A stretch of 64,000 bases of DNA from Loxodes magnus. Its lineage: Eukaryota; Ciliophora; Karyorelictea; Loxodida; Loxodidae. The notes beneath the pieces were generated by a model. It worked only from the letters and a program-made list of their open reading frames with translations. It made no database searches and was not told where the DNA came from. Below are positions 1-64,000 of the stretch, one piece after another (positions within the stretch are counted from its first letter, which is position 1; the number at the start of each line of letters is the position of its first letter). The stretch covers positions 434,001 through 498,000 of the forward strand of contig CAMPDV010000130.1 of the NCBI GenBank assembly GCA_946699065.1. The letters are read 5' to 3'. The translations under genes were made by a program, and so were the position numbers.

Positions 1-399
1 TTATTTGGATATAAATTTTAGAATCCCACAAAAAAAGTCTTTAATGTTTTGCATGTAAGTAGACTTTTTGAATGAGTCTAAAAGTAAAAAAACTTAAAAT
101 TGCATAAATTGTATTTAATACTATATAAATGGCTTTGTATGAAATAATTAAATGCAATATTTTTTTTTTAAGTAAAAGGAACTAAAAGCATAAATTCTTA
201 TAAAGCAAAAATTGCATATAAGCTTTTTTATATTTAAATATAATATAGTATATTTAATTATCTTCAACTCTAACTATAATTTATTTTTTATTAAGATACC
301 AGAAAAAATTTAATTCACATGAGATAAAACGTAAATTTTATATTTTATCTTCAAGATTTATGCTTATTCTTTAGCTTATAAACAATAAGTTAAGATTAA

Positions 400-713
400 G
401 ATAAAAAATTAGGTTTGCTTAAGAGCTCTGGATTTAGAATTTTCAGAAGTCATTAAATATAATACATAATTTCCTCACGAAAAGCTGTGTTTTTTAATTT
501 TTTCTCCGTCTAATTTGTAAACAATGCCAAGACACTATCAACTTTGTAATCCACCGGCAAAATTATGAAGGTCAGATTCTCATCTTCCTTATAAAAGCCT
601 TTATCTTTCCAGGTTAATAAATAGACACGGAACTTCTCAAACAATCCAAATGGCGAAAAAACCAAAGTAAAAACTAGATTTAGACTCCTTATACTTTTCC
701 CTTTCGGTGCCAT
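400..713 (-). CDS. Family W hypothetical protein (intact copy)
   Basis: A small protein of unknown function, about 100 residues if TAG at the old ORF end is read through. The ATG is at 711-713. Its central part (WKDKGFYKED, then VDYKVDSVLALFTNQTEKK) aligns by eye with translations at about 24721-25000 (LDYRVNSGLIFLTDQTKKI) and 4990-5200 (LDCRADSGLLLPKNQAEKI). Protein-level conservation among diverged copies is the evidence that it is coding. The copy in the other arm (33247 onward) has a one-base insertion. It lies upstream of, and divergent from, the GTPase gene at 2303; other W copies also neighbour GTPase genes. The C-terminal end is not resolved. Confidence 0.5.
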
Positions 714-1209
714 ATTTAATTATTACAATATTAAGGTAATATTTTAATGCTAAAATATAATTGTTTAAACAGATATATCAATGCAAATTCAAGAAATTAT
801 TTTTTATATAAATTAAAAAATCTAATTCTGTAAAGCTTAGTTTGCAATTATTTTGGTCATAATTTAAACATATTTACTACATAGTAAAATAAGTGCTTAA
901 TATTTAATTATTTGATACAATTAAAAAAAAATCTTCCTGAAATTTAATTTTTTTGCTCTATTAAATATAATTAATTTTGCTTATTTCTACCAATCTTATA
1001 CTCTAAAACTAAAAGAAATTAAATTTTTAACTTTTAATTTATTTTATATTAGCTTATAATCTTATTAATTTAAATTTATCTACTAATACAATTATAAAAA
1101 TATATTAATGCTTTACTACTTTTATTTTAGTCTTAAAACTATTAAACATTAGCTTCCTTGTAAGAAAGAGTTTTGCTTTTTAAACTTTTTTTTGTATCAT
1201 TTTTGATAA

Positions 1210-1745
1210 ACTAAAATGGAACATTTCTTACAAAAAATTTCTTAGAAAAAAGGATAAATATATCTTAAAGAGTGATCAGTAAGATATATTTTAAGAATTT
1301 CAAGATATGTAAATTGAAAAGGATAAGCTTTAACGTCAATTACAAAAACTTGAAGGAAAAATATAGTAGCTTATTTCAAGCACCTTGAAACTAAAGAATG
1401 AAATGATAAGTTCCAAATTGATTAAATTGAAATAAATTTAATTAACTAGCCGAGTGACTGAAAACTTATTTCTTAAAGGTATATCAACAAACGACCCAAG
1501 GATGTGGATCAAATATTGAGCCGGCAAAAATTTGATACTTAAGAGAAGAAAATAATACTGTTTTTGCAGGACTTACGGACATTTTTTAAGATAATGCTGA
1601 AGATTCTAACAAAAAATAAGAACTTGAAGATACCTTTAATAAAAAAGAAGTAAGGCATTATTGGCAAATATACATTTAAAGAAGATGATCCAAAAGAAAA
1701 TTACATTTATAATATTATATCACAACTAATAAGCTTTAAAATAGT
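1210..1745 (+). pseudogene. Gag-like zinc-knuckle ORF remnant
   Basis: A coiled-coil-like, Lys/Gln/Leu-rich stretch is followed by a knuckle at 1556-1597 that reads YCFCRTYGHFLRQC. This is the CX2CX4HX4C pattern of retroelement Gag and LINE ORF1 nucleic-acid-binding domains, with the first Cys replaced by Tyr. A second copy on the minus strand at 35581-35622 (CWYCRKYGSILRQC) has the first Cys but Ser for His, which confirms the family. The protein-like reading changes frame along the stretch, so it is probably decayed. No reverse transcriptase follows. The right arm carries the same remnant at about 32190-32750. Confidence 0.5.
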
Positions 1746-2302
1746 GAGGAATTAAGTAAAGTGAAGTCTATATTAATAAATTATATTATGTCATTTGTTA
1801 TAAAAATTAAAATATATGTTTAATGAAAGATATCTATTTAATTTTAAATAAAGAAATAATAAAAAACCATAAATTTTAATAGATTCATAAAAAAACAAAA
1901 ATAATTATGTTATAATTAATTAATATAAAATAAATGAAATCAATTTGTAAATCTAATTCTAGTTAGCATATTAATAACTTAAAATTTTTATTTTTTATTT
2001 TGAAAATATAAAAAATATAATATTTCAATATTAGTTTAATTTATTGATTATTTACAATATTTTAAAGCAATTAAAAACTTTATTTAAATAAAAAATATTT
2101 ATAGTAGTTAGATTCCAATAAATAATACTTAAAATTATATGGCAGTTTCAGGAAATAAAAATTAAAGTTATCTAAAGCATATTATTGTCATATTATTATT
2201 TTAGAGAATTTAAAATATTTAGTCAGATTGAATAATATAAAAAAGCTATAAATATGATTTTATCTCTTTTTTCATATTTATTTTAAACTAATTCTCATAA
2301 AA

Positions 2303-2818
2303 ATGGGATAGAAATGTTGTAACCAAGACAATATTTAATAATCAGTAGAAAATTAATATCAGATTATTGCTTTTGTTGGTTAAAAAAGATCTGGAAAAAC
2401 AAGTCTAATTTATTATCTTAAACATAGGTAAATAAAAAGAAACTACTAAGAAACTAAAAACGTTTAGCAAACTACAATTGAATTTAGCAACTAAACATAT
2501 GAAATTAAAGAAGTTCCTTAATAATATAAAGATCAAATTATAGCTGATGCATGAGTATATGTTATCGATTCAAGTAAAGATACTAAATTTTAAGAACTGA
2601 ATAGTTTTCTTAGTAAAACAAACTAATTTACTCCAGTTTTATTGCTTTTTAATAAAAGTGATTTAGATGTTTTGAATATTTCAATTGATGAAAAAAAAAT
2701 AAAATGAGGAAAAATAAAAAATATGAAAATTTTGAAAAGTAATTACAAGGGGTACAATGTAAATGAAGGGTTTAAATGGATAATAGAAAAATTAAACAAT
2801 AATAAACTTTTATATTAA
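2303..2818 (+). CDS. Arf/Arl-like small GTPase, copy 1
   Basis: A 171-residue protein starting MGQKCCNQD: Gly2 is a candidate N-myristoylation site and the cysteines candidate palmitoylation sites, as in membrane-bound Arf-like GTPases. The P-loop GQKRSGKTS is at residues 26-34. There is then a DAWVYVIDSS block (TGA as Trp), the base-recognition box FNKSD, and a C-terminal NVNEGFKWI block like the Arf GxGLxEGLxWL region. Where Arfs have WDxGGQ there is only YEIKEVPQ, so the Mg/gamma-phosphate switch II motif and catalytic Gln are missing. It ends at three tandem TAA codons. The copy at 31141-31656 is the same length and near identical. Membrane tethering and altered nucleotide cycling are inferences. 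Confidence 0.85.
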
Positions 2819-3582
2819 TAATAAATATTTTTATTAACTGAATTAAAAAATGATTTTTAATGTTTAAATATTGCTTAGTAGTTTAAAAGTAAAATATAAA
2901 TTGATTAGTCCTTTTATTTATATATTTTGTAAAATAATCAACAATATTTTTATTTTTTTAATTTAGCTTGAGGATATATTTCTAAATTAGTAATAAACTT
3001 AAAATTCTTTTATACTGTTTAGTTAATTTTTTAATTTTTTGAAAAATTTAATTATTAAAAAATGGATGTAAAATATAATTAAAATCTATAAAGAATTTTG
3101 AATAAAAAAATTGTATTTTGCTTATTAAAAAAGCAATATCTAAAGATTTTAATACAGTAAATTAAATTTAAAATTTAAAGTAATAATTAAATTAATATTT
3201 TTTAGAATTTAATAAGAATCTTTTTATAATTTCAAAAGTTATTGCACCATTTGAACAAAGTCTCTTTCTTATAAACTTTAGTTTAATCTATAAAATTAAT
3301 TTTAAATTTCTTAAAAATTAAAATTAACTATATAATGTTTTATAATTTCTTAATTATCTTTTATATTTATTTCTTTATATATTTTTTATAATTTTTTCTT
3401 CTAAAAAAGATTTATCATTTTATCCAAAAAAATAAAGCTTTTTAAATCTTTAAATTAAATATGAAATTTAGCACAAATTTTATAATATTTATTTAAAATT
3501 AAAAACTTGTAGAACTTTTATTTATTTATGTGTCTTTTTTTACAATTTTACTATTTTTTTCATTAGATTATAAAAATTGTAA

Positions 3583-4110
3583 ATGGGTAGTATATGTAAA
3601 CGTTAAAAAAATTCAAATTCCTTTGTGTTACCTAGAACATAATCTTGTTTAAAATATAAAGTCATAACTTTTATTGGACCTTCAGGATCTGGAAAATCTA
3701 GTCTTATTTATTATTTGAAGAACAAGTAAAAAAAATAATAATGCGAAAAAACTTTGCTTGTTGAACAAAAGCTCATTTAATTTGAAGGAAATACGTATGA
3801 TATAAAAGAAGCACCAGAAAATTAAGAAAATCTAATGACTACAGATGCATGAGTATATGTTTTAGACTAAAGCTAATAAACTTATATTGAAGAGTTAAAT
3901 AATTTTTTAAGCAAGACAAAAGTAAAAGAACCTTTATTAATTTTTTTAAATAAAAATGATTTGATTTCTAAGACTTTAGATGTTTCTAAAATAGAATGAA
4001 AGCAAGTAAAAAGATATAAAGTTTTTTAAAGCAATAACAAAGGAGAGAATATTATTGAAGGATTTAGATGGCTTGTAGGTGAATTAAATCAGAATTTAAC
4101 TAAAAAATAG
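3583..4110 (+). CDS. Arf/Arl-like small GTPase, copy 2
   Basis: A 175-residue member of the same family, starting MGSICKRQ. The P-loop is GPSGSGKSS, followed by LIYYLKN. Then come YDIKEAPE in place of switch II, DAWVYVLDQS (TGA as Trp), FLNKND, and SNNKGENIIEGFRWL near the end. It terminates at TAG immediately followed by TGA, a tandem stop that marks the gene end although both codons are sense inside the gene. It lies about 760 bases downstream of copy 1 on the same strand with an AT-rich spacer. Its inverted copy at 29850-30377 has the same length and is intact. Confidence 0.85.
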
Positions 4111-4519
4111 TGAAATACATTAATTTTATTTATTTTAAGATTTAAATAATTAGAAAAATTTAAAAGTTTTAGATTTATTTTCGAAGAAAACTTAATTTAA
4201 AAAGATATTATCATTCAAAATTAATAGAAACTTTAATGAAAAATTACTAACAATTTTATCAAAAATTTATTTAAAATTGCTTTAATTAAATAAAATAAAT
4301 ATTTTTAATATTTTACATTTTTATTACAAATAAGTTAGATTATAATAAATATTTTTTGCAAATATAGCTTAATTATTTAAAAATGCTGAAAAAACTTATT
4401 ATTTTAAATTTTATTTTACAGCTATTTTATTTAACTTTTTCAAATTAAATAAAAAAATGTTATTTGCAATATTTTTAATTTAGTTTGATTTATTTAATTA
4501 TGAAAATGTATTTTTATTT

Positions 4520-4815
4520 AAATAGGAAGGAGATTATCCAACGGAGAAAGATAAATATTTAGTATAGGGAAGTATCCTTTGCGTATATAATTATTCAAGA
4601 ATCTTAGTGGTACCAAGAACGAAAGAACTTGAGGCGTCGAATAGTATTTAAGTTGAAAGATACCAGATACTAAGGTCTCTTAGGGTATCATTCTGACCAC
4701 AGCCTTTTGAAAGCAGCTTTTTCAAGGGAAATTTTAATTGAATAATTTTTAAGATTTAAAAGTTTTATTAAAAGAGTCGCTCATTATTGAGTTGTTATGC
4801 ACTCTATAATTCAAG
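4520..4815 (+). repeat. Short GC-richer element with 3' hairpin (head type 1)
   Basis: This is a roughly 300-base dispersed repeat beginning AATAGGAAGGAG. It has a conserved core around ACCAGATACTAAGGTCTCTT, where CTAAG and CTTAG can pair around a GTCT loop. It ends in the hairpin at 4773-4805 and the tail CTCTATAATTCAAG. Related copies are at 9630-9815 (partial), 12098-12415, 29140-29440 (minus), 51125-51430 and about 61990-62310 (minus). It looks like a SINE-type or structured-RNA element. A Pol III promoter could not be assigned with confidence. Confidence 0.6.
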
Positions 4816-4989
4816 TAATTTTAATATTTTATGCTTCAGATTTAAGAAAAGATAATTTATTTAAAATCTTTCTTAATTATAAATTTTAGCACTTATTGAA
4901 TGCTACCAGTCCACGTTCCTACTTTTTAATAAAAAATGTTGGTATATATTTTTTAAGAGTTTTTAAATTTCTATTTCATATAAATTTTC

Positions 4990-5213
4990 TTTCTAATTCT
5001 TCACATATCTATTTCGCGATGCATCATATCAATTTAATTATTCCTGGAAGATGAAGTTTCGATAAGGAAGAATGGAGTTCGGTCTTTTAAAACGCTAAGT
5101 TAGATTGCAGAGCTGATAGTGGTTTGCTATTGCCTAAAAATTAAGCGGAGAAGATAAAACATTAAACATGACTTCTTGTTGGACTTTTGCTCTATACTTA
5201 AAAATTCTGAAAA
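4990..5213 (+). pseudogene. Family W fragment
   Basis: In one frame this reads LIIPGRWSFDKEEW, then LDCRADSGLLLPKNQAEKI. This aligns with the W proteins at 711 (minus) and 24721 (plus). The amino end expected from those copies was not found, so this is a partial or rearranged copy. It stops near the palindrome break at 5195-5205. The right arm holds the matching fragment at about 28780-28985. Confidence 0.4.
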
Positions 5214-5262
5214 TCCAATTCAAAAGAATTTAGAAAATTAATTTTTTAATCTTAGACTTAAA

Positions 5263-5592
5263 ATGGAGATATGATGCATATTAAAAAAATTAGAAGAAAA
5301 AGAGATAAATTTAGAAGGAAGATATATTATTTTTCAATATCCAAGGACATTTCTACGAACACAACTACTTGCTGCTAAAATTTAATTAAAAATACTGAAA
5401 AAATAGAAAAATATAGCGTCAATAGAAAACATAATACTTGATGAAAACAAAAAACAAAAATCAAAAGCTTTACTTCAATCCAAGAAGTGCACAAGTAATA
5501 GTACCATTTTTCTAAAAACCTCTATAATTTTTTTGAATTTCCGAATATTTCTGGAGGTTGATGGGAAAGGGGCTAAAACATCTCGACTATAA
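5263..5592 (+). CDS. Hypothetical protein, 109 aa
   Basis: The frame from the ATG at 5263 gives a protein-like sequence beginning MEIWCILKKLEEKEINLEGR. A basic, Lys/Gln/Asn-rich middle follows, then FLEVDGKGAKTSRL before a tandem TAA-TGA. In-frame TAA, TAG and TGA codons are few and sit at plausible Gln or Trp positions. No family was recognised. It lies just inside the 12.7 kb segment, about 60 bases past its left junction, downstream of the W fragment. Composition alone supports it. Confidence 0.4.
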
Positions 5593-7601
5593 TGAATGTA
5601 TTTTATCATTATCACTACTATTTTTTTATTTCATAAAAAGTGAGAAAATTTAGAATTGCTTGTCATTTAGATTAATCAATTTAAATGAATTATTGTAAAA
5701 ATTTAGAAATATTATTGATAAAAAAATTTGGAAGCAAAATATATTTACAAATCTTTTTTGTAATTTTCTATATTCTTTTAATAAGAGAAAATATATTTTA
5801 TCATTTTTTTATTCAAATATGTTTACCTTGATATTATTATTTCATTTTATCTTCAAGAAAATATTTGATAAATCTATTTTTTTTAAATATTCCTATCATG
5901 GTTATATGTCTTTCTTAGCCATTAAAAATAAATAAATCTTAATATTTTATTAATATTTTCTAAGTTTCGTTGAGTTGTTTCTCTCTTTAAAAAAATATAT
6001 TAGTTCATGAATTTATAAACAAATTATTTAATTTAACACTAAACTAAAAATAAAATAAAATTTTAACTATAAACTTATTTTTGTTAAAATTTAACTAAAA
6101 TTATTTTTTCATTATTGCATATATTTAGATATTTTAATTTAATTTTAATTTATGATGAACTATTTAAATATAATATTTACTATAAAAAATGATGGATTTA
6201 TTAAGAAAAAATGCTAAAACTTTACATATATTTCATTTAAATATAGATGTAATAATGAATTTTCTTTCCGCTGTTTTATCTTTCATATTCTTTCTTTACA
6301 TCCTTTATCTCCTTATTTTATATTCCTTAGTTTTTAGAGCTATAAATACTAAGTTTACTCTTAAATTTTTTAGATTAAATTTTCTTTTTTAGACTTTAGA
6401 TGGTTTTCTAAAAAGCATAAAAAAACTTCCTGAACTACAGTTTTAAAATGAGATTTTCTTAATTATTTATAAGTTTCATTAATTTCATACTATCTTTCTT
6501 TAAAAATTAAGTTTTTTCATATTTTTTTTTTATTTATATTATAATTTTCAAAGAACTGTTAAAATTAGTGATTATCCAATAAATTTTTAAAGCTTTTTTA
6601 GCATTTATATTTTGCAAAATCAATTTTCAGATAATGACAGTATTTAAATTTATCTTATTTACGCATTTTTATCTTTTTTAATCTAAATTTTTTGTTTATT
6701 TGTTCTTCATTTTTTATAAATTTAAATAGTATAAGGAAATAAAGTTTAAAATTCTTTTAAAATATCAATTCCTTACCTACTAGCTTAATTAAATTATTTT
6801 TATTTATTAACTTTTCTATTTTTCTTTTGAAAATAGATTTTGTAAAAAAATAGTTTCCCAATTTGATCAAATATAATCAAAATTAATAATTAATTAAATT
6901 AAAAAATATAGTACAATTCTTTTAATATCATGTTGCAGATTTATTATTTCATAAAACTTTTTACATCTAAATATGAAAAAAGAAAAATATTTATTTTATT
7001 TTTTAATTACAAATTATTTTAATCTTGAATGATATTTTCCAAAATTTTCCAAATTATAAAAATAAAATATTTTTGCATCATATTTATTTGCCTGTTTAAT
7101 TTTAGATTTATTCCTTCTTAAACCATTTTAATTTTAAAAGATCAAATTTATTTATTTAAAAGTTTATTAATTATTTTTAAGTTCTAACTTTGTGAAAAAA
7201 TTAAAGAAAATAAGTGTTAACTAAATTATAGAAGAATATTTTATTTTTTTAATATTTTGTTCTCAAACTCTTATTTTTAAGACATAAATATTTATTTAAA
7301 AGAAAAGATAAATTTTAAATACTTTATTAAAAGTAATATTTACAATTTTTTAATATACTTATTTAATTTTATAATAAAAATAAAATTAGCATTGAAATAT
7401 TAAGCCATTATTAATTATAAAATAATTATTTTAATAAATCTAAACTGTAAAAATAAACATTTTTGATATCACTTTATTAAAAGTTTAAAATTTTCATTTT
7501 TTTCAACTTTTAAAATTTAATTATTTTTCTTTATTTATAAACATTACTTTTTAAGTACTATTTTACAATCTTAATATTAAAATATAAAAAAAACACTGTA
7601 A
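5593..7601. other. AT-rich interval, one possible small membrane ORF
   Basis: This is mostly very AT-rich sequence with long A and T runs and no recognisable element. One stretch at about 6189-6446 (plus) could encode an 80-90 residue protein. It starts MMDLLRKNAK and has a strongly hydrophobic segment rich in Phe, Leu, Ile and Tyr, but such sequences arise easily from T-rich DNA. I see no promoter, RNA gene or repeat that I can support. Confidence 0.3.
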
Positions 7602-9385
7602 ATGGGAAAATATGCTCTATATGTGAGTAGAATTAATCTACAATTATGTTATCTTAAACATAATAAGTTGACAAAACTATGAATTTTATTGGTTCTATAG
7701 GATCTGGAAAATTTAAACTTATTTGTTATTTTAAAAATTTATAAATAAAAAGACAATACGAAAGGACTATGGTTAATTAATAAAAGATCAAATAGTTTGA
7801 AGGAAAAAATAAATAAAATTGTGAAAGGTTTCAGAAAGGGCTTCTATATCACCTCCTAAGAATTGAAGAGGAAGCATGAAGCGTCAATTCTTACATTCAA
7901 GTCGTTTTTTAAAAAATAATCTTCTTAGCAAACTTAATATTAACTTTTTGGACTAATTTAGAAAAAGATTAAAGATTTTTAAAGAATAGAGTGAAGAAGA
8001 AATAGATCCTATTAAAAGAAACCAATAAATAAAAATGAACTAATAAAGTCCTTATAAAGATGAGAGTGAAAGAGAACCGGGATTGCAAATGCAGAAACTT
8101 TTAAATTTAGCGCAATTTGCATAGTTATTTACCAATAATTATGCAATTATGTCTCAATATTTAAAATATTGAAACTCTTATAGTTTATTATTACTGAAAT
8201 TTTATGGATTAGAAAAAAGATAGCAGGAAAGCCTCTTTCCAAGTCGAGATTTCAACATCAGAGGAGAAGCCTAGGAAATAGGTTAAGAACATAATACATC
8301 AAGAAATTGCGGAATTTACCATTGAAAAAAATGATGAACTATGAACAGCTAGTTAAAATAGTTATAAACCTCCAGGAAGAGGTGAAAAGGCTAAAGAAGA
8401 ACAAAAAATAATTAGAAGGGATTTTATACAAACAAGAAGAATTTGATTCAATAATTATATACAAGGAATGAGATTTAAGAATTTCCTGAAGCATTTCTTA
8501 AGATAAAAACAAACAATCTTAAAGCTAGCAATAAAAGCAGACATAAATTTGAAATAAGATAAAGAAAATAGAAGAAAGCTAGCAAAAATAAAAACTTCAA
8601 ATGCTGATAAAGAGAGCAAAAAAGAGACCCAATGATGATTGAAGAATAAATTATCAGAAAGCCTTAAAGAAAATAGAGATATATAAAGATTAGAAAAAAT
8701 ACTTCTGTTGTGAAAGCTTATCGGAAATGCTAGAAATTCTAGCAGAAAACTAGAATTATTGGATTCAAGCAAACGAAGAAAGGAACAAGAAGAAGCAAGA
8801 TTAACCGATTGTATTTCAGTCCAAGTGGAAAATTTTTTTAAATCAAGAAAGATGAGATAAGAAAAGAAAAGAACAGGAAAGGAAAGGAAAATTGGAAAAG
8901 CCCGAGTTTCTAATCTCGCTAAATTTTGATATCCAAACATTTTTATTTAACAGCAGGATTCATGAACTGCTGTTTTCCAGAAGTGGTTGAAATAATTCAT
9001 AATGGAAAACTTAAATTTAAATATTATATAATTTTATATTATATTATAATTTGGAGGAAATTGGTATAATATAAAAGAAGTTCCGGAAGACTAAGAACAA
9101 TTAATGTTTAAAAAAGCTTTAATTTTTGTTTTATATTAAAGTTAGTAAAATTTTTTTCAATACTAACTAATTTTTTTAACTAAGAAAATAAAAAATATCA
9201 GTTCTAATTTTTTAAACAAAAACAATTTAATTTCTGACTCTTTTGATATTTCTAGAATAGAATGAAAAATGTAAAAAGGTATTAAATTTTCGAAAGTAGT
9301 AATAAAAGAGAAAGTGTTATTGAAGGATAAAAATGGCAAGAAGATGAGCTGAAATCAGACGAAGAAAAAAATAAAGTGAAAGATA
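7602..9385 (+). pseudogene. Arf-like GTPase pseudogene split by an insertion
   Basis: The 5' part starts at the ATG at 7602. It keeps a recognisable P-loop region (IGSIGSGKF, with the final Ser of GKS lost) up to a FEGK stretch near 7806. The 3' part resumes at about 9050 with FEGNWYNIKEVPED, then a degenerate DAWVYVLD region (the Asp-Ala-Trp is gone), LNKNN and an eroded C terminus with frame changes. About 1.24 kb of coiled-coil element lies between them. The family normally spans about 530 bases, so the two halves account for one gene. Confidence 0.75.
7807..9050 (+). mobile_element. Retroelement-like insertion, element B
   Basis: This DNA interrupts the GTPase pseudogene and is bounded by near-identical 11 bp repeats: TTTGAAGGAAA at 7796-7806 and TTTGGAGGAAA at 9050-9060. 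The plus-strand ORF starts near 8204. It has a Lys/Glu/Gln-rich coiled coil (QEEVKRLKK around 8380) and a C-terminal block related to the 61 kb copy: RLYFSPSG here against RMYCNPDG there, then WKSPSFQS against WKNPSSQS. The 3' end has two hairpins (8950-9009) and an AT-rich tail running into the duplication. This suggests target-primed retrotransposition by a partner enzyme. No reverse transcriptase is present. Confidence 0.7.
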
Positions 9386-9629
9386 TTTTACTTTTGAATT
9401 TAAAATTAAAAAATTCAGCTAATTAAAAGAATTTAAATAAATTTTTGAAATAACCTTAATTTAATAAGCCAATTTTTATTTAAAATTATAAGAGAACTTT
9501 TGCAGCTGTTCCCGTTTAATTTTTTTAATAATCTATTTAATAATTTTTTGTTTAGATTTAATTTAAATTAATTTTGTCGTTTAAATTTTATATTTCATAT
9601 TAAAAAGTTTTAATATTTTAAAAATTATT

Positions 9630-9815
9630 GAAAGTATTATATGAAAGATACCAGACACTAAGGTCCTTGAGAGCATTCTTTTCACACTCTATAGAAGAGA
9701 GATTCATAAAGGATGTTAACACTGTGAAAGAATTCAGAAAAGACAATTTTTTGACGTTAAATTTTTATACTAAAGAGCTGCGTGCCATTGAGGTGCTACG
9801 TGCTCTCTAATCCTA
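9630..9815 (+). repeat. Partial short element with 3' hairpin (head type 1)
   Basis: The core ACCAGACACTAAGGTC near 9651 matches the elements at 4520 and 51125, but the first third of the repeat is absent. The 3' hairpin lies at 9774-9806, followed by a TAATCCTATTTATTTA tail. The apparent 60-residue reading of this interval runs straight through the hairpin and is probably not a gene. Confidence 0.55.
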
Positions 9816-10082
9816 TTTATTTACTAAAAAATAACCATTATTTTAATTATTCATAAATATTGTAAAAATATGTTATTTTAACTTCTTTCAAATTAAAATA
9901 GAAGCTGATATTTCAAATATTTTAAGCATAAGAATAGAATTTTTTTTTAATAAATTTGCTTTATACTGATACTTTATTTTTTTGATTCATAAAAAATTTT
10001 TTAGTTTGTATGTAAAAAAAAGAAGTTTAAAAATAGAGAAAAATAAAAAATCATAAAAATTTTGTTTATTTCTTTAAATATT

Positions 10083-10470
10083 GAAAAGGATACCGCAAAA
10101 GCAGATTGCTAGAATATTAGAAAACTGAGTAAAAATTTAGCGTTGGATAATTTGTACTTTTTAGCTAAATTAAGATAGAAATTTGATAATTTTTGAAGAA
10201 ATCAAAAATTAATTAATATCTATTAAACATCTGAAAAAAGAATAATGTATTAAGAAAGAGATCTATAAAATTAAAATTTATTGCTAAAGTAATTGAAATT
10301 AGTAAAAGAAAAAATTAATTCCAATAATTGAAACTTACAGAATAATCATAAAAAGCTATTTTAAATATAGTAATAGAATAATAAGATATATTTAAATGTA
10401 AGACGAAGAAGCAGAAAAATAATGATAGTTGATTCTAGGAAATAGTTGAAATAAAAAGAAAAAATTTGAT
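10083..10470 (+). CDS. Hypothetical coiled-coil-like ORF
   Basis: The plus frame reads a coherent hydrophilic protein: KDTAKADCQNIRKLSKNLA, then KRIMYQERDLQNQ and a run of Leu/Lys/Glu/Asn. It is consistent with a coiled coil, with TAA/TAG only at Gln-like positions. No start codon is clear and no family was recognised. It lies head-to-head with the minus-strand Gag-like remnant that follows and may be part of the same decayed element. Confidence 0.3.
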
Positions 10471-10519
10471 TTTTAATACTAAGAATTTATAGAAAAAATG
10501 TTATTTCTACGGTTTAATC

Positions 10520-11620
10520 TAACTTTAGTTAAGAAATAAGATTCGATGAGAATCTGTCTAATTATAGCAACACTTCATCTTTAGCCTATCTATCCACCAT
10601 ATGGATTTCGTCATTATCTTAATGCTGTATGAGGTTTTGTCATATTATATTTGTTTTTTCTTACTGCTGTCCTAATTCTTCTTATAAGCCTCTTATTTTC
10701 TTTATTAGTAATCAAAATATTAATATATTTCTGTTTGAATTAGTTGACCAAGTTTAGCTTTATCAATGCTTCATCATTATTAACTTATATTAAATTACCT
10801 ACTTTAATTTATTCTTGCTGATTGATCTTAAGTTTCTCAGACCAGATTTCAACTTCCTAATTAGAAAATTTATCAAATTTTTAGCTATCGGTTCCGTTAG
10901 AATTTGTTAAAATGATAAAGAAGCTTGTTGCTATTCTTTCCATTTTTCTATATTTTCTATTTTTTTACTTTTTGAGTACTTGCTATACCTTTTGCCAAAA
11001 AGAAAATAATAAGCAAGATCTAAAGACTCCATTTTTTATATTTTAATTTAATTAACTTTTAATTAAAAAATACCAAATATTAATTATTAATGAGTGTAGT
11101 GCAACCATTAATAGGATCACCAATATTAAAGAGTTTAGAGTTTAAAAAAAGAATGTGTTTCAAACTTACTTGGATCTTCACTTTCATGAGTCTTGATTTT
11201 TTTAAGGTTATTTTTCTTGATTTATTCCAATAGGTCAAATCTCAATCATTTTCAATTAAACTTATTAATAGCTTACTAGATATAAGGAGCTTCTATACCT
11301 ATTTGGAGTATTTTTTTCCTGTAAAGTAGCACTTCTTTTTTGCAAAATATCTTGAATAAATTTTCCATTGATTTCCTATTTTTCTCTTTTCTTTTCGTCT
11401 AGATTAGTAGCAACTTCACACTTTATGTCCTGGCCACTTGCAGTATCAGTATATCATAGAACTCTAGTAGGGAATCTCTTATTTTGGAAGTTTCTGTTCT
11501 ATTTATTATTTAGAATTCTTTTGGTTTAAAGTTTTATGTTTTGGGTTTCGCTTGCTATCTATTCTGTTTATAGTTCTACCTTAAATTTGCTAAAACTATG
11601 AATTTAAACCTAATTCCTAT
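10520..11620 (-). pseudogene. Gag-like zinc-knuckle ORF remnant
   Basis: On the minus strand a zinc knuckle reads YWYCKWPGHKVWSC (11410-11451). This is CX2CX4HX4C with the first Cys changed to Tyr (TGC to TAC). The Pro-Gly-His core is typical of retroelement Gag knuckles. A second protein-like stretch follows at lower coordinates from an ATG near 10945, reading MERIATSFFIILTNSNGTDS and then a basic RLIRRIRTAVRKNKYN region. The frames of the two parts do not join cleanly. Nucleic-acid binding is inferred from the knuckle. Confidence 0.5.
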
Positions 11621-12097
11621 TGCAATGTTGATTTTTCAGATTTTTAAATTTCCACAGTGTTTAATAAATCTCAAACTCATTAAAAAGGTTCACTAATACC
11701 CTTTTAAATTCTTAATTTTCCATCTAAAGGAGGAAAGTTTGTTAACTACATTTTACTAAGAGTTATTAAGTTTGCTAGATGGTCTGTTATTTCTTAGGTG
11801 CCATTTTATATATATAATAAGAAATTAATAAAATGTCATTAAACTGATTAAAGACAATTTTGAAAATCATTTTAGTAAATTTAAAAGTTGCAAATAAGTA
11901 AAAATAGGAAATTATTTGATATCCATAGATATTAAGTAAAATATATTGAAAAAATAGAATTAGTTTAGTTTAATAAAATTGTAATTTGCTTTTTATTTAA
12001 AGCATAAAAAACACGAATTAGAAAAAAGTTTAAAAAAAGTTAACAAATCCCTTTTTTCAAAGATTTATGGAAAAATATTATTAGGATTAAATACTTT

Positions 12098-12415
12098 AAA
12101 TAGGAAGGAGCAGTCCTCCGACTGAGATTAACTTAACTCATAGTACCTGGAAATACTTCAGGAGAGAAAAATTGAGCAAAATCTTGGTAGGAGCTAAGAG
12201 GAAAGAACTGGAGGCATTGAGGCACGGTTGTTGAAAGATGCCAGACGATTGAGTCTCTTGGAGCACCACTCCAATCATGTCCTATTAGAAGACAGAATTT
12301 CCAAAGGAGTGAAGCACTGGAAGCAACTTCAAAGGGAAATTTATTAACTTTAAATAAAATTAATTTAAAGAGTTGCGCACCATCGAGATTGATACAAGTT
12401 CTATAATCGAATTTA
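12098..12415 (+). repeat. Short element with 3' hairpin (head type 1), full length
   Basis: It begins AATAGGAAGGAG like the copy at 4520. It has a diverged core (GCCAGACGATTGAGTCTCTT) and ends in the hairpin arm AGAGTTGCGCACC (12369-12381) with the tail TCTATAATCGAATTTATTTA. The distal hairpin arm (to 12402) has lost part of the pairing. It lies in the left-arm-only segment and is among the most diverged copies. Confidence 0.55.
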
Positions 12416-12419
12416 TTTA

Positions 12420-13620
12420 TGTAGAGTAGTCTGCCACTTAAAATATAATTAATTAAAACTAGAAAATAGTTTATAAAGTTAAGAAGGATTTTAGTTTAAA
12501 ATTAAATTAAGAAGTAAGATTATTAAAAAAGGAAAAATATTTAAAAATAAGTAAAAAACATTAAATAATATAAAGTAGTTTAACAATGTAGAAATAAGTT
12601 TCATAAGCAAATTAAAAAATAAAATAATATAAAACTTTAAACAACTGAGGGATTTTAGAATTAGTTTTCTTTTTTTCTTGAATACAAAATTAATTAATTT
12701 ACATAATTAGTAATTCATAATAAATCCATTTGGATCCTTTTTTAATTAAAATAAAATTAATTAAAGAATATAAAAGAAAAGCTACCAAAATGCTTATTCT
12801 ATTACCTAAAAAAAGTTTAAAAATGTGATTAAGAAATTCTGGATTTCAAAATCCATTAATTTAAATAATTAGATAAAAAGTACTTTTATAATAAAAACTA
12901 ATTAAGGAAAAAATTAAAATTAAATAACAAATATGATATTAGTGTAATTACATAAATTTTCATTAGTAAATTTAACAAAATAATTTAAGCTTTAAAGGAT
13001 CAAACACGAATAAAAGTATAAGTAATCTTTATTTTAAATCTAAAACTTTATTAGGACATTTTTCTTTTTTAAAATAATTAAAATATATTCTTAAATAAAT
13101 TGCTAATTGAATTTTTTATAATCCCTTAAATTTAATTCAGAAAAAGAAGATTAAAATCATTTATTTAGTTTTTATTCTAATGAAAAATACTTTATTTTCT
13201 TTTTGTTTTATTAAATGATCTAATTAGATTTAAAATTTGTTCTATTATAAATAATTTCATTCCTTTTATTGAAAATTACTAAAACATCTAAATATATTTA
13301 AGCTCAATTACTTTTATTATTTTATCTGAAAACAAGTCATGAATTTGATTTCTTAATCTTCCTTTGATTGATAATGAAATTTTAGATACTAGAATAGATA
13401 GAGTTTGTTCTAAAGATTTTGCTTTTACTCGAACCATCATCTTGTAAGCAAAAATCCTTTTCAGTTCTTTCAATTTTAATTTTAATTTCTTAATTAATAA
13501 TGATAACTAGGCTAGCATTGCTTGTTTCCTTAATAGCTTTAACTTTTGCCTATAAAAATGAATCTGAGTATATATTTTAAATAGAAATGAGTAAAGCTTT
13601 TAATTTAAAATGTAAAGTCG
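12420..13620 (-). other. AT-rich interval with a coding-like minus-strand stretch
   Basis: The part below about 13200 shows nothing I can support. At about 13200-13590 two minus-strand frames look protein-like. One reads AKVKAIKETSNASLVIIINQ, then a basic KIFRTNSIYSSIQ region. The other reads KELKRIFAYKMMVRVKAKSL. Only one can be real and neither has a clear start codon or a recognised family. It lies just upstream of, and divergent from, the TRIM-like gene. Confidence 0.3.
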
Positions 13621-13654
13621 ATATTTATTCTTATGATTGAGTAATTAAAATAAA

Positions 13655-15733
13655 ATGTCTTCAACTTTATGCGTGTTGTGTGAAGAAAGCTTCAATAGAG
13701 GAAAAAAGATTCCAAGAAGAATTGAATGTGGCTGCATCTATTGTGAGTAATGTCTTAAGGTTTTTACTAAAGTGAACAAATACTACAAGTGCTAAATTCA
13801 TAAATAGAGGACTAGCAAATTGGTTGAAAATCTAGAAATAGCTGAGGAATGCTTTAAAGTAGAAAATGGATAGTAATAAATTAGATAGAATTAGCTTTGC
13901 ATGAATCATTAAGAAGTTTACAAATTTTTTTGTTTAGATGATAATGAAAAAGTATGCGGAACTTGTACCATAGAAAATCACGATGGACATAATTTCATTT
14001 CATTAGAATAAAAATATTTGGAAACATAATAGCAAGTGATTCTCGAGTTAGATGCTCTAGAAGACTCATTATACATAAATGAAAAAATTAAAGATTATAA
14101 AACTTTATAATAAACTTTAGGAAGCAAAATAATAAAAATAAGGCAAGAAGCTATTGATGCATAAAAATACTTGCATAGTTAAATTGATTAAATATGCTCT
14201 TCAGAATTTAAAAGTCAAATAGAAAAATTATAAAGAACCCATAGTTAAAATTCGTAAAGACTAACCAAAATTAAAATAATATAAAATAAGCTAATAGTAA
14301 TTAAATAAAAGGAAAATAAAAGTATAGAGGATTGGTTGTAAACTGCCCAGGAAATACAAATTTTGAAGAGTGAGCACGAATAAAATTAGTGGAATATCGA
14401 GAATGAAAATATTTAAGGAAATAATGCAAATGAAATTTTTGATAATTTCACCAATAAAATTATTTAAAATATTGCCTAAATAAATTAGATAGAAGTTCTG
14501 AAAGAAAATTCATCAAATCATGGGATTAAAAAATAAAACCATTAAAAAAATTAAGTGCATATATAATAAGAAAATTAAAGAGAGCTAAATTTAAAATGAA
14601 ATGAAGAATTATTAAATGCAAATAAGGAAATAAATACTTTGCATTAAACTGTAAATGAATTGGAAAAATAGAAATAAAATTTAGAGTAGTTAATAGATTA
14701 AATAATAAATGAAATGGACTAAAAAAGACAAGATTATATTATAGAAAACAATTGAATAGAGGAACATAAGTAACAGGCTAAAAGGAACCAGAAATAAATA
14801 TACAGAAAGAAAATAATTAATAAAGAAGAGTAAAATGATATAGAGCTGCAGTAATAATATTAGGAACTTCCCTTCGATGTTATTACATTAAAAAATAGGA
14901 AGTAAAACAAAAAAAAAGTGTGATCTCATTATATAATAGCATAGTATAATAGTAATAATAAGCTTCTTTATAAACTAAGCTCGAGAGAAATATCTTAATT
15001 CAACCTTCCTATTGAAAAAATATGACGTAATTACACTTTCTCAACTTAAGTTAGTAATGACATAATTATTTTGGCTGGTGGAGATAAAATAAAAAATCAT
15101 TGCGATTATATTTTCCAAATACATATGATGTAGTTAAAGAAATAAAATCTGCTTTATCCCAAAGTATTAACTTCATTGGTTTATGATAACTTAAATTAGG
15201 TTTTTGCTATCAATGGGTTTGCTTCTTAGTTAGGATATTCCAATAAATGCGAGATATATAATATAGTAAACTCTAAGTAAAATGAAATATAAAATCATCC
15301 TTATTAAATGGGACGATCTGGAAATACCTATGCATATGATTATTTGATAACATTTGGAGGGTATGGATGTAATTGCGAAGATTAAGTTTGCTTTTACGAT
15401 ATTTCATTAAATCAATGATATCATTTTTATGATGTTATTCCTCTTAAAGTCGCGTGCAGTTCTTCAGTTTATGCTGCTGATATTGAACTCATTTTTCTAT
15501 TTGATAACTACGAAAGATTAAATTCAACTTATACATTTGACTTTTAGTAATTTTATGAGCATGGAGAGTCATTTCCTTTCTATTAGGAATATTCATATTA
15601 TTCATTCAACTTCAATGGAATATATTAAAATAAAAATATTTTTATGTTCCAAACTGACGGAAATGAGCTATATTCATATAATATGCAAGTAGGTAGTTGG
15701 AGTTAGGTCGAATCTTGAGGGACTACATTATAA
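13655..15733 (+). CDS. TRIM-like RING / B-box / coiled-coil / propeller protein
   Basis: About 692 residues in one frame from the ATG at 13655. Residues 6-50 form a RING-like finger: CVLC, then CGCIYCEQC, then CQIH. A B-box type 2 follows (CMNHQEVYKFFC, CGTC, HDGH). A long Gln/Lys/Asn/Glu-rich coiled coil covers roughly residues 120-430. The last third has beta-propeller-like repeats (GGYGCNCED, GRSGNTYAYDYLITFGG) resembling Kelch. RING plus B-box proteins are usually ubiquitin ligases; the substrate is unknown. Dozens of in-frame TAA/TAG and several TGA (for example NQWYHF) need reassignment. The stop is ambiguous because TAA recurs at 15731, 15737 and 15743; I chose the first. It is absent from the right arm. 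Confidence 0.8.
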
Positions 15734-15745
15734 TTTTAAACTTAA

Positions 15746-16185
15746 ATATTCCTTTAAATAAAAATACTCTAACATCACCGTAAAATTGAACCCCACACCT
15801 CCTTCTTTTTGTGCTAAAGAAAATGCTTTTTTTTTCTAATAAATCAAAAATATAGATAAAATATTTTTAAAATGCCTATAAAATATTTGTTAGACTTTAG
15901 TTTTAAATTCTACACTTTCTTCGTTAAATTTGCATTCTTAAGTGTGTTGTAAAGGTATTTTGTAATTAAAGCTCAATTATAGTTTATCTCTCTGTATTTT
16001 AATTATTTTTCGCTTTTATTTATAAAGATCATGATTTAAATAATTTCTGAAATTTAAATATAATAACAAACTTAAAAGAAATTAAACTAAATACTTAGAA
16101 TAAAAACTTTTAAGGTAAGTTAAAAAAGGGAAAAATAAATCATAATTATCCTATTTTAATTTCTAATTTTTATAAAAGATAAAAA
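15746..16185. other. AT-rich intergenic interval
   Basis: This covers the region downstream of the TRIM-like gene. It contains T-rich and A-rich runs, and I see no repeat, RNA or supported ORF here. Confidence 0.4.
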
Positions 16186-16189
16186 ATAA

Positions 16190-17042
16190 CTTTATAGACT
16201 TTTAAACTGTAAAAAGAACTCTCTGAAAATGCTAAAAAATTAATATCAAGCACTTTAAGAATAATTAAAAAAAATCATAGTGCTTCAAAATATTCTTTTA
16301 GTATGCATGGTAAACGAGAATTGAATCTTATTTACGAAATTAAGATTTTAGGTATATAAAAGTAAACGATTTGTATATAAACATCTAGAAAATTTGATTT
16401 TGGTGAGAATTAAAAAATGTTAAAACTTCTAGAAAGAAAATGAATTATTGCTAGTAAAATAATTAAAAATATCAAATAAATATAAATTTTATCTTTAAAT
16501 ACCTACTATTTTTTACATTAATTTATAAGGATTCATTTTCTTTTAAATTTTTGCTTTTTTTGCAATGTTTCAGAAATGAATTTTAAATTTAACTCTTTAA
16601 AATTAAAAATTAGATTCTAGCCAAGAAAATTTAAAATAAAACCAAGTGTTTTTTATACTGATAACATGTCTAATCAAAGGTTTTCAATCGAGAAGAATTA
16701 TAAACCATTTGAATGAAAAGAAAGTACTTTCTATTTAATAGATAAAGGAATCAAGGTTTATTCTATTTATCTTCTAATTATTTTTCAATTAAAGTTTTTC
16801 TTATAGATTCTTATTTTATGTTTCTAAATTAATAATCCTATCTATTTCAGAATTTCACATATAAATAATTATATTATAAAATGTAAAATTATAAAACCAA
16901 TGTTTTCTTTATCTTTAGTATTGAACATTTATATTATTTATATTATTTTAAAAATAATCAAAGTAGCTATGAGCTTAAAATATTTTAAGAAGATTAAACT
17001 CTTTCAAGCAAAAAATAAAAATTTATCTCTATTTCCTATTTA
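16190..17042 (+). CDS. Putative membrane protein, hypothetical
   Basis: A continuous plus frame gives a basic soluble part (KELSENAKKLISSTLRIIKK, then SMHGKRELNLIYEIKILG). From an ATG at about 16665 it gives MSNQRFSIEKNYKPFEWKES followed by two hydrophobic stretches rich in Ile, Leu and Phe, which could be membrane segments. It ends at a TAA near 17040. The true start could be upstream or at 16665. A GT...AG stretch begins near 16757 and might be an intron. No family was recognised. Confidence 0.3.
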
Positions 17043-17099
17043 ATTATACAAATCTACTTGAAAAATCTTACTTTTAATTAGTATATTTATTGCTTTTAT

Positions 17100-17920
17100 T
17101 TTATTTATATTTAGGTTTTCCGTTTTCTTCATCTATAAAATGTAAACTATTATAATTTCTCCAAAATAAATATGAATTTGAATAATTAATTCTAAGTGTT
17201 CTTGAAGAAATCTCACCATATTCTCATAAAACTTCTATGTATGGAAGTGAATTAAAAATTATTAAATGTTTTTGCTTCTAACTTTCTTTCTCCAGTTTTG
17301 TAGAGATTAGTCAACTTTGCCAATATTATTTTCCTTTAGTCTATAGACTCTCCTAGATCATGGTTGTAAATTTTTCATAATTACTTTTGTATTTCTTCGG
17401 TTTTATCTTTTTAATTTTTGCTGCTTTTTAAAACAATTTTAGGTATAAATTTTAAAATCATGTAAACTCTTAACACTTTTTGTCAGAATTTTTATCAATT
17501 TGCAATAAAAACACTTCTTCTTCCTCATTTTCCTATTTTATTATAAAAACATTCAATCAGATTTTTAAACCTGCCAATCAAGTAATAGACAAGCTCTCTA
17601 ATCAACTATTATTCTATTTATACATTTTTCTGTTTCATTTTCTGATACTAGGTTTAAGTTAGTCTACTCTGAAAATGCTGCATGTTTTAAAAGATATTTA
17701 ATCTCTATTTTAAAGCTTAAGTCTTTAATCAATTTCTTTCTATTTTAAAATTTTTTCATAAGTCTTTCGTTGTCCTTCTTTATTTGCTTTATCTCTTATT
17801 TCAAGTTTAATAATATTTTAACTGTTTGCTAGAAACTCAATAGCTCGTTCATAAAGATTTCGTATATTTCTTATGAAAATTGATTTGACCTATTTATGCA
17901 GTTTTGCTTCAAAATCGTAG
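17100..17920 (-). pseudogene. Gag-like remnant with partial zinc knuckle
   Basis: The minus strand encodes Lys/Glu/Gln-rich stretches. One, near 17502-17545, reads KKKCFYCKLIKIL, with the first two Cys of a knuckle at 17502-17513. The matching His and last Cys are not found. The CFYC motif is shared with the better preserved copies at 23416-23457 and 57027-57068. It ends next to the palindrome junction at 17922. Confidence 0.4.
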
Positions 17921-17921
17921 A

Positions 17922-19069
17922 TACTTAAAAATGAGCATTCTTATTGTTACTTGCTTATATCGATTGACTCCTATGTTTTTGGCGGTAAAAAAAACATTTT
18001 TTTATTTTTTATGACATTTTTTCCGATCCCTTTTAAAAATGTTAAAACTTTAGATGGATTTTATTAAACAAATTAGCGAATCTTTCTTATAAATTATAAA
18101 AGCAAATAAATAGAAAAATAATTAATAAAAAAGCTTAAGTTAGAAGTTAGAAGCTAGTAATTAAAAACGTTTAGTTATTGCGAATTTCCTTTTATAATAT
18201 TCGAGGCTTTTAAATAATGAAATATAACTTTCTTAATCAAGCTTTACGATCAAAAATATTTGAATCATAAGAATGAGTATCAATACGAAAATTGCTTTCA
18301 TTGACATGATTATGATTGCTCAATTAGAAAATGCAAGAAAGTTTCAAGCATTACTACAATCTAAATTCCATATGAGTAGGAAAAAAATAAATATAGAAAT
18401 AGATTGAACTACTTGCTTTTGTATTGTAATTAAAAATATTTAGAAGAAGATTCTTCCACAAAAATTTTTAGTTTAAAGCTAGGGAATTAATATAAAATAC
18501 AAAATAATAAATTTATAGTACAACAAGGATAATTAATCTAATATATTAAGCAAGAAAAAAGTATAAATCGTATAAAAAAGTGAACGTATATTCTTTAAGG
18601 AATATTAAAAGAATCTAAATTTTAATTTAAAATATCGAGAAGATTTAGAAATTACAAATTTTAAAACATTTTTCAGGAACAAAAACAGATAAATTGAAAT
18701 GAGGTAAAATGCTAATTTTAATTTATAAAAACTAAGTCAATTTTTAATATAAAAACTTGATTTTTTTAAATATTTTTAATAAGAAATATTCTTTAAAGAA
18801 AAATCTAATTTATCTCTAAATAATATAAATAGAATAAATTTATAAAATTATTTAAAAATTGAGAAGAAATAATTATTATATAAAAGCAAAAAAATAAAAG
18901 TAAGTGAATCTAATACAATTAATTTTATTCTAAAAAGTAATTATATTTGTAATATAAAAAATAAATTTAAAAAATTTATATTATTGAATAAATATAAATC
19001 AATCTTACTTTAAATATTATTTAAACTGAATTAGTATGTAAATATTTTTATTTTATTAAATTAACTTTT
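17922..19069. repeat. Palindrome A, left arm, proximal part
   Basis: This is the reverse complement of 27625-28771. The homology starts at TACTTAAAAAT (17922-17932) and ends within TTAACTTTT at 19069. Beyond that point the two sides diverge, the left into the loop module start and the right (27624 downward) into the module end. Confidence 0.92.
18054..18800 (+). CDS. Hypothetical Cys/His-containing protein
   Basis: An ATG at 18054 opens MDFIKQISESFLQ and a Gln/Lys/Asn-rich stretch. The protein-like reading then continues in another frame as FEAFKQWNITFLIKLYDQ and a Cys/His cluster, NCFHWHDYDCSIRKCKK, at about 18285-18340. This could be a small metal-binding site. A basic tail follows. One frame change near 18190 needs an intron or marks decay. 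The other-arm copy (about 27890-28640, minus) changes the first Cys of the cluster to Phe. No family was recognised. Confidence 0.4.
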
Positions 19070-20148
19070 AATTACAAAACATCTATAATTAATTGATTTT
19101 TTTATATTCATTTGACTTATATTATTCTATGAATTTATTATTTTTGATTTTAATAAATAAAAAACATTAAAAATAAAGTAAAATCGTTTTATTTTTGATT
19201 TTTATCTTTAAATATTAAAATTTTTATTTAGTTTTTAGAAATAATTTATATAAAAATATTTATTGCATCATGCTATAAAAAGCTAATAATATGCTTCGCT
19301 AAAGTATAATTAATTAATTTTGTCTAAATATTTAATTTAGCATAAATTTTCTAAATTTTATTTATAAATAAAACTCACTTTTTTACTAAATTTAGTTATA
19401 TAAACAAAATAATTTATTCAATCTTTTTTTAATTATTTAAATACTTATTAAAAAATATGTTAAATTTTAGAAATTTATTTTCATAGAATTGTTAAGCTAT
19501 AAAAAGGATAATATTTTGACTAGAAGAATACTATTTTCAATTTATTTTTCCGAAATAAAATTTTAATCTTATTGTGCTTGTTTTTTTTAATTATTTTTGT
19601 ACTTTTTACTCTTCATTTTCACAAATTATTATAATTATAATAGAATTATGTTAAAATAGTTAACTAATTAAAATTTTATTCTCTTTTCAAAAGTTTATCT
19701 AACTCTTCGAAAGAAAATTTATTTTTTGCTTTTTTGATCAAGATTGTTCAAAACAAATAATTATAAATTAACTAAAATATAACAAGCCTAGATGTTTAAT
19801 TTAGAAATAAAGGCCAAAAATTTTATTAATTATATTATTATTTTTCAGATTTTTCTCATATATCAAATTTCTCTATATCTATATCTTAAACTATAAATTA
19901 ATTTATAAATAAATAAATTTGATTATAGAGCGCGTAGCACTCTCGTTGGTGCGTAGCTCTTTAAAAAAAATGTTTCATACTGGCAAGAATGTTTATTACT
20001 GATAAAATTATCAGATACTGGTAGACCTTGTTCAATACTGGTATCAGTACTGATAAAAATGTTCAATACTGATATAATTTTAGAATACTTGTAATCTTTA
20101 ATACTTGCTGGAGGTCCAAGGACATGGGAGGATTGTTTCTCATTGCAT

Positions 20149-20370
20149 CACCAAAGCAGAGGATGACATATGTCAATTATGGGTACTTAAATTCCCCACC
20201 TCTGATGAAGCTCGCAATATTATTTCTTTTTCGTTCCAGTATTAAAAATAAACGAAGCCAAGTCAAGCCAGTGTCGAAGGTCTAAGAATCTCATGTCTCG
20301 AGGCCAAACCAAAGCAGAGGATGACATATGTCGATTATGGATACTTAACTTCCCCAACCTCTGATGAAGA
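20149..20370. repeat. Diverged direct repeat inside the insertion
   Basis: Two 62-base units beginning ACCAAAGCAGAGGATGACAT lie at 20149-20210 and 20309-20370. They differ at only a few positions. Each contains the palindrome GACATATGTC and ends CCTCTGATGAAG. They are separated by a unique GC-richer stretch. Confidence 0.8.
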
Positions 20371-20437
20371 TGACCTTGTTGTTCACCTTCGAACAACTAT
20401 GGCGGCTTTAAAAAAATATATAATATAATAATTGAAA

Positions 20438-20725
20438 AGATGGTGGGAGCTGAGAATGACTTTCGTGACAACATTTTCTGGTTTTATGGCTAGGAACAAG
20501 TTCCTTTCCTGTCGCTGAGAAACTCCCTGGTCAGAGTCATTTTCTGAAGGGAATACTGTCTTTGGGATTATCCATTCTTGGTAGGGGTTGAAGCCTGGCT
20601 GCTCATAGCAATGAACTCCCTAGTAGCTGTGCCTGGAGCACAACAGGATATCCCCGTTATTCCATAAAAAGAGAGCATCGGGTCGTGCAATCAGAAAGGA
20701 GTTTCCGGTCCAAAAACTTTTTTAG
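20438..20725 (-). repeat. GC-rich short element head (type 2)
   Basis: This is about 45% GC against about 23% around it. Shared features with the copies at 22383-22680, 50440-50625, 57815-58120 and 62810-63000 are a GGAACAAGTTCC palindrome, a TAGGGGYTTGAAG core, and GGATATCCCCGTTAT, which can form a hairpin. It is the 5' head of the 846 bp insertion when read on the minus strand. Confidence 0.65.
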
Positions 20726-21060
20726 TTGAAATTAATTAATAAATTAATTAATTTTCACTTTTTCGATCTATAATCATTTTGATTTTTATATTATTTTTTC
20801 AGTTTATTCAATTTAAAAACTGCAAAATGCTCGCGTTGTTTTATTCCTTTATTTTGTTTTAGATTTATAATTGATATTAATATTTTAGTTTTGTAGATAA
20901 AAAAGTTTAATTTATTATGTTTGTATTTTTAAATTCTATATTTATATATAAAGTATATTTGTTTATATTTTCTTTTAATAAAGTTTCTTTTATTAATTTT
21001 ATCATTTAATTACAAATTTAAACTTTTTAGTATTTTAACATTTTAAAATAAAAAATAGTG

Positions 21061-21600
21061 ATGGGTAATCTTTGTGCTAGAAACACTAAATAATAAGATA
21101 CTTTTTTGCTTAATTAAACTGTATTAAATGAAAAGACTATTACTGTTATTGGACCTGCAAGATCTGGAAAATCTAGTCTTATTTATTTTTTGAAAAATAG
21201 AGAAACAAAAAGATAATGTGAAATAACTTAATTTGTTGAATAAACAGTCATTCAGTTCGAAGGAAGCCTTTATGATATAAAAGAAGTTCCAGAAGAATAT
21301 AATCGTCAAATATTTACTGATGCATGAGTATATGTTTTAGATTAAAGCTAATAAACTGATTTTTCGGATTTAAATAATTTTTTAAGCAAGGCAAAAGCAA
21401 AAATACCTGTCCTAATTTTTTTAAACAAAAACGATTTAGTTTCTAACTCTTTAGATAATTCTCTAATAGAATTTTAACAAATAATATCGTACAAGATTCT
21501 AGAAAGTAATAATAAAGGAGATAATGTAATTGAAGGATTTAAATGGCTAGTAGAAATGCTAAAATAAGCTAAAAACAAAAAAATAGTTAAAAATATTTGA
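21061..21600 (+). CDS. Arf/Arl-like small GTPase, copy 3
   Basis: A 179-residue family member starting MGNLCARNTK. The P-loop is GPARSGKSS followed by LIYFLKN. Then come YDIKEVPEE instead of switch II, DAWVYVLDQS (TGA as Trp), FLNKND and SNNKGDNVIEGFKWL. I end it at TGA (21598-21600); if that is read as Trp, a TAA follows at 21616. The other module copy (58889-59428, minus) has exactly the same length and differs by very few residues. Confidence 0.85.
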
Positions 21601-21618
21601 TTTTTTGCTTTATTGTAA

Positions 21619-22382
21619 ATTTTCTAAGGTTAAATTATAATATCCTTAAAGAAACTTTAAATTAAAGATATACTGTATTTCTAAATAAAAAGTTAATAAA
21701 CTATTATTTATTTTATAAGCAATCTATTAAATAATCGCTTTAATTACTTAAAATAAATAAAAATTAATTTTAAATTTTTCATTTTTATTTTAAAAGCAAT
21801 TATAAAAGAAATTTACAAAAAGCAATATTAAATTCCTGAAAATATAAATAACTAAAATTTAAGGTAAAAAAGTAATTAAACTTTAATTTAAATAAAAATC
21901 ATAATAATAAATTATAAATATAATATAATTAAACAATTAAAAAAGAAGCAAACTTATTCTTTATAAAAATATACAAAATTTAAAGATTAGCAACTTTCCT
22001 TTCTATCTTTGAATATAAGAATTTTTTCGCAAAAAATTAAAAAATAATAATAAAAATTTTTAAAATGAAAATAGAATTTTTCAATGTTTAGAAATAAAGA
22101 AGAATTAGATGATTAATCTAATCAAATCTAACAAAAATTAATAAATTTTTATTGTGAAATTTATTAGAAATCTTTAAGTTTTATTGTGTAAAAATCTGCT
22201 ATTTAGAACTAATAATTAAATATAAATTTTTAATTAAAGAACAAATTTAAATATAAAATAAATAATTATTTCTCTTTAAATTTTTAATATAATATTTTTC
22301 TAAATTAAATAAGTTTAAATTTAGAAAAAAGAGATTTAATAAAATAATTTTCTTTACATTTAATAAATAAAAGCTATAATTA
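21619..22382. other. AT-rich spacer
   Basis: This is AT-rich sequence between GTPase copy 3 and the GC-rich element. It is matched by the other module copy at about 58125-58870. The matching minus-strand open frame near 22247-22447 overlaps the GC-rich repeat and is not supported as a gene. Confidence 0.4.
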
Positions 22383-22680
22383 AAAAGATGGTGGGAGCTG
22401 AGATTGACCTTCTGAATCATACTTTCTGGTTTTATGGCTAGGAACAAGTTCCTTTCCTGTCGCTGAGAAAGTCCCTGGTCAAAGTCAACCTTTGCAAGGG
22501 AACGCCTTCCTCTTGATTATCCACTCCTGGTAGGGGCTTGAAGCCTGACTGCCCATAGCGATGGAGCTCCCTGGCAGCTGCTTTTCGAAAGCAACAGGAT
22601 ATCCCCGTTATCCCATGAAGGGAGTGTTGGGGTCGTTAAACTGCAAGAAGTTACAGTCCAAAAACTCTTTTAGTTTAAAA
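22383..22680. repeat. GC-rich short element (type 2)
   Basis: This is a nearly full copy of the type 2 head, with the GGAACAAGTTCC palindrome and the hairpin-forming GGATATCCCCGTTATCC. It is present at the same place in the other module copy (57815-58120), so it predates the module duplication, unlike the 846 bp insertion. No 3' hairpin of the AGAGC type is attached here. Confidence 0.65.
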
Positions 22681-23189
22681 TTAAATTAATTAAATTAATA
22701 AATAAAAGCTATTTTAATAAAATTACAATTTTTAGTTTCAACATGATTCATTTTGTTCTTTTACAATTAAAAAAAGAAAAATTTAAGTTTATAAATTTAA
22801 GTGATCTAAGTGATTTAAATAGAATACAACTCCATGAAATTAAATTTATTTTTATGGAATATTTAAAAATTTTAAATTAAAATATCAATATTGCTCTAAA
22901 AGAAATACAGTTAAATAAATGTTTTACTACTTTTCTTATATTTAACTATAAATTAAAGAAATAAAAGGGAATATATTATTAAAAATTCACAGCTAATAAA
23001 TAAAATAAAAAAATTAAATTTTTGATTATGTAGTTAATTTATAGGTCAACTGAAAGATTAATGAATGCATAAGCTTTTTTTAAAGGAAGATAAACATCAA
23101 TTTGTTTAATAAGTAACTTAATAAACTTAAATTCAATAAAAAATTAAATAGAATAAATAATAATTAATAATAATTATATACTAAAAGTA

Positions 23190-23984
23190 ATAAAAAAGTT
23201 CTGCCTCCCCTGGGATCTCAACCAGGTACGTGCTGCCATTTTGGTTTCGTGGATGGATACCACGACCATTTTTTCCTTGTGGATGGTGTCCACGTTTCGT
23301 GCTCTGGTTTTGCAAAAATTCTTCTTTTAAAAACTCCTTACTAGTTTATATAAAGTTAGTTGATTTCCTTTCATCTTTTATTTTCTTCTTTTTTTATGAG
23401 GGTTTTCCATTCCCTGCAATATTTTAGTAAATACCACTTCGATTTACAATAAAAGCAACTTTTAACTTAGTTTTACTCTTTTCTTTTTGGAAGAATTTTT
23501 TTCTCTAGGACTCCAATTCGTTTTAACATTTCTTAGTTTGAACCTTCTCCATTTTTCATGCGATTTTGTTTAACTTTAGGTGATTGATCTTCGATTATCA
23601 TTCTATTTGATGTCTTAAAACTTTGTTACGATATAAATACAATTCTTGTTCACTTACTATTTTTTTTTCTATTATTTAATTTTTTAATATTATTATTTTG
23701 TTATTTAAATCTTCAATTTCATTCATAAAATTGCGAATTCTCTCTCCTTAATTAAATATAATTTCGTCAAAGTCAGATATTCTTTAATTTAGTTCCGAAT
23801 ATTGTTCCATTGTTATTAATACTGTTTCAGTTTAGTTTTCTTCCTTCTCTAGAATACCCACCATGATCTTACCTTGGGAGGAAGATCTCGATTCGTTCAA
23901 CTTTTCTTTTTGTCTAATATTCTTAACTGTTTTCTTTCTAATCTTTCTTGCTTAGTTCTTAGACATTCTTATTGAGTATTCCAT
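23190..23984 (-). CDS. Gag-like protein with CCHC-type zinc knuckle
   Basis: From the ATG at 23984 the protein starts MEYSIRMSKN. It has a basic N terminus, an acidic coiled-coil middle (around EQYQELNQRISDFDE) and a knuckle CFYCKSKWYLLKYC at 23416-23457 (CX2CX4YX4C, His replaced by Tyr). A seven-A run near 23500 keeps the coiled coil in frame with the knuckle; the copy at 56501 has six A and is out of frame. After the knuckle a two-base difference between copies shifts the C terminus. The best C-terminal reading (Gly/Arg/His-rich, ending in HVPGWDPRGGRT) is seen in the other copy. It probably coats RNA. No polymerase is linked. Confidence 0.55.
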
Positions 23985-24009
23985 TTTTTTTCCCAACCTT
24001 AAATAAAAT

Positions 24010-24720
24010 AAATTTGTTTGATATTTTATTGCCATTAATTTAAATTTTATCTATAACTAAAAAGTTATATTTAAAACATTAGTTATTTAAAGTATATATT
24101 TTACAATTATAAAACATTTAATGAGTGAAAAATGAAAATATTGTATTTTTAGCATTTATTTAAAAATAAAAAATTGCATTAAAAGTAAACAATATTTTAA
24201 ATAGATTTAATGAATATTTTAATTGCTATATATCATTTTAATTACGAAAAAGAAATTTCCATATTATTATGTTTTAGTTTTAGAATTAATTTAAAATAAA
24301 AATTTATTTTATTGGCTGCTTATTTTATTTTTTAGTGCTTTTAACAAATCTTTAAGCTTCAAAAAAGAAAGGAAAATATTAAAAAAATATCTTATTTATT
24401 TTAGATTTTTCTAATGATTAAAATTAAATTAAATTGCAATAAAATTTAGTTCTATTTTACTTTATTTTTTTCTTCAGATTTCTTTAATTTAAATTAATTA
24501 GTTAAATATCCTCAGTATAAAATAGAAAAAATTTAGCTATATTTTCTCTACGATAAATTATAGGAATCTTTATAATATTGATAAAATAAATTTAAACACT
24601 TTATAATCTAAAATATTAATTAAACTCTTATTTTGGTTATTTAAATTATAGCTTAGTTATCATAAAATTTTATTATTTAAAAGATAGTCAAATTATTAAA
24701 TTCTATTTTATATGATTAAA
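24010..24720. other. AT-rich spacer
   Basis: This is A/T-rich sequence between the Gag-like ORF and the W ORF. It is conserved in the other module copy at about 55765-56480. I see no gene or structured element in it. Confidence 0.4.
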
Positions 24721-25005
24721 TATGCTAACGAAAAGAATGGTACAAGGAGCATAGATCCAAGTTATTATTTTAGTTAACTACGCTCTTTGGATTTATAGCG
24801 ATGTGATGTACTATTTAATTATCCGAGAGAATGAGGCTTCGAAAAGAAGATTAGAATCTAACTTTTCGCAGTATCTACGTTGGATTACAGAGTCAATAGC
24901 GGCTTGATATTCCTTACAGATTAGACTAAGAAGATCAACTCCAAACACACCTTCACATGAGCACATTATGCCTTATACTTAATGACTTTGGAGATCAAAA
25001 TTCTG
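24721..25005 (+). CDS. Family W hypothetical protein
   Basis: The frame starting at 24721 reads NEKNGTRSIDPSYYF, then LFNYPREWGFEKKIR, then LDYRVNSGLIFLTDQTKKI. This aligns along most of its length with the W protein at 711 (minus): KGKSIRSLNLVF, WKDKGFYKEDE, VDYKVDSVLALFTNQTEKK. The ATG at 24722 is one base out of that frame, so either the start lies upstream or this copy has a 5' frameshift. It lies about 220 bases upstream of GTPase copy 4 on the same strand. Its function is unknown. Confidence 0.45.
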
Positions 25006-25223
25006 AGCTCTTAAACAAACCAAATTTTTAAATTTTAAGCTAATTGAATACAATTTTAAGCAAGTTCGTACTTTTATCTCTAAATTGAAGCATATTTTTA
25101 ATTTTAAAGTGATAGATATTAAAAAATAAATTAAAGGTATAAATTTAATTTTTAGCATTTTTATAATATTATCTATTTTATTTTTGTTCTAATCTTAGAA
25201 AATATTAAATTTAATGATTAAAT

Positions 25224-25724
25224 ATGGGATAACTTAATTGTAAAAAATGTTCAGAATAAGCTTAAACTGAAGTTAATTATAAAACTATTGCTTTTACTGG
25301 ATAGAAAGGAGCAGGAAAATCAAGTATTATTTACTTTTTAAAAAATGGAAAAATGAAAAAACATTGTAGTCCAACTAATGAAATTGAATAAACAGAAATT
25401 ATCTTCAACGGATTCCCATATTAAATAAAAGAAATCCCTGATTGATCATGATAATTATCCGCAGATGCATGAGTATTAGTTTTAGATCTTAGTAAAAACG
25501 AAAATTTTAAAGAGTTAGATCAATTTTTATAAAGAATTGGAAGTGAAATTCCTTTATTAATATTTCTAAACAAGAGTGATTTAGATTAGTTATATTTTTC
25601 AAGCTTCAAATTAGAGTAAAATAAACTAAAAAATTATAAAATTTTAAATACTAGCGGTAATGGTTTAAACATTGTAGAAGGATTTGAGTGGTTAACCCAA
25701 AAACTTAATGAGCGAAGCTTTTAA
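25224..25724 (+). CDS. Arf/Arl-like small GTPase, copy 4
   Basis: At 166 residues this is the shortest member, starting MGQLNCKKC. The P-loop is GQKGAGKSS followed by IIYFLKN. Then come YQIKEIPDW (TGA as Trp) in place of switch II, DAWVLVLDLS, FLNKSD and SGNGLNIVEGFEWL. It ends at TAA 25722-25724 right after the conserved block. The inverted copy at 54760-55260 is the same length and intact. Confidence 0.85.
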
Positions 25725-26160
25725 AAATTTTAATTTTTAACTTATCAAATAACTATTTATCATTAAAAACATTTAAAAAGGATGTAAAAATATAAAGGAT
25801 TTAAACTCTTCCCAATTCTACAAGTAAACTAAAATTGAATATAAGAATATTATGTTTTTGCTTTAATCTATCAATCTATTTTAAGAATGCTTTTGTAATC
25901 TCATTAATAAATCTATTTTTTATCATCAATTTCTTTTATTTTGAACAGATTAAGTAAGAATTTTCTAAATAACCTCTAAATAATCAGATTCCATAGTATT
26001 TTATTTTACATAGTAAAATAAAATAATAATTTTGATAAAAATAATTACTTAAAAGACATAATATTTAGTTAATAAAATATTATAATTAAAAATAATTTTT
26101 CTAGAATTAAATAGAATCATAGCTTTAATTAAATTACTGTATTTTAATTTCTTTATAAAG
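25725..26160. other. AT-rich spacer
   Basis: This AT-rich DNA is shared with 54310-54755 in the other module copy, including a TTTTACATAGTAAAATAAAA palindrome-like stretch near 26000. There is no supported gene. Confidence 0.4.
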
Positions 26161-26164
26161 CAAT

Positions 26165-26560
26165 TTTATGGTTTCTTCCTATTTCTTTTCTTTCAATCTT
26201 TCAATCTTTCCATGATTTTTTTATTAATATCTTTAGTTATAGTCCTTTTCTTGTAGGTTAAAAACTATCACTACTAGATAAGTAATGATCTCTTACTCTT
26301 TTTAAATTAAACTGCACGAACTGCTTCAGATATAACGATTTTCTATTGTTTCTTAGGCTTTTTTTATGTTTTATAAGTCTTATGTGTTTATTTCTTTTTC
26401 TTTCCATTTTTCGTTACAATTTTTTTGCTTTTAAGTTTATTAAGAATAATTTAATATAAGAAAAATTGAAAAAAATTAACATTTTTATTTTTTCTCCTAT
26501 TTTTTGAAGGTGGCAAAAAGTCTTTATTGAATATTCCAGCTTTTTTATTTTAATAATTTC
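26165..26560 (-). pseudogene. Basic coding-like fragment, deleted in the other module
   Basis: From an ATG at 26407 the minus strand reads MERKRNKHIRLIKHKKSLR and stays Lys/Arg-rich with protein-like composition. In the other module copy (54170-54310) two internal blocks of this region are missing, so it is under no visible constraint there. It may be a relic of one of the Gag-like ORFs; no motif proves this. Confidence 0.3.
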
Positions 26561-26680
26561 TATTATCCAATAAATTATTTATTAAAAAAAGAAAAATTAG
26601 TTCATCGTTTTTTTCAATTCTAAGTTAAATCTTATTTAAATTATCTTAAGTGGATTTTTAATAAGAAAATTTAAAAATCA

Positions 26681-27290
26681 ATGATTAAGACTAAAAAATT
26701 AAAATATTTTGTTTTAAATCAAAGAACGAAAACAACAAAATCACTTGCTGATCAAGGTGTGTCTAAACTTAAAATATAATAGCTTTAATCCATAATTGAT
26801 TTAAGTAGTGCTATAAGCTCTTAATCTTAAATTTCAATTTGAGATAAGATCGAAAATGTTTGAGACATGCTGATACTGCAAGAAAATAAGAGAATTAGCA
26901 ATACATTTCTAATTTTTCGAAAAAAACTATGCTAGAGTTATAAAGTCAATCAATTATTAAAAAAATTTACTATTATTTTTGAATTGAAACTATATAGTAA
27001 AAAACATTTCTAAAGCATGAAATCAACATAAGTATCGATAAAACGAAACTGAAGCATGAATAATTCTTATTTAGAGATTATCCTTGTATGAGAAAGAAAT
27101 TTTATAGATATGAAGAAAAAATTTAAATCTATGAGATATCTATTGCAGAATAAATTATCTCATGAAAGGAAAAAGTAGAAAACTGGTGGCGAAACTTTAA
27201 AAGACTAACTTAATGAGATGGCAAAACTATTTAAACATCTATTAATATTTTATTATTCTTTTATAAATGAATATTTAAAAATAAATTAAT
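26681..27290 (+). pseudogene. Gag-like remnant
   Basis: The ATG at 26681 opens MIKTKKLKYFVLNQRTKTTK and a coiled-coil-like stretch. Near 26870 one frame gives WYCKKIREL, a probable remnant of the knuckle seen at 11410-11451 (YWYCKWPGH). Another frame further on gives KHEINISIDKTKLKHEQ. The frames do not join, and the other module copy (52890-53510, minus) is similarly broken. Confidence 0.4.
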
Positions 27291-27624
27291 TATAGATTTT
27301 TTTATAATAAAATGTTAATTTAAGAAGAAGAAATCACTTTAATAAAAATGTTAATGAAATGAAGTTACTGATATAAATCAGATAATTCATTTTAATTATC
27401 TTCAAAAGGTTCAAGCATCGTTCTTTCCATCTTCCAACTTTTCCCCGCTATTTCTTATGCTTTCTTATCGTTCTTCTTTAGGTTCCAATCAATTATCTGT
27501 GCTTTTTTCTATAATTTAAAATATTTTTTTCGTAGATTCTTATGAAAAATTTTTATCTGAAGACCTGCATACATTTACTTATGAGAAGTGAACTGCTAGT
27601 TTATGTAGAGTTAATCGTAAGTTC
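27291..27624 (-). other. Loop end without counterpart in module copy 2
   Basis: This stretch separates the shared module from the right arm. On the minus strand at about 27360-27510 it encodes a protein-like fragment (KAQIIDWNLKKNDKKAQEIA, then MERTMLEPFEDNQ). Its absence from palindrome B suggests an insertion or a remnant of the palindrome junction. Confidence 0.35.
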
Positions 27625-27889
27625 AAAAGTTAATTTAATAAAATAAAAATATTTACATACTAATTCAGTTTAAATAATATTTAAAGTAAGATTGATTTAT
27701 ATTTATTCAATAATATACATTTTTTAAATTTATTTTTTATATTACAAATATAATTACTTTTTAGAATAAAATTAATTGTATTAGATTCACTTACTTTTAT
27801 TTTTTTGCTTTTATATAATAATTATTTCTTCTCAATTTTTAAATAATTTTATAAATTTATTCTATTTATATTATTTAGAGATAAATTAG

Positions 27890-28640
27890 ATTTTTCTTTA
27901 AAGAATATTTCTTATTAAAAATGTTTATAATAATCAAGTTTTTATATTAAAAATTAACTTATTTTTTATAAATTAAAATTAGCATTTTACCTCATTTCAA
28001 TTTAACTGTTTTTGTTCCTGAAAAATGTTTTAAAATTTGTAATTTCTAAATCTTCTCGATATTTTAAATTAAAATTTAGATTCTTTTAATATTCCTTAAA
28101 GAATATACGTTCACTTTTTTATACGATTTATACTTTTTTCTTGCTTAATATATTAGATTAATGATCCTTGTTGTACTATAAATTTATTATTTTGTATTTT
28201 ATATTAATTCCCTAGCTTTAAACTAAAAATTTTTGTGGAAGAATCTTCTTCTAAATATTTTTAATTACAATACAAAAGCAAGTAGTTCAATCTATTTCTA
28301 TATTTATTTTTTTCCTACTCATATGGAATTTAGATTGTAGTAATGCTTGAAACTTTCTTGCATTTTCTAATTGAGCAATCATAATCATGTCAATGAAAGA
28401 AATTTTCGTATTGATACTCATTCTTATGATTCAAATATTTTTGATTGCAAAGCTTGATTAAGGAAGTTATATTTCATTATTTAAAAGCCTCGAATATTAT
28501 AAAAGGAAATTCGCAATAACTAAACGTTTTTAATTACTAGCTTCTAACTTCTAACTTAAGCTTTTTTATTAATTATTTTTCTATTTATTTGCTTTTATAA
28601 TTTATAAGAAAGATTCGCTAATTTGTTTAATAAAATCCAT
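27890..28640 (-). pseudogene. Copy of the Cys/His hypothetical gene
   Basis: This is the inverted copy of 18054-18800, with its ATG at 28638-28640. It keeps the flanking HWHDYDCSIRKC residues but the first Cys of the cluster is Phe (TGC to TTC). Whether it is functional cannot be decided. Confidence 0.35.
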
Positions 28641-28779
28641 CTAAAGTTTTAACATTTATAAAAGGGATAGGAAAAATGTCATAAAAAATAAAAAAATGTT
28701 TTTTTTACCGCCAAAAACATAGGAGTCAATCGATATAAGCAAGTAACAATAAGAATGCTCATTTTTAAGTAGAAAATCC

Positions 28780-28985
28780 AACGAGAAGTTATTTTTAATG
28801 TTTTATCTTCTCCGCTTAATTTTTAGGCAATAGCAAACCACTATCAGCTCTTCAATCTAACTTAGCGTTTTAAAAGACCGAACTCCATTCTTCCTTATCG
28901 AAGCTTCATCTTCCAGGAATAATTAAATTGATATGATGCATCGCGAAACAGATATGTGAAGAATTAGAAAGAAAATTTATATGAA
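28780..28985 (-). pseudogene. Family W fragment (right-arm copy)
   Basis: This is the reverse-complement copy of the fragment at 4990-5200. It abuts the junction where the 12.7 kb segment is missing. Confidence 0.35.
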
Positions 28986-29139
28986 ATAGGAATTTAAAAA
29001 CTCTTAAAAAATATGTCCCAACATTTTTTATTAAAAAGTAGGAACGTGGACTGGTAGCATTCAATAAGTGCTAAAATTTATAATTAAGAAAGATTTTAAA
29101 TAAATTATCTTTTCTTAAATCTGAAGCATAAAATATTAA

Positions 29140-29440
29140 AATTACTTGATTTATAGAGTGCATAGCAACTCAATAATGAGCGACTCTTTTAATAAAACTT
29201 TTAAGTCTTAAAAATTATTCAATTAAAATTTCCCTTGAAAAAGCTGCTTTCAAAAGGCCGTTGTCAGAATGATACCCTAAGAGACCTTAGTATCTGGTAT
29301 CTTTCAACTTAAATACTATTCGATGCCTCAAGTTATTTCGTTCTTGGTACCGCTAAGATTCTTGAATAATTATATGCTCAAAGGATACTTCCCTGTACTA
29401 AATATTTATCTTTCTCCGTTGGATAATCTCCTTCCTATTT
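29140..29440 (-). repeat. Short element with 3' hairpin (head type 1), right-arm copy
   Basis: This is the inverted copy of 4520-4815. The hairpin is at 29155-29187 and the 5' end (AATAGGAAGGAG on the minus strand) is near 29440. Its presence in both arms dates it before the arm duplication. Confidence 0.6.
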
Positions 29441-29849
29441 AAATAAAAATATATTTTCATAATTAAATAAATAAAACTAAACTAAAAATATTGCAAATAA
29501 CATTTTTTTATTTAATTTGAAAAAGTTAAATAAAATAGCTGTAAAATAAAATTTAAAATAATAAGTTTTTTCAGCATTTTTAAATAATTAAGCTATATTT
29601 GCAAAAAATATTTATTATAATCTAACTTATTTGTAATAAAAATGTAAAAGATTAAAAATATTTATTTTATTTAATTAAAGCAATTTTAAATAAATTTTTG
29701 ATAAAATTGTTAGTAATTTTTCATTAAAGTTTCTATTAATTTTGAATGATAATATCTTTTTAAATTAAGTTTTCTTCGAAAATAAATCTAAAACTTTTAA
29801 ATTTTTCTAATTATTTAAATCTTAAAATAAATAAAATTAATGTATTTCA

Positions 29850-30377
29850 CTATTTTTTAGTTAAATTCTGATTTAATTCACCTACAAGCCATCTAAATCC
29901 TTCAATAATATTCTCTCCTTTGTTATTGCTTTAAAAAACTTTATATCTTTTTACTTGTTTTCATTCTATTTTAGAAACATCTAAAGTCTTAGAAATCAAA
30001 TCATTTTTATTTAAAAAAATTAATAAAGGTTCTTTTACTTTTGTCTTGCTTAAAAAATTATTTAACTCTTCAAAATAAATTTATTAGCTTTAGTCTAAAA
30101 CATATACTCATGCATCTGTAGTCATTTGATTTTCTTAATTTTCTGGTGCTTCTTTTATATCATACGTATTTCCTTCAAATTAAATGAGCTTTTGTTCAAC
30201 AAGCAAAGTTTTTTCGCATTATTATTTTGTTTACTTGTTCTTCAAATAATAAATAAGACTAGATTTTCCAGATCCTGAAGGTCCAATAAAAGTTATGACT
30301 TTATATTTTGAACAAGATTATGTTCTAGGTAACACAAAGGAATTTGAATTTTTTTAACGTTTACATATACTACCCAT
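29850..30377 (-). CDS. Arf/Arl-like small GTPase, copy 2'
   Basis: This is the right-arm copy of 3583-4110. It has the same 528-base length and MG start, with P-loop, DAWVYVLDQS, NKND and C-terminal EGFRWL blocks all preserved. It ends at TAG (29850-29852 read on the minus strand). The few differences from the left copy are scattered and none disrupts a motif. Confidence 0.83.
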
Positions 30378-31140
30378 TTACAATTTTTATAATCTAATGA
30401 AAAAAATAGTAAAATTGTAAAAAAAGACACATAAATAAATAAAAGTTCTACAAGTTTTTAATTTTAAATAAATATTATAAAATTTGTGCTAAATTTCATA
30501 TTTAATTTAAAGATTTAAAAAAGCTTTATTTTTTGGATAAAATGATAAATCTTTTTTAGAAGAAAAAATTATAAAAAATATATAAAGAAATAAATATAAA
30601 AGATAATTAAGAAATTATAAAACATTATATAGTTAATTTTAATTTTTAAGAAATTTAAAATTAATTTTATAGATTAAACTAAAGTTTATAAGAAAGAGAC
30701 TTTGTTGTAATGGTGCAATAACTTTTGAAATTATAAAAAGATTCTTATTAAATTCTAAAAAATATTAATTTAATTATTACTTTAAATTTTAAATTTAATT
30801 TACTGTATTAAAATCTTTAGATATTGCTTTTTTAATAAGCAGAATACAATTTTTTATTCAAAATTCTTTATAGATTTTAATTATATTTTACATCCATTTT
30901 TTAATAATTAAATTTTTCAAAAAATTAAAAAATTAACTAAACAGTATAAAAGAATTTTAAGTTTATTACTAATTTAGAAATATATCCTCAAGCTAAATTA
31001 AAAAAATAAAAATATTGTTGATTATTTTACAAAATATATAAATAAAAGGACTAATCAATTTATATTTTACTTTTAAACTACTAAGCAATATTTAAACATT
31101 AAAAATCATTTTTAAATTCAGTTAATAAAAATATTTATTA

Positions 31141-31656
31141 TTAATATAAAAGTTTATTATTGTTTAATTTTTCTATTATCCATTTAAACCCTTCATTTAC
31201 ATTGTACCCCTTGTAATTACTTTTCAAAATTTTCATATTTCTTATTTTTCCTCATTTTATTTTTTTTTCATCAATTGAAATATTCAAAACATCTAAATCA
31301 CTTTTATTAAAAAGCAATAAAACTGGAGTAAATTAGTTTGTTTTACTAAGAAAATTATTCAGTTCTTAAAATTTAGTATCTTTACTTGAATCGATAACAT
31401 ATACTCATGCATCAGCTATAATTTGATCTTTATATTATTAAGGAACTTCTTTAATTTCATATGTTTAGTTGCTAAATTCAATTGTAGTTTGCTAAACGTT
31501 TTTAGTTTCTTAGTAGTTTCTTTTTATTTACCTATGTTTAAGATAATAAATTAGACTTGTTTTTCCAGATCTTTTTTAACCAACAAAAGCAATAATCTGA
31601 TATTAATTTTCTACTGATTATTAAATATTGTCTTGGTTACAACATTTCTATCCCAT
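31141..31656 (-). CDS. Arf/Arl-like small GTPase, copy 1'
   Basis: This is the right-arm copy of 2303-2818. It has the same 516-base length and the first 200 bases compared are identical. It ends at the same tandem TAA codons. With copy 2' it keeps the same order and spacing as in the left arm. Confidence 0.83.
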
Positions 31657-32189
31657 TTTTATGAGAATTAGTTTAAAATAAATATGAAAAAAGAGATAAA
31701 ATCATATTTATAGCTTTTTTATATTATTCAATCTGACTAAATATTTTAAATTCTCAAAAATAATAATATGACAATAATATGCTTTAGATTATTTTTATTT
31801 TTATTTCCTGAAACTGCCATATAATTTTAAGTATTATTTATTGGAATCTAACTACTATAAATATTTTTTATTTAAATAAAGTTTTTAATTGCTTTAAAAT
31901 ATTGTAAATAATCAATAAATTAAACTAATATTGAAATATTATATTTTTTATATTTTCAAAATAAAAAATAAAAATTTTAAGTTATTAATATGCTAACTAG
32001 AATTAGATTTACAAATTGATTTCATTTATTTTATATTAATTAATTATAACATAATTATTTTTGTTTTTTTATGGATCTATTAAAATTTATGGTTTTTTAT
32101 TATTTCTTTATTTAAAATTAAATAGATATCTTTCATTAAACATATATTTTAATTTTTATAACAAATGACATAATATAATTTATTAATAT

Positions 32190-32755
32190 AGACTTCACTC
32201 TACTTAATTCCTCACTATTTTAAAGTTTATTAGTTGTGATATAATATTATAAATGAAATTTTCTTTTGGATCATCTTCTTTAAATGTATATTTGCCAATA
32301 ATGCATTACTTCTTTTTTATTAAAGGTATCTTCAAGTTCTTATTTTTCGTTAGAATCTTCAGCATTATCTTAAAAAATGTCCGTAAGTCCTGCAAAAGCA
32401 GTATTATTTTCTTCTCTTAAGTATCAAATTTTTGCCGGCTCAATATTTGATCCACATCCTTGGGTCGTTCGTTGATATACCTTTAAGAAATAAGTTTTCA
32501 GTCACTCGGCTAGTTAATTAAATTTATTTCAATTTAATCAATTTGGAACTTATCATTTCATTCTTTAATTTCAAGGTGCTTGAAATAAGCTACTATATTT
32601 TTCCTTCAAGTTTTTGTAATTGACGTTAAAGCTTATCCTTTTCAATTTACATATCTTGAAATTCTTACAATATATCTTACTGATCACTCTTTAAGATATA
32701 TTTATCCTTTTTTCTATTAAATTTTTTGTAAGAAATGTTCCATTTTAGTTTATCA
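32190..32755 (-). pseudogene. Gag-like remnant (right-arm copy)
   Basis: This is the inverted copy of 1210-1745, including the altered zinc knuckle. Substitutions and indels against the left copy suggest it is not maintained as a reading frame. Confidence 0.45.
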
Positions 32756-33246
32756 AAAATGATACAAAAAAATCGTTTAAAAAGCAAAAGCCTTTCTTAC
32801 AAGGAAGCTAATGGTTAATAGTTTTAAGACTAAAATAAAAGTAGTAAAGCATTAATATATTTTTATAATTGTATTAGTAGATAAATTTAAATTAATAAGA
32901 TTATAAGCTAATATAAAATAAATTAAAAGTTAAAAATTTAATTTCTTTTAGTTTTAGAGTATAAAATTAGTAGAAATAAGCAAAATTAATTATATTTAAT
33001 AGAGTAAAAACATTTAATTTCAGGAAGATTTTTTTTTAATTGTATCAAATAATTAAATATTAAGCACTTATTTTACTATGTAGTAAATATGTTTAAATTA
33101 TGATCAAAATAATTGCAAACTAAGCTTTACAGAATTAGATTTTTTAATTTATATAAAAAATAATTTCTTGAATTTGCATTGATATATCTGTTTAAACAAT
33201 TATATTTTAGCATTAAAATATTACCTTAATATTGTAATAATTAAAT

Positions 33247-33560
33247 ATGGCACCGAAAGGGAAAAGTACAAGGAGTCTAAATCTAGTTTTTACTTTGGTT
33301 TTTTCGCCATTTGGATTGTTTGAGAAGTTCCCTGTCTATTTAATTAATCTGGAAAGATAAAGGCTTTTATAAGGAAGATGAGAATATGACCTTCGAAATT
33401 TCGCCGGTGGATTACAAAGTTGATAGTGTCTTGGCATTGTTTACAAATTAGACGGAGAAAAAAATTAAAAACACAGCTTTTCGTGAGGAAATTATGTATT
33501 ATATTTAATGACTTCTGAAAATTCTAAATCCAGAGCTCTTAAACAAACCAAATTTTTTAT
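33247..33560 (+). pseudogene. Family W copy with a frameshift
   Basis: The start MAPKGKSTRSLNLVF matches the left-arm copy at 713 (minus). Near 33335 this copy has one extra base (TTTAATTAATCTGG against TTTATTAACCTGG), which shifts the frame before the conserved VDYKVDS block. The block itself survives in the other frame. Confidence 0.5.
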
Positions 33561-33989
33561 CTTAATCTTAACTTATTGTTTATAAGCTTAAGAAAAAACA
33601 TAAATCTTGAAAATATAAAATATAAAATTTGCATTTTATCTCATGTAAATTAAATGCTTTCTAGTATCTTAATAAAAAATAAATTATAGTTAGAGTTGAA
33701 GATAATTAAATATACTATATTATATTTAAATATAAAAAAGCTTATATTCAATTTTTGCTTTATAAGAATTTATGCTTTTAATTCCTTTTACTTTTAAAAA
33801 AAATGTTGCATTTAATTATTTCATACAAAGCCATTTATATAGTATTAAATACAATTTATGCAATTTAAAGTTTTTTTACTTTTAGACTCATTCAAAAAGT
33901 CTACTTACATGCAAAACATTAAAGATTTTTTTTGTGGGATTCTAAAATTTATGTCCAAATAATCATTAAAAAAAAATTTAATAAAAAGA

Positions 33990-34480
33990 GTATGTAAGAG
34001 AAAAAAAATACGCTTTCTAACAGAAGGATATTATTCTGAAAAAAGTAAATAAAATAATTAAATTAGTAAATTATTAGAAAATAACTGAAATATTTATGAA
34101 TAAAAGCTTCGAATATTACAATTAAACATAAACTTTAAGAGGTGATAAAGTATTAAAAATTTATAAAATTTTAATGTATTTTATACATAAAATAAAACAA
34201 AAATAATTAATTTAGCATCCAGTTCTATAGAAAAATAACAAAGCAAAAAGTATAAATAAAATATGTAATTAAGCAGTGAAAAATAGTTGCATGTTATATC
34301 GAAAAGCAAGGTAAAAATCTTAAATATACTTTAAAGTAAACTTAGAGCAAAAGGCAACATAAGAGAATCAAAAAATAATTATAAAATGATTCAATGAAAT
34401 TCCCTAATGAAGACAATAAAATTTTAAGAAAAAATTAAAAAAATAAATGCCCAGAAAACAATAAATTAAAATTAAAATAA
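33990..34480 (+). other. AT-rich interval, weak coding-like signal
   Basis: This is single-copy DNA just outside the right arm. One plus frame has protein-like composition (for example SKLLENNWNIYEQKLRI near 34070), but there is no clear start, motif or second copy to compare. Confidence 0.2.
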
Positions 34481-35000
34481 AGGAAAAAGTCATTGGGTCA
34501 TTCTCTTATTCTCTTAGTTTCATTTATCGCTGCAAATTTTTTATTTACTTCTATTTTTTCTATCTTGTTGCTCATATCTTTCACTTCTATTGCTAATTCT
34601 ATTTTTTACTGTTTTGGTCTTATGAAATATTTCATAAGGTATTAAGGCCTATTTCTTAGGTCATGAATCTCGATTCTATTTCTCTACTATTACAAGTTTT
34701 TCCATAAGTCTCTTAATATCTTCTTTAGCTTTTTAACCTCTTCTTGAAGTACCTTTACCACTTTTATCAACTAATCATAACTTATTTACTTCTCTGTGAG
34801 AATTCGAGTCTTCCGAGTGTGTAATATTTTTAACCTATTTCCTAGGCTTCTCTTCGAAGATGAAGCTTTCAATTTTGCATTTTTTTTATCCAATATTCTG
34901 GTCCTAGTTTCTCTAGGATGTTGTTAACTCCTGTTTTCTTAGAATCTCAAAAAATTCTGATTAAAATCCTGTCATCTTTTTATATAGAATATTCAAAGAA
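34480..35000 (-). pseudogene. Element B coiled-coil ORF, decayed copy
   Basis: The minus strand near 34860 reads EEKPRKQVKNI, matching the element B ORF at 8240 (EEKPRKQVKNI) and the 61 kb copy (SEKLRKQMKSV). The QEEVKKLKK coiled-coil block follows in a different frame. The C-terminal PxG block and 3' hairpins were not found, so it is truncated and frameshifted. Confidence 0.5.
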
Positions 35001-35580
35001 AGATACTGAGGCTAATATTAAAAGACTTAAAATATCTTCGTACTTTAAATAGTAAAAGGAAATTATCATTGAGTTAGTTATATGTTTTAACTAAAAATGA
35101 TTCTTAGAACTAATTAAGAAAATCCTTTTAGACTTAAATTATTTAATTCTAATTTAAATAAAAATATTCTTCACTTTAAAATGATTAAAATTATATTTTA
35201 TATGTTTAAATATAAGCAAGCAAATTAATTATTTCTTTTATTTATTATAAGTTATTTTCTAGGATTTAATTTTATAGCTTTTTAATCTACTACTATTTTA
35301 AAAACCAACTAGTAGTAAGGATAATAATAATGATAATTAATTATAGTGATACCACACTTGTTGTGTTCATCACTTTTAAAATATTTCATAGCTTTGTTAA
35401 ATTTTCCATTCCAAGCATTTATCGATTTCTTTTTTATTGTACATATGCAATTTACATCAGTATTTCACTCTCAATATGCATTTTTTTCCTATATAAGAGT
35501 CCTTCTGGAGTGCAGTATAGATTACTTATGGATTTCCATAACTTAAAGCTTTCTAATTCTTATTTTTATTAAAATTTTCA

Positions 35581-35790
35581 ACATTACCTTAAAATACTTC
35601 CATATTTCCTGCAGTACCAACATTACTTTTTATTCTTTACAATAGTAGTTTTTGCTGGTTATAGATTCGGTTCCACATCCATAGGATTATTTGTTGTTGT
35701 ATTTTTAAAAATAAACTTTCAGTCAATTCCGATAATTGTTTGAATTTGGATTCTATTTGTCCAATTCTCAAATTGACTGGTTGAAAATTT
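35581..35790 (-). pseudogene. Gag-like fragment with zinc knuckle
   Basis: The knuckle CWYCRKYGSILRQC is at 35581-35622 (CX2CX4SX4C). Its C-terminal neighbour KFQQKQE matches the copy at 1556 (RFQQK). About 200 bases of upstream ORF remain. Overlapping plus-strand frames at 35330-35572 are antisense or unrelated and not supported. Confidence 0.5.
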
Positions 35791-35824
35791 TCGTTTTTTA
35801 GTATTTAGGCGTTTGATATTAGGT

Positions 35825-38800
35825 ATGCGATTTTTCATTCTTGTTCTTAATCAAGGCTTTTCAAGCCAACTTGCTAATTTCTATGTCATCACATTTGCAA
35901 TTTCGAATCTAAGCTCAAATTATCCAAACGGACAAATAAATAACCCTTTTACTTCATTATCTCAAACACTATACAATTTACCTGAAGGACCAGAAGCTTA
36001 AATTTGAATATCTCCACGTAATCACACTCTATAATACCTAGGATAGACACTTGTGATGATTGTTATGCTAGTGAGATTTTAAGAGTGAGTGAATTAAATA
36101 AAAATCTAATGAAAATTATAATTTAAGCATTTGATTGCTAAAATAACGAGGAGTATAGAGCAATGTGTTTTAACTCATAAGACTAAGCGTTTTTACTTGT
36201 AAAGAATCCTAATTTACATCTAAGTTTAAATAAGACTCTCTTAAATTAAAGCACCTAACTAGTAGCGGACATAGCTTGTATAAAGAATGTGATGCTAACT
36301 AATGCACCTCCAATATATTCATTAAAGCTTAAAAAGCTTCTCTAGACCTTTATGAAGTAACAATACAAGGCTTTATTATGGATTCTTCAAATTATATATC
36401 AATTACCTCTGGAGTAGCTAGATTTACTAATTTTACTTTGCTAAATATTTTCATTTCATCAAGAGCTATAATTACAAAAGATGCTACTATTGATATTATA
36501 AAATCCTTTTTTATTGGAAATTAAGGAACAATTTTTAACAGTATGCAGATTATTTTATATGTTACCTAATCTTAATTTCTTTATACTAAGCATTTAAAGT
36601 AGCTGTATAAATTACGATCAGTCAAGTTTGCTTGTTTCAAATTCCATCTTTATATCCAACCATGCAGACGATAAAGGTGGCGCATTTTATGTAATTAACT
36701 CAAATTCGTGTTTTAAAGATTCTATTTTTATTAGCATTTCTGCTTTAACTTGGGGAGGAATTTTAAAGTTCATAGGAGATTCAAATTATACAATTCAAAA
36801 TTGCTCTTTTATAAAAAATAAAGGTAATTCGGGTAAAACATTCGACTTAGTTATTGATACAGTTTTTTTAATTAGCTATTGTATTTTCTAAGAAACGAAG
36901 GATAATATGCTAGTCAATGTCCTTTTATGGAGTAACTATCTATTAAATTTCAAACTCCACTTTCATTTCTAACAAAGTATATTCGAGTGGAGGGGTTATT
37001 TGATTTAAGTACAGTACTGTAAACAATTTGTCAAACTTAGCATTTATCCAAAATTCTAGATTGTGAAAGGGAGGCGCTCTTTACGTATCATCTTAAACTC
37101 TTATAGACTCAATAGAAGAATCAATTTTTTGGAAAATAATGCTGAAGATGAAGTAGCAGAGAACATGCAAGATGTGTCAATTGTTTATTCACTAAAAAAT
37201 AGCTATTTTAGTAATAATAACTCTACAGCTGGAAGAGCTACACGTTTATATGATTAAGCGATGAACTCAGTAGATGAGTAGATGATAAAAGGATAATTTT
37301 AAATTGTACTTTTATTAGCAATAAGCTACTAACGGAGGCACTTTTATTTTTCCAAAAGGCTTTGTTGAAATTTAGTCTATAGAAGTTAGAATCAGTTAAG
37401 CTATTTATGCTGGAATTCTAAAGGCAGAGTTATCTAAAATAAATATAATAAATTCGACCTTCATAAGCAGCAAATCTACAGAAGGAGGTATATTCCATAT
37501 AAAATTTGCTCAACTAAGCACATTTTAAATTGTATTTAGATAAAGTGAAGCATCTAGTAAGGAAGGAGTGAGTTTGCTGGAGACTTCTAGCAGATTGATA
37601 GAACAAAAATAGTGATTTCAGAGAAAATTTAGCAAATGAAGGGTCTTTTATATACATTTAGGAATCTTAATTTATAATAGAAAATTGTAAGGATTTCAAT
37701 AATAACACAACATCAACTGGCGCAAATTACATGCAGACTTCATTCTCCTAGAAGGGAAGTGAATTATAAAGAGTTTAGATATTCGATAATGAAGCTTATA
37801 TTCCAAAAATTTTTCTTTATAAAAGTAAATTAATAATGAAGAAAGCAGCTATTAGTAGCAACAAAGCTAAAGCACTTATTTAAGGCATTTAAGTGAGAGA
37901 CTCAAAGGTTAAGATTTATTTTTCAGTGTTTAATCTAAAGTTTGAAAGAAGAATTTTTTATTATATGAGATTTCAAGGTAAAATCGAGATAAATAACTCT
38001 AGGCTTGAAAATGGAAAGTGAGATTAAGGAAATTCTATGCACTTAATTAAGTCTGAATTAATTTTAAATGAAGTATAGTTTGAAAAAATGACAAGCGAAT
38101 TAGGCAGTGTAATTTAAGCATTCTCTTCTAAAGTAAGAATCCAAAATTCAAAATTTAATAGGATTACTTCCAATTAGTTTTAGGAATCTATAGTTTACCT
38201 CAAAATCTCTGAAGTGGTGACAGAAAAATGCTCTTTCAGTAATTACTTGAATACAGCTATTTCTCAAGAAGCAAGCTCTTTAGTTATAAGTTTGCCAAAT
38301 TTTACAAGAGGAATAAGTAAAGACTTTTATTAATCTGCAATTTATTCACTTAACTCTTATATGAGGATGATAAGCTGCATATGTTCAAAGAAGTAAACTT
38401 AATCAGGTTGATTCTTTGGTATTATAAATAAAAGACCTGAGAAAGAGAATGTATTTATAGGAAATTTTTTCGAATATTGTGATACTTAAGAAAATGGAGG
38501 AGTTGACTACTGCTTAAATGGCTAAGATAAGATTTGAAGGAAATAGATTTAAAAATAATAAAATAGAAGATAATAAATAGTAGGTTTCAAAATGAGGAGC
38601 TTTAAGACTTAGGTAGGATAATATTTGATTTTTGAATATTTAATTGAAAATAACTATTTTATGAACAGCTTAATAATGACTGAAATAAGTGAAGGAGGAG
38701 CTATTTTATTATAGGGATCATTAATTAATCTATATTCCCAATATTTGAAGTAAAGAAATTTGTACTTTGCTTTAGAATAATAAAGCTTATTATGGAATAA

Positions 38801-41537
38801 TTTAGCTTGTTTGGCTATAAATATAGTAATAATCAACTACTGATATTCTTCACTGTTACGATAATATTTCTAACAGAAAAAGTTCTTACTTATATTCCAG
38901 GTTTTCCAGTTTTTTAGTTCCAAATTTATATAGCTGATATATATAGATAGATTCTAAAAAGTGATTTTACTTCTATTATTCAAGTTTTTTCAAATGATGC
39001 TCAACTAACAGGAAAAACAATATTTTAAGCTAATCTTTGAGCTTTCGATATTTAAGATATTGTCATAAAAGTAAAGCCTGGAAATTTAGTTCATGTATAG
39101 TTAGAATTAAATGTAATGGACTTATCAATCTATTTTATAACCAAAATATGACTAATAAAATGTAAATACAACTCACTATTTAACCATGCTTACTAGGATA
39201 AATCTTCATATATGGAAATTTATGTCAAAACTGTTTATATGGATAATATTCGTTGAATTAAATGGATTTATCTTGTTAAGAAGGCATGCGAGGAACAAAA
39301 TGTTATAGTGCTAATTTAATTGCTCCAGATTAAGGTAACTGAAGAGAATCTTTCAACTCAGATATTATTCTTAAGTGTCCTAATTAAGAAGTATGTTTAG
39401 GTACCTTTGCAAATAAAAGTAACTTTAAGAATATTTTGCAAATTCTGAGGAAAAGGAAAGACAAAATCATTAAATGAAATAAATTAGAAAGGAAAATGCT
39501 AAAAAGGATATAAAGGAGTTTTATGTGATGTTTGTGATTAAAGAAAATTAAAAAAATGAATTTAATAAATGTGTATAGTGCTAAATTAAAAGATTTTCAT
39601 TTTTATTTGCCTTTCTTATCTTAATTGTTTATGTCTCTTATATATTGATCAAAGTGAATAAAACTTTGAAATAATAATAAGGTTCTTATTTTGGTGCTTA
39701 TTTCAAAATACTAACGAACCACATGCAATATTTCCTTCTTATTAAAAGTTTTAAATTCGACTGGCCAGACTTCTTTACAACGTTCTTCAAATTTAACTAA
39801 GGATATCTCATTGCGACTTCTAGCAACTTAAATTTAGATTGCATATTAAGTAAAGAAGGAGATATAGTATTATAACGAAGTATCCAGCATTTTGCTACTT
39901 CCATTCCTTCTTTGATTTTTTACACTTTTGGCTTTATTTTCATGATTTTTATAAGAAGATGAAATTTTAACAAACCAGTAGCTATTAGTATAATGACAAT
40001 TTCATTCTTTCAATTTTATACTACTTGATTAAAACTATTTTTAACTCATTAAATTGCTACTTAATTTCGGAAAATACTTCCGTATTAAATTCCTATACTA
40101 GTATCACATGCTGATAGGGATCTCATAGAAGACTTGTTTTGCTTTTTTTCTTTGACAGGCTTTTTATTTTAAGGAATTTTAGTTCCTTTCTTTGTGATTT
40201 TATACCTTTATAGAAATAAAAAAAATAAAATTATTTAAAGACATAAAATAAAATCCAAGTTTGAGCTTTCAACAAATGGGTATAAAGAGAAATTCTATTA
40301 CTGAGAGTTCTTTAAGATGTACTAGAAGCAAGCTATCTTTTCTATTCTAGTATTTTTGTAGAGCAATTCGACAATTTTTTAATTTTAGTGTCTTATTTTA
40401 ATAATGATAATTAGTGTGTCTTGCTAATTAAAAGTTGAACCTTATATTAAGAAAGAACTAAATATCCTAGAAGGGAATTGTTTACCAATTTCATTTTTCA
40501 TTCTGTACATTGGAATCTATTTTAACTCTGAAGATAGAAAATTATTTATAGATTATGCTTTTCCATATTGCTGGTTATAGCAAATGGATAAATCCATATA
40601 TTTTGGTTTAGATAAATAATATTAGAGATTGAATACTCAGTATATAATAAAACTCTTAAGGAAATATTTTAGTTTATACCTTTCTAATAGAAAAGTTAAT
40701 ATACTGAAGACTAATTTAAAATGGAAAGAAATAGATGAAATCTCAATAATTGGAGAAAAATAAATTAATTTAGAAAATTAAAACTAAAATATTTAGGCTT
40801 TTTAGCATACCTATTTAAATAGATTCAGACTTTGAAGAAGAGTAGATAAGCTATTTGTTTCTATAATAAGCATAGTAAAAATTCTTTTTCAACTTTTTGA
40901 AAATAAACATATAAATCTGTACTTAAGTAAATAAAATTATCTCTTCTTAAAGATTTTAATTTAAGAGATCTTTATATAGTTAATTGTTGCAGTTTCGTTA
41001 GTCATAAAGAAAATACTGAAATAATCGAACTAAAATTTTTGTATAAGAATATGATTAGTTTAAAGTTCTATTATAATTATACGAGAATGAATAAGAAAAC
41101 GTTATAAATGCTTAATTTAAAAATACTTCTAAAGAATATAAAATTGAAAATTGTTGTAAAGAAAAGACTAACAATTCTCAAAATAGATCTAAAAAATAAA
41201 AATTAAAGAAAGCAAATATAAGTAGAAAGAATAGTAATTAAGAATAAAAATCAACGTCTCTTTAAATATAAAAAAATATAAAATGAAGAAACTAATGAGG
41301 ATTAAATGTGGTAAGTTAGCCAAATTTAAACTTCAAACATTCAAACTTCTTGCTTGAAAAAAAGAAAAATCTACTAACAGTTTATTTGAAGAAGAGGAAA
41401 AATAAAATGATGCTGTAAACACTAGAGAAGAAGATTTAGCATAAGAAAAATTGAAGATTGAATGGAAGAATTAGCCTAATTATGTTCAAATTCCATCATT
41501 TAATTCTTTTACAAATACCTTTGTAGATAAAAAATGA
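35825..41537 (+). CDS. Beta-helix (Pmp-like) multi-pass membrane protein, frames interrupted
   Basis: A large gene of a type common in ciliates: a secreted right-handed beta-helix followed by membrane segments. The proposed start is MRFFILVLN at 35825. Between about 36600 and 38700, parallel-beta-helix repeats recur, with motifs such as NHADDKGGAFYV, KGGALYV and SEGGAILL. Near 39500 a Cys-rich CQKGYKGVLCDVC is followed by KCVQC. From about 39555 several long hydrophobic segments lead to an acidic tail ending FTNTFVDKK and TGA (41535-41537). The plausible frame changes near 36050, 36190, 36560, 37060, 37620, 39553 and 41000. Some changes coincide with 24-30 base GT...AG stretches that could be short introns; others suggest decay. 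Its role is unknown. Confidence 0.5.
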
Positions 41538-41940
41538 TTAATTATTAATTTTAAACTCTTACTTTATAAAATCGATTTAAATACTTGAACTTAAAAATTA
41601 AAAACTTCTTTACTTTGTCAGATAATATTTTTATTTACTTTTTTAATTTTTAAAAATATAAAATAAATTTAATTGGAAAGATATTATTTAATTACCTAAT
41701 TAATATTTTTACATATGCAATAAATAATTTTATATAAAATATCAATAAAATAAAATCTACTTAAATAACATCTTTAATTAAAATTTTATTTTAGACATTC
41801 TACCAAATTTTTTTCACATTATTAAGTACTTTAAATTTTTTGGCTTGAAAATTATTTTTAGTATATAAATATAAAAAATTAATAGTGTTGGAAATTATTT
41901 ATTTAGGCACTAAAAATATTTAAGTTAAATAATAAAAATG
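41538..41940. other. AT-rich spacer
   Basis: This is AT-rich sequence between the Pmp-like gene and a short element. There is no supported feature. Confidence 0.4.
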
Positions 41941-41945
41941 ATTAT

Positions 41946-42340
41946 AGAGCGCGTAGCACCTCATTGGCGCGCAGCTCTTCCAATATTAATATTTAATATT
42001 AAGAAATGTTCTAATGCTCCTTGTTAAAATTTTAGAGATCCGATGAGTCATGTCAGCTTCTCCAAATGGGGAATTTTCTTATTAAAAATTATTCTAAAAT
42101 CTTGAGTCAAATGCTTCAGTCTTCTTGAATAAGGTCCAAATAAGAGATAGTTATTAAGTCGGTAATTAGAAGGCTCGTCAGTCAACTTTCATACTGCTAG
42201 AGAGAACCCTCGGCGTAAGTTAGGTATGTCTCAACGGAGCTTATCCAACCTTTCCAGCTAATGCGAGATTACTCGCAATGCAGTATACATGCACCAGATT
42301 ACCTACTATTTTGGCTGACGCGGCCGACGTCCATTTTATA
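41946..42340 (-). mobile_element. Short element with 3' hairpin (head type 3)
   Basis: Read on the minus strand it starts GC-rich near 42340 with GTAGGTAATCTGGTGCA. It has an AGGGTTCTCTCTAGC core and ends in the hairpin 41946-41978 with the tail CTCTATAATCATTTTT. The head matches the insertion at 53571-54100 (same GTAGGTAATCTGGTGCA and AGGGTACTCTCTATC). The 3' hairpin is shared with heads of other types. It is probably a SINE-like element. Confidence 0.6.
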
Positions 42341-42374
42341 TAATTTAATAAAATATTTAAATTTATTAATTAAA

Positions 42375-42611
42375 TTAATGTGTTAAAGAAAGATCGTCTA
42401 CTTAAAAGCTTCCTACTTCCCTATCCAACCAATAGGAACTTAATCTCTAGGTGGTCTTCTCCTCCCTACACTGTCAAGTTTTCGGAATGGTTATCTCTTC
42501 ATATAGTTTGCTTTCTTCTTATAAATTTCCCCATTCCTGGTTGGGTAAAATTAGGTTAAGTCATTCCATATTTTCTATTAAATCTTCTTTCTCTTCCAGC
42601 ATCGTCTCCAT
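42375..42611 (-). CDS. Hypothetical acidic ORF, 78 aa
   Basis: In a GC-richer patch, the minus strand from the ATG at 42611 reads METMLEEKEDLIENMEWLN. A Glu/Leu/Trp-rich helix-like protein follows, ending LDREVGSFQVDDLSLTH at TAA (42375). In-frame reassigned codons are few. It could be a fragment of an element ORF, but no second copy was seen. The plus-strand frame over the same bases is much less protein-like. Confidence 0.45.
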
Positions 42612-43028
42612 AGGTGGTCTGTTCTCCTGCAGATGTAACAATTTAAATTTATAATTATTAATTATTAATTTATAAATATAATTATACTTTATTTAGAAAT
42701 TTAATATTCAAATAATACCATATTTTAACATTTATTTGTTTTATATTCTTTGATATCAAATATTCTTTTAATTTAACTTAAAATATTAATTATTTTTGAT
42801 TGCTGAAATTAGGAAAAAATGAAAATTTATATAAATCTTTAAAAAAATTATAATTATTTTTGTCTTTTTTTCATACAATACTTCATAAAATTAAATCGTA
42901 ATTTTTTTGATATTTTTCTAGATTTTTATGCAAAAAGATTTTCTTCAATGTTATAAAATGATAATATGATGAAAATATAAATGAAGTATTTAATAAGCCT
43001 GTTTAGATATAAAATTATTTTAAATATT

Positions 43029-43595
43029 TTAGTAATATTTTTTCTCGTTAATTTTATCTATTATCAATTCTAAACCTTTAATGAGATTTTTTCCTTAATT
43101 GTTACTCTCTAATAAAATTCTATTCTAAACATGTCCTCATTTTATTTACTAAATATCCAAAGAATTTTCCTATAAATCTATTTTATTCAAAAATAGAAGG
43201 ATAGGTATACTTCCGTCTTATTTGCTCAAAAATTTGTTAAGCTATTAAAACTCTTAAGAAACACTCATATCGTAAACATATACTCATGCATCAGTTTTAG
43301 CCAAGCTTGAAAATTCTATTTACATTTCTTTTAAATCTAAAATTTTATCTTTAAAAGTCATTTCTGTTTGCTCTATTTTTGATGTTTACTAAACTTCTTT
43401 CTTCATAATTCCATTTTTAAGGTAATAAATAAGACTTGACTTTCCTGACCTTTTGGGCCCAGTAAATGCAATAGTAATCAAATTACTTTCCTAATAATCT
43501 CCAAAAGAGGAAACTAAACTTTTTTATTCATTCAACTATTTCCTAGCCTAATAATCACTCTCTTACTTTTACATTTCACAGCATAAAGCACCCAT
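43029..43595 (-). CDS. Arf/Arl-like small GTPase, copy 5
   Basis: A 188-residue member in the single-copy region, starting MGALCCEM with adjacent cysteines. It has a longer N-terminal extension before the P-loop GPKRSGKSS. Then come LDLKEMQIE in place of switch II, DAWVYVYDMS (TGA as Trp), FLNKID and SNNQGKNLIKGLELI, where the usual Trp-Leu is lost. A TAA codon encodes the Gln where relatives have Lys in SNNKG. It ends at TAA 43029-43031. It is divergent from copy 6 (44653), about 1 kb away. Confidence 0.82.
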
Positions 43596-43599
43596 ATAA

Positions 43600-44650
43600 T
43601 TTTAAATATATAAATAAGTAATAAACAAAGAAATAATTCTTAAAATATAAATAGTATTAAATTTATAAAAATAGGGAATAAAAAATATTAAATTAAAGTA
43701 AAGATAAATTTAGTAAATTTCTATTTTTAGATTTATTAAATTTTTAACTACTTAAGTGGATCCTTAAATGTTATACTTTTAATTAATTAAATATTATAAA
43801 AAGTATTATAAGAAAGTAATTTATTTAAGTATATTAAAAATAACTTAACTAATTTAAATATTTTATATTATTAGAAAGCTTAAGATATAAGAATAAATAG
43901 ATTAGAAATTATCAATTTTTTAAAAGAATTAAAAGAAAAATTCAATACCTTAGAAAAAAAATTAATACCGCTTCGAAAAAGTAAGCTTCGATATATTTAA
44001 TAAATAATTTATAAAGTTTAATTCTATTAAAATTTAGCTTTTTATTAATAAAACTTTATTGGATACAGTTTTTTCTTAATATTCTTTTATAACCTAAATA
44101 TTTATTTAAGTATAAATAATTAAAATCTTAGATAAAAAAATAAAATAATAGTTATTTATTAATTAATATTTATTACAGAACTAAAATTTGAGATTACAAG
44201 AGAAAAAAATTAAATAACTGATATATTTAGCATCATCAATTTATTTCTTTTTTAATTATTTTAGTCTTTTAATTTTTAATTTTTAGCATATAAATAAATT
44301 GTAAAATTTCAAATATTTTTAAATTTTAGAAATTCCTTTAATTTTTTCAAAACTTATATAAAATTTTTATTATTAATTAACATATTTTTTTAATAAGAAA
44401 AATTAAAAAAAGTATAAAATATGGGAGATTAAAAAAAAATTGAAGAAAGGATATTATAGAAAGTATCAGAGGTTAAATGATTTTTTTAATTATTCTTACA
44501 TGAAAAATCAAAATTTACAAAAAAATTAAATTTAATTAAAAGAAAAAAATTAAATTTTTTTTAATATAATTAGATTAAAAATAAAGCATAAAGATTAAAT
44601 AAAAAAGTATAAAATTAAAATTTTAACAAATTGCTATAAAAGTAAAAATA
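43600..44650. other. AT-rich intergenic interval between divergent GTPase genes
   Basis: This is about 1 kb of AT-rich DNA separating the starts of copies 5 and 6. It presumably holds both promoters, but no promoter motif can be singled out in such AT-rich sequence. Confidence 0.4.
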
Positions 44651-44652
44651 AA

Positions 44653-45243
44653 ATGGGGAATAATAAATGTTGTGGGAAATGCAACAAAAGCGAAGATTCT
44701 ATAAACTAATCTATTAAAATAAATAAAAGTAATAGATGTTTAGATCCAGATTAATAAAAATAAATTACAATAACTTTCACAGGTCCAAGAAATTCAGGAA
44801 AAACGAGCCTTATCTATTTTTTAAAAAAGAAATAATTTTAAAAAAAATATACGGAAACTAATCTAATAGAAAAGACTGTCATAGATTTCTAAAATTAAAA
44901 TTATGATATTAAAGAAGTGTAACTTCAGCATTAAATATGAAACAAAACTGATGCTTGGATTTATGTGATAGATTCAAATCAACCACTAGATATCTTATAA
45001 TTAAATGAATTTTTAAGTAAAGTAGATAAAAAAACTCCAGTTCTTATTTTTTTGAATAAATGCGACTTAAAAGAAATTTCTCTGGACAAAACACAAATAA
45101 TCTGAGGAAATATAGAAAGCTATTAAATATATAGTTGTAATAACAAGGGAGAAAATATTTTACTAGGTTTCGAATGGTTGACTAAAGAAATTTATTATTT
45201 AAAACTCAATAAGCATCTTGGATGAGATTTGCTTTATTTATAA
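44653..45243 (+). CDS. Arf/Arl-like small GTPase, copy 6
   Basis: At up to 196 residues this is the longest member, starting MGNNKCCGKCNK. The P-loop is GPRNSGKTS followed by LIYFLKK. Then come YDIKEVQLQ, DAWIYVIDSN, FLNKCD and CNNKGENILLGFEWL. Here the conserved Trp of DAW is TGG, while elsewhere in the same gene TGA is used at Trp-compatible positions. This is direct evidence that TGA and TGG are equivalent. I end it at TAA 45241-45243; an earlier in-frame TGA near 45222 is an alternative stop. Confidence 0.82.
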
Positions 45244-46264
45244 CTATTAAATTATGATAAACGTATAAAAGGTTAAAATATTTATTAATAAAATCAAATT
45301 CGATGAAATAACTACTCAACGTGAAAAAATATTAAAAATATTTTTTTAATAAAAAATATGATAAATGCTAAATCAATATTATTTAAAGCTATGTATATCA
45401 TCTAATAGCATTTCTTTAAATAGAATAAAATTATTTTTAATTTTAATTTTCAACAAAAAAGTTTTTATCAAACATAATATTTTAATTTAATTTAATATTC
45501 AACAAAGTTTCTACTCTAATCTTAATTTATTAAAATTTTAATAAGAACAAAAATTTAGTAAATATAGTAAATTTCAATATATTTTTCTATATTATTTTTA
45601 ATAATTTTATTTTTATTATCTTAATAATAGTTTCATTAAAAAAGGTATTTAATTAAAAATATTTATAAGGCAAATATTTATAAAATGTTTAGAACTATAA
45701 ATTTTATTTATTTAAAAATAAACTAAAATTAATAGATTAGATACATTTATAAAAAATATTTTAATTAAAAATATTAAGTTTATTATAAATTTAAGTAACA
45801 TTTAATTAGAATATTAAAAAATACTAGCTTTCTTTTGTCGTTTTTATTAATTTATTAACAATTTTTAACTAAAAATTTTAATTTTTCTAATTTTTCGTTT
45901 AATTTTCTTTAACATTTTCTCAAAATATTAACATACAATAAATGTTTTATTTATTACACTTCCAAACTCAACTCTTTCGAATGTATGTAAAACCAAATAG
46001 AAATTCAAATTTATATCTGTAGTATTTTCATTTAAATTTCATTAAATTAGAATAGTTTTTTTTATATATTTTAATACTTATATGAAAGATAAATTTTTTT
46101 AATGTAATAAACTTTAATCATATCTTTATTTAATTTACATTTATACCGATTTATATTTTAATTTTAAATAATTAAATGAAATTAATCTAATTATTGTTTA
46201 GAAGTCCTTTTTTATTTTTTTAATGATTTTTATATAAGTTAAATTTTATGATAAAAATTAAAAA
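45244..46264. other. AT-rich intergenic interval
   Basis: About 1 kb of A/T-rich sequence between two GTPase loci. I see no repeat, RNA or protein-like frame that I can support. Confidence 0.4.
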
Positions 46265-46630
46265 TCAAAAATAGTTATTTTGTGCCTCATTTTCTTTATT
46301 TTTAAATTGATTTACTAGCCAATCAAACCCTTCAAAAACTCCATCGCCTTTATTATTGCTTTCGTTAATATGAAATCTTATGTCTTTTTAGTTTTATAAC
46401 TGTCTTGGATCAAATGAAATACCTTTATTATCGTAATCACATTTGTTTAGAAAAATTAGCAAAGGTATTCTCTCGTCAATTGAATCCATAAAGTCATTCA
46501 ATTATTTCAAGTCTTCACATTCATTTTTATCTTATACATATACCCATCCATCAGTTTTTATTTCCTTTATAAATTTTAACAGTACTTCTTTAACATCCTT
46601 AATCTAAAATAAATTATATTTGCTATAATT
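46265..46630 (-). pseudogene. Arf-like GTPase, 5'-truncated copy
   Basis: The minus strand keeps the second half of the family. It reads IKDVKEVLLK in place of switch II, DGWVYVQDKN (TGG, with Ala changed to Gly), FLNKCD and ESNNKGDGVFEGFDWL, ending at TGA (46265-46267). Upstream, at 46630-46760, no P-loop or MG start could be found. It is either a truncated gene or a fragment whose first exon has been displaced. Confidence 0.7.
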
Positions 46631-46831
46631 TTAAATTTATTTTATTTATTAAATTCAAATAAACTAAATCTAAGGAATAACAGAACTCTCTCAATGAATA
46701 CTTATAAGAAGGAAAATCTTTCTTAATTGATAAAGCACCTTAAGATAAATTTTAATATAATCAGGTATTTTTTGTGTAATCAATCCATTAAAGAAAATCA
46801 AATATACAATTAAAAATAACAAAGATTAAAG

Positions 46832-47143
46832 ATTGAAAAATCAGAGCAGATACTAGGAAAAATAGGGGAATAACTAAGTCTTTTATTCCTATCTATAGAA
46901 GATGCAAAAAATAGTATATAATCGTAAAATATTATAAAGCTTGATTAAGAAGAAAAGAATTAGAAACGAAAATTAGCAAAGCATGTAAAAAAATAAGGGC
47001 GCCTGTAACAAAGAACCAATAAAACGTAGATAGATAGAAGACAGAACAAGAGATATTGAAGAAGAAAATGATGAAGATATGGACTAATAAGAGAAGAATT
47101 TTTATTATCTGAAGACTTACTTGAAGAAATAGACATGTATTGA
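46832..47143 (+). CDS. Hypothetical ORF ending in an acidic tail
   Basis: The plus frame reads IEKSEQILGKIGEQLSLLFL, a basic stretch (KRKLAKHVKKQGR, then RYWRRKWWRYG with TGA as Trp), then REEFLLSEDLLEEIDMY before TGA (47141-47143). Its composition is protein-like but there is no clear start and no known family. It is followed 13 bases later by a hairpin of the short-element type, so it may belong to an element. Confidence 0.35.
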
Positions 47144-47155
47144 AACGTTTATTAA

Positions 47156-47188
47156 AGAGCTGCGCACCAACGAGGTGCTACGCGCTCT
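47156..47188 (+). repeat. 3' hairpin of a short element
   Basis: The best-preserved hairpin of the family: AGAGCTGCGCACC, loop AACGA, GGTGCTACGCGCTCT. AGAGC/GCTCT and GCACC/GGTGC pair. It is followed by the conserved tail ATAATCAAATTTATTTATTTA. The upstream part does not match head types 1-3 clearly. Confidence 0.7.
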
Positions 47189-47289
47189 ATAATCAAATTT
47201 ATTTATTTATTATAATCGAATAAGATTGATAAATAATTTAATTAAATCCTTCAAAGTTTTCAATTTTAGTTTTCTTAATTCAGATATCA

Positions 47290-47640
47290 AATAAAAAAAC
47301 TAAGAAAAAGCATTATTATAAGAAATTGTTTATAGTATCAATGATAAATGGGAAGTATAACAATGGACAAAGAAGAATAATAATAGAAGGAGCATAATAA
47401 AAGACCAATTTAAGTAAGCCCTACTAAATAAATTTAGAATATAAAAAATTAAATAAAAATAAATTTAGCAACTTTAATAATAATTTTAAGATGAAATAGA
47501 TTCAGCTGTAAACTATAAACAAGGATGACGGATTAGTGAAATTTTAAACCTTCTTTAGTTAAAGAGAAGACGTTTTCAAGATTATGAATTGTAAAGACAA
47601 ACTTTCGAAACTATTAGCCTCTTTTAATTTTAACTTTTTA
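47290..47640 (+). CDS. Hypothetical Gln-rich ORF
   Basis: One plus frame gives a coherent hydrophilic protein: SINDKWEVQQWTKKN, then KDQFKQALLNKF, a Gln-rich run, and GWRISEILNLLQLKRRRF. Another frame opens with an ATG and also looks partly protein-like. A GTAAG...TTTAG stretch of 24 bases near 47407 could be an intron but would not change frame. There is no known family. Confidence 0.3.
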
Positions 47641-49003
47641 ACATAAATTATTTGCTCATTCTTATTTAAATAATAAAATTAAAAGAATCTCAACAAAAAT
47701 AATAAAAAATGTCTATTATTAAAGATATTATACGCTTATGAAAATATTAATTATTAATTAACTTAAAACAATAAAATTATTTATAGTTTATATCTTTTAA
47801 ATTTTATTGCTAATTAAAGCAAAAAACGAGAATAAAAGTTTTAGTTTATTATTTTCAATAAAAATTGAAAAAAGTATCCAACAGTATTTTTAACTTACAT
47901 TTTTTGACTATTGATGATTTATTTTTATTTTAGCAATCATTTTTATATAAAAACTTTTAAGTATAATCTAAAACAAAGAAATATTAACAGTATAAAAGTA
48001 TTTTAATATATTAGCATTTTTTAATTTATAAAGATAAAAAAGATTATTATATTCCTGTAAAATTTATGTGGAGAGAAATGCTTAATTATCTCTACTGAAT
48101 TTACATTAGATTAAATTTTTCAATTATAAAATCAATCTAGTATTTTAGATTTAAAATTTATCTTTATCAATATAATTTGAAATAAACTATTTAATTATTT
48201 TTTACTTATAATTCAAAGTTTTTACTTTGAATCTTCAAATTTAATTTTTCTAAATATCATTAAATTCTTTCTTTAATTTAATAAATTCTTTTTATTTTAG
48301 TATAAAGAAATATTTATTAGTGCACTATTGGCTATTATTTTCCTTTATACATAATTTTAATTTTTTTACTTTCATTTTCTTGAAAGAATCAAAAAACACT
48401 GATTTATTAATGAAAATATATAAACTTTCAAAACGAATAAATATTAAAAGATGTCAATAATCATGTAATTTTCTACCAGTTTTTTTAAAGAAAACATTTT
48501 GATTTAAACTATTTTTCTTTTGATAAATAAATTTAAATATTTTTACTTTTTATTTACTTATTAATTTAAATAAATATTTATACCTAATTTTTTAGTTTAA
48601 AGCTTAGTATTTTTATTTATTTTCCAATATATTAATCTTTTTATTTTAACTAAAGAATAAATACAATTATGGATTTTATCTAAAAGTATATATGTAGTTG
48701 AATATGTTTATTGCTATATCATTTTATTATTATATCTTTCTTGTAAATATGTTATTTCATAAACTTAGACATAGGATGCTTTATTTTTATAATATCTACT
48801 AAAATTTAAAAAAGCTTGAAGAGTTTAAATAATTAAAAAGTTTAAAAAATTGTTAGTTTATTTTAAAATTTGCTTATCTTATATAAAATTAAGTCAAAAA
48901 GATTATTGCTTGCTTGATTGTTAAGTCCTTTTAGAAAATTTATAAATTTTACTTAGATAGATTAAGTTTAAATTAATTGGAAAGTATTTATAGAAAATTT
49001 CTT
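47641..49003. other. AT-rich intergenic interval
   Basis: The longest feature-poor stretch of the single-copy region. There are long T and A runs and I see nothing I can support on either strand. Confidence 0.4.
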
Positions 49004-49537
49004 TCAGTTAAGCATTCTAGGATTAAACACTTGGTTAAGCCATTAAAATCCTTCTTCTACTCCTTCTCCCTTATTATTGCTATTTAAAATATTATATTTC
49101 ATATCTTTTCCAAAGTTTATTTGTCTTATATCAACTGAAATCTCTACTAAGTCACATTTATTTATGAAAAGTAAAACAGGAATTCTTTTATCAATGTTAC
49201 TGAGAAATTAATTTAGTTCTAAATAATTTTAACCAGTCTAAGAATCATAGACATATACAAAGGCATCTGGCTTTATTTTAAAAAGTTAGTTTGGTAATTC
49301 TTTTAGTTCATACTGATATCCTTAAAATTCAATCAATGTTTATTCAATTGCTTCCGTTTTTTAATAAGTTTTTTTAATTTATTTATTTTTTAGGTAATAA
49401 ATAATACTAGATTTACCGGATTTCTAAGGACCAACAAAAGCTATCGTTTTTATTTAATCTGAAAAACTCTAATTCAATTAGTTTAAATTTTTTTTGTCTC
49501 CACAATTTATGCAAAACGTTTCTAATAAGCTTCCCAT
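49004..49537 (-). CDS. Arf/Arl-like small GTPase, copy 7
   Basis: A 177-residue member starting MGSLLETFCINCGDK. The P-loop is GPQKSGKSS followed by IIYYLKN. Then come YELKELPNQ, DAFVYVYDSQ (Phe replaces the usual Trp), FINKCD and SNNKGEGVEEGFQWL. It ends at TGA 49004-49006; reading that as Trp adds about 15 residues. It straddles the outer limit of palindrome B visible here: its 5' end is repeated at 63891-64000. Confidence 0.82.
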
Positions 49538-49539
49538 AT

Positions 49540-50440
49540 TTTTATAAAATTATCTTATAAATATAAGATGAAAATAAGTGTAATACGCTTAACCAATATG
49601 CATTGAATGTTAATTTAATTTTAGATGTTTTATATTTATTTTTAAATTAAAACTATTCTTTATCAAATTTTCCTCTTAAATCATTATTTTTATATTATCT
49701 TTTAGATAAATTATTCAATATAAGCAGATTTAAACTTTCAACTACTTTATTTAAAAAATAAAAATATAAACTATTATCATTTTTATTCGGGTTAAACTGA
49801 AGAAAATAGTTATCTGAAAACGTTTATTTAAGTTTATTTTTCTTAAGAAATGGGAAACTTATACTTCTTTAAAAATACTTTAAATAAGTATTTTCAATTT
49901 AAATTATTTAAAGTTTACAGAGTTAAATCTTCAATTTAAGAAAAACTAAAATTTAAAAATCAAGTGAATAAAAAACCCTCATTTTTTGAATGCTTTTATA
50001 TTTAAGGTTAAAGCAAAAATTTAATTAATTTATAAACAATTAATTAAAAATTAAATTTTTAAGTGTAATAAAAAGAAAAAAATTTCCTTTTTTTATTTTA
50101 AAATTTTAATCAAACTTAAAAAAAAAGGCTTTTGGCAATAGAAAATGTATTTTAAAAAAGTTTTTTGTCTACCTGAATTTATGTCAAGTCCAGGATTCAT
50201 AAGTTAAAGTCAGCTAAAATCTAAGGATATGTTGCTTTTATTTACTAAACTTCTTTCTCTATAATTTTCCGTCAATTTTTTGTTTGAAAAGGAGTATTCC
50301 TTTTCGAATTTGCTTGCTAATCGTCTTTTTTTAATTATAGCTTCTCAAAAGATGTCAAGTACTGCTACATGTTTAAATATCTTTTTATAAGTTTTCGTTC
50401 TCTTTTAATTTCTTTCTAACTTCAAGAATTTTTAGAACTA
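49540..50440. other. AT-rich spacer
   Basis: This is AT-rich sequence upstream of GTPase copy 7. It is copied in the other arm (about 63000-63890). No gene is recognised. Confidence 0.35.
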
Positions 50441-50625
50441 GAAACTCCTTTCTAGTTATACGACCCGATGCTCTCTTTTTTAAGAATACCGGAGATATCC
50501 TGATGTTTTCCAGAAACAGTTATTAGAGAGTTCTATCGCTATGAGCAGCCAGACTTCAAGCCCCTACCAAAAGCGGATAATCTCGAAGACAGCATTCTCA
50601 GGCCATACCATCTTTTTAATTATAT
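50440..50625. repeat. GC-rich short element, truncated (type 2)
   Basis: It matches the type 2 head from the CGACCCGATGCTCTC stretch to the TTGGTAGGGG core (read on either strand), but the remaining half with the GGAACAAGTTCC palindrome is missing. The copy in the other arm is at 62810-63000. Confidence 0.55.
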
Positions 50626-51124
50626 CTTCCTTTTTACTAATTTTATTATTTTCTAGCTATATGATTGTATATTTTTATTATATCCTACAAGTATTTTATC
50701 CATTGGTAAAAGAATTTAAAATGAATATTCCATAAATTCTATTTTTCCTTTATGACATTTATAATATCAAAATATCTAGTTTTTTTCTCTTAAAGTATTA
50801 TATTAATCTTTTAATTTTTGCTAATTAATAAATATTCTTTAAACATATTAAAATATTTATTTCCATTTTTTCTTATTTTAATAAACTTCAATTTACTTTG
50901 TTCTTTCAAGCTTTTTAGAAATATTTCTCATTCTTTTTGATAAAATAAATAAAGCATTAATTTCTTTTACTAAGATAATAAAACTTGCTAAATAAACTTT
51001 TATTTCTGACTTTTATTATTAAAAATAGAAAATGCTTGTTATAATTTCACAGTCTTGTTTATTTAAATACAATAATACTTAATATACATAATATCTTTTT
51101 ATCTTAAATTTCTATTATATATAG

Positions 51125-51430
51125 ATAGGTTGGAATAATCTTCCAACTGAATATGGCTTAAACTCCGATACCAGAAAGTGCACATAGGCGAAAAACCAAG
51201 CAAGAATCTTGGTAAAGTCAAGAGAAGAAAAGACTGAAGAGGCATCAAGCAGTATTAATGATAAAAGATTCCAGATACTAAGGTCTCTTAGGGTAGCATT
51301 CTGATTTCAGCCTAAAGAAGACAAGACTCACAAGGGAATGCTAGCACTGTTGAAGATTTCAGCGAGGAAATTTATCCTTTTAAAATCTTTATTAAAGAGC
51401 TGCGCGCCTCGGAGGTACTACGTGCCCCAT
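51125..51430 (+). repeat. Short element with 3' hairpin (head type 1)
   Basis: The core TTCCAGATACTAAGGTCTCTTAGGG is preserved, with CTAAG/CTTAG able to pair. The 3' hairpin region at 51396-51428 has lost the final GCTCT (GTGCCCC instead). It lies immediately beyond the 3' hairpins of the minus-strand element B copy, so the two elements meet tail to tail. The copy is at 61990-62310. Confidence 0.55.
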
Positions 51431-51470
51431 AAACATATTTATTATAATAATAATAATATTAATTTTAAGT

Positions 51471-51529
51471 ATTCCGTTTTAGGGATTTCAAACCCCGTCA
51501 GGAATACAGCAGTTCATGCTCCCTGCTGT
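51471..51529 (-). terminator. Double hairpin at the 3' end of element B
   Basis: Two adjacent stems: ACAGCAG/CTGCTGT with a 10-base loop (51506-51529) and ATTCC/GGAAT enclosing an inner GGG/CCC stem (51471-51505). The same pair, with the outer stem changed to TTTTCC/GGAAAA, is at 8950-9009. It is probably the RNA 3' structure recognised for retrotransposition; a role as transcription terminator is not shown. Confidence 0.6.
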
Positions 51530-52410
51530 TAAATATAAAATTTCGGGTCGCCCAATTTTAGCAAGATTGGGAACTCGGATGCTTCCAGGTTTTCCCTCCT
51601 TTAACTTGCCTTGGTTTCATCTTAATCTTGTATATTGAACCATCCGGGTTGCAATACATTCTTTTCATTCTTGCTTCTTCTTTTTTCTTCTTTTGTTGTT
51701 CTTTTATCCAATATTTCCTTATTTCTATTAGAATTTCTAACAATTCCGATAAAAATGTCATACGCTTCCACAACAGAAGCATTTTTTTTAATTTTGAATT
51801 ATTTTCCTTGATTTGTTTGCTCTTTCTAGGCTTCGATTTCCATTTGTATAGCTCCAGTTTCGCTTTACTCTTTCTTAAAAATTTACAATTTCTCTTCTAC
51901 TTTTCCGAGTCTATTATCCAGTTCAGTCTGTTTCTAAAGCTAATTTTAGGATTAGTTAGTCTGACTTTGTGAGATATTCCAAAAGGCGTTAAGATCTCTT
52001 TCCTAGGACATAAGTCTTGACTCAATTCCTTCTGCTAGGTCTAGCTTTACCATCAGCATATCATTGTCCTTCTTCAATCTCTTGACCTCTTCCTGGAGGT
52101 TCAGTACCACTTTGATGAGCTACTCCATGCTCATCTGGCCAGAAGGGTTGAACTCTGATACTTCCTGATGGAGAACAGACTTCATCTGTTTCCTCAGTTT
52201 CTCGCTTGAGGTTGGAATTTCCATGTGTATATTCTTCAAGATTGGCTTTCGTTCGTTTAGTTAGATTTCAAGTCTTTAGTTCAGTGTTGGTTAAGGTTGT
52301 GATAGAGAAGATTGTTAAGATTATTAAAACTTTTTTTCTTGCTTCCTCCCTTCCTTTTTGGCTTAGAAAGAGATGTATAGAAGCCTGACTTGAAATCTTC
52401 AACCATTTTT
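51530..52410 (-). mobile_element. Element B coiled-coil ORF (left-arm copy)
   Basis: This is the reverse-complement copy of the element at 61022-61890 and near identical to it. The differences include G-to-A changes in the Lys/Glu run (KKKKEEAR here, KKKKKKAR there). It contains an N-terminal Lys/Ser-rich part, the coiled coil and the C-terminal RMKRMYCNPDGSIYKIK block, then the double hairpin. Confidence 0.6.
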
Positions 52411-52439
52411 TTAATTTAAACTTATTTATTATTTATTAA

Positions 52440-52800
52440 TAAAAAATATGGGTTAACGCTACTGTCAGTTTGGCTTTTACTTAACCACTTTAAGAAGATA
52501 AGCCTAATTTATTCAAGGTTCTCGCTAGCATCAAAGCTCTAGTTCCAAGTCAAATTCTCTGCTTTCTCATGCCTTATATCAGACAGAAGATAAAGAGGAA
52601 GATGTAATTACTTTGAGGAGGCTTTCAATTTTCTTAAGCATACATCTAATTTTAGAAGATTTTTTCATCTGAATAAATAAAGAATTATGATTACATAAAA
52701 CTTCCCATTTGGAGAAACAGAAATGCCTCAAGAAGGAATATGATTGAATAAAGAATACAACAACAAAAAAATTAAATTAAGAGAACACTAAAAAATTGTT
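52440..52800 (+). repeat. GC-richer unit duplicated in palindrome B arms
   Basis: A plus frame from the ATG at 52449 reads MGQRYCQFGFYLTTLRRQ and continues moderately protein-like. The same unit is at about 60600-60990 (minus). It shares TTCTCCAAATGGG-type sequence with the element at 41946-42340. Coding is uncertain; it may be an element head. Confidence 0.35.
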
Positions 52801-52889
52801 TTAAACTTAATTCTTGACTAACCAATATACAGTGATATCACGTTAATATATTTATTATTTATTTATACTAAATAGAAATTAAAAAACAA

Positions 52890-53510
52890 TAAACTTTATG
52901 AAAGAATAATAGCTGATTAAGTGTTTTTTTCATTTCATTAAGTTAGTCTTTTAAAGTTTTGTATTTAGTTTTCCTCTTTTTCCTTTCATGGGATAATTTA
53001 TTTTGCAATAGATATCTCAAAGATTTAAAAATTCACTTCATATCGAAAAAATTTCTTTTTCATGCAAGGATATTCTCTAAATAAGAATTATTCATGCTTC
53101 AGTTTCATTTTATCGTTACTTATGTTGATTTCATGCTTTAGAAATACTTTTTACTATATAATTTCAATTCAGAAATATAGTAGATTTTTTAATAATTGAC
53201 TGACTTTATAACTCTAGCATTGTTTTTTTCAAAAATTTAGCTATTTATTGCTAATTCTCTTATTTTCTTGCAATATCAGCATATCTCAAAACAATTCGTT
53301 CTTTAATTCAAGATTAAAATTAAGGTTAAGAGCCTATAGAATTGCTTAGATCAATTAAAGTTAAAGCTCTTATTTTTTTAAGTTTAGACAGACCTGTGAT
53401 CAGCAAGTGATTTTGTTGTTTAAGTCTTTAATTTGTTTCAAAGCATTTTAATTTTTTAGCCTTATTCATTGATTTTTAAATTATCTTCTGAAAAATTCAC
53501 TTAAGATAAT
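52890..53510 (-). pseudogene. Gag-like remnant (module copy 2)
   Basis: This is the inverted copy of 26681-27290, with the WYCKKIREL knuckle relic still visible near 53260. Substitutions and indels relative to the other copy are frequent, consistent with neutral decay. Confidence 0.4.
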
Positions 53511-53570
53511 TTAAATAGGATTTAACTGAGAATTGACAAAAATGATGAAATTATTTTAAAATAAATAAAT

Positions 53571-54100
53571 TAAATTAGCGTGGTATCACCTTTGCTTGGT
53601 TCCCCACGAAAAAATAAAGAAACTAAATTTAATTATTAATAATAGGCTATAAATGTTTCTAGCTTCATCTGGGCTCTTTGATTTTTATCTTCTTCTCTCC
53701 GTTTTTATAATCAAAATTGATTGCCTTCTCTCTTTAAATTTTTGTAATTCTTCTAAAGGCTGAAGTTAGAGAACATTCCAATATTTGCGTCAAATAACCC
53801 AATTAGGTTAAGTTCTTCTAAATATTAGTTATTAGTGATCTCAGTCATGTCTTTGTTGCTTTCTATATTCCATATCAGAATAGCGACATGAAAAATCAGG
53901 ATAACTCTGAAATCTGATTTTTGTTCCCTCTAGTCGACCTCTCGTATCGATAGAGAGTACCCTCAAACAAATAAGGGTTATCACACAATGGGCCCACCTT
54001 TACTTGTTTGTGGTGACATCTATTGCAAGAGTACTTGAAGTGAAGTTATGACTGCACCAGATTACCTACTCATTCGACTAGAAACCAGATTCCATTTAAA
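53571..54100 (-). mobile_element. About 530 bp insertion with candidate target duplication (head type 3)
   Basis: It is absent from the matching place in module copy 1 (near 26610). It is flanked by AAATAAATAAA at 53559-53569 and 54101-54111. Read on the minus strand it starts with the type 3 head (GTAGGTAATCTGGTGCA, AGGGTACTCTCTATC). It carries a 70-residue ORF (53636-53848) and ends in a hairpin, CGTGG...CCACG, near 53578-53610. The hairpin resembles the AGAGC hairpins in position only, with different sequence. Confidence 0.65.
53636..53848 (-). CDS. Small ORF inside the 530 bp insertion
   Basis: From the ATG at 53848 it reads MTEITNNQYLEELNLIGLFD and then a Lys/Arg/Asn-rich stretch ending LETFIAYY at TAA (53636). 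It gives 70 residues with only a few reassigned codons. Its composition is protein-like but no family was recognised. The other type 3 element (41946-42340) has no clear equivalent, so it may be captured or chance sequence. Confidence 0.35.
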
Positions 54101-54759
54101 AAATAAATAAAGTAATAATATTTTATTAGACAATAAAAATTATTAAAATTAAAGAAAAAATGGAAAAATTAAATAATTACCTTTTACCACATTCTAAAAA
54201 TAGGAGAGAAAATAAAAAATGGAAAATAATTCATCACTTTATCTAACTTTAATTATTCTTAATAAGCTTAAAAAAAGAGTAAGAGAATATTGAAAGAAAA
54301 GAAATAGGAAGAAACCATAAAATTGCTTTATAAAGAAATTAAAATACAGTAATTTAATTAAAGCTATGATTCTATTTAATTCTAGAAAAATTATTTTTAA
54401 TTATAATATTTTATTAACTAAATATTATGTCTTTTAAGTAATTATTTTTATCAAAATTATTATTTTATTTTACTATGTAAAATAAAATACTATGGAATCT
54501 GATTATTTAGAGGTTATTTAGAAAATTCTTACTTAATCTGTTCAAAATAAAAGAAATTGATGATAAAAAATAGATTTATTAATGAGATTACAAAAGCATT
54601 CTAAAATAGATTGATAGATTAAAGCAAAAACATAATATTCTTATATTCAATTTTAGTTTACTTGTAGAATTGGCAAGAGTTTAAATCCTTTGTATTTTTA
54701 CGTCTTTTTTAATGCTTTTAATGATAAATAGTTATTTGATAAGTTAAAAAATTAAATTT

Positions 54760-55260
54760 TTAAAAGTTTTGCTCATTAAGTTTTTGGGTTAACCACTCAA
54801 ATCCTTCTACAATGTTTAAGCCATTATTGCTAGTATTTAAAATTTTATAATTTTTTAGTTTATTGTAATCTAATTTGAAGCTTGAAAAATATAACTAATC
54901 TAAATCACTCTTGTTTAGAAATATTAATAAAGGAATTTCACTTCCAATTCTTTATAAAAATTGATCTAACTCTTTAAAATTTTCGTTTTTACTAAGATCT
55001 AAAACTAATACTCATGCATCTGCGGATAATTATCATGATCAATCAGGGATTTCTTTTATTTCATATGGTAATCCGTTGAAGATAATTTCTGTTTATTCAA
55101 TTTCATTAGTTGGACTACAATGTTTTTTCATTTCTCTATTTTTTAAAAAGTAAATAATACTTGATTTTCCTGCTCCTTTCTATCCAGTAAAAGCAATAGT
55201 TTTATAATTAACTTCAGTTTAAGCTTATTCTGAACATTTTTTACAATTAAGTTATCCCAT
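54760..55260 (-). CDS. Arf/Arl-like small GTPase, copy 4'
   Basis: This is the module 2 copy of 25224-25724: 501 bases, intact, with MGQLNCKKC start, GQKGAGKSS P-loop, DAWVLVLDLS, FLNKSD and EGFEWL blocks. Only small changes are seen, for example the C terminus NEQNF against NERSF. Confidence 0.83.
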
Positions 55261-55479
55261 ATTTAATCATTAAATTTAATATTTTCTAAGATTAGAACAA
55301 AAATAAAATAGATAATATTATAAAAATGCTAAAAATTAAATTTATACCTTTAATTTATTTTTTAATATCTATCACTTTAAAATTAAAAATATGCTTCAAT
55401 TTAGAGATAAAAGTACGAACTTGCTTAAAATTGTATTCAATTAGCTTAAAATTTAAAAATTTGGTTTGTTTAAGAGCTC

Positions 55480-55761
55480 AGAATTTTGATCTCCAAGATC
55501 ATTAAGTATAAGGCATAATGTGCTCATGTGAAGGTGTGTTTGGAGTTGATCTTATCAGTCTAATCTGTAAGGAATATAAAACGCTATTGACTCTGTAATC
55601 CAACGTAGATATTGCGAAAAGTTAGATTCTAATCTTCTTTTCGAAGCCTCATTCTCTCGGATAATTAAATAGTACATCACATCGCTATAAATCCAAAGAG
55701 CGTAGTTAACTAAAATAATAACTTGGATCTATGCTCCTTGTACCATTCTTTTCGTTAGCAT
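55480..55761 (-). CDS. Family W hypothetical protein (module copy 2)
   Basis: This is the inverted copy of 24721-25005, preserving the conserved block LDYRVNS. One base difference near 55563 relative to the other copy may affect the C-terminal frame. It again lies upstream of a GTPase (55260) on the same strand. Confidence 0.4.
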
Positions 55762-56500
55762 ATTTAATCATATAAAATAGAATTTAATAATTTGACTATC
55801 TTTTAAATAATAAAATTTTATGATAACTAAGCTATAATTTAAATAACCAAAATAAGAGTTTAATTAATATTTTAGATTATAAAGTGTTTAAATTTATTTT
55901 ATCAATATTATAAAGATTCCTATAATTTATCGTAGAGAAAATTAAGCTAACTTTTTTCTATTTTATACTGAGGATATTTAACTAATTATTTTTAAATTAA
56001 AGAAATCTGAAGAAAAAAATAAAGTAAAATAGAACTCAATTTTATTGCAACTTAATTTAATTTTAATCATTAGAAAAATCTAAAATAAATAAGATATTTT
56101 TTTAATATTTTCCTTTCTTTTTTTGAAGCTTAAAGATTTGTTAAAAGCACTAAAAAATAAAATAAGCAGTCAATAAAATAAATTTTTATTTTAAATTAAT
56201 TCTAAAACTAAAACATAATAATATGGAAATTTCTTTTTCATAATTAAAATGATATATAGCAATTAAAATATTCATTAAATCTATTTAAAATATTGTTTAC
56301 TTTTAATGCAATTTTTTTATTTTTAAATAAATGCTAAAAATAAAATATTTTCATTTTTCACTCATTAAATGTTTTATAATTGTAAAATATATACTTTGAA
56401 TAACTAATGTTTTAAATATAACTTTTTAGTTATAGATAAAATTTAAATTAATGGCAATAAAATATCAAACAAATTTATTCTGTTTAAGGTTGGGAAAAAA

Positions 56501-57295
56501 ATGGAATACTCAATAAGAATGTCTAAGAACTAAGCAAGAAAGATTAGAAAGAAAACAGTTAAGACTATTAGACAAAAAGAAAAGTTGAACGAATCGAGAT
56601 CTTCCTCCCAAGGTAAGATCATGGTGGGTATTCTAGAGAAGGAAGAGAACTAAAATAATACAGCATTAATAACAATGGAACAATATTAGGAACTAAATTA
56701 AAGAATATCTGACTTTGACGAAATTATATTCAATTAAGGAGAGAGAATTCGCAATTTTATGAATGAAATTGAAGATTTAAATAACGAAATAATAATATTA
56801 AAAAATTAACTAATAGAAAAAAAAAAGTAAGTGAACAAGAATTGTATTTATAATCGTAAAAAAGCTTTAAGACATCAAATAGAATGATAATCGAAGATCA
56901 ATCATCTAAAGTTTAACAAAATCGCATGAACAATGAAGAAGGTTCAAACTAAGAAATATTAAAACGAATTGGAGTCCTAGAGAAAAAATTCTTCCAAAAA
57001 GAAAAGAGTAAAACTAAGTTAAAAGTTGCTTTTATTGTAAATCGAAGTGGTATTTACTAAAATATTGCAGAGGGAATGAAAAATCCTCATAAAAAAAGAA
57101 GAAAATAAAAGATGAAAGGAAATAAACTAACTTTATATAAACTAGTAAGGAGTTTTTAAAAGAAGAATTTTTGCAAAACCAGAGCACGAAACGTGGACAC
57201 CATCCACAGGGAAAAAATGGTCGTGGTATCCAATCCATAAAACCAAAATGGCAGCACGTACCTGGTTGAGATCCCAGGGGAGGCAGAACTTTTTA
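56501..57295 (+). pseudogene. Gag-like zinc-knuckle ORF (module copy 2)
   Basis: This is the copy of 23190-23984, with its ATG at 56501. It has the same acidic coiled coil, and the knuckle CFYCKSKWYLLKYC is at 57027-57068. A six-A run near 56984 (seven in the other copy) throws the knuckle out of frame with the N terminus. Downstream of the knuckle this copy has the better frame: a basic region, then RGHHPQGKNGRGIQ and HVPGWDPRGGRT. The 3' end carries CCTGG/CCAGG pairing around 57258-57276. Each copy is broken at a different place. Confidence 0.55.
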
Positions 57296-57814
57296 TTACT
57301 TTTAGTATATAATTATTATTAATTATTATTAATTATTATTTATTCTATTTAATTTTTTATTTAATTTAAGTTTATTAAGTTATTTATTAAACAAATTGAT
57401 GTTTATCTTCCTTTAAAAAAAGCTTATGCATTCATTAATCTTTCAGTTGGCCTATAAATTAACTACATAATCATAAAATTTAATATTTTATTTTTATTTA
57501 TAAGCTGTGAATTTTTAATAATCTATTCCCTTTTATTTCTTTAATTTATAGTTAAATAGAAGAAAAGTAGTAAAACATTTATTTAACTGTATTTCTTTTA
57601 GAGCAATATTGATATTCTAATTTAAAATTTTTAAATATTCCATAAAAATAAATTTAATTTCATGGAGTTGTATTCTATTTAAATCATTTAGATCACTTAA
57701 ATTTATAAACTTAAATTTTTCTTTTTTTAATTCTAAAAGAACAAAATGAATCATGTTGATACTAAAAATTGTAATTTTATTAAAATAGCTTTTATTTATT
57801 AATTTAATTTTAAA

Positions 57815-58120
57815 CTAAAAGAGTTTTTGGACTGTAACTTCTTGCAGTTTAACGACCCCAACACTCCCTTCATGGGATAACGGGGATATCCTGTTGCTTT
57901 CGAAAAGCAGCTGCCAGGGAGCTCCATCGCTATGGGCAGTCAGGCTTCAAGCCCCTACCAGGAGTGGATAATCAAGAGGAAGGCGTTCCCTTGCAAAGGT
58001 TGACTTTGACCAGGGACTTTCTCAGCGACAGGAAAGGAACTTGTTCCTAACCATAAAGCCAGAAAGTATGATTCAGAAGGTCAATCTCAGCTCCCATTAT
58101 CTTTTTAATTATAGCTTTTA
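57815..58120. repeat. GC-rich short element (type 2), module copy 2
   Basis: This is the inverted copy of 22383-22680, with the GGAACAAGTTCC palindrome and GGGATAACGGGGATATCC stem intact. Confidence 0.65.
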
Positions 58121-58888
58121 TTTATTAAATGTAAAGAAAATTATTTTATTAAATCTCTTTTTTCTAAATTTAAACTTATTTAATTTATAAAAATATTATA
58201 TTAAAAATTTAAAGAGAAATAATTATTTATTTTATATTTAAATTTGTTCTTTAATTAAAAATTTATATTTAATTATTACTTTTAAATACCAGATTTTTAC
58301 ATAATAAAACTTAAAGATTTCTAATAAATTTCACAATAAAAATTTATTAATTTTTGTTAGATTTGATTAGATTAATCATCTAATTCTTCTTTATTTCTAA
58401 ACATTGAAAAAATCTATTTTCATTTTAAAAATTTTTATTATTATTTTTGTAATTTTTTGCGAAAAAATTCTTATATTCAAAGATAGAAAGGAAAGTTGCC
58501 AATCTTTAAATTTTGTATATTTTTATAAAGAATAAGTTTGTTTCTTTTTTTAATTGTTTAATTATATTATATTTATAATTTATTATTATGATTTTTATTT
58601 AAATTAAAGTTTAATTACTTTTTTACCTTAAATTTTAGTTATTTATATTTTCAGGAATTTAATATTGCTTTTTGTAAATTTCTTTTATAATTGCTTTTAA
58701 AATAAAAATGAAAAATTTAAAATTAATTTTTATTTATTTTAAGTAATTAAAGCGATTATTAATAGATTGCTTATAAATTAAATAATAATTTATTAACTTT
58801 TTATTTAGAAATACAGTATATCTTTAATTTAAAGTTTCTTTAAGGATATTATAATTTAACCTTAGAAAATTTACAATAAAGCAAAAAA

Positions 58889-59428
58889 TCAAATATTTTT
58901 AACTATTTTTTTGTTTTTAGCTTATTTTAGCATTTCTACTAGCCATTTAAATCCTTCAATTACATTATCTCCTTTATTATTACTTTCTAGAATCTTGTAC
59001 GATATTATTTGTTAAAATTCTATTAGAGAATTATCTAAAGAGTTAGAAACTAAATCGTTTTTGTTTAAAAAAATTAGGACAGGTATTTTTGCTTTTGCCT
59101 TGCTTAAAAAATTATTTAAATCCGAAAAATCAGTTTATTAGCTTTAATCTAAAACATATACTCATGCATCAGTAAATATTTGACGATTATATTCTTCTGG
59201 AACTTCTTTTATATCATAAAGGCTTCCTTCGAACTGAATGACTGTTTATTCAACAAATTAAGTTATTTCACATTATCTTTTTGTTTCTCTATTTTTCAAA
59301 AAATAAATAAGACTAGATTTCCCAGATCTTGCAGGTCCAATAACAGTAATAGTCTTTTCATTTAATACAGTTTAATTAAGCAAAAAATTATCTTACTATT
59401 TAGTGTTTCTAACACAAAGATTACCCAT
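58889..59428 (-). CDS. Arf/Arl-like small GTPase, copy 3'
   Basis: This is the module 2 copy of 21061-21600: 540 bases, intact, with MGNLCARNTK start, P-loop GPARSGKSS, DAWVYVLDQS, FLNKND and EGFKWL. It ends at TGA (58889-58891). Confidence 0.83.
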
Positions 59429-61021
59429 CACTATTTTTTATTTTAAAATGTTAAAATGCTAAAAAGTTTAAATTTGTAATTAAATGATAAAATTAATAAA
59501 AGAAACTTTATTAAAAGAAAATATAAACAAATATACTTTATATATAAATATAGAATTTAAAAATACAAACATAATAAATTAAACTTTTTATCTACAAAAA
59601 TAAAAAATTAATATCAATTATAAATCTAAAACAAAATAAAGGAATAAAACAACGCAAGCATTTTGCAGTTTTTAAATTGAATAAACTGAAAAAATAATAT
59701 AAAAATCAAAATGATTATAGATTGAAAAAGTGAAAATTAATTAATTTTAGTTTAAGATTAAGATTAAGATATAGAGAAATTTGATGTATGAGAAGAATCT
59801 GAAAAATAATAATTCAAATAATAAAATTTTAGACATTATTTCTAAATTTAATATCTAGGCTTATTATACTTTAGTTAATTATTATTATTTGTTTTGTACA
59901 ATTTTGATCAAAAAAGGAAAAATTACATTTTCTTTTAAAAAGTTAGATAAACTTTTAGTAAGAGAATAAAATTTTAAATTAGTTAACTATTTTAACATAA
60001 TTCTATTATAATTATAAATATTTGAGAAAACGAAGAGTAAAAAGTACAAAAATAATTTAGAAAAAAAGTAAAAATAAGATTAAAATTTTATTTCGGAAAC
60101 TTAAATTTAAAATACTATTCTTCTAGTAAAAATATTTCATTTTTACTAGCTTAACAATTCTATGAAAATAAATTTCTAAAATTTAACATATTTTTTAATA
60201 AGTATTTAAATAATTAAAGAAAGATTGAATAAATTATTTTGTTTAAATAACTAAATTTTAGTTAAAAAGTGAGTTTTATTTATAAATAAAATTTAGAAAA
60301 TTTATGCTAAATTAAATATTTAGACCAAGTTAATCAATTATACTTTAGCGAAGCATATTATTAAATTTTTATAACATGAGGTAATAAATATTTTTATATA
60401 CATTTTTTCTGAAAACTAATAAAAATTTTAATATTTAAAGATAAAAATCAAAAATAAAATGATTTTTCTTGATTTTTAGTGTTTTTGATTTATTAAAATC
60501 AAAAATAATAAATCCATAGAATAAAATAAGTCAAATTGTATTGTTTTTTAATTTCTATTTAGTATAAATAAATAATAAATATATTAACGTGATATCACTG
60601 TATATTGGTTAGTCAAGAATTAAGTTTAAAACAATTTTTTAGTGTTCTCTTAATTTAATTTTTTTTCTTGCCTTCTTTATTCAATCATATTCCTTCTTGA
60701 GGCATTTCTGTTTCTCCAAATGGGAAGTTTTATGTAATCATAATTCTTTATTTATTCAGATGAAAAAATCTTCTAAAATTAGATGTCTGCTTAAGAAAAT
60801 TGAAAGCCTCCTCAAAGTAATTACATCTTCCTCTTTATCTTCTGTCTGATATAAGGCATGAGAAAGCAGAGAATTTGACTTGGAACTAGAGCTTTGATGC
60901 TAACGAGAACCTTGAATAAATTAGGCTTATCTTCTTAAAGTGGTTAAGTAAAAGCCAAACTGACAGTAGCGTTAACCCATATTTTTTATTAATAAATAAT
61001 AAATAAGTTTAAATTAAAAAA

Positions 61022-61890
61022 ATGGTTGAAGATTTCAAGTCAGGCTTCTATACATCTCTTTCTAAGCCAAAAAGGAAGGGAGGAAGCAAGAAAAAAAGTT
61101 TTAATAATCTTAACAATCTTCTCTATCACAACCTTAACCAACACTGAACTAAAGACTTGAAATCTAACTAAACGAACGAAAGCCAATCTTGAAGAATATA
61201 CACATGGAAATTCCAACCTCAAGCGAGAAACTGAGGAAACAGATGAAGTCTGTTCTCCATCAGGAAGTATCAGAGTTCAACCCTTCTGGCCAGATGAGCA
61301 TGGAGTAGCTCATCAAAGTGGTACTGAACCTCCAGGAAGAGGTCAAGAGATTGAAGAAGGACAATGATATGCTGATGGTAAAGCTAGACCTAGCAGAAGG
61401 AATTGAGTCAAGACTTATGTCCTAGGAAAGAGATCTTAACGCCTTTTGGAATATCTCACAAAGTCAGACTAACGAATCCTAAAATTAGCTTTAGAAACAG
61501 ACTGAACTGGATAATAGACTCGGAAAAGTAGAAGAGAAATTGTAAATTTTTAAGAAAGAGTAAAGCGAAACTGGAGCTATACAAATGGAAATCGAAGCCT
61601 AGAAAGAGCAAACAAATCAAGGAAAATAATTCAAAATTAAAAAAAATGCTTCTGTTGTGGAAGCGTATGACATTTTTATCGGAATTGTTAGAAATTCTAA
61701 TAGAAATAAGGAAATATTGGATAAAAGAACAACAAAAGAAGAAAAAAAAAAAAGCAAGAATGAAAAGAATGTATTGCAACCCGGATGGTTCAATATACAA
61801 GATTAAGATGAAACCAAGGCAAGTTAAAGGAGGGAAAACCTGGAAAAATCCGAGTTCCCAATCTTGCTAAAATTGGGCGACCCGAAATTT
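61022..61890 (+). mobile_element. Element B coiled-coil ORF, best copy
   Basis: The N-terminal part from the ATG at 61022 reads MVEDFKSGFYTSLSKPKRKG (frame 2). From 61204 a different frame gives MEIPTSSEKLRKQ, EQLIKVVLNLQEEVKRLKK and a long coiled coil. The C-terminal block RMKRMYCNPDGSIYKIK and WKNPSSQS (61770-61868) is again in the first frame. Comparison with the copy at 8204 shows all three parts are conserved as protein, so the element needs two frame changes (frameshifting, introns or decay). The RNA ends in the double hairpin at 61899-61957. It is probably a retroelement ORF1-type protein; no polymerase is seen. Confidence 0.6.
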
Positions 61891-61898
61891 TATATTTA

Positions 61899-61957
61899 AC
61901 AGCAGGGAGCATGAACTGCTGTATTCCTGACGGGGTTTGAAATCCCTAAAACGGAAT
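61899..61957 (+). terminator. Double hairpin at the 3' end of element B
   Basis: Stem 1 is ACAGCAG/CTGCTGT (61899-61922). Stem 2 is ATTCC/GGAAT with inner GGG/CCC (61923-61957). The inner GGTTTGAAATCC resembles a tRNA T-arm but fits it poorly. It is copied at 51471-51529 and, with changed stem bases, at 8950-9009. Confidence 0.6.
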
Positions 61958-61989
61958 ACTTAAAATTAATATTATTATTATTATAATAA

Positions 61990-62310
61990 ATATGTTTATG
62001 GGGCACGTAGTACCTCCGAGGCGCGCAGCTCTTTAATAAAGATTTTAAAAGGATAAATTTCCTCGCTGAAATCTTCAACAGTGCTAGCATTCCCTTGTGA
62101 GTCTTGTCTTCTTTAGGCTGAAATCAGAATGCTACCCTAAGAGACCTTAGTATCTGGAATCTTTTATCATTAATACTGCTTGATGCCTCTTCAGTCTTTT
62201 CTTCTCTTGACTTTACCAAGATTCTTGCTTGGTTTTTCGCCTATGTGCACTTTCTGGTATCGGAGTTTAAGCCATATTCAGTTGGAAGATTATTCCAACC
62301 TATCTATATA
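61990..62310 (-). repeat. Short element with 3' hairpin (head type 1), right-arm copy
   Basis: This is the inverted copy of 51125-51430. The hairpin is near 62000-62032, with the GGGGCAC change shared by both arms. Confidence 0.55.
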
Positions 62311-62809
62311 TAATAGAAATTTAAGATAAAAAGATATTATGTATATTAAGTATTATTGTATTTAAATAAACAAGACTGTGAAATTATAACAAGCATTTTC
62401 TATTTTTAATAATAAAAGTCAGAAATAAAAGTTTATTTAGCAAGTTTTATTATCTTAGTAAAAGAAATTAATGCTTTATTTATTTTATCAAAAAGAATGA
62501 GAAATATTTCTAAAAAGCTTGAAAGAACAAAGTAAATTGAAGTTTATTAAAATAAGAAAAAATGGAAATAAATATTTTAATATGTTTAAAGAATATTTAT
62601 TAATTAGCAAAAATTAAAAGATTAATATAATACTTTAAGAGAAAAAAACTAGATATTTTGATATTATAAATGTCATAAAGGAAAAATAGAATTTTATGGA
62701 ATATTCATTTTAAATTCTTTTACCAATGGATAAAATACTTGTAGGATATAATAAAAATATACAATCATATAGCTAGAAAATAATAAAATTAGTAAAAAGG
62801 AAAATATAA

Positions 62810-63000
62810 TTAAAAAGATGGTATGGCCTGAGAATGCTGTCTTCGAGATTATCCGCTTTTGGTAGGGGCTTGAAGTCTGGCTGCTCATAGCGATAGAACT
62901 CTCTAATAGCTGTTTCTGGAAAACATCAGGATATCTCCGGTATTCTTAAAAAAGAGAGCATCGGGTCGTATAACTAGAAAGGAGTTTCTAGTTCTAAAAA
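62810..63000. repeat. GC-rich short element, truncated (type 2), right-arm copy
   Basis: This is the inverted copy of 50440-50625 with the same truncation. Confidence 0.55.
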
Positions 63001-63890
63001 TTCTTGAAGTTAGAAAGAAATTAAAAGAGAACGAAAACTTATAAAAAGATATTTAAACATGTAGCAGTACTTGACATCTTTTGAGAAGCTATAATTAAAA
63101 AAAGACGATTAGCAAGCAAATTCGAAAAGGAATACTCCTTTTCAAACAAAAAATTGACGGAAAATTATAGAGAAAGAAGTTTAGTAAATAAAAGCAACAT
63201 ATCCTTAGATTTTAGCTGACTTTAACTTATGAATCCTGGACTTGACATAAATTCAGGTAGACAAAAAACTTTTTTAAAATACATTTTCTATTGCCAAAAG
63301 CCTTTTCTTTTAAGTTTGATTAAAATTTTAAAATAAAAAAAGGAAATTTTTTTCTTTTTATTACACTTAAAAATTAAATTTTTAATTAATTGTTTATAAA
63401 TTAATTAAATTTTTGCTTTAACCTTAAATATAAAAGCATTCAAAAAATGTGGGTTTTTTATTCACTTGATTTTTAAATTTTAGTTTTTCTTAAATTGAAG
63501 ATTTAACTCTGTAAACTTTAAATAATTTAAATTGAAAATACTTATTTAAAGTATTTTTAAAGAAGTATAAGTTTCCCATTTCTTAAGAAAAATAAACTTA
63601 AATAAAAGTTTTCAGATATCTATTTTCTTCAGTTTAACCCGAATAAAAATGATAATAGTTTATATTTTTATTTTTTAAATAAAGTAGTTGAAAGTTTAAA
63701 TCTGCTTATATTGAATAATTCATCTAAAAGATAATATAAAATAATGATTTAAGAGGAAAATTTGATAAAGAATAGTTTTAATTTAAAAATAAATATAAAA
63801 CATCTAAAATTAAATTAACATTCAATGCATATTGGTTAAGCGTATTACACTTATTTTCATCTTATATTTATAAGATAATTTTATAAAAAT

Positions 63891-64000
63891 ATGGGAAGCT
63901 TATTAGAAACTTTTTGCATAAATTGTGGAGACAAAAAAAATTTAAACTAATTGAATAATAGTTTTTCAGATTAAATAAAAACGATAGCTTTTGTTGGTCC
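63891..64000 (+). CDS. Arf/Arl-like small GTPase, copy 7' (cut by the window end)
   Basis: This is the first 36 codons of the copy of 49004-49537, starting MGSLLETFCINCGDK and reaching AFVG at the edge of the P-loop. The sequence has an extra Asn-type change (NNSFS against NQSFS) but no break. Confidence 0.8.

Follow-up and report, generated by a model that had tools for sequence, protein, structure and literature searches.

A duplicated Arf-like GTPase gene segment as the probable source of two palindromes with a common loop

The window analyzed here, the whole 64,000-nucleotide stretch of DNA, holds two large palindromes whose different arms (A and B) enclose the same loop (R). We lean toward the reading that a segment of an Arf-like GTPase gene cluster (A-R-B', where B' is the reverse complement of B), probably from a ciliate, was duplicated head to tail, and that two nested genomic inversions then rearranged it. 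The palindromes would then be by-products, and R would be the stretch between shared breakpoints and not a palindrome-making element. No such special element would then be needed; inversions in a duplicated segment give shared loop ends automatically. The two copies may be either tandem paralogues or two alleles placed one behind the other. The flips may have taken place in the cell, or may be a product of the assembly alone.

Arms, loops and divergence between the copies

A sequence-only reading had described two inverted-arm pairs around a common loop in opposite orientation, and self-BLAST of the window confirmed both pairs and the loop (Table 1). Arms A matched in inverted orientation over an outer part (1-5205 vs 28761-33962, 97.97% identity) and an inner part (17922-19069 vs 27625-28771, 98.7%), and arms B over 49428-52897 vs 60533-64000 (99.2%). 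The loops were also mutually inverted, with a core (20741-26200 vs 54286-59747) of 97.5% identity (98.2% without gaps) and two ends of 90% (19110-19906 vs 59736-60536) and 84% identity (26593-27297 vs 52850-53557). Kilobase matches at 84-99% identity exceed chance by far. The arms had been called unrelated, and A and B gave no mutual match at the self-BLAST thresholds used; one GTPase family has copies in both (HMM scan). Both arm alignments reach the window edges (1, 64000), so the arms may be longer.

Table 1. Features of the 64-kb window
Feature	Coordinates	Strand	Evidence and remarks
Flank A copy 1 (left arm, palindrome 1)	1..19113	+	Self-BLAST, inner-end alignments; runs to window edge
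Arf-like GTPase, A copy 1	2303..2809	+	HMM scan; Pfam Arf 3.3e-08; partner 31150-31656 (-) in A copy 2
Arf-like GTPase, A copy 1	3583..4107	+	HMM scan; Pfam RsgA_GTPase 1.1e-07, Arf 1.2e-06; partner 29853-30377 (-) in A copy 2
RING / B-box / Kelch-like coding frame	13667..15427	+	Translation table 27
Loop module R copy 1	19114..27264	+	Carries two GTPase genes and two GC-rich repeats of 330 bp
Arf-like GTPase, R copy 1	21061..21585	+	HMM scan; Pfam RsgA_GTPase 2.1e-07, Arf 7.6e-06; partner 58904-59428 (-) in R copy 2
Arf-like GTPase, R copy 1	25224..25730	+	HMM scan; Pfam Arf 5.3e-07; partner 54754-55260 (-) in R copy 2
Flank A copy 2 (right arm, palindrome 1)	27265..33963	-	Contains private ~0.3 kb piece
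Spacer X, single-copy within window	33964..49427	.	Self-BLAST; ends may belong to longer arms
Arf-like GTPase, outer part of B copy 1	49007..49510	-	HMM scan; Pfam Roc 4.2e-07, Arf 3.8e-06; partner 63918-63998 (+), cut by window edge
Flank B copy 1 (left arm, palindrome 2)	49428..52897	+	Self-BLAST, joint alignments
Loop module R copy 2	52898..60532	-	Carries two GTPase genes and a single 330-bp repeat; ends placed to within ~six bases
Flank B copy 2 (right arm, palindrome 2)	60533..64000	-	Self-BLAST; runs to window edge

Arm A carries private pieces in both copies. The segment 5206..17921 (12.7 kb, plus strand) is present only in A copy 1 (self-BLAST). An 11-bp direct repeat (TACTTAAAAAT) lies at its two ends, with one copy found in A copy 2. 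The segment holds two GTPase fragments and the RING/B-box/Kelch-like frame, in which zf-B_box scored above its Pfam cutoff (E 7.6e-10), and Kelch (9.9e-4) and RING (0.039) each below their own. A private piece of ~0.3 kb (27324-27624) in A copy 2 is flanked by a ~14-bp direct repeat. The genic content of the 12.7 kb segment and its bounding repeat were counted in favor of the duplication and inversion model.

Arms B differed by 0.66% and arms A by 1.3-1.9%. Mismatches outnumbered indel events in outer arm A (98 vs 5), inner arm A (15 vs 1) and arm B (23 vs 3), and the loop core was richer in indels (97 vs 20). Because the arm divergence consists mostly of substitutions, a single-read fold-back is unlikely; the argument that divergence speaks against a sequencing fold-back therefore held, with arms that differ by 0.7-1.9% and are not identical save for sequencing error. 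Within R, divergence was 1.8% in the core and 9% and 16% at the ends. Immediately outside R it is ~1%, against 9-16% immediately inside, a step sharper than a simple model predicts. The substitution-dominated divergence of the arms, together with the lack of internal indels in all four duplicated GTPase pairs compared, was counted in favor of that model.

Arm-loop joints and the proposed inversions

On either side, arm A could be extended as far as the loop (19113, 27265) once the private ~0.3 kb piece was allowed for; the match at the arm tip scored 59, compared with a maximum of 50 among 300 shuffles. With the loops refined to 19114-27264 and ~52898-60532, all four arm-loop joints coincide at the same two loop ends with a tolerance of ~six bases, sharper than first described, and each adjoins TTT. 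The R-left joints and the ends of arms A and B were taken from alignments, and the two R-right joints were matched by eye from the printed letters, as the aligner path ran gapped into the arms. Three more tip-to-arm comparisons were equalled by 19, 58 and 78 of 300 shuffles. The four joints cover the complete set, with A and B each beside R-left and R-right, which is what inversions with shared breakpoints yield from the single order A-R-B'. The earlier argument that independent chance fold-backs are unlikely to choose one loop twice also held.

The starting order would have been A1 R1 B1' X' A2 R2 B2'. Inversion of R2 (7.6 kb) would place the two 8-kb repeats R1 and R2 in inverted orientation, after which the 25.6 kb segment S between them (B1' X' A2) would invert, probably by homologous recombination between R1 and R2. 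Together these steps would produce the observed order A1 R1 A2' X B1 R2' B2'. We infer this succession of events; an equivalent route would invert R1 to R2 (41 kb) once and then flip loop 1 through exchange between its own arms. Arms A, arms B and the R core may later have been homogenized through gene conversion.

Flipping the two intervals in silico reduced large inverted repeats (HSPs of at least 600 bp and at least 83%) from 16,829 to 0 bp and raised direct repeats from 0 to 16,851 bp; the alternative route left 0 bp inverted and 16,850 bp direct. Colinear direct repeats were thus obtained on both routes with breakpoints at the joints, and in the rearranged coordinates HSPs cross the former joints (59874-64000 vs 26593-30737; 52839-53695 vs 19053-19906). 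The flip is a consistency check, as any two inverted-arm palindromes with one common loop can be undone in this way, and the shared joints (~six bases at four joints, the R-right pair by eye) bear the weight of the model.

GTPase orientation also became more uniform: of 15 copies or fragments, the plus strand carries 8 in the contig as it stands, 12 once S is flipped and 14 once both flips are made. These 15 are not independent and represent ~10 units, of which nine point in the same direction after both flips (p ~0.02 by our own arithmetic). On the other side, the model requires two inversions, and neither the outer ends of the arms nor further copies lie within the window.

Alternative explanations

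An assembly or phase artifact is rather unlikely in our judgment, and has the most to recommend it among the alternatives. Here the real arrangement would be A-R-B', either in both alleles or as tandem copies, with R pointing one way or the other. The assembler would then have jumped from one copy to another within the 5.4 kb core of R (98% identical), or else placed the 25 kb flanked by the inverted R copies the wrong way round, and neither palindrome would exist as a molecule. Within R, it is the 5.46 kb core whose copies are close enough (98.2%, against 84-91% at the ends) to mislead an assembler. In one published karyorelict assembly, overlaps were collapsed at 96% identity; that genome is diploid, with ~0.6% heterozygosity (excerpt of PMC11441545). 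The arm differences could also be allelic, and the plain colinear order returns on flipping. Against this artifact, both orientations of R would still be required. HiFi-type reads, at 10 kb or longer, can reach across the 5.5 kb core; a HiFi origin of the window is a guess.

It is improbable that both palindromes are real molecules in a living ciliate, with the 8-kb R flipping repeatedly between fixed ends, reorienting GTPase genes and making palindromic chromosomes via exchange within R. Quite improbable is also that R is a mobile cassette inserted at the centers of two pre-existing palindromes, or a breakage or replication element that makes palindromes around itself. The R ends are the same in two contexts, and a 48-bp inverted similarity lies near them in palindrome 1 (score 59, 0 of 300 shuffles as good). 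This similarity might represent terminal repeats of R, but is more simply the tip of arm A itself. The ends of R in palindrome 2 showed nothing comparable, 187 of 300 shuffles doing as well; terminal inverted repeats in both copies of R were thus rejected. Insertion at two centers of symmetry would be a coincidence, and R contains GTPase genes. In Pfam scans of ~25 of the 64 kb, neither a transposase nor a reverse transcriptase was detected. The six-frame scans (21.6-26.6 kb in loop 1; 49.8-54.8 kb, including the first 1.9 kb of loop 2) contained no RVT, DDE or other mobile-element domain, and within the loops (21601-26590 and 52898-54790) no transposase, RT or recombinase; their sensitivity is limited, as a known GTPase copy of loop 1 matched only below cutoff. 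The sequence-only reading had suggested a mobile or palindrome-driving module as well as inversion or rearranged haplotypes; the former is not supported, and the latter two are live options.

That two separate fold-back (template-switch) events took place at an old duplicated R is very improbable: fold-backs with a spacer are known, but both events would have to hit the same two loop ends within ~six bases (~1e-6 to 1e-5 by our own arithmetic). Palindromic chimeras from multiple displacement amplification (MDA), which yields pervasive palindromic long reads (excerpt of PMC13265396), are scarcely credible here, as identical arms would be expected, and the arms differ mainly by substitutions and also by the 12.7 kb and 0.3 kb pieces. 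A circular or hairpin-ended molecule was considered because the arms reach both window edges.

Genes, genetic code and relation to known systems

Arf scored above its curated 22.3-bit cutoff in all six GTPase copies tested by Pfam, with RsgA or Roc giving a better E-value than Arf in three of them. The P-loop and NKxD are present and the G3 region is divergent; the Arf cutoff and these two motifs place the proteins among Arf-like small GTPases. Further copies lie in spacer X at 43.0, 44.7, 46.3 and partly 49.0 kb (HMM scan), where a frame near 37 kb has a sub-threshold Chlam_PMP match (Pfam). The four duplicated pairs carry synonymous and non-synonymous changes in a ratio of 4:19 over ~404:1648 sites, and purifying selection was not seen in them, a point counted against the duplication and inversion model. 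A protein database search with one GTPase query returned 172 candidates, none at E<=0.01.

Inside conserved genes, TAA and TAG encode Q and TGA encodes W, a code of the NCBI code 27 (karyorelict) type. It is established by the conserved GTPase frames, which read through with TGA as W: at the conserved DAW position, five of eight GTPase loci have TGA, two TGG and one TTT (F), and the duplicate copies have TGA in four of four. TGA would also act as a stop, as deduced from frame ends. The code suggests a karyorelict-like ciliate; the same code type is reported from Condylostoma and Amoebophrya sp. Kv (excerpt of PMC12005148). A standard or bacterial gene reading was rejected, with no ORF of 200 aa. 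In a table-6 reading, ORF lengths on their own were unconvincing against shuffles, and nine of ten such ORFs matched no Pfam family, the other having two sub-cutoff Kelch-type matches. No Rfam family reached its gathering score in the window, and ARAGORN, run under the bacterial code, predicted no tRNA. The region of one 330-bp repeat had a single sub-threshold Rfam match (22.9 bits vs a gathering score of 83). Exact patterns from this repeat had no hits in viral_contigs (31 bases) or genome_contigs (24 bases), from which the window's own genome may be excluded.

Inverted segmental duplications, and inversion via recombination between inverted repeats (NAHR), are well known. The window resembles such cases in that inverted R copies (core 98%) flank 25 kb, and flipping these 25 kb and R2 removes the palindromes; it differs in that the recombination is deduced from one contig sequence. 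Many inversion polymorphisms have breakpoint-centered divergence, with exceptions named in the same paper on Drosophila (excerpt of PMC10411593). The R ends are likewise more diverged than the R middle, a resemblance counted in favor of the duplication and inversion model, but divergence in B stays low right up to the joint, and the window is one sequence, not a population. The willow W sex chromosome also has two consecutive large palindromes with genes in high-identity arms, homogenized by gene conversion (excerpt of PMC7023750); there, conserved stretches are common to four arms, whereas here the loops are common and the arms differ between palindromes. The Loxodes magnus genome shares the reading of TAA/TAG as Q and TGA as W and is repeat-rich and diploid (excerpt of PMC11441545); unlike it, the window parts scanned contain no LINE domain. 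A literature search found no paper joining inverted repeat, haplotype, inversion and tandem duplication in a ciliate.

One duplicated segment and two inversions, real or assembly-made, can mimic two unrelated palindromes with a common loop. Checking whether the joints share breakpoints, and whether inversions restore one colinear duplication, helps to separate a rearranged duplication from a palindrome-forming element and is usable on other contigs. The window also documents a local Arf-like GTPase gene cluster in an organism whose code assigns TAA/TAG to Q and TGA to W.

Repeat structure and arm-loop joints

Self-BLAST bore out the two pairs of inverted arms and the shared, inverted loop proposed from the sequence alone. 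The arms of palindrome 1 (A1 and A2) aligned at 98.0% and 98.7% identity and those of palindrome 2 (B1 and B2) at 99.2%, and the inverted copies of loop R (R1 and R2) shared a 5.46 kb core (97.5%) with ends of 90% and 84%. Both arm alignments ran up to the window ends and stopped only there; therefore, the arm lengths are lower bounds. A simple read fold-back is unlikely because mismatches far exceed indel events in the arms (98 vs 5 in outer arm A, 15 vs 1 in inner arm A, and 23 vs 3 in arm B), which supports the sequence-only reading that divergence counts against a sequencing fold-back. The loop core had 97 mismatches vs 20 indel events.

Arm A reaches the loop on both sides if a private ~0.3 kb piece (27324-27624) is allowed for. 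The match at the arm A tip (48 columns) scored 59, a value reached by 0/300 shuffles (maximum 50). The four joints use the same two loop ends, R-left (GACTTA...), preceded by A1 and B2, and R-right (AT[A/G]AAAG..., match judged by eye), preceded by A2 and B1, with TTT at each joint. The joints are common to within about six bases because the three bases ahead of TTT differ between B1 and B2. These shared joints are the key evidence on the origin of the palindromes. There is little to be said for independent fold-backs, which would need to land on one and the same pair of loop ends in two separate events. Given a segment A-R-B' (B', reverse complement of B) in two copies, inversions inside these would produce all four joints together.

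Divergence was uneven, with 0.7-1.9% in the arms, 1.8% in the R core, and 9% and 16% at the R ends. As described in the consulted part of one study (PMC10411593), many inversion polymorphisms show minimal exchange near breakpoints and maximal exchange mid-inversion, with exceptions. This pattern fits the divergence inside R, but fits less well the low divergence immediately outside R in B, where 126 bases (52765-52890) are identical in both copies. The latter may reflect conversion between arms.

Genetic code and the GTPase family

The window is AT-rich (22.1% GC; 16-29% in 2-kb steps), with zero ORFs reaching 200 aa under the bacterial code. Reading TAA/TAG as Q and TGA as W turns repeated frames into GTPases with P-loop and NKxD motifs. 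At a conserved aromatic position in eight GTPase loci, the codon is TGA in five, TGG in two, and TTT in one; duplicate copies have TGA at this same position in 4/4 cases. A code of this type is described in sections of PMC11441545 for karyorelict ciliates, including Loxodes magnus, and similar codes, according to part of PMC12005148, are also used by Condylostoma and Amoebophrya sp. Kv. The source of the window is tentatively taken to be a karyorelict-like ciliate, as the likeliest option.

The small GTPase-like frames form a repeated family, detected by self-comparison of the window. All six copies tested passed the Pfam Arf cutoff, with RsgA or Roc giving a better E-value than Arf in three of them. 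An HMM scan of the window yielded 15 copies or fragments, of which ~10 are independent. These divergent Arf-like GTPase genes are a locally amplified family, and in several copies the start is MG..C-like and the G3 motif altered. Four duplicated pairs had zero internal indels and synonymous:nonsynonymous changes of 0:2, 1:5, 2:2, and 1:10. The sum, 4:19 vs ~404:1648 sites, therefore gives no sign of selection preserving both copies.

Features of the window
Feature	Positions	Remark
GTPase matches, left part	2303-2809, 3583-4107, 7604-7816, 9041-9289, 21061-21585, 25224-25730	HMM scan; 7604 and 9041 partial
GTPase matches, middle	29853-30377, 31150-31656, 43035-43535, 44674-45216, 46289-46600	HMM scan; 46289 partial
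GTPase matches, right part	49007-49510, 54754-55260, 58904-59428, 63918-63998	HMM scan; 63918 truncated by window edge
RING + B-box + Kelch-like coding frame	13667-15427	In 12.7 kb piece; TRIM-like architecture; only B-box passes Pfam cutoff
~330-bp GC-rich repeat, in R	20428-20752, 22376-22703, 57791-58112	
~330-bp repeat, shorter versions	50405-50597, 62832-63024	In both B arms
Fairly GC-rich frames (35-36%)	51354-52085, 61343-62074	In B arms

Content of the loop and private pieces

Six-frame Pfam scans (table 27) of 8.0-17.9, 21.6-26.6, 34.0-39.0, and 49.8-54.8 kb (~25 of 64 kb) detected no RVT or DDE domain. Only B-box exceeded its cutoff; Kelch, RING, RsgA_GTPase, Chlam_PMP, and DUF6969 matched below theirs. 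The sensitivity of these scans was limited, as the 9.0 kb GTPase fragment was missed, though inside the scanned 8.0-13.0 kb, and the 25.2 kb copy surfaced only below cutoff. Inverted similarity between the R ends was not found in palindrome 2, and the 48-bp similarity in palindrome 1 falls, by our boundaries, in A. Within the limits of the scans, R is not recognisable as a mobile element, and little speaks for the earlier proposal of a mobile module.

The 12.7 kb piece present in A1 only (5206-17921) contains the RING/B-box/Kelch-like frame and two GTPase fragments. It is flanked by an 11-bp direct repeat that is single copy in A2; the simplest explanation is that copy 2 lost the piece by deletion, with insertion a possible alternative. 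Direct repeats of ~14 bp, TTAAATTAAC(A)TTTT, lie on either side of the ~0.3 kb piece, which has no further copy within the window. It looks like a short retro-insertion, or like the trace of a repeat-mediated deletion from the opposite copy. The ~330-bp repeat (41% GC in the first copy vs 22% for the window) had zero Rfam matches above threshold and may represent a SINE or the gene for a non-coding RNA. The GC-rich B-arm frames have a 69%-identical DNA relative at 8686-9044 in the 12.7 kb piece; the longer frame, 61030-61914, matched no Pfam family.

In silico inversion and proposed ancestral order

Large repeats were counted as HSPs of at least 600 bp and 83%, excluding shorter or weaker ones. 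The contig as given contains 16,829 bp of inverted and 0 bp of direct repeats. Inverting S, the 25.6 kb segment between R1 and R2, gave 9,829 bp direct and 6,984 bp inverted, and inverting both S and R2 gave 16,851 bp direct and 0 bp inverted. An alternative path (loop 1, then the entire R1..R2 stretch) gave 16,850 bp direct and 0 inverted. In the rearranged sequence, alignments crossed the former joints to form one colinear duplication (1-30737 vs 46203-64000, rearranged coordinates), with 12.7 kb and smaller gaps. Plus-strand GTPases increased from 8/15 in the contig to 12/15 after the S flip and 14/15 after both flips. Duplicated copies do not count as independent, which reduces the fair tally to ~9/10 units (p about 0.02, our arithmetic). 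This orientation is in keeping with an ancestral head-to-tail array.

The flips possibly, though rather doubtfully, arose in assembly or phasing: the R copies are able to mislead an assembler, and overlaps in the published Loxodes assembly of a diploid genome, to which the window might belong, were collapsed at 96% identity, according to the portion of PMC11441545 consulted. We lean towards a duplication rearranged by flips in the genome itself, where the R copies, as long inverted repeats whose core is 98% identical, would be able to recombine in the cell.
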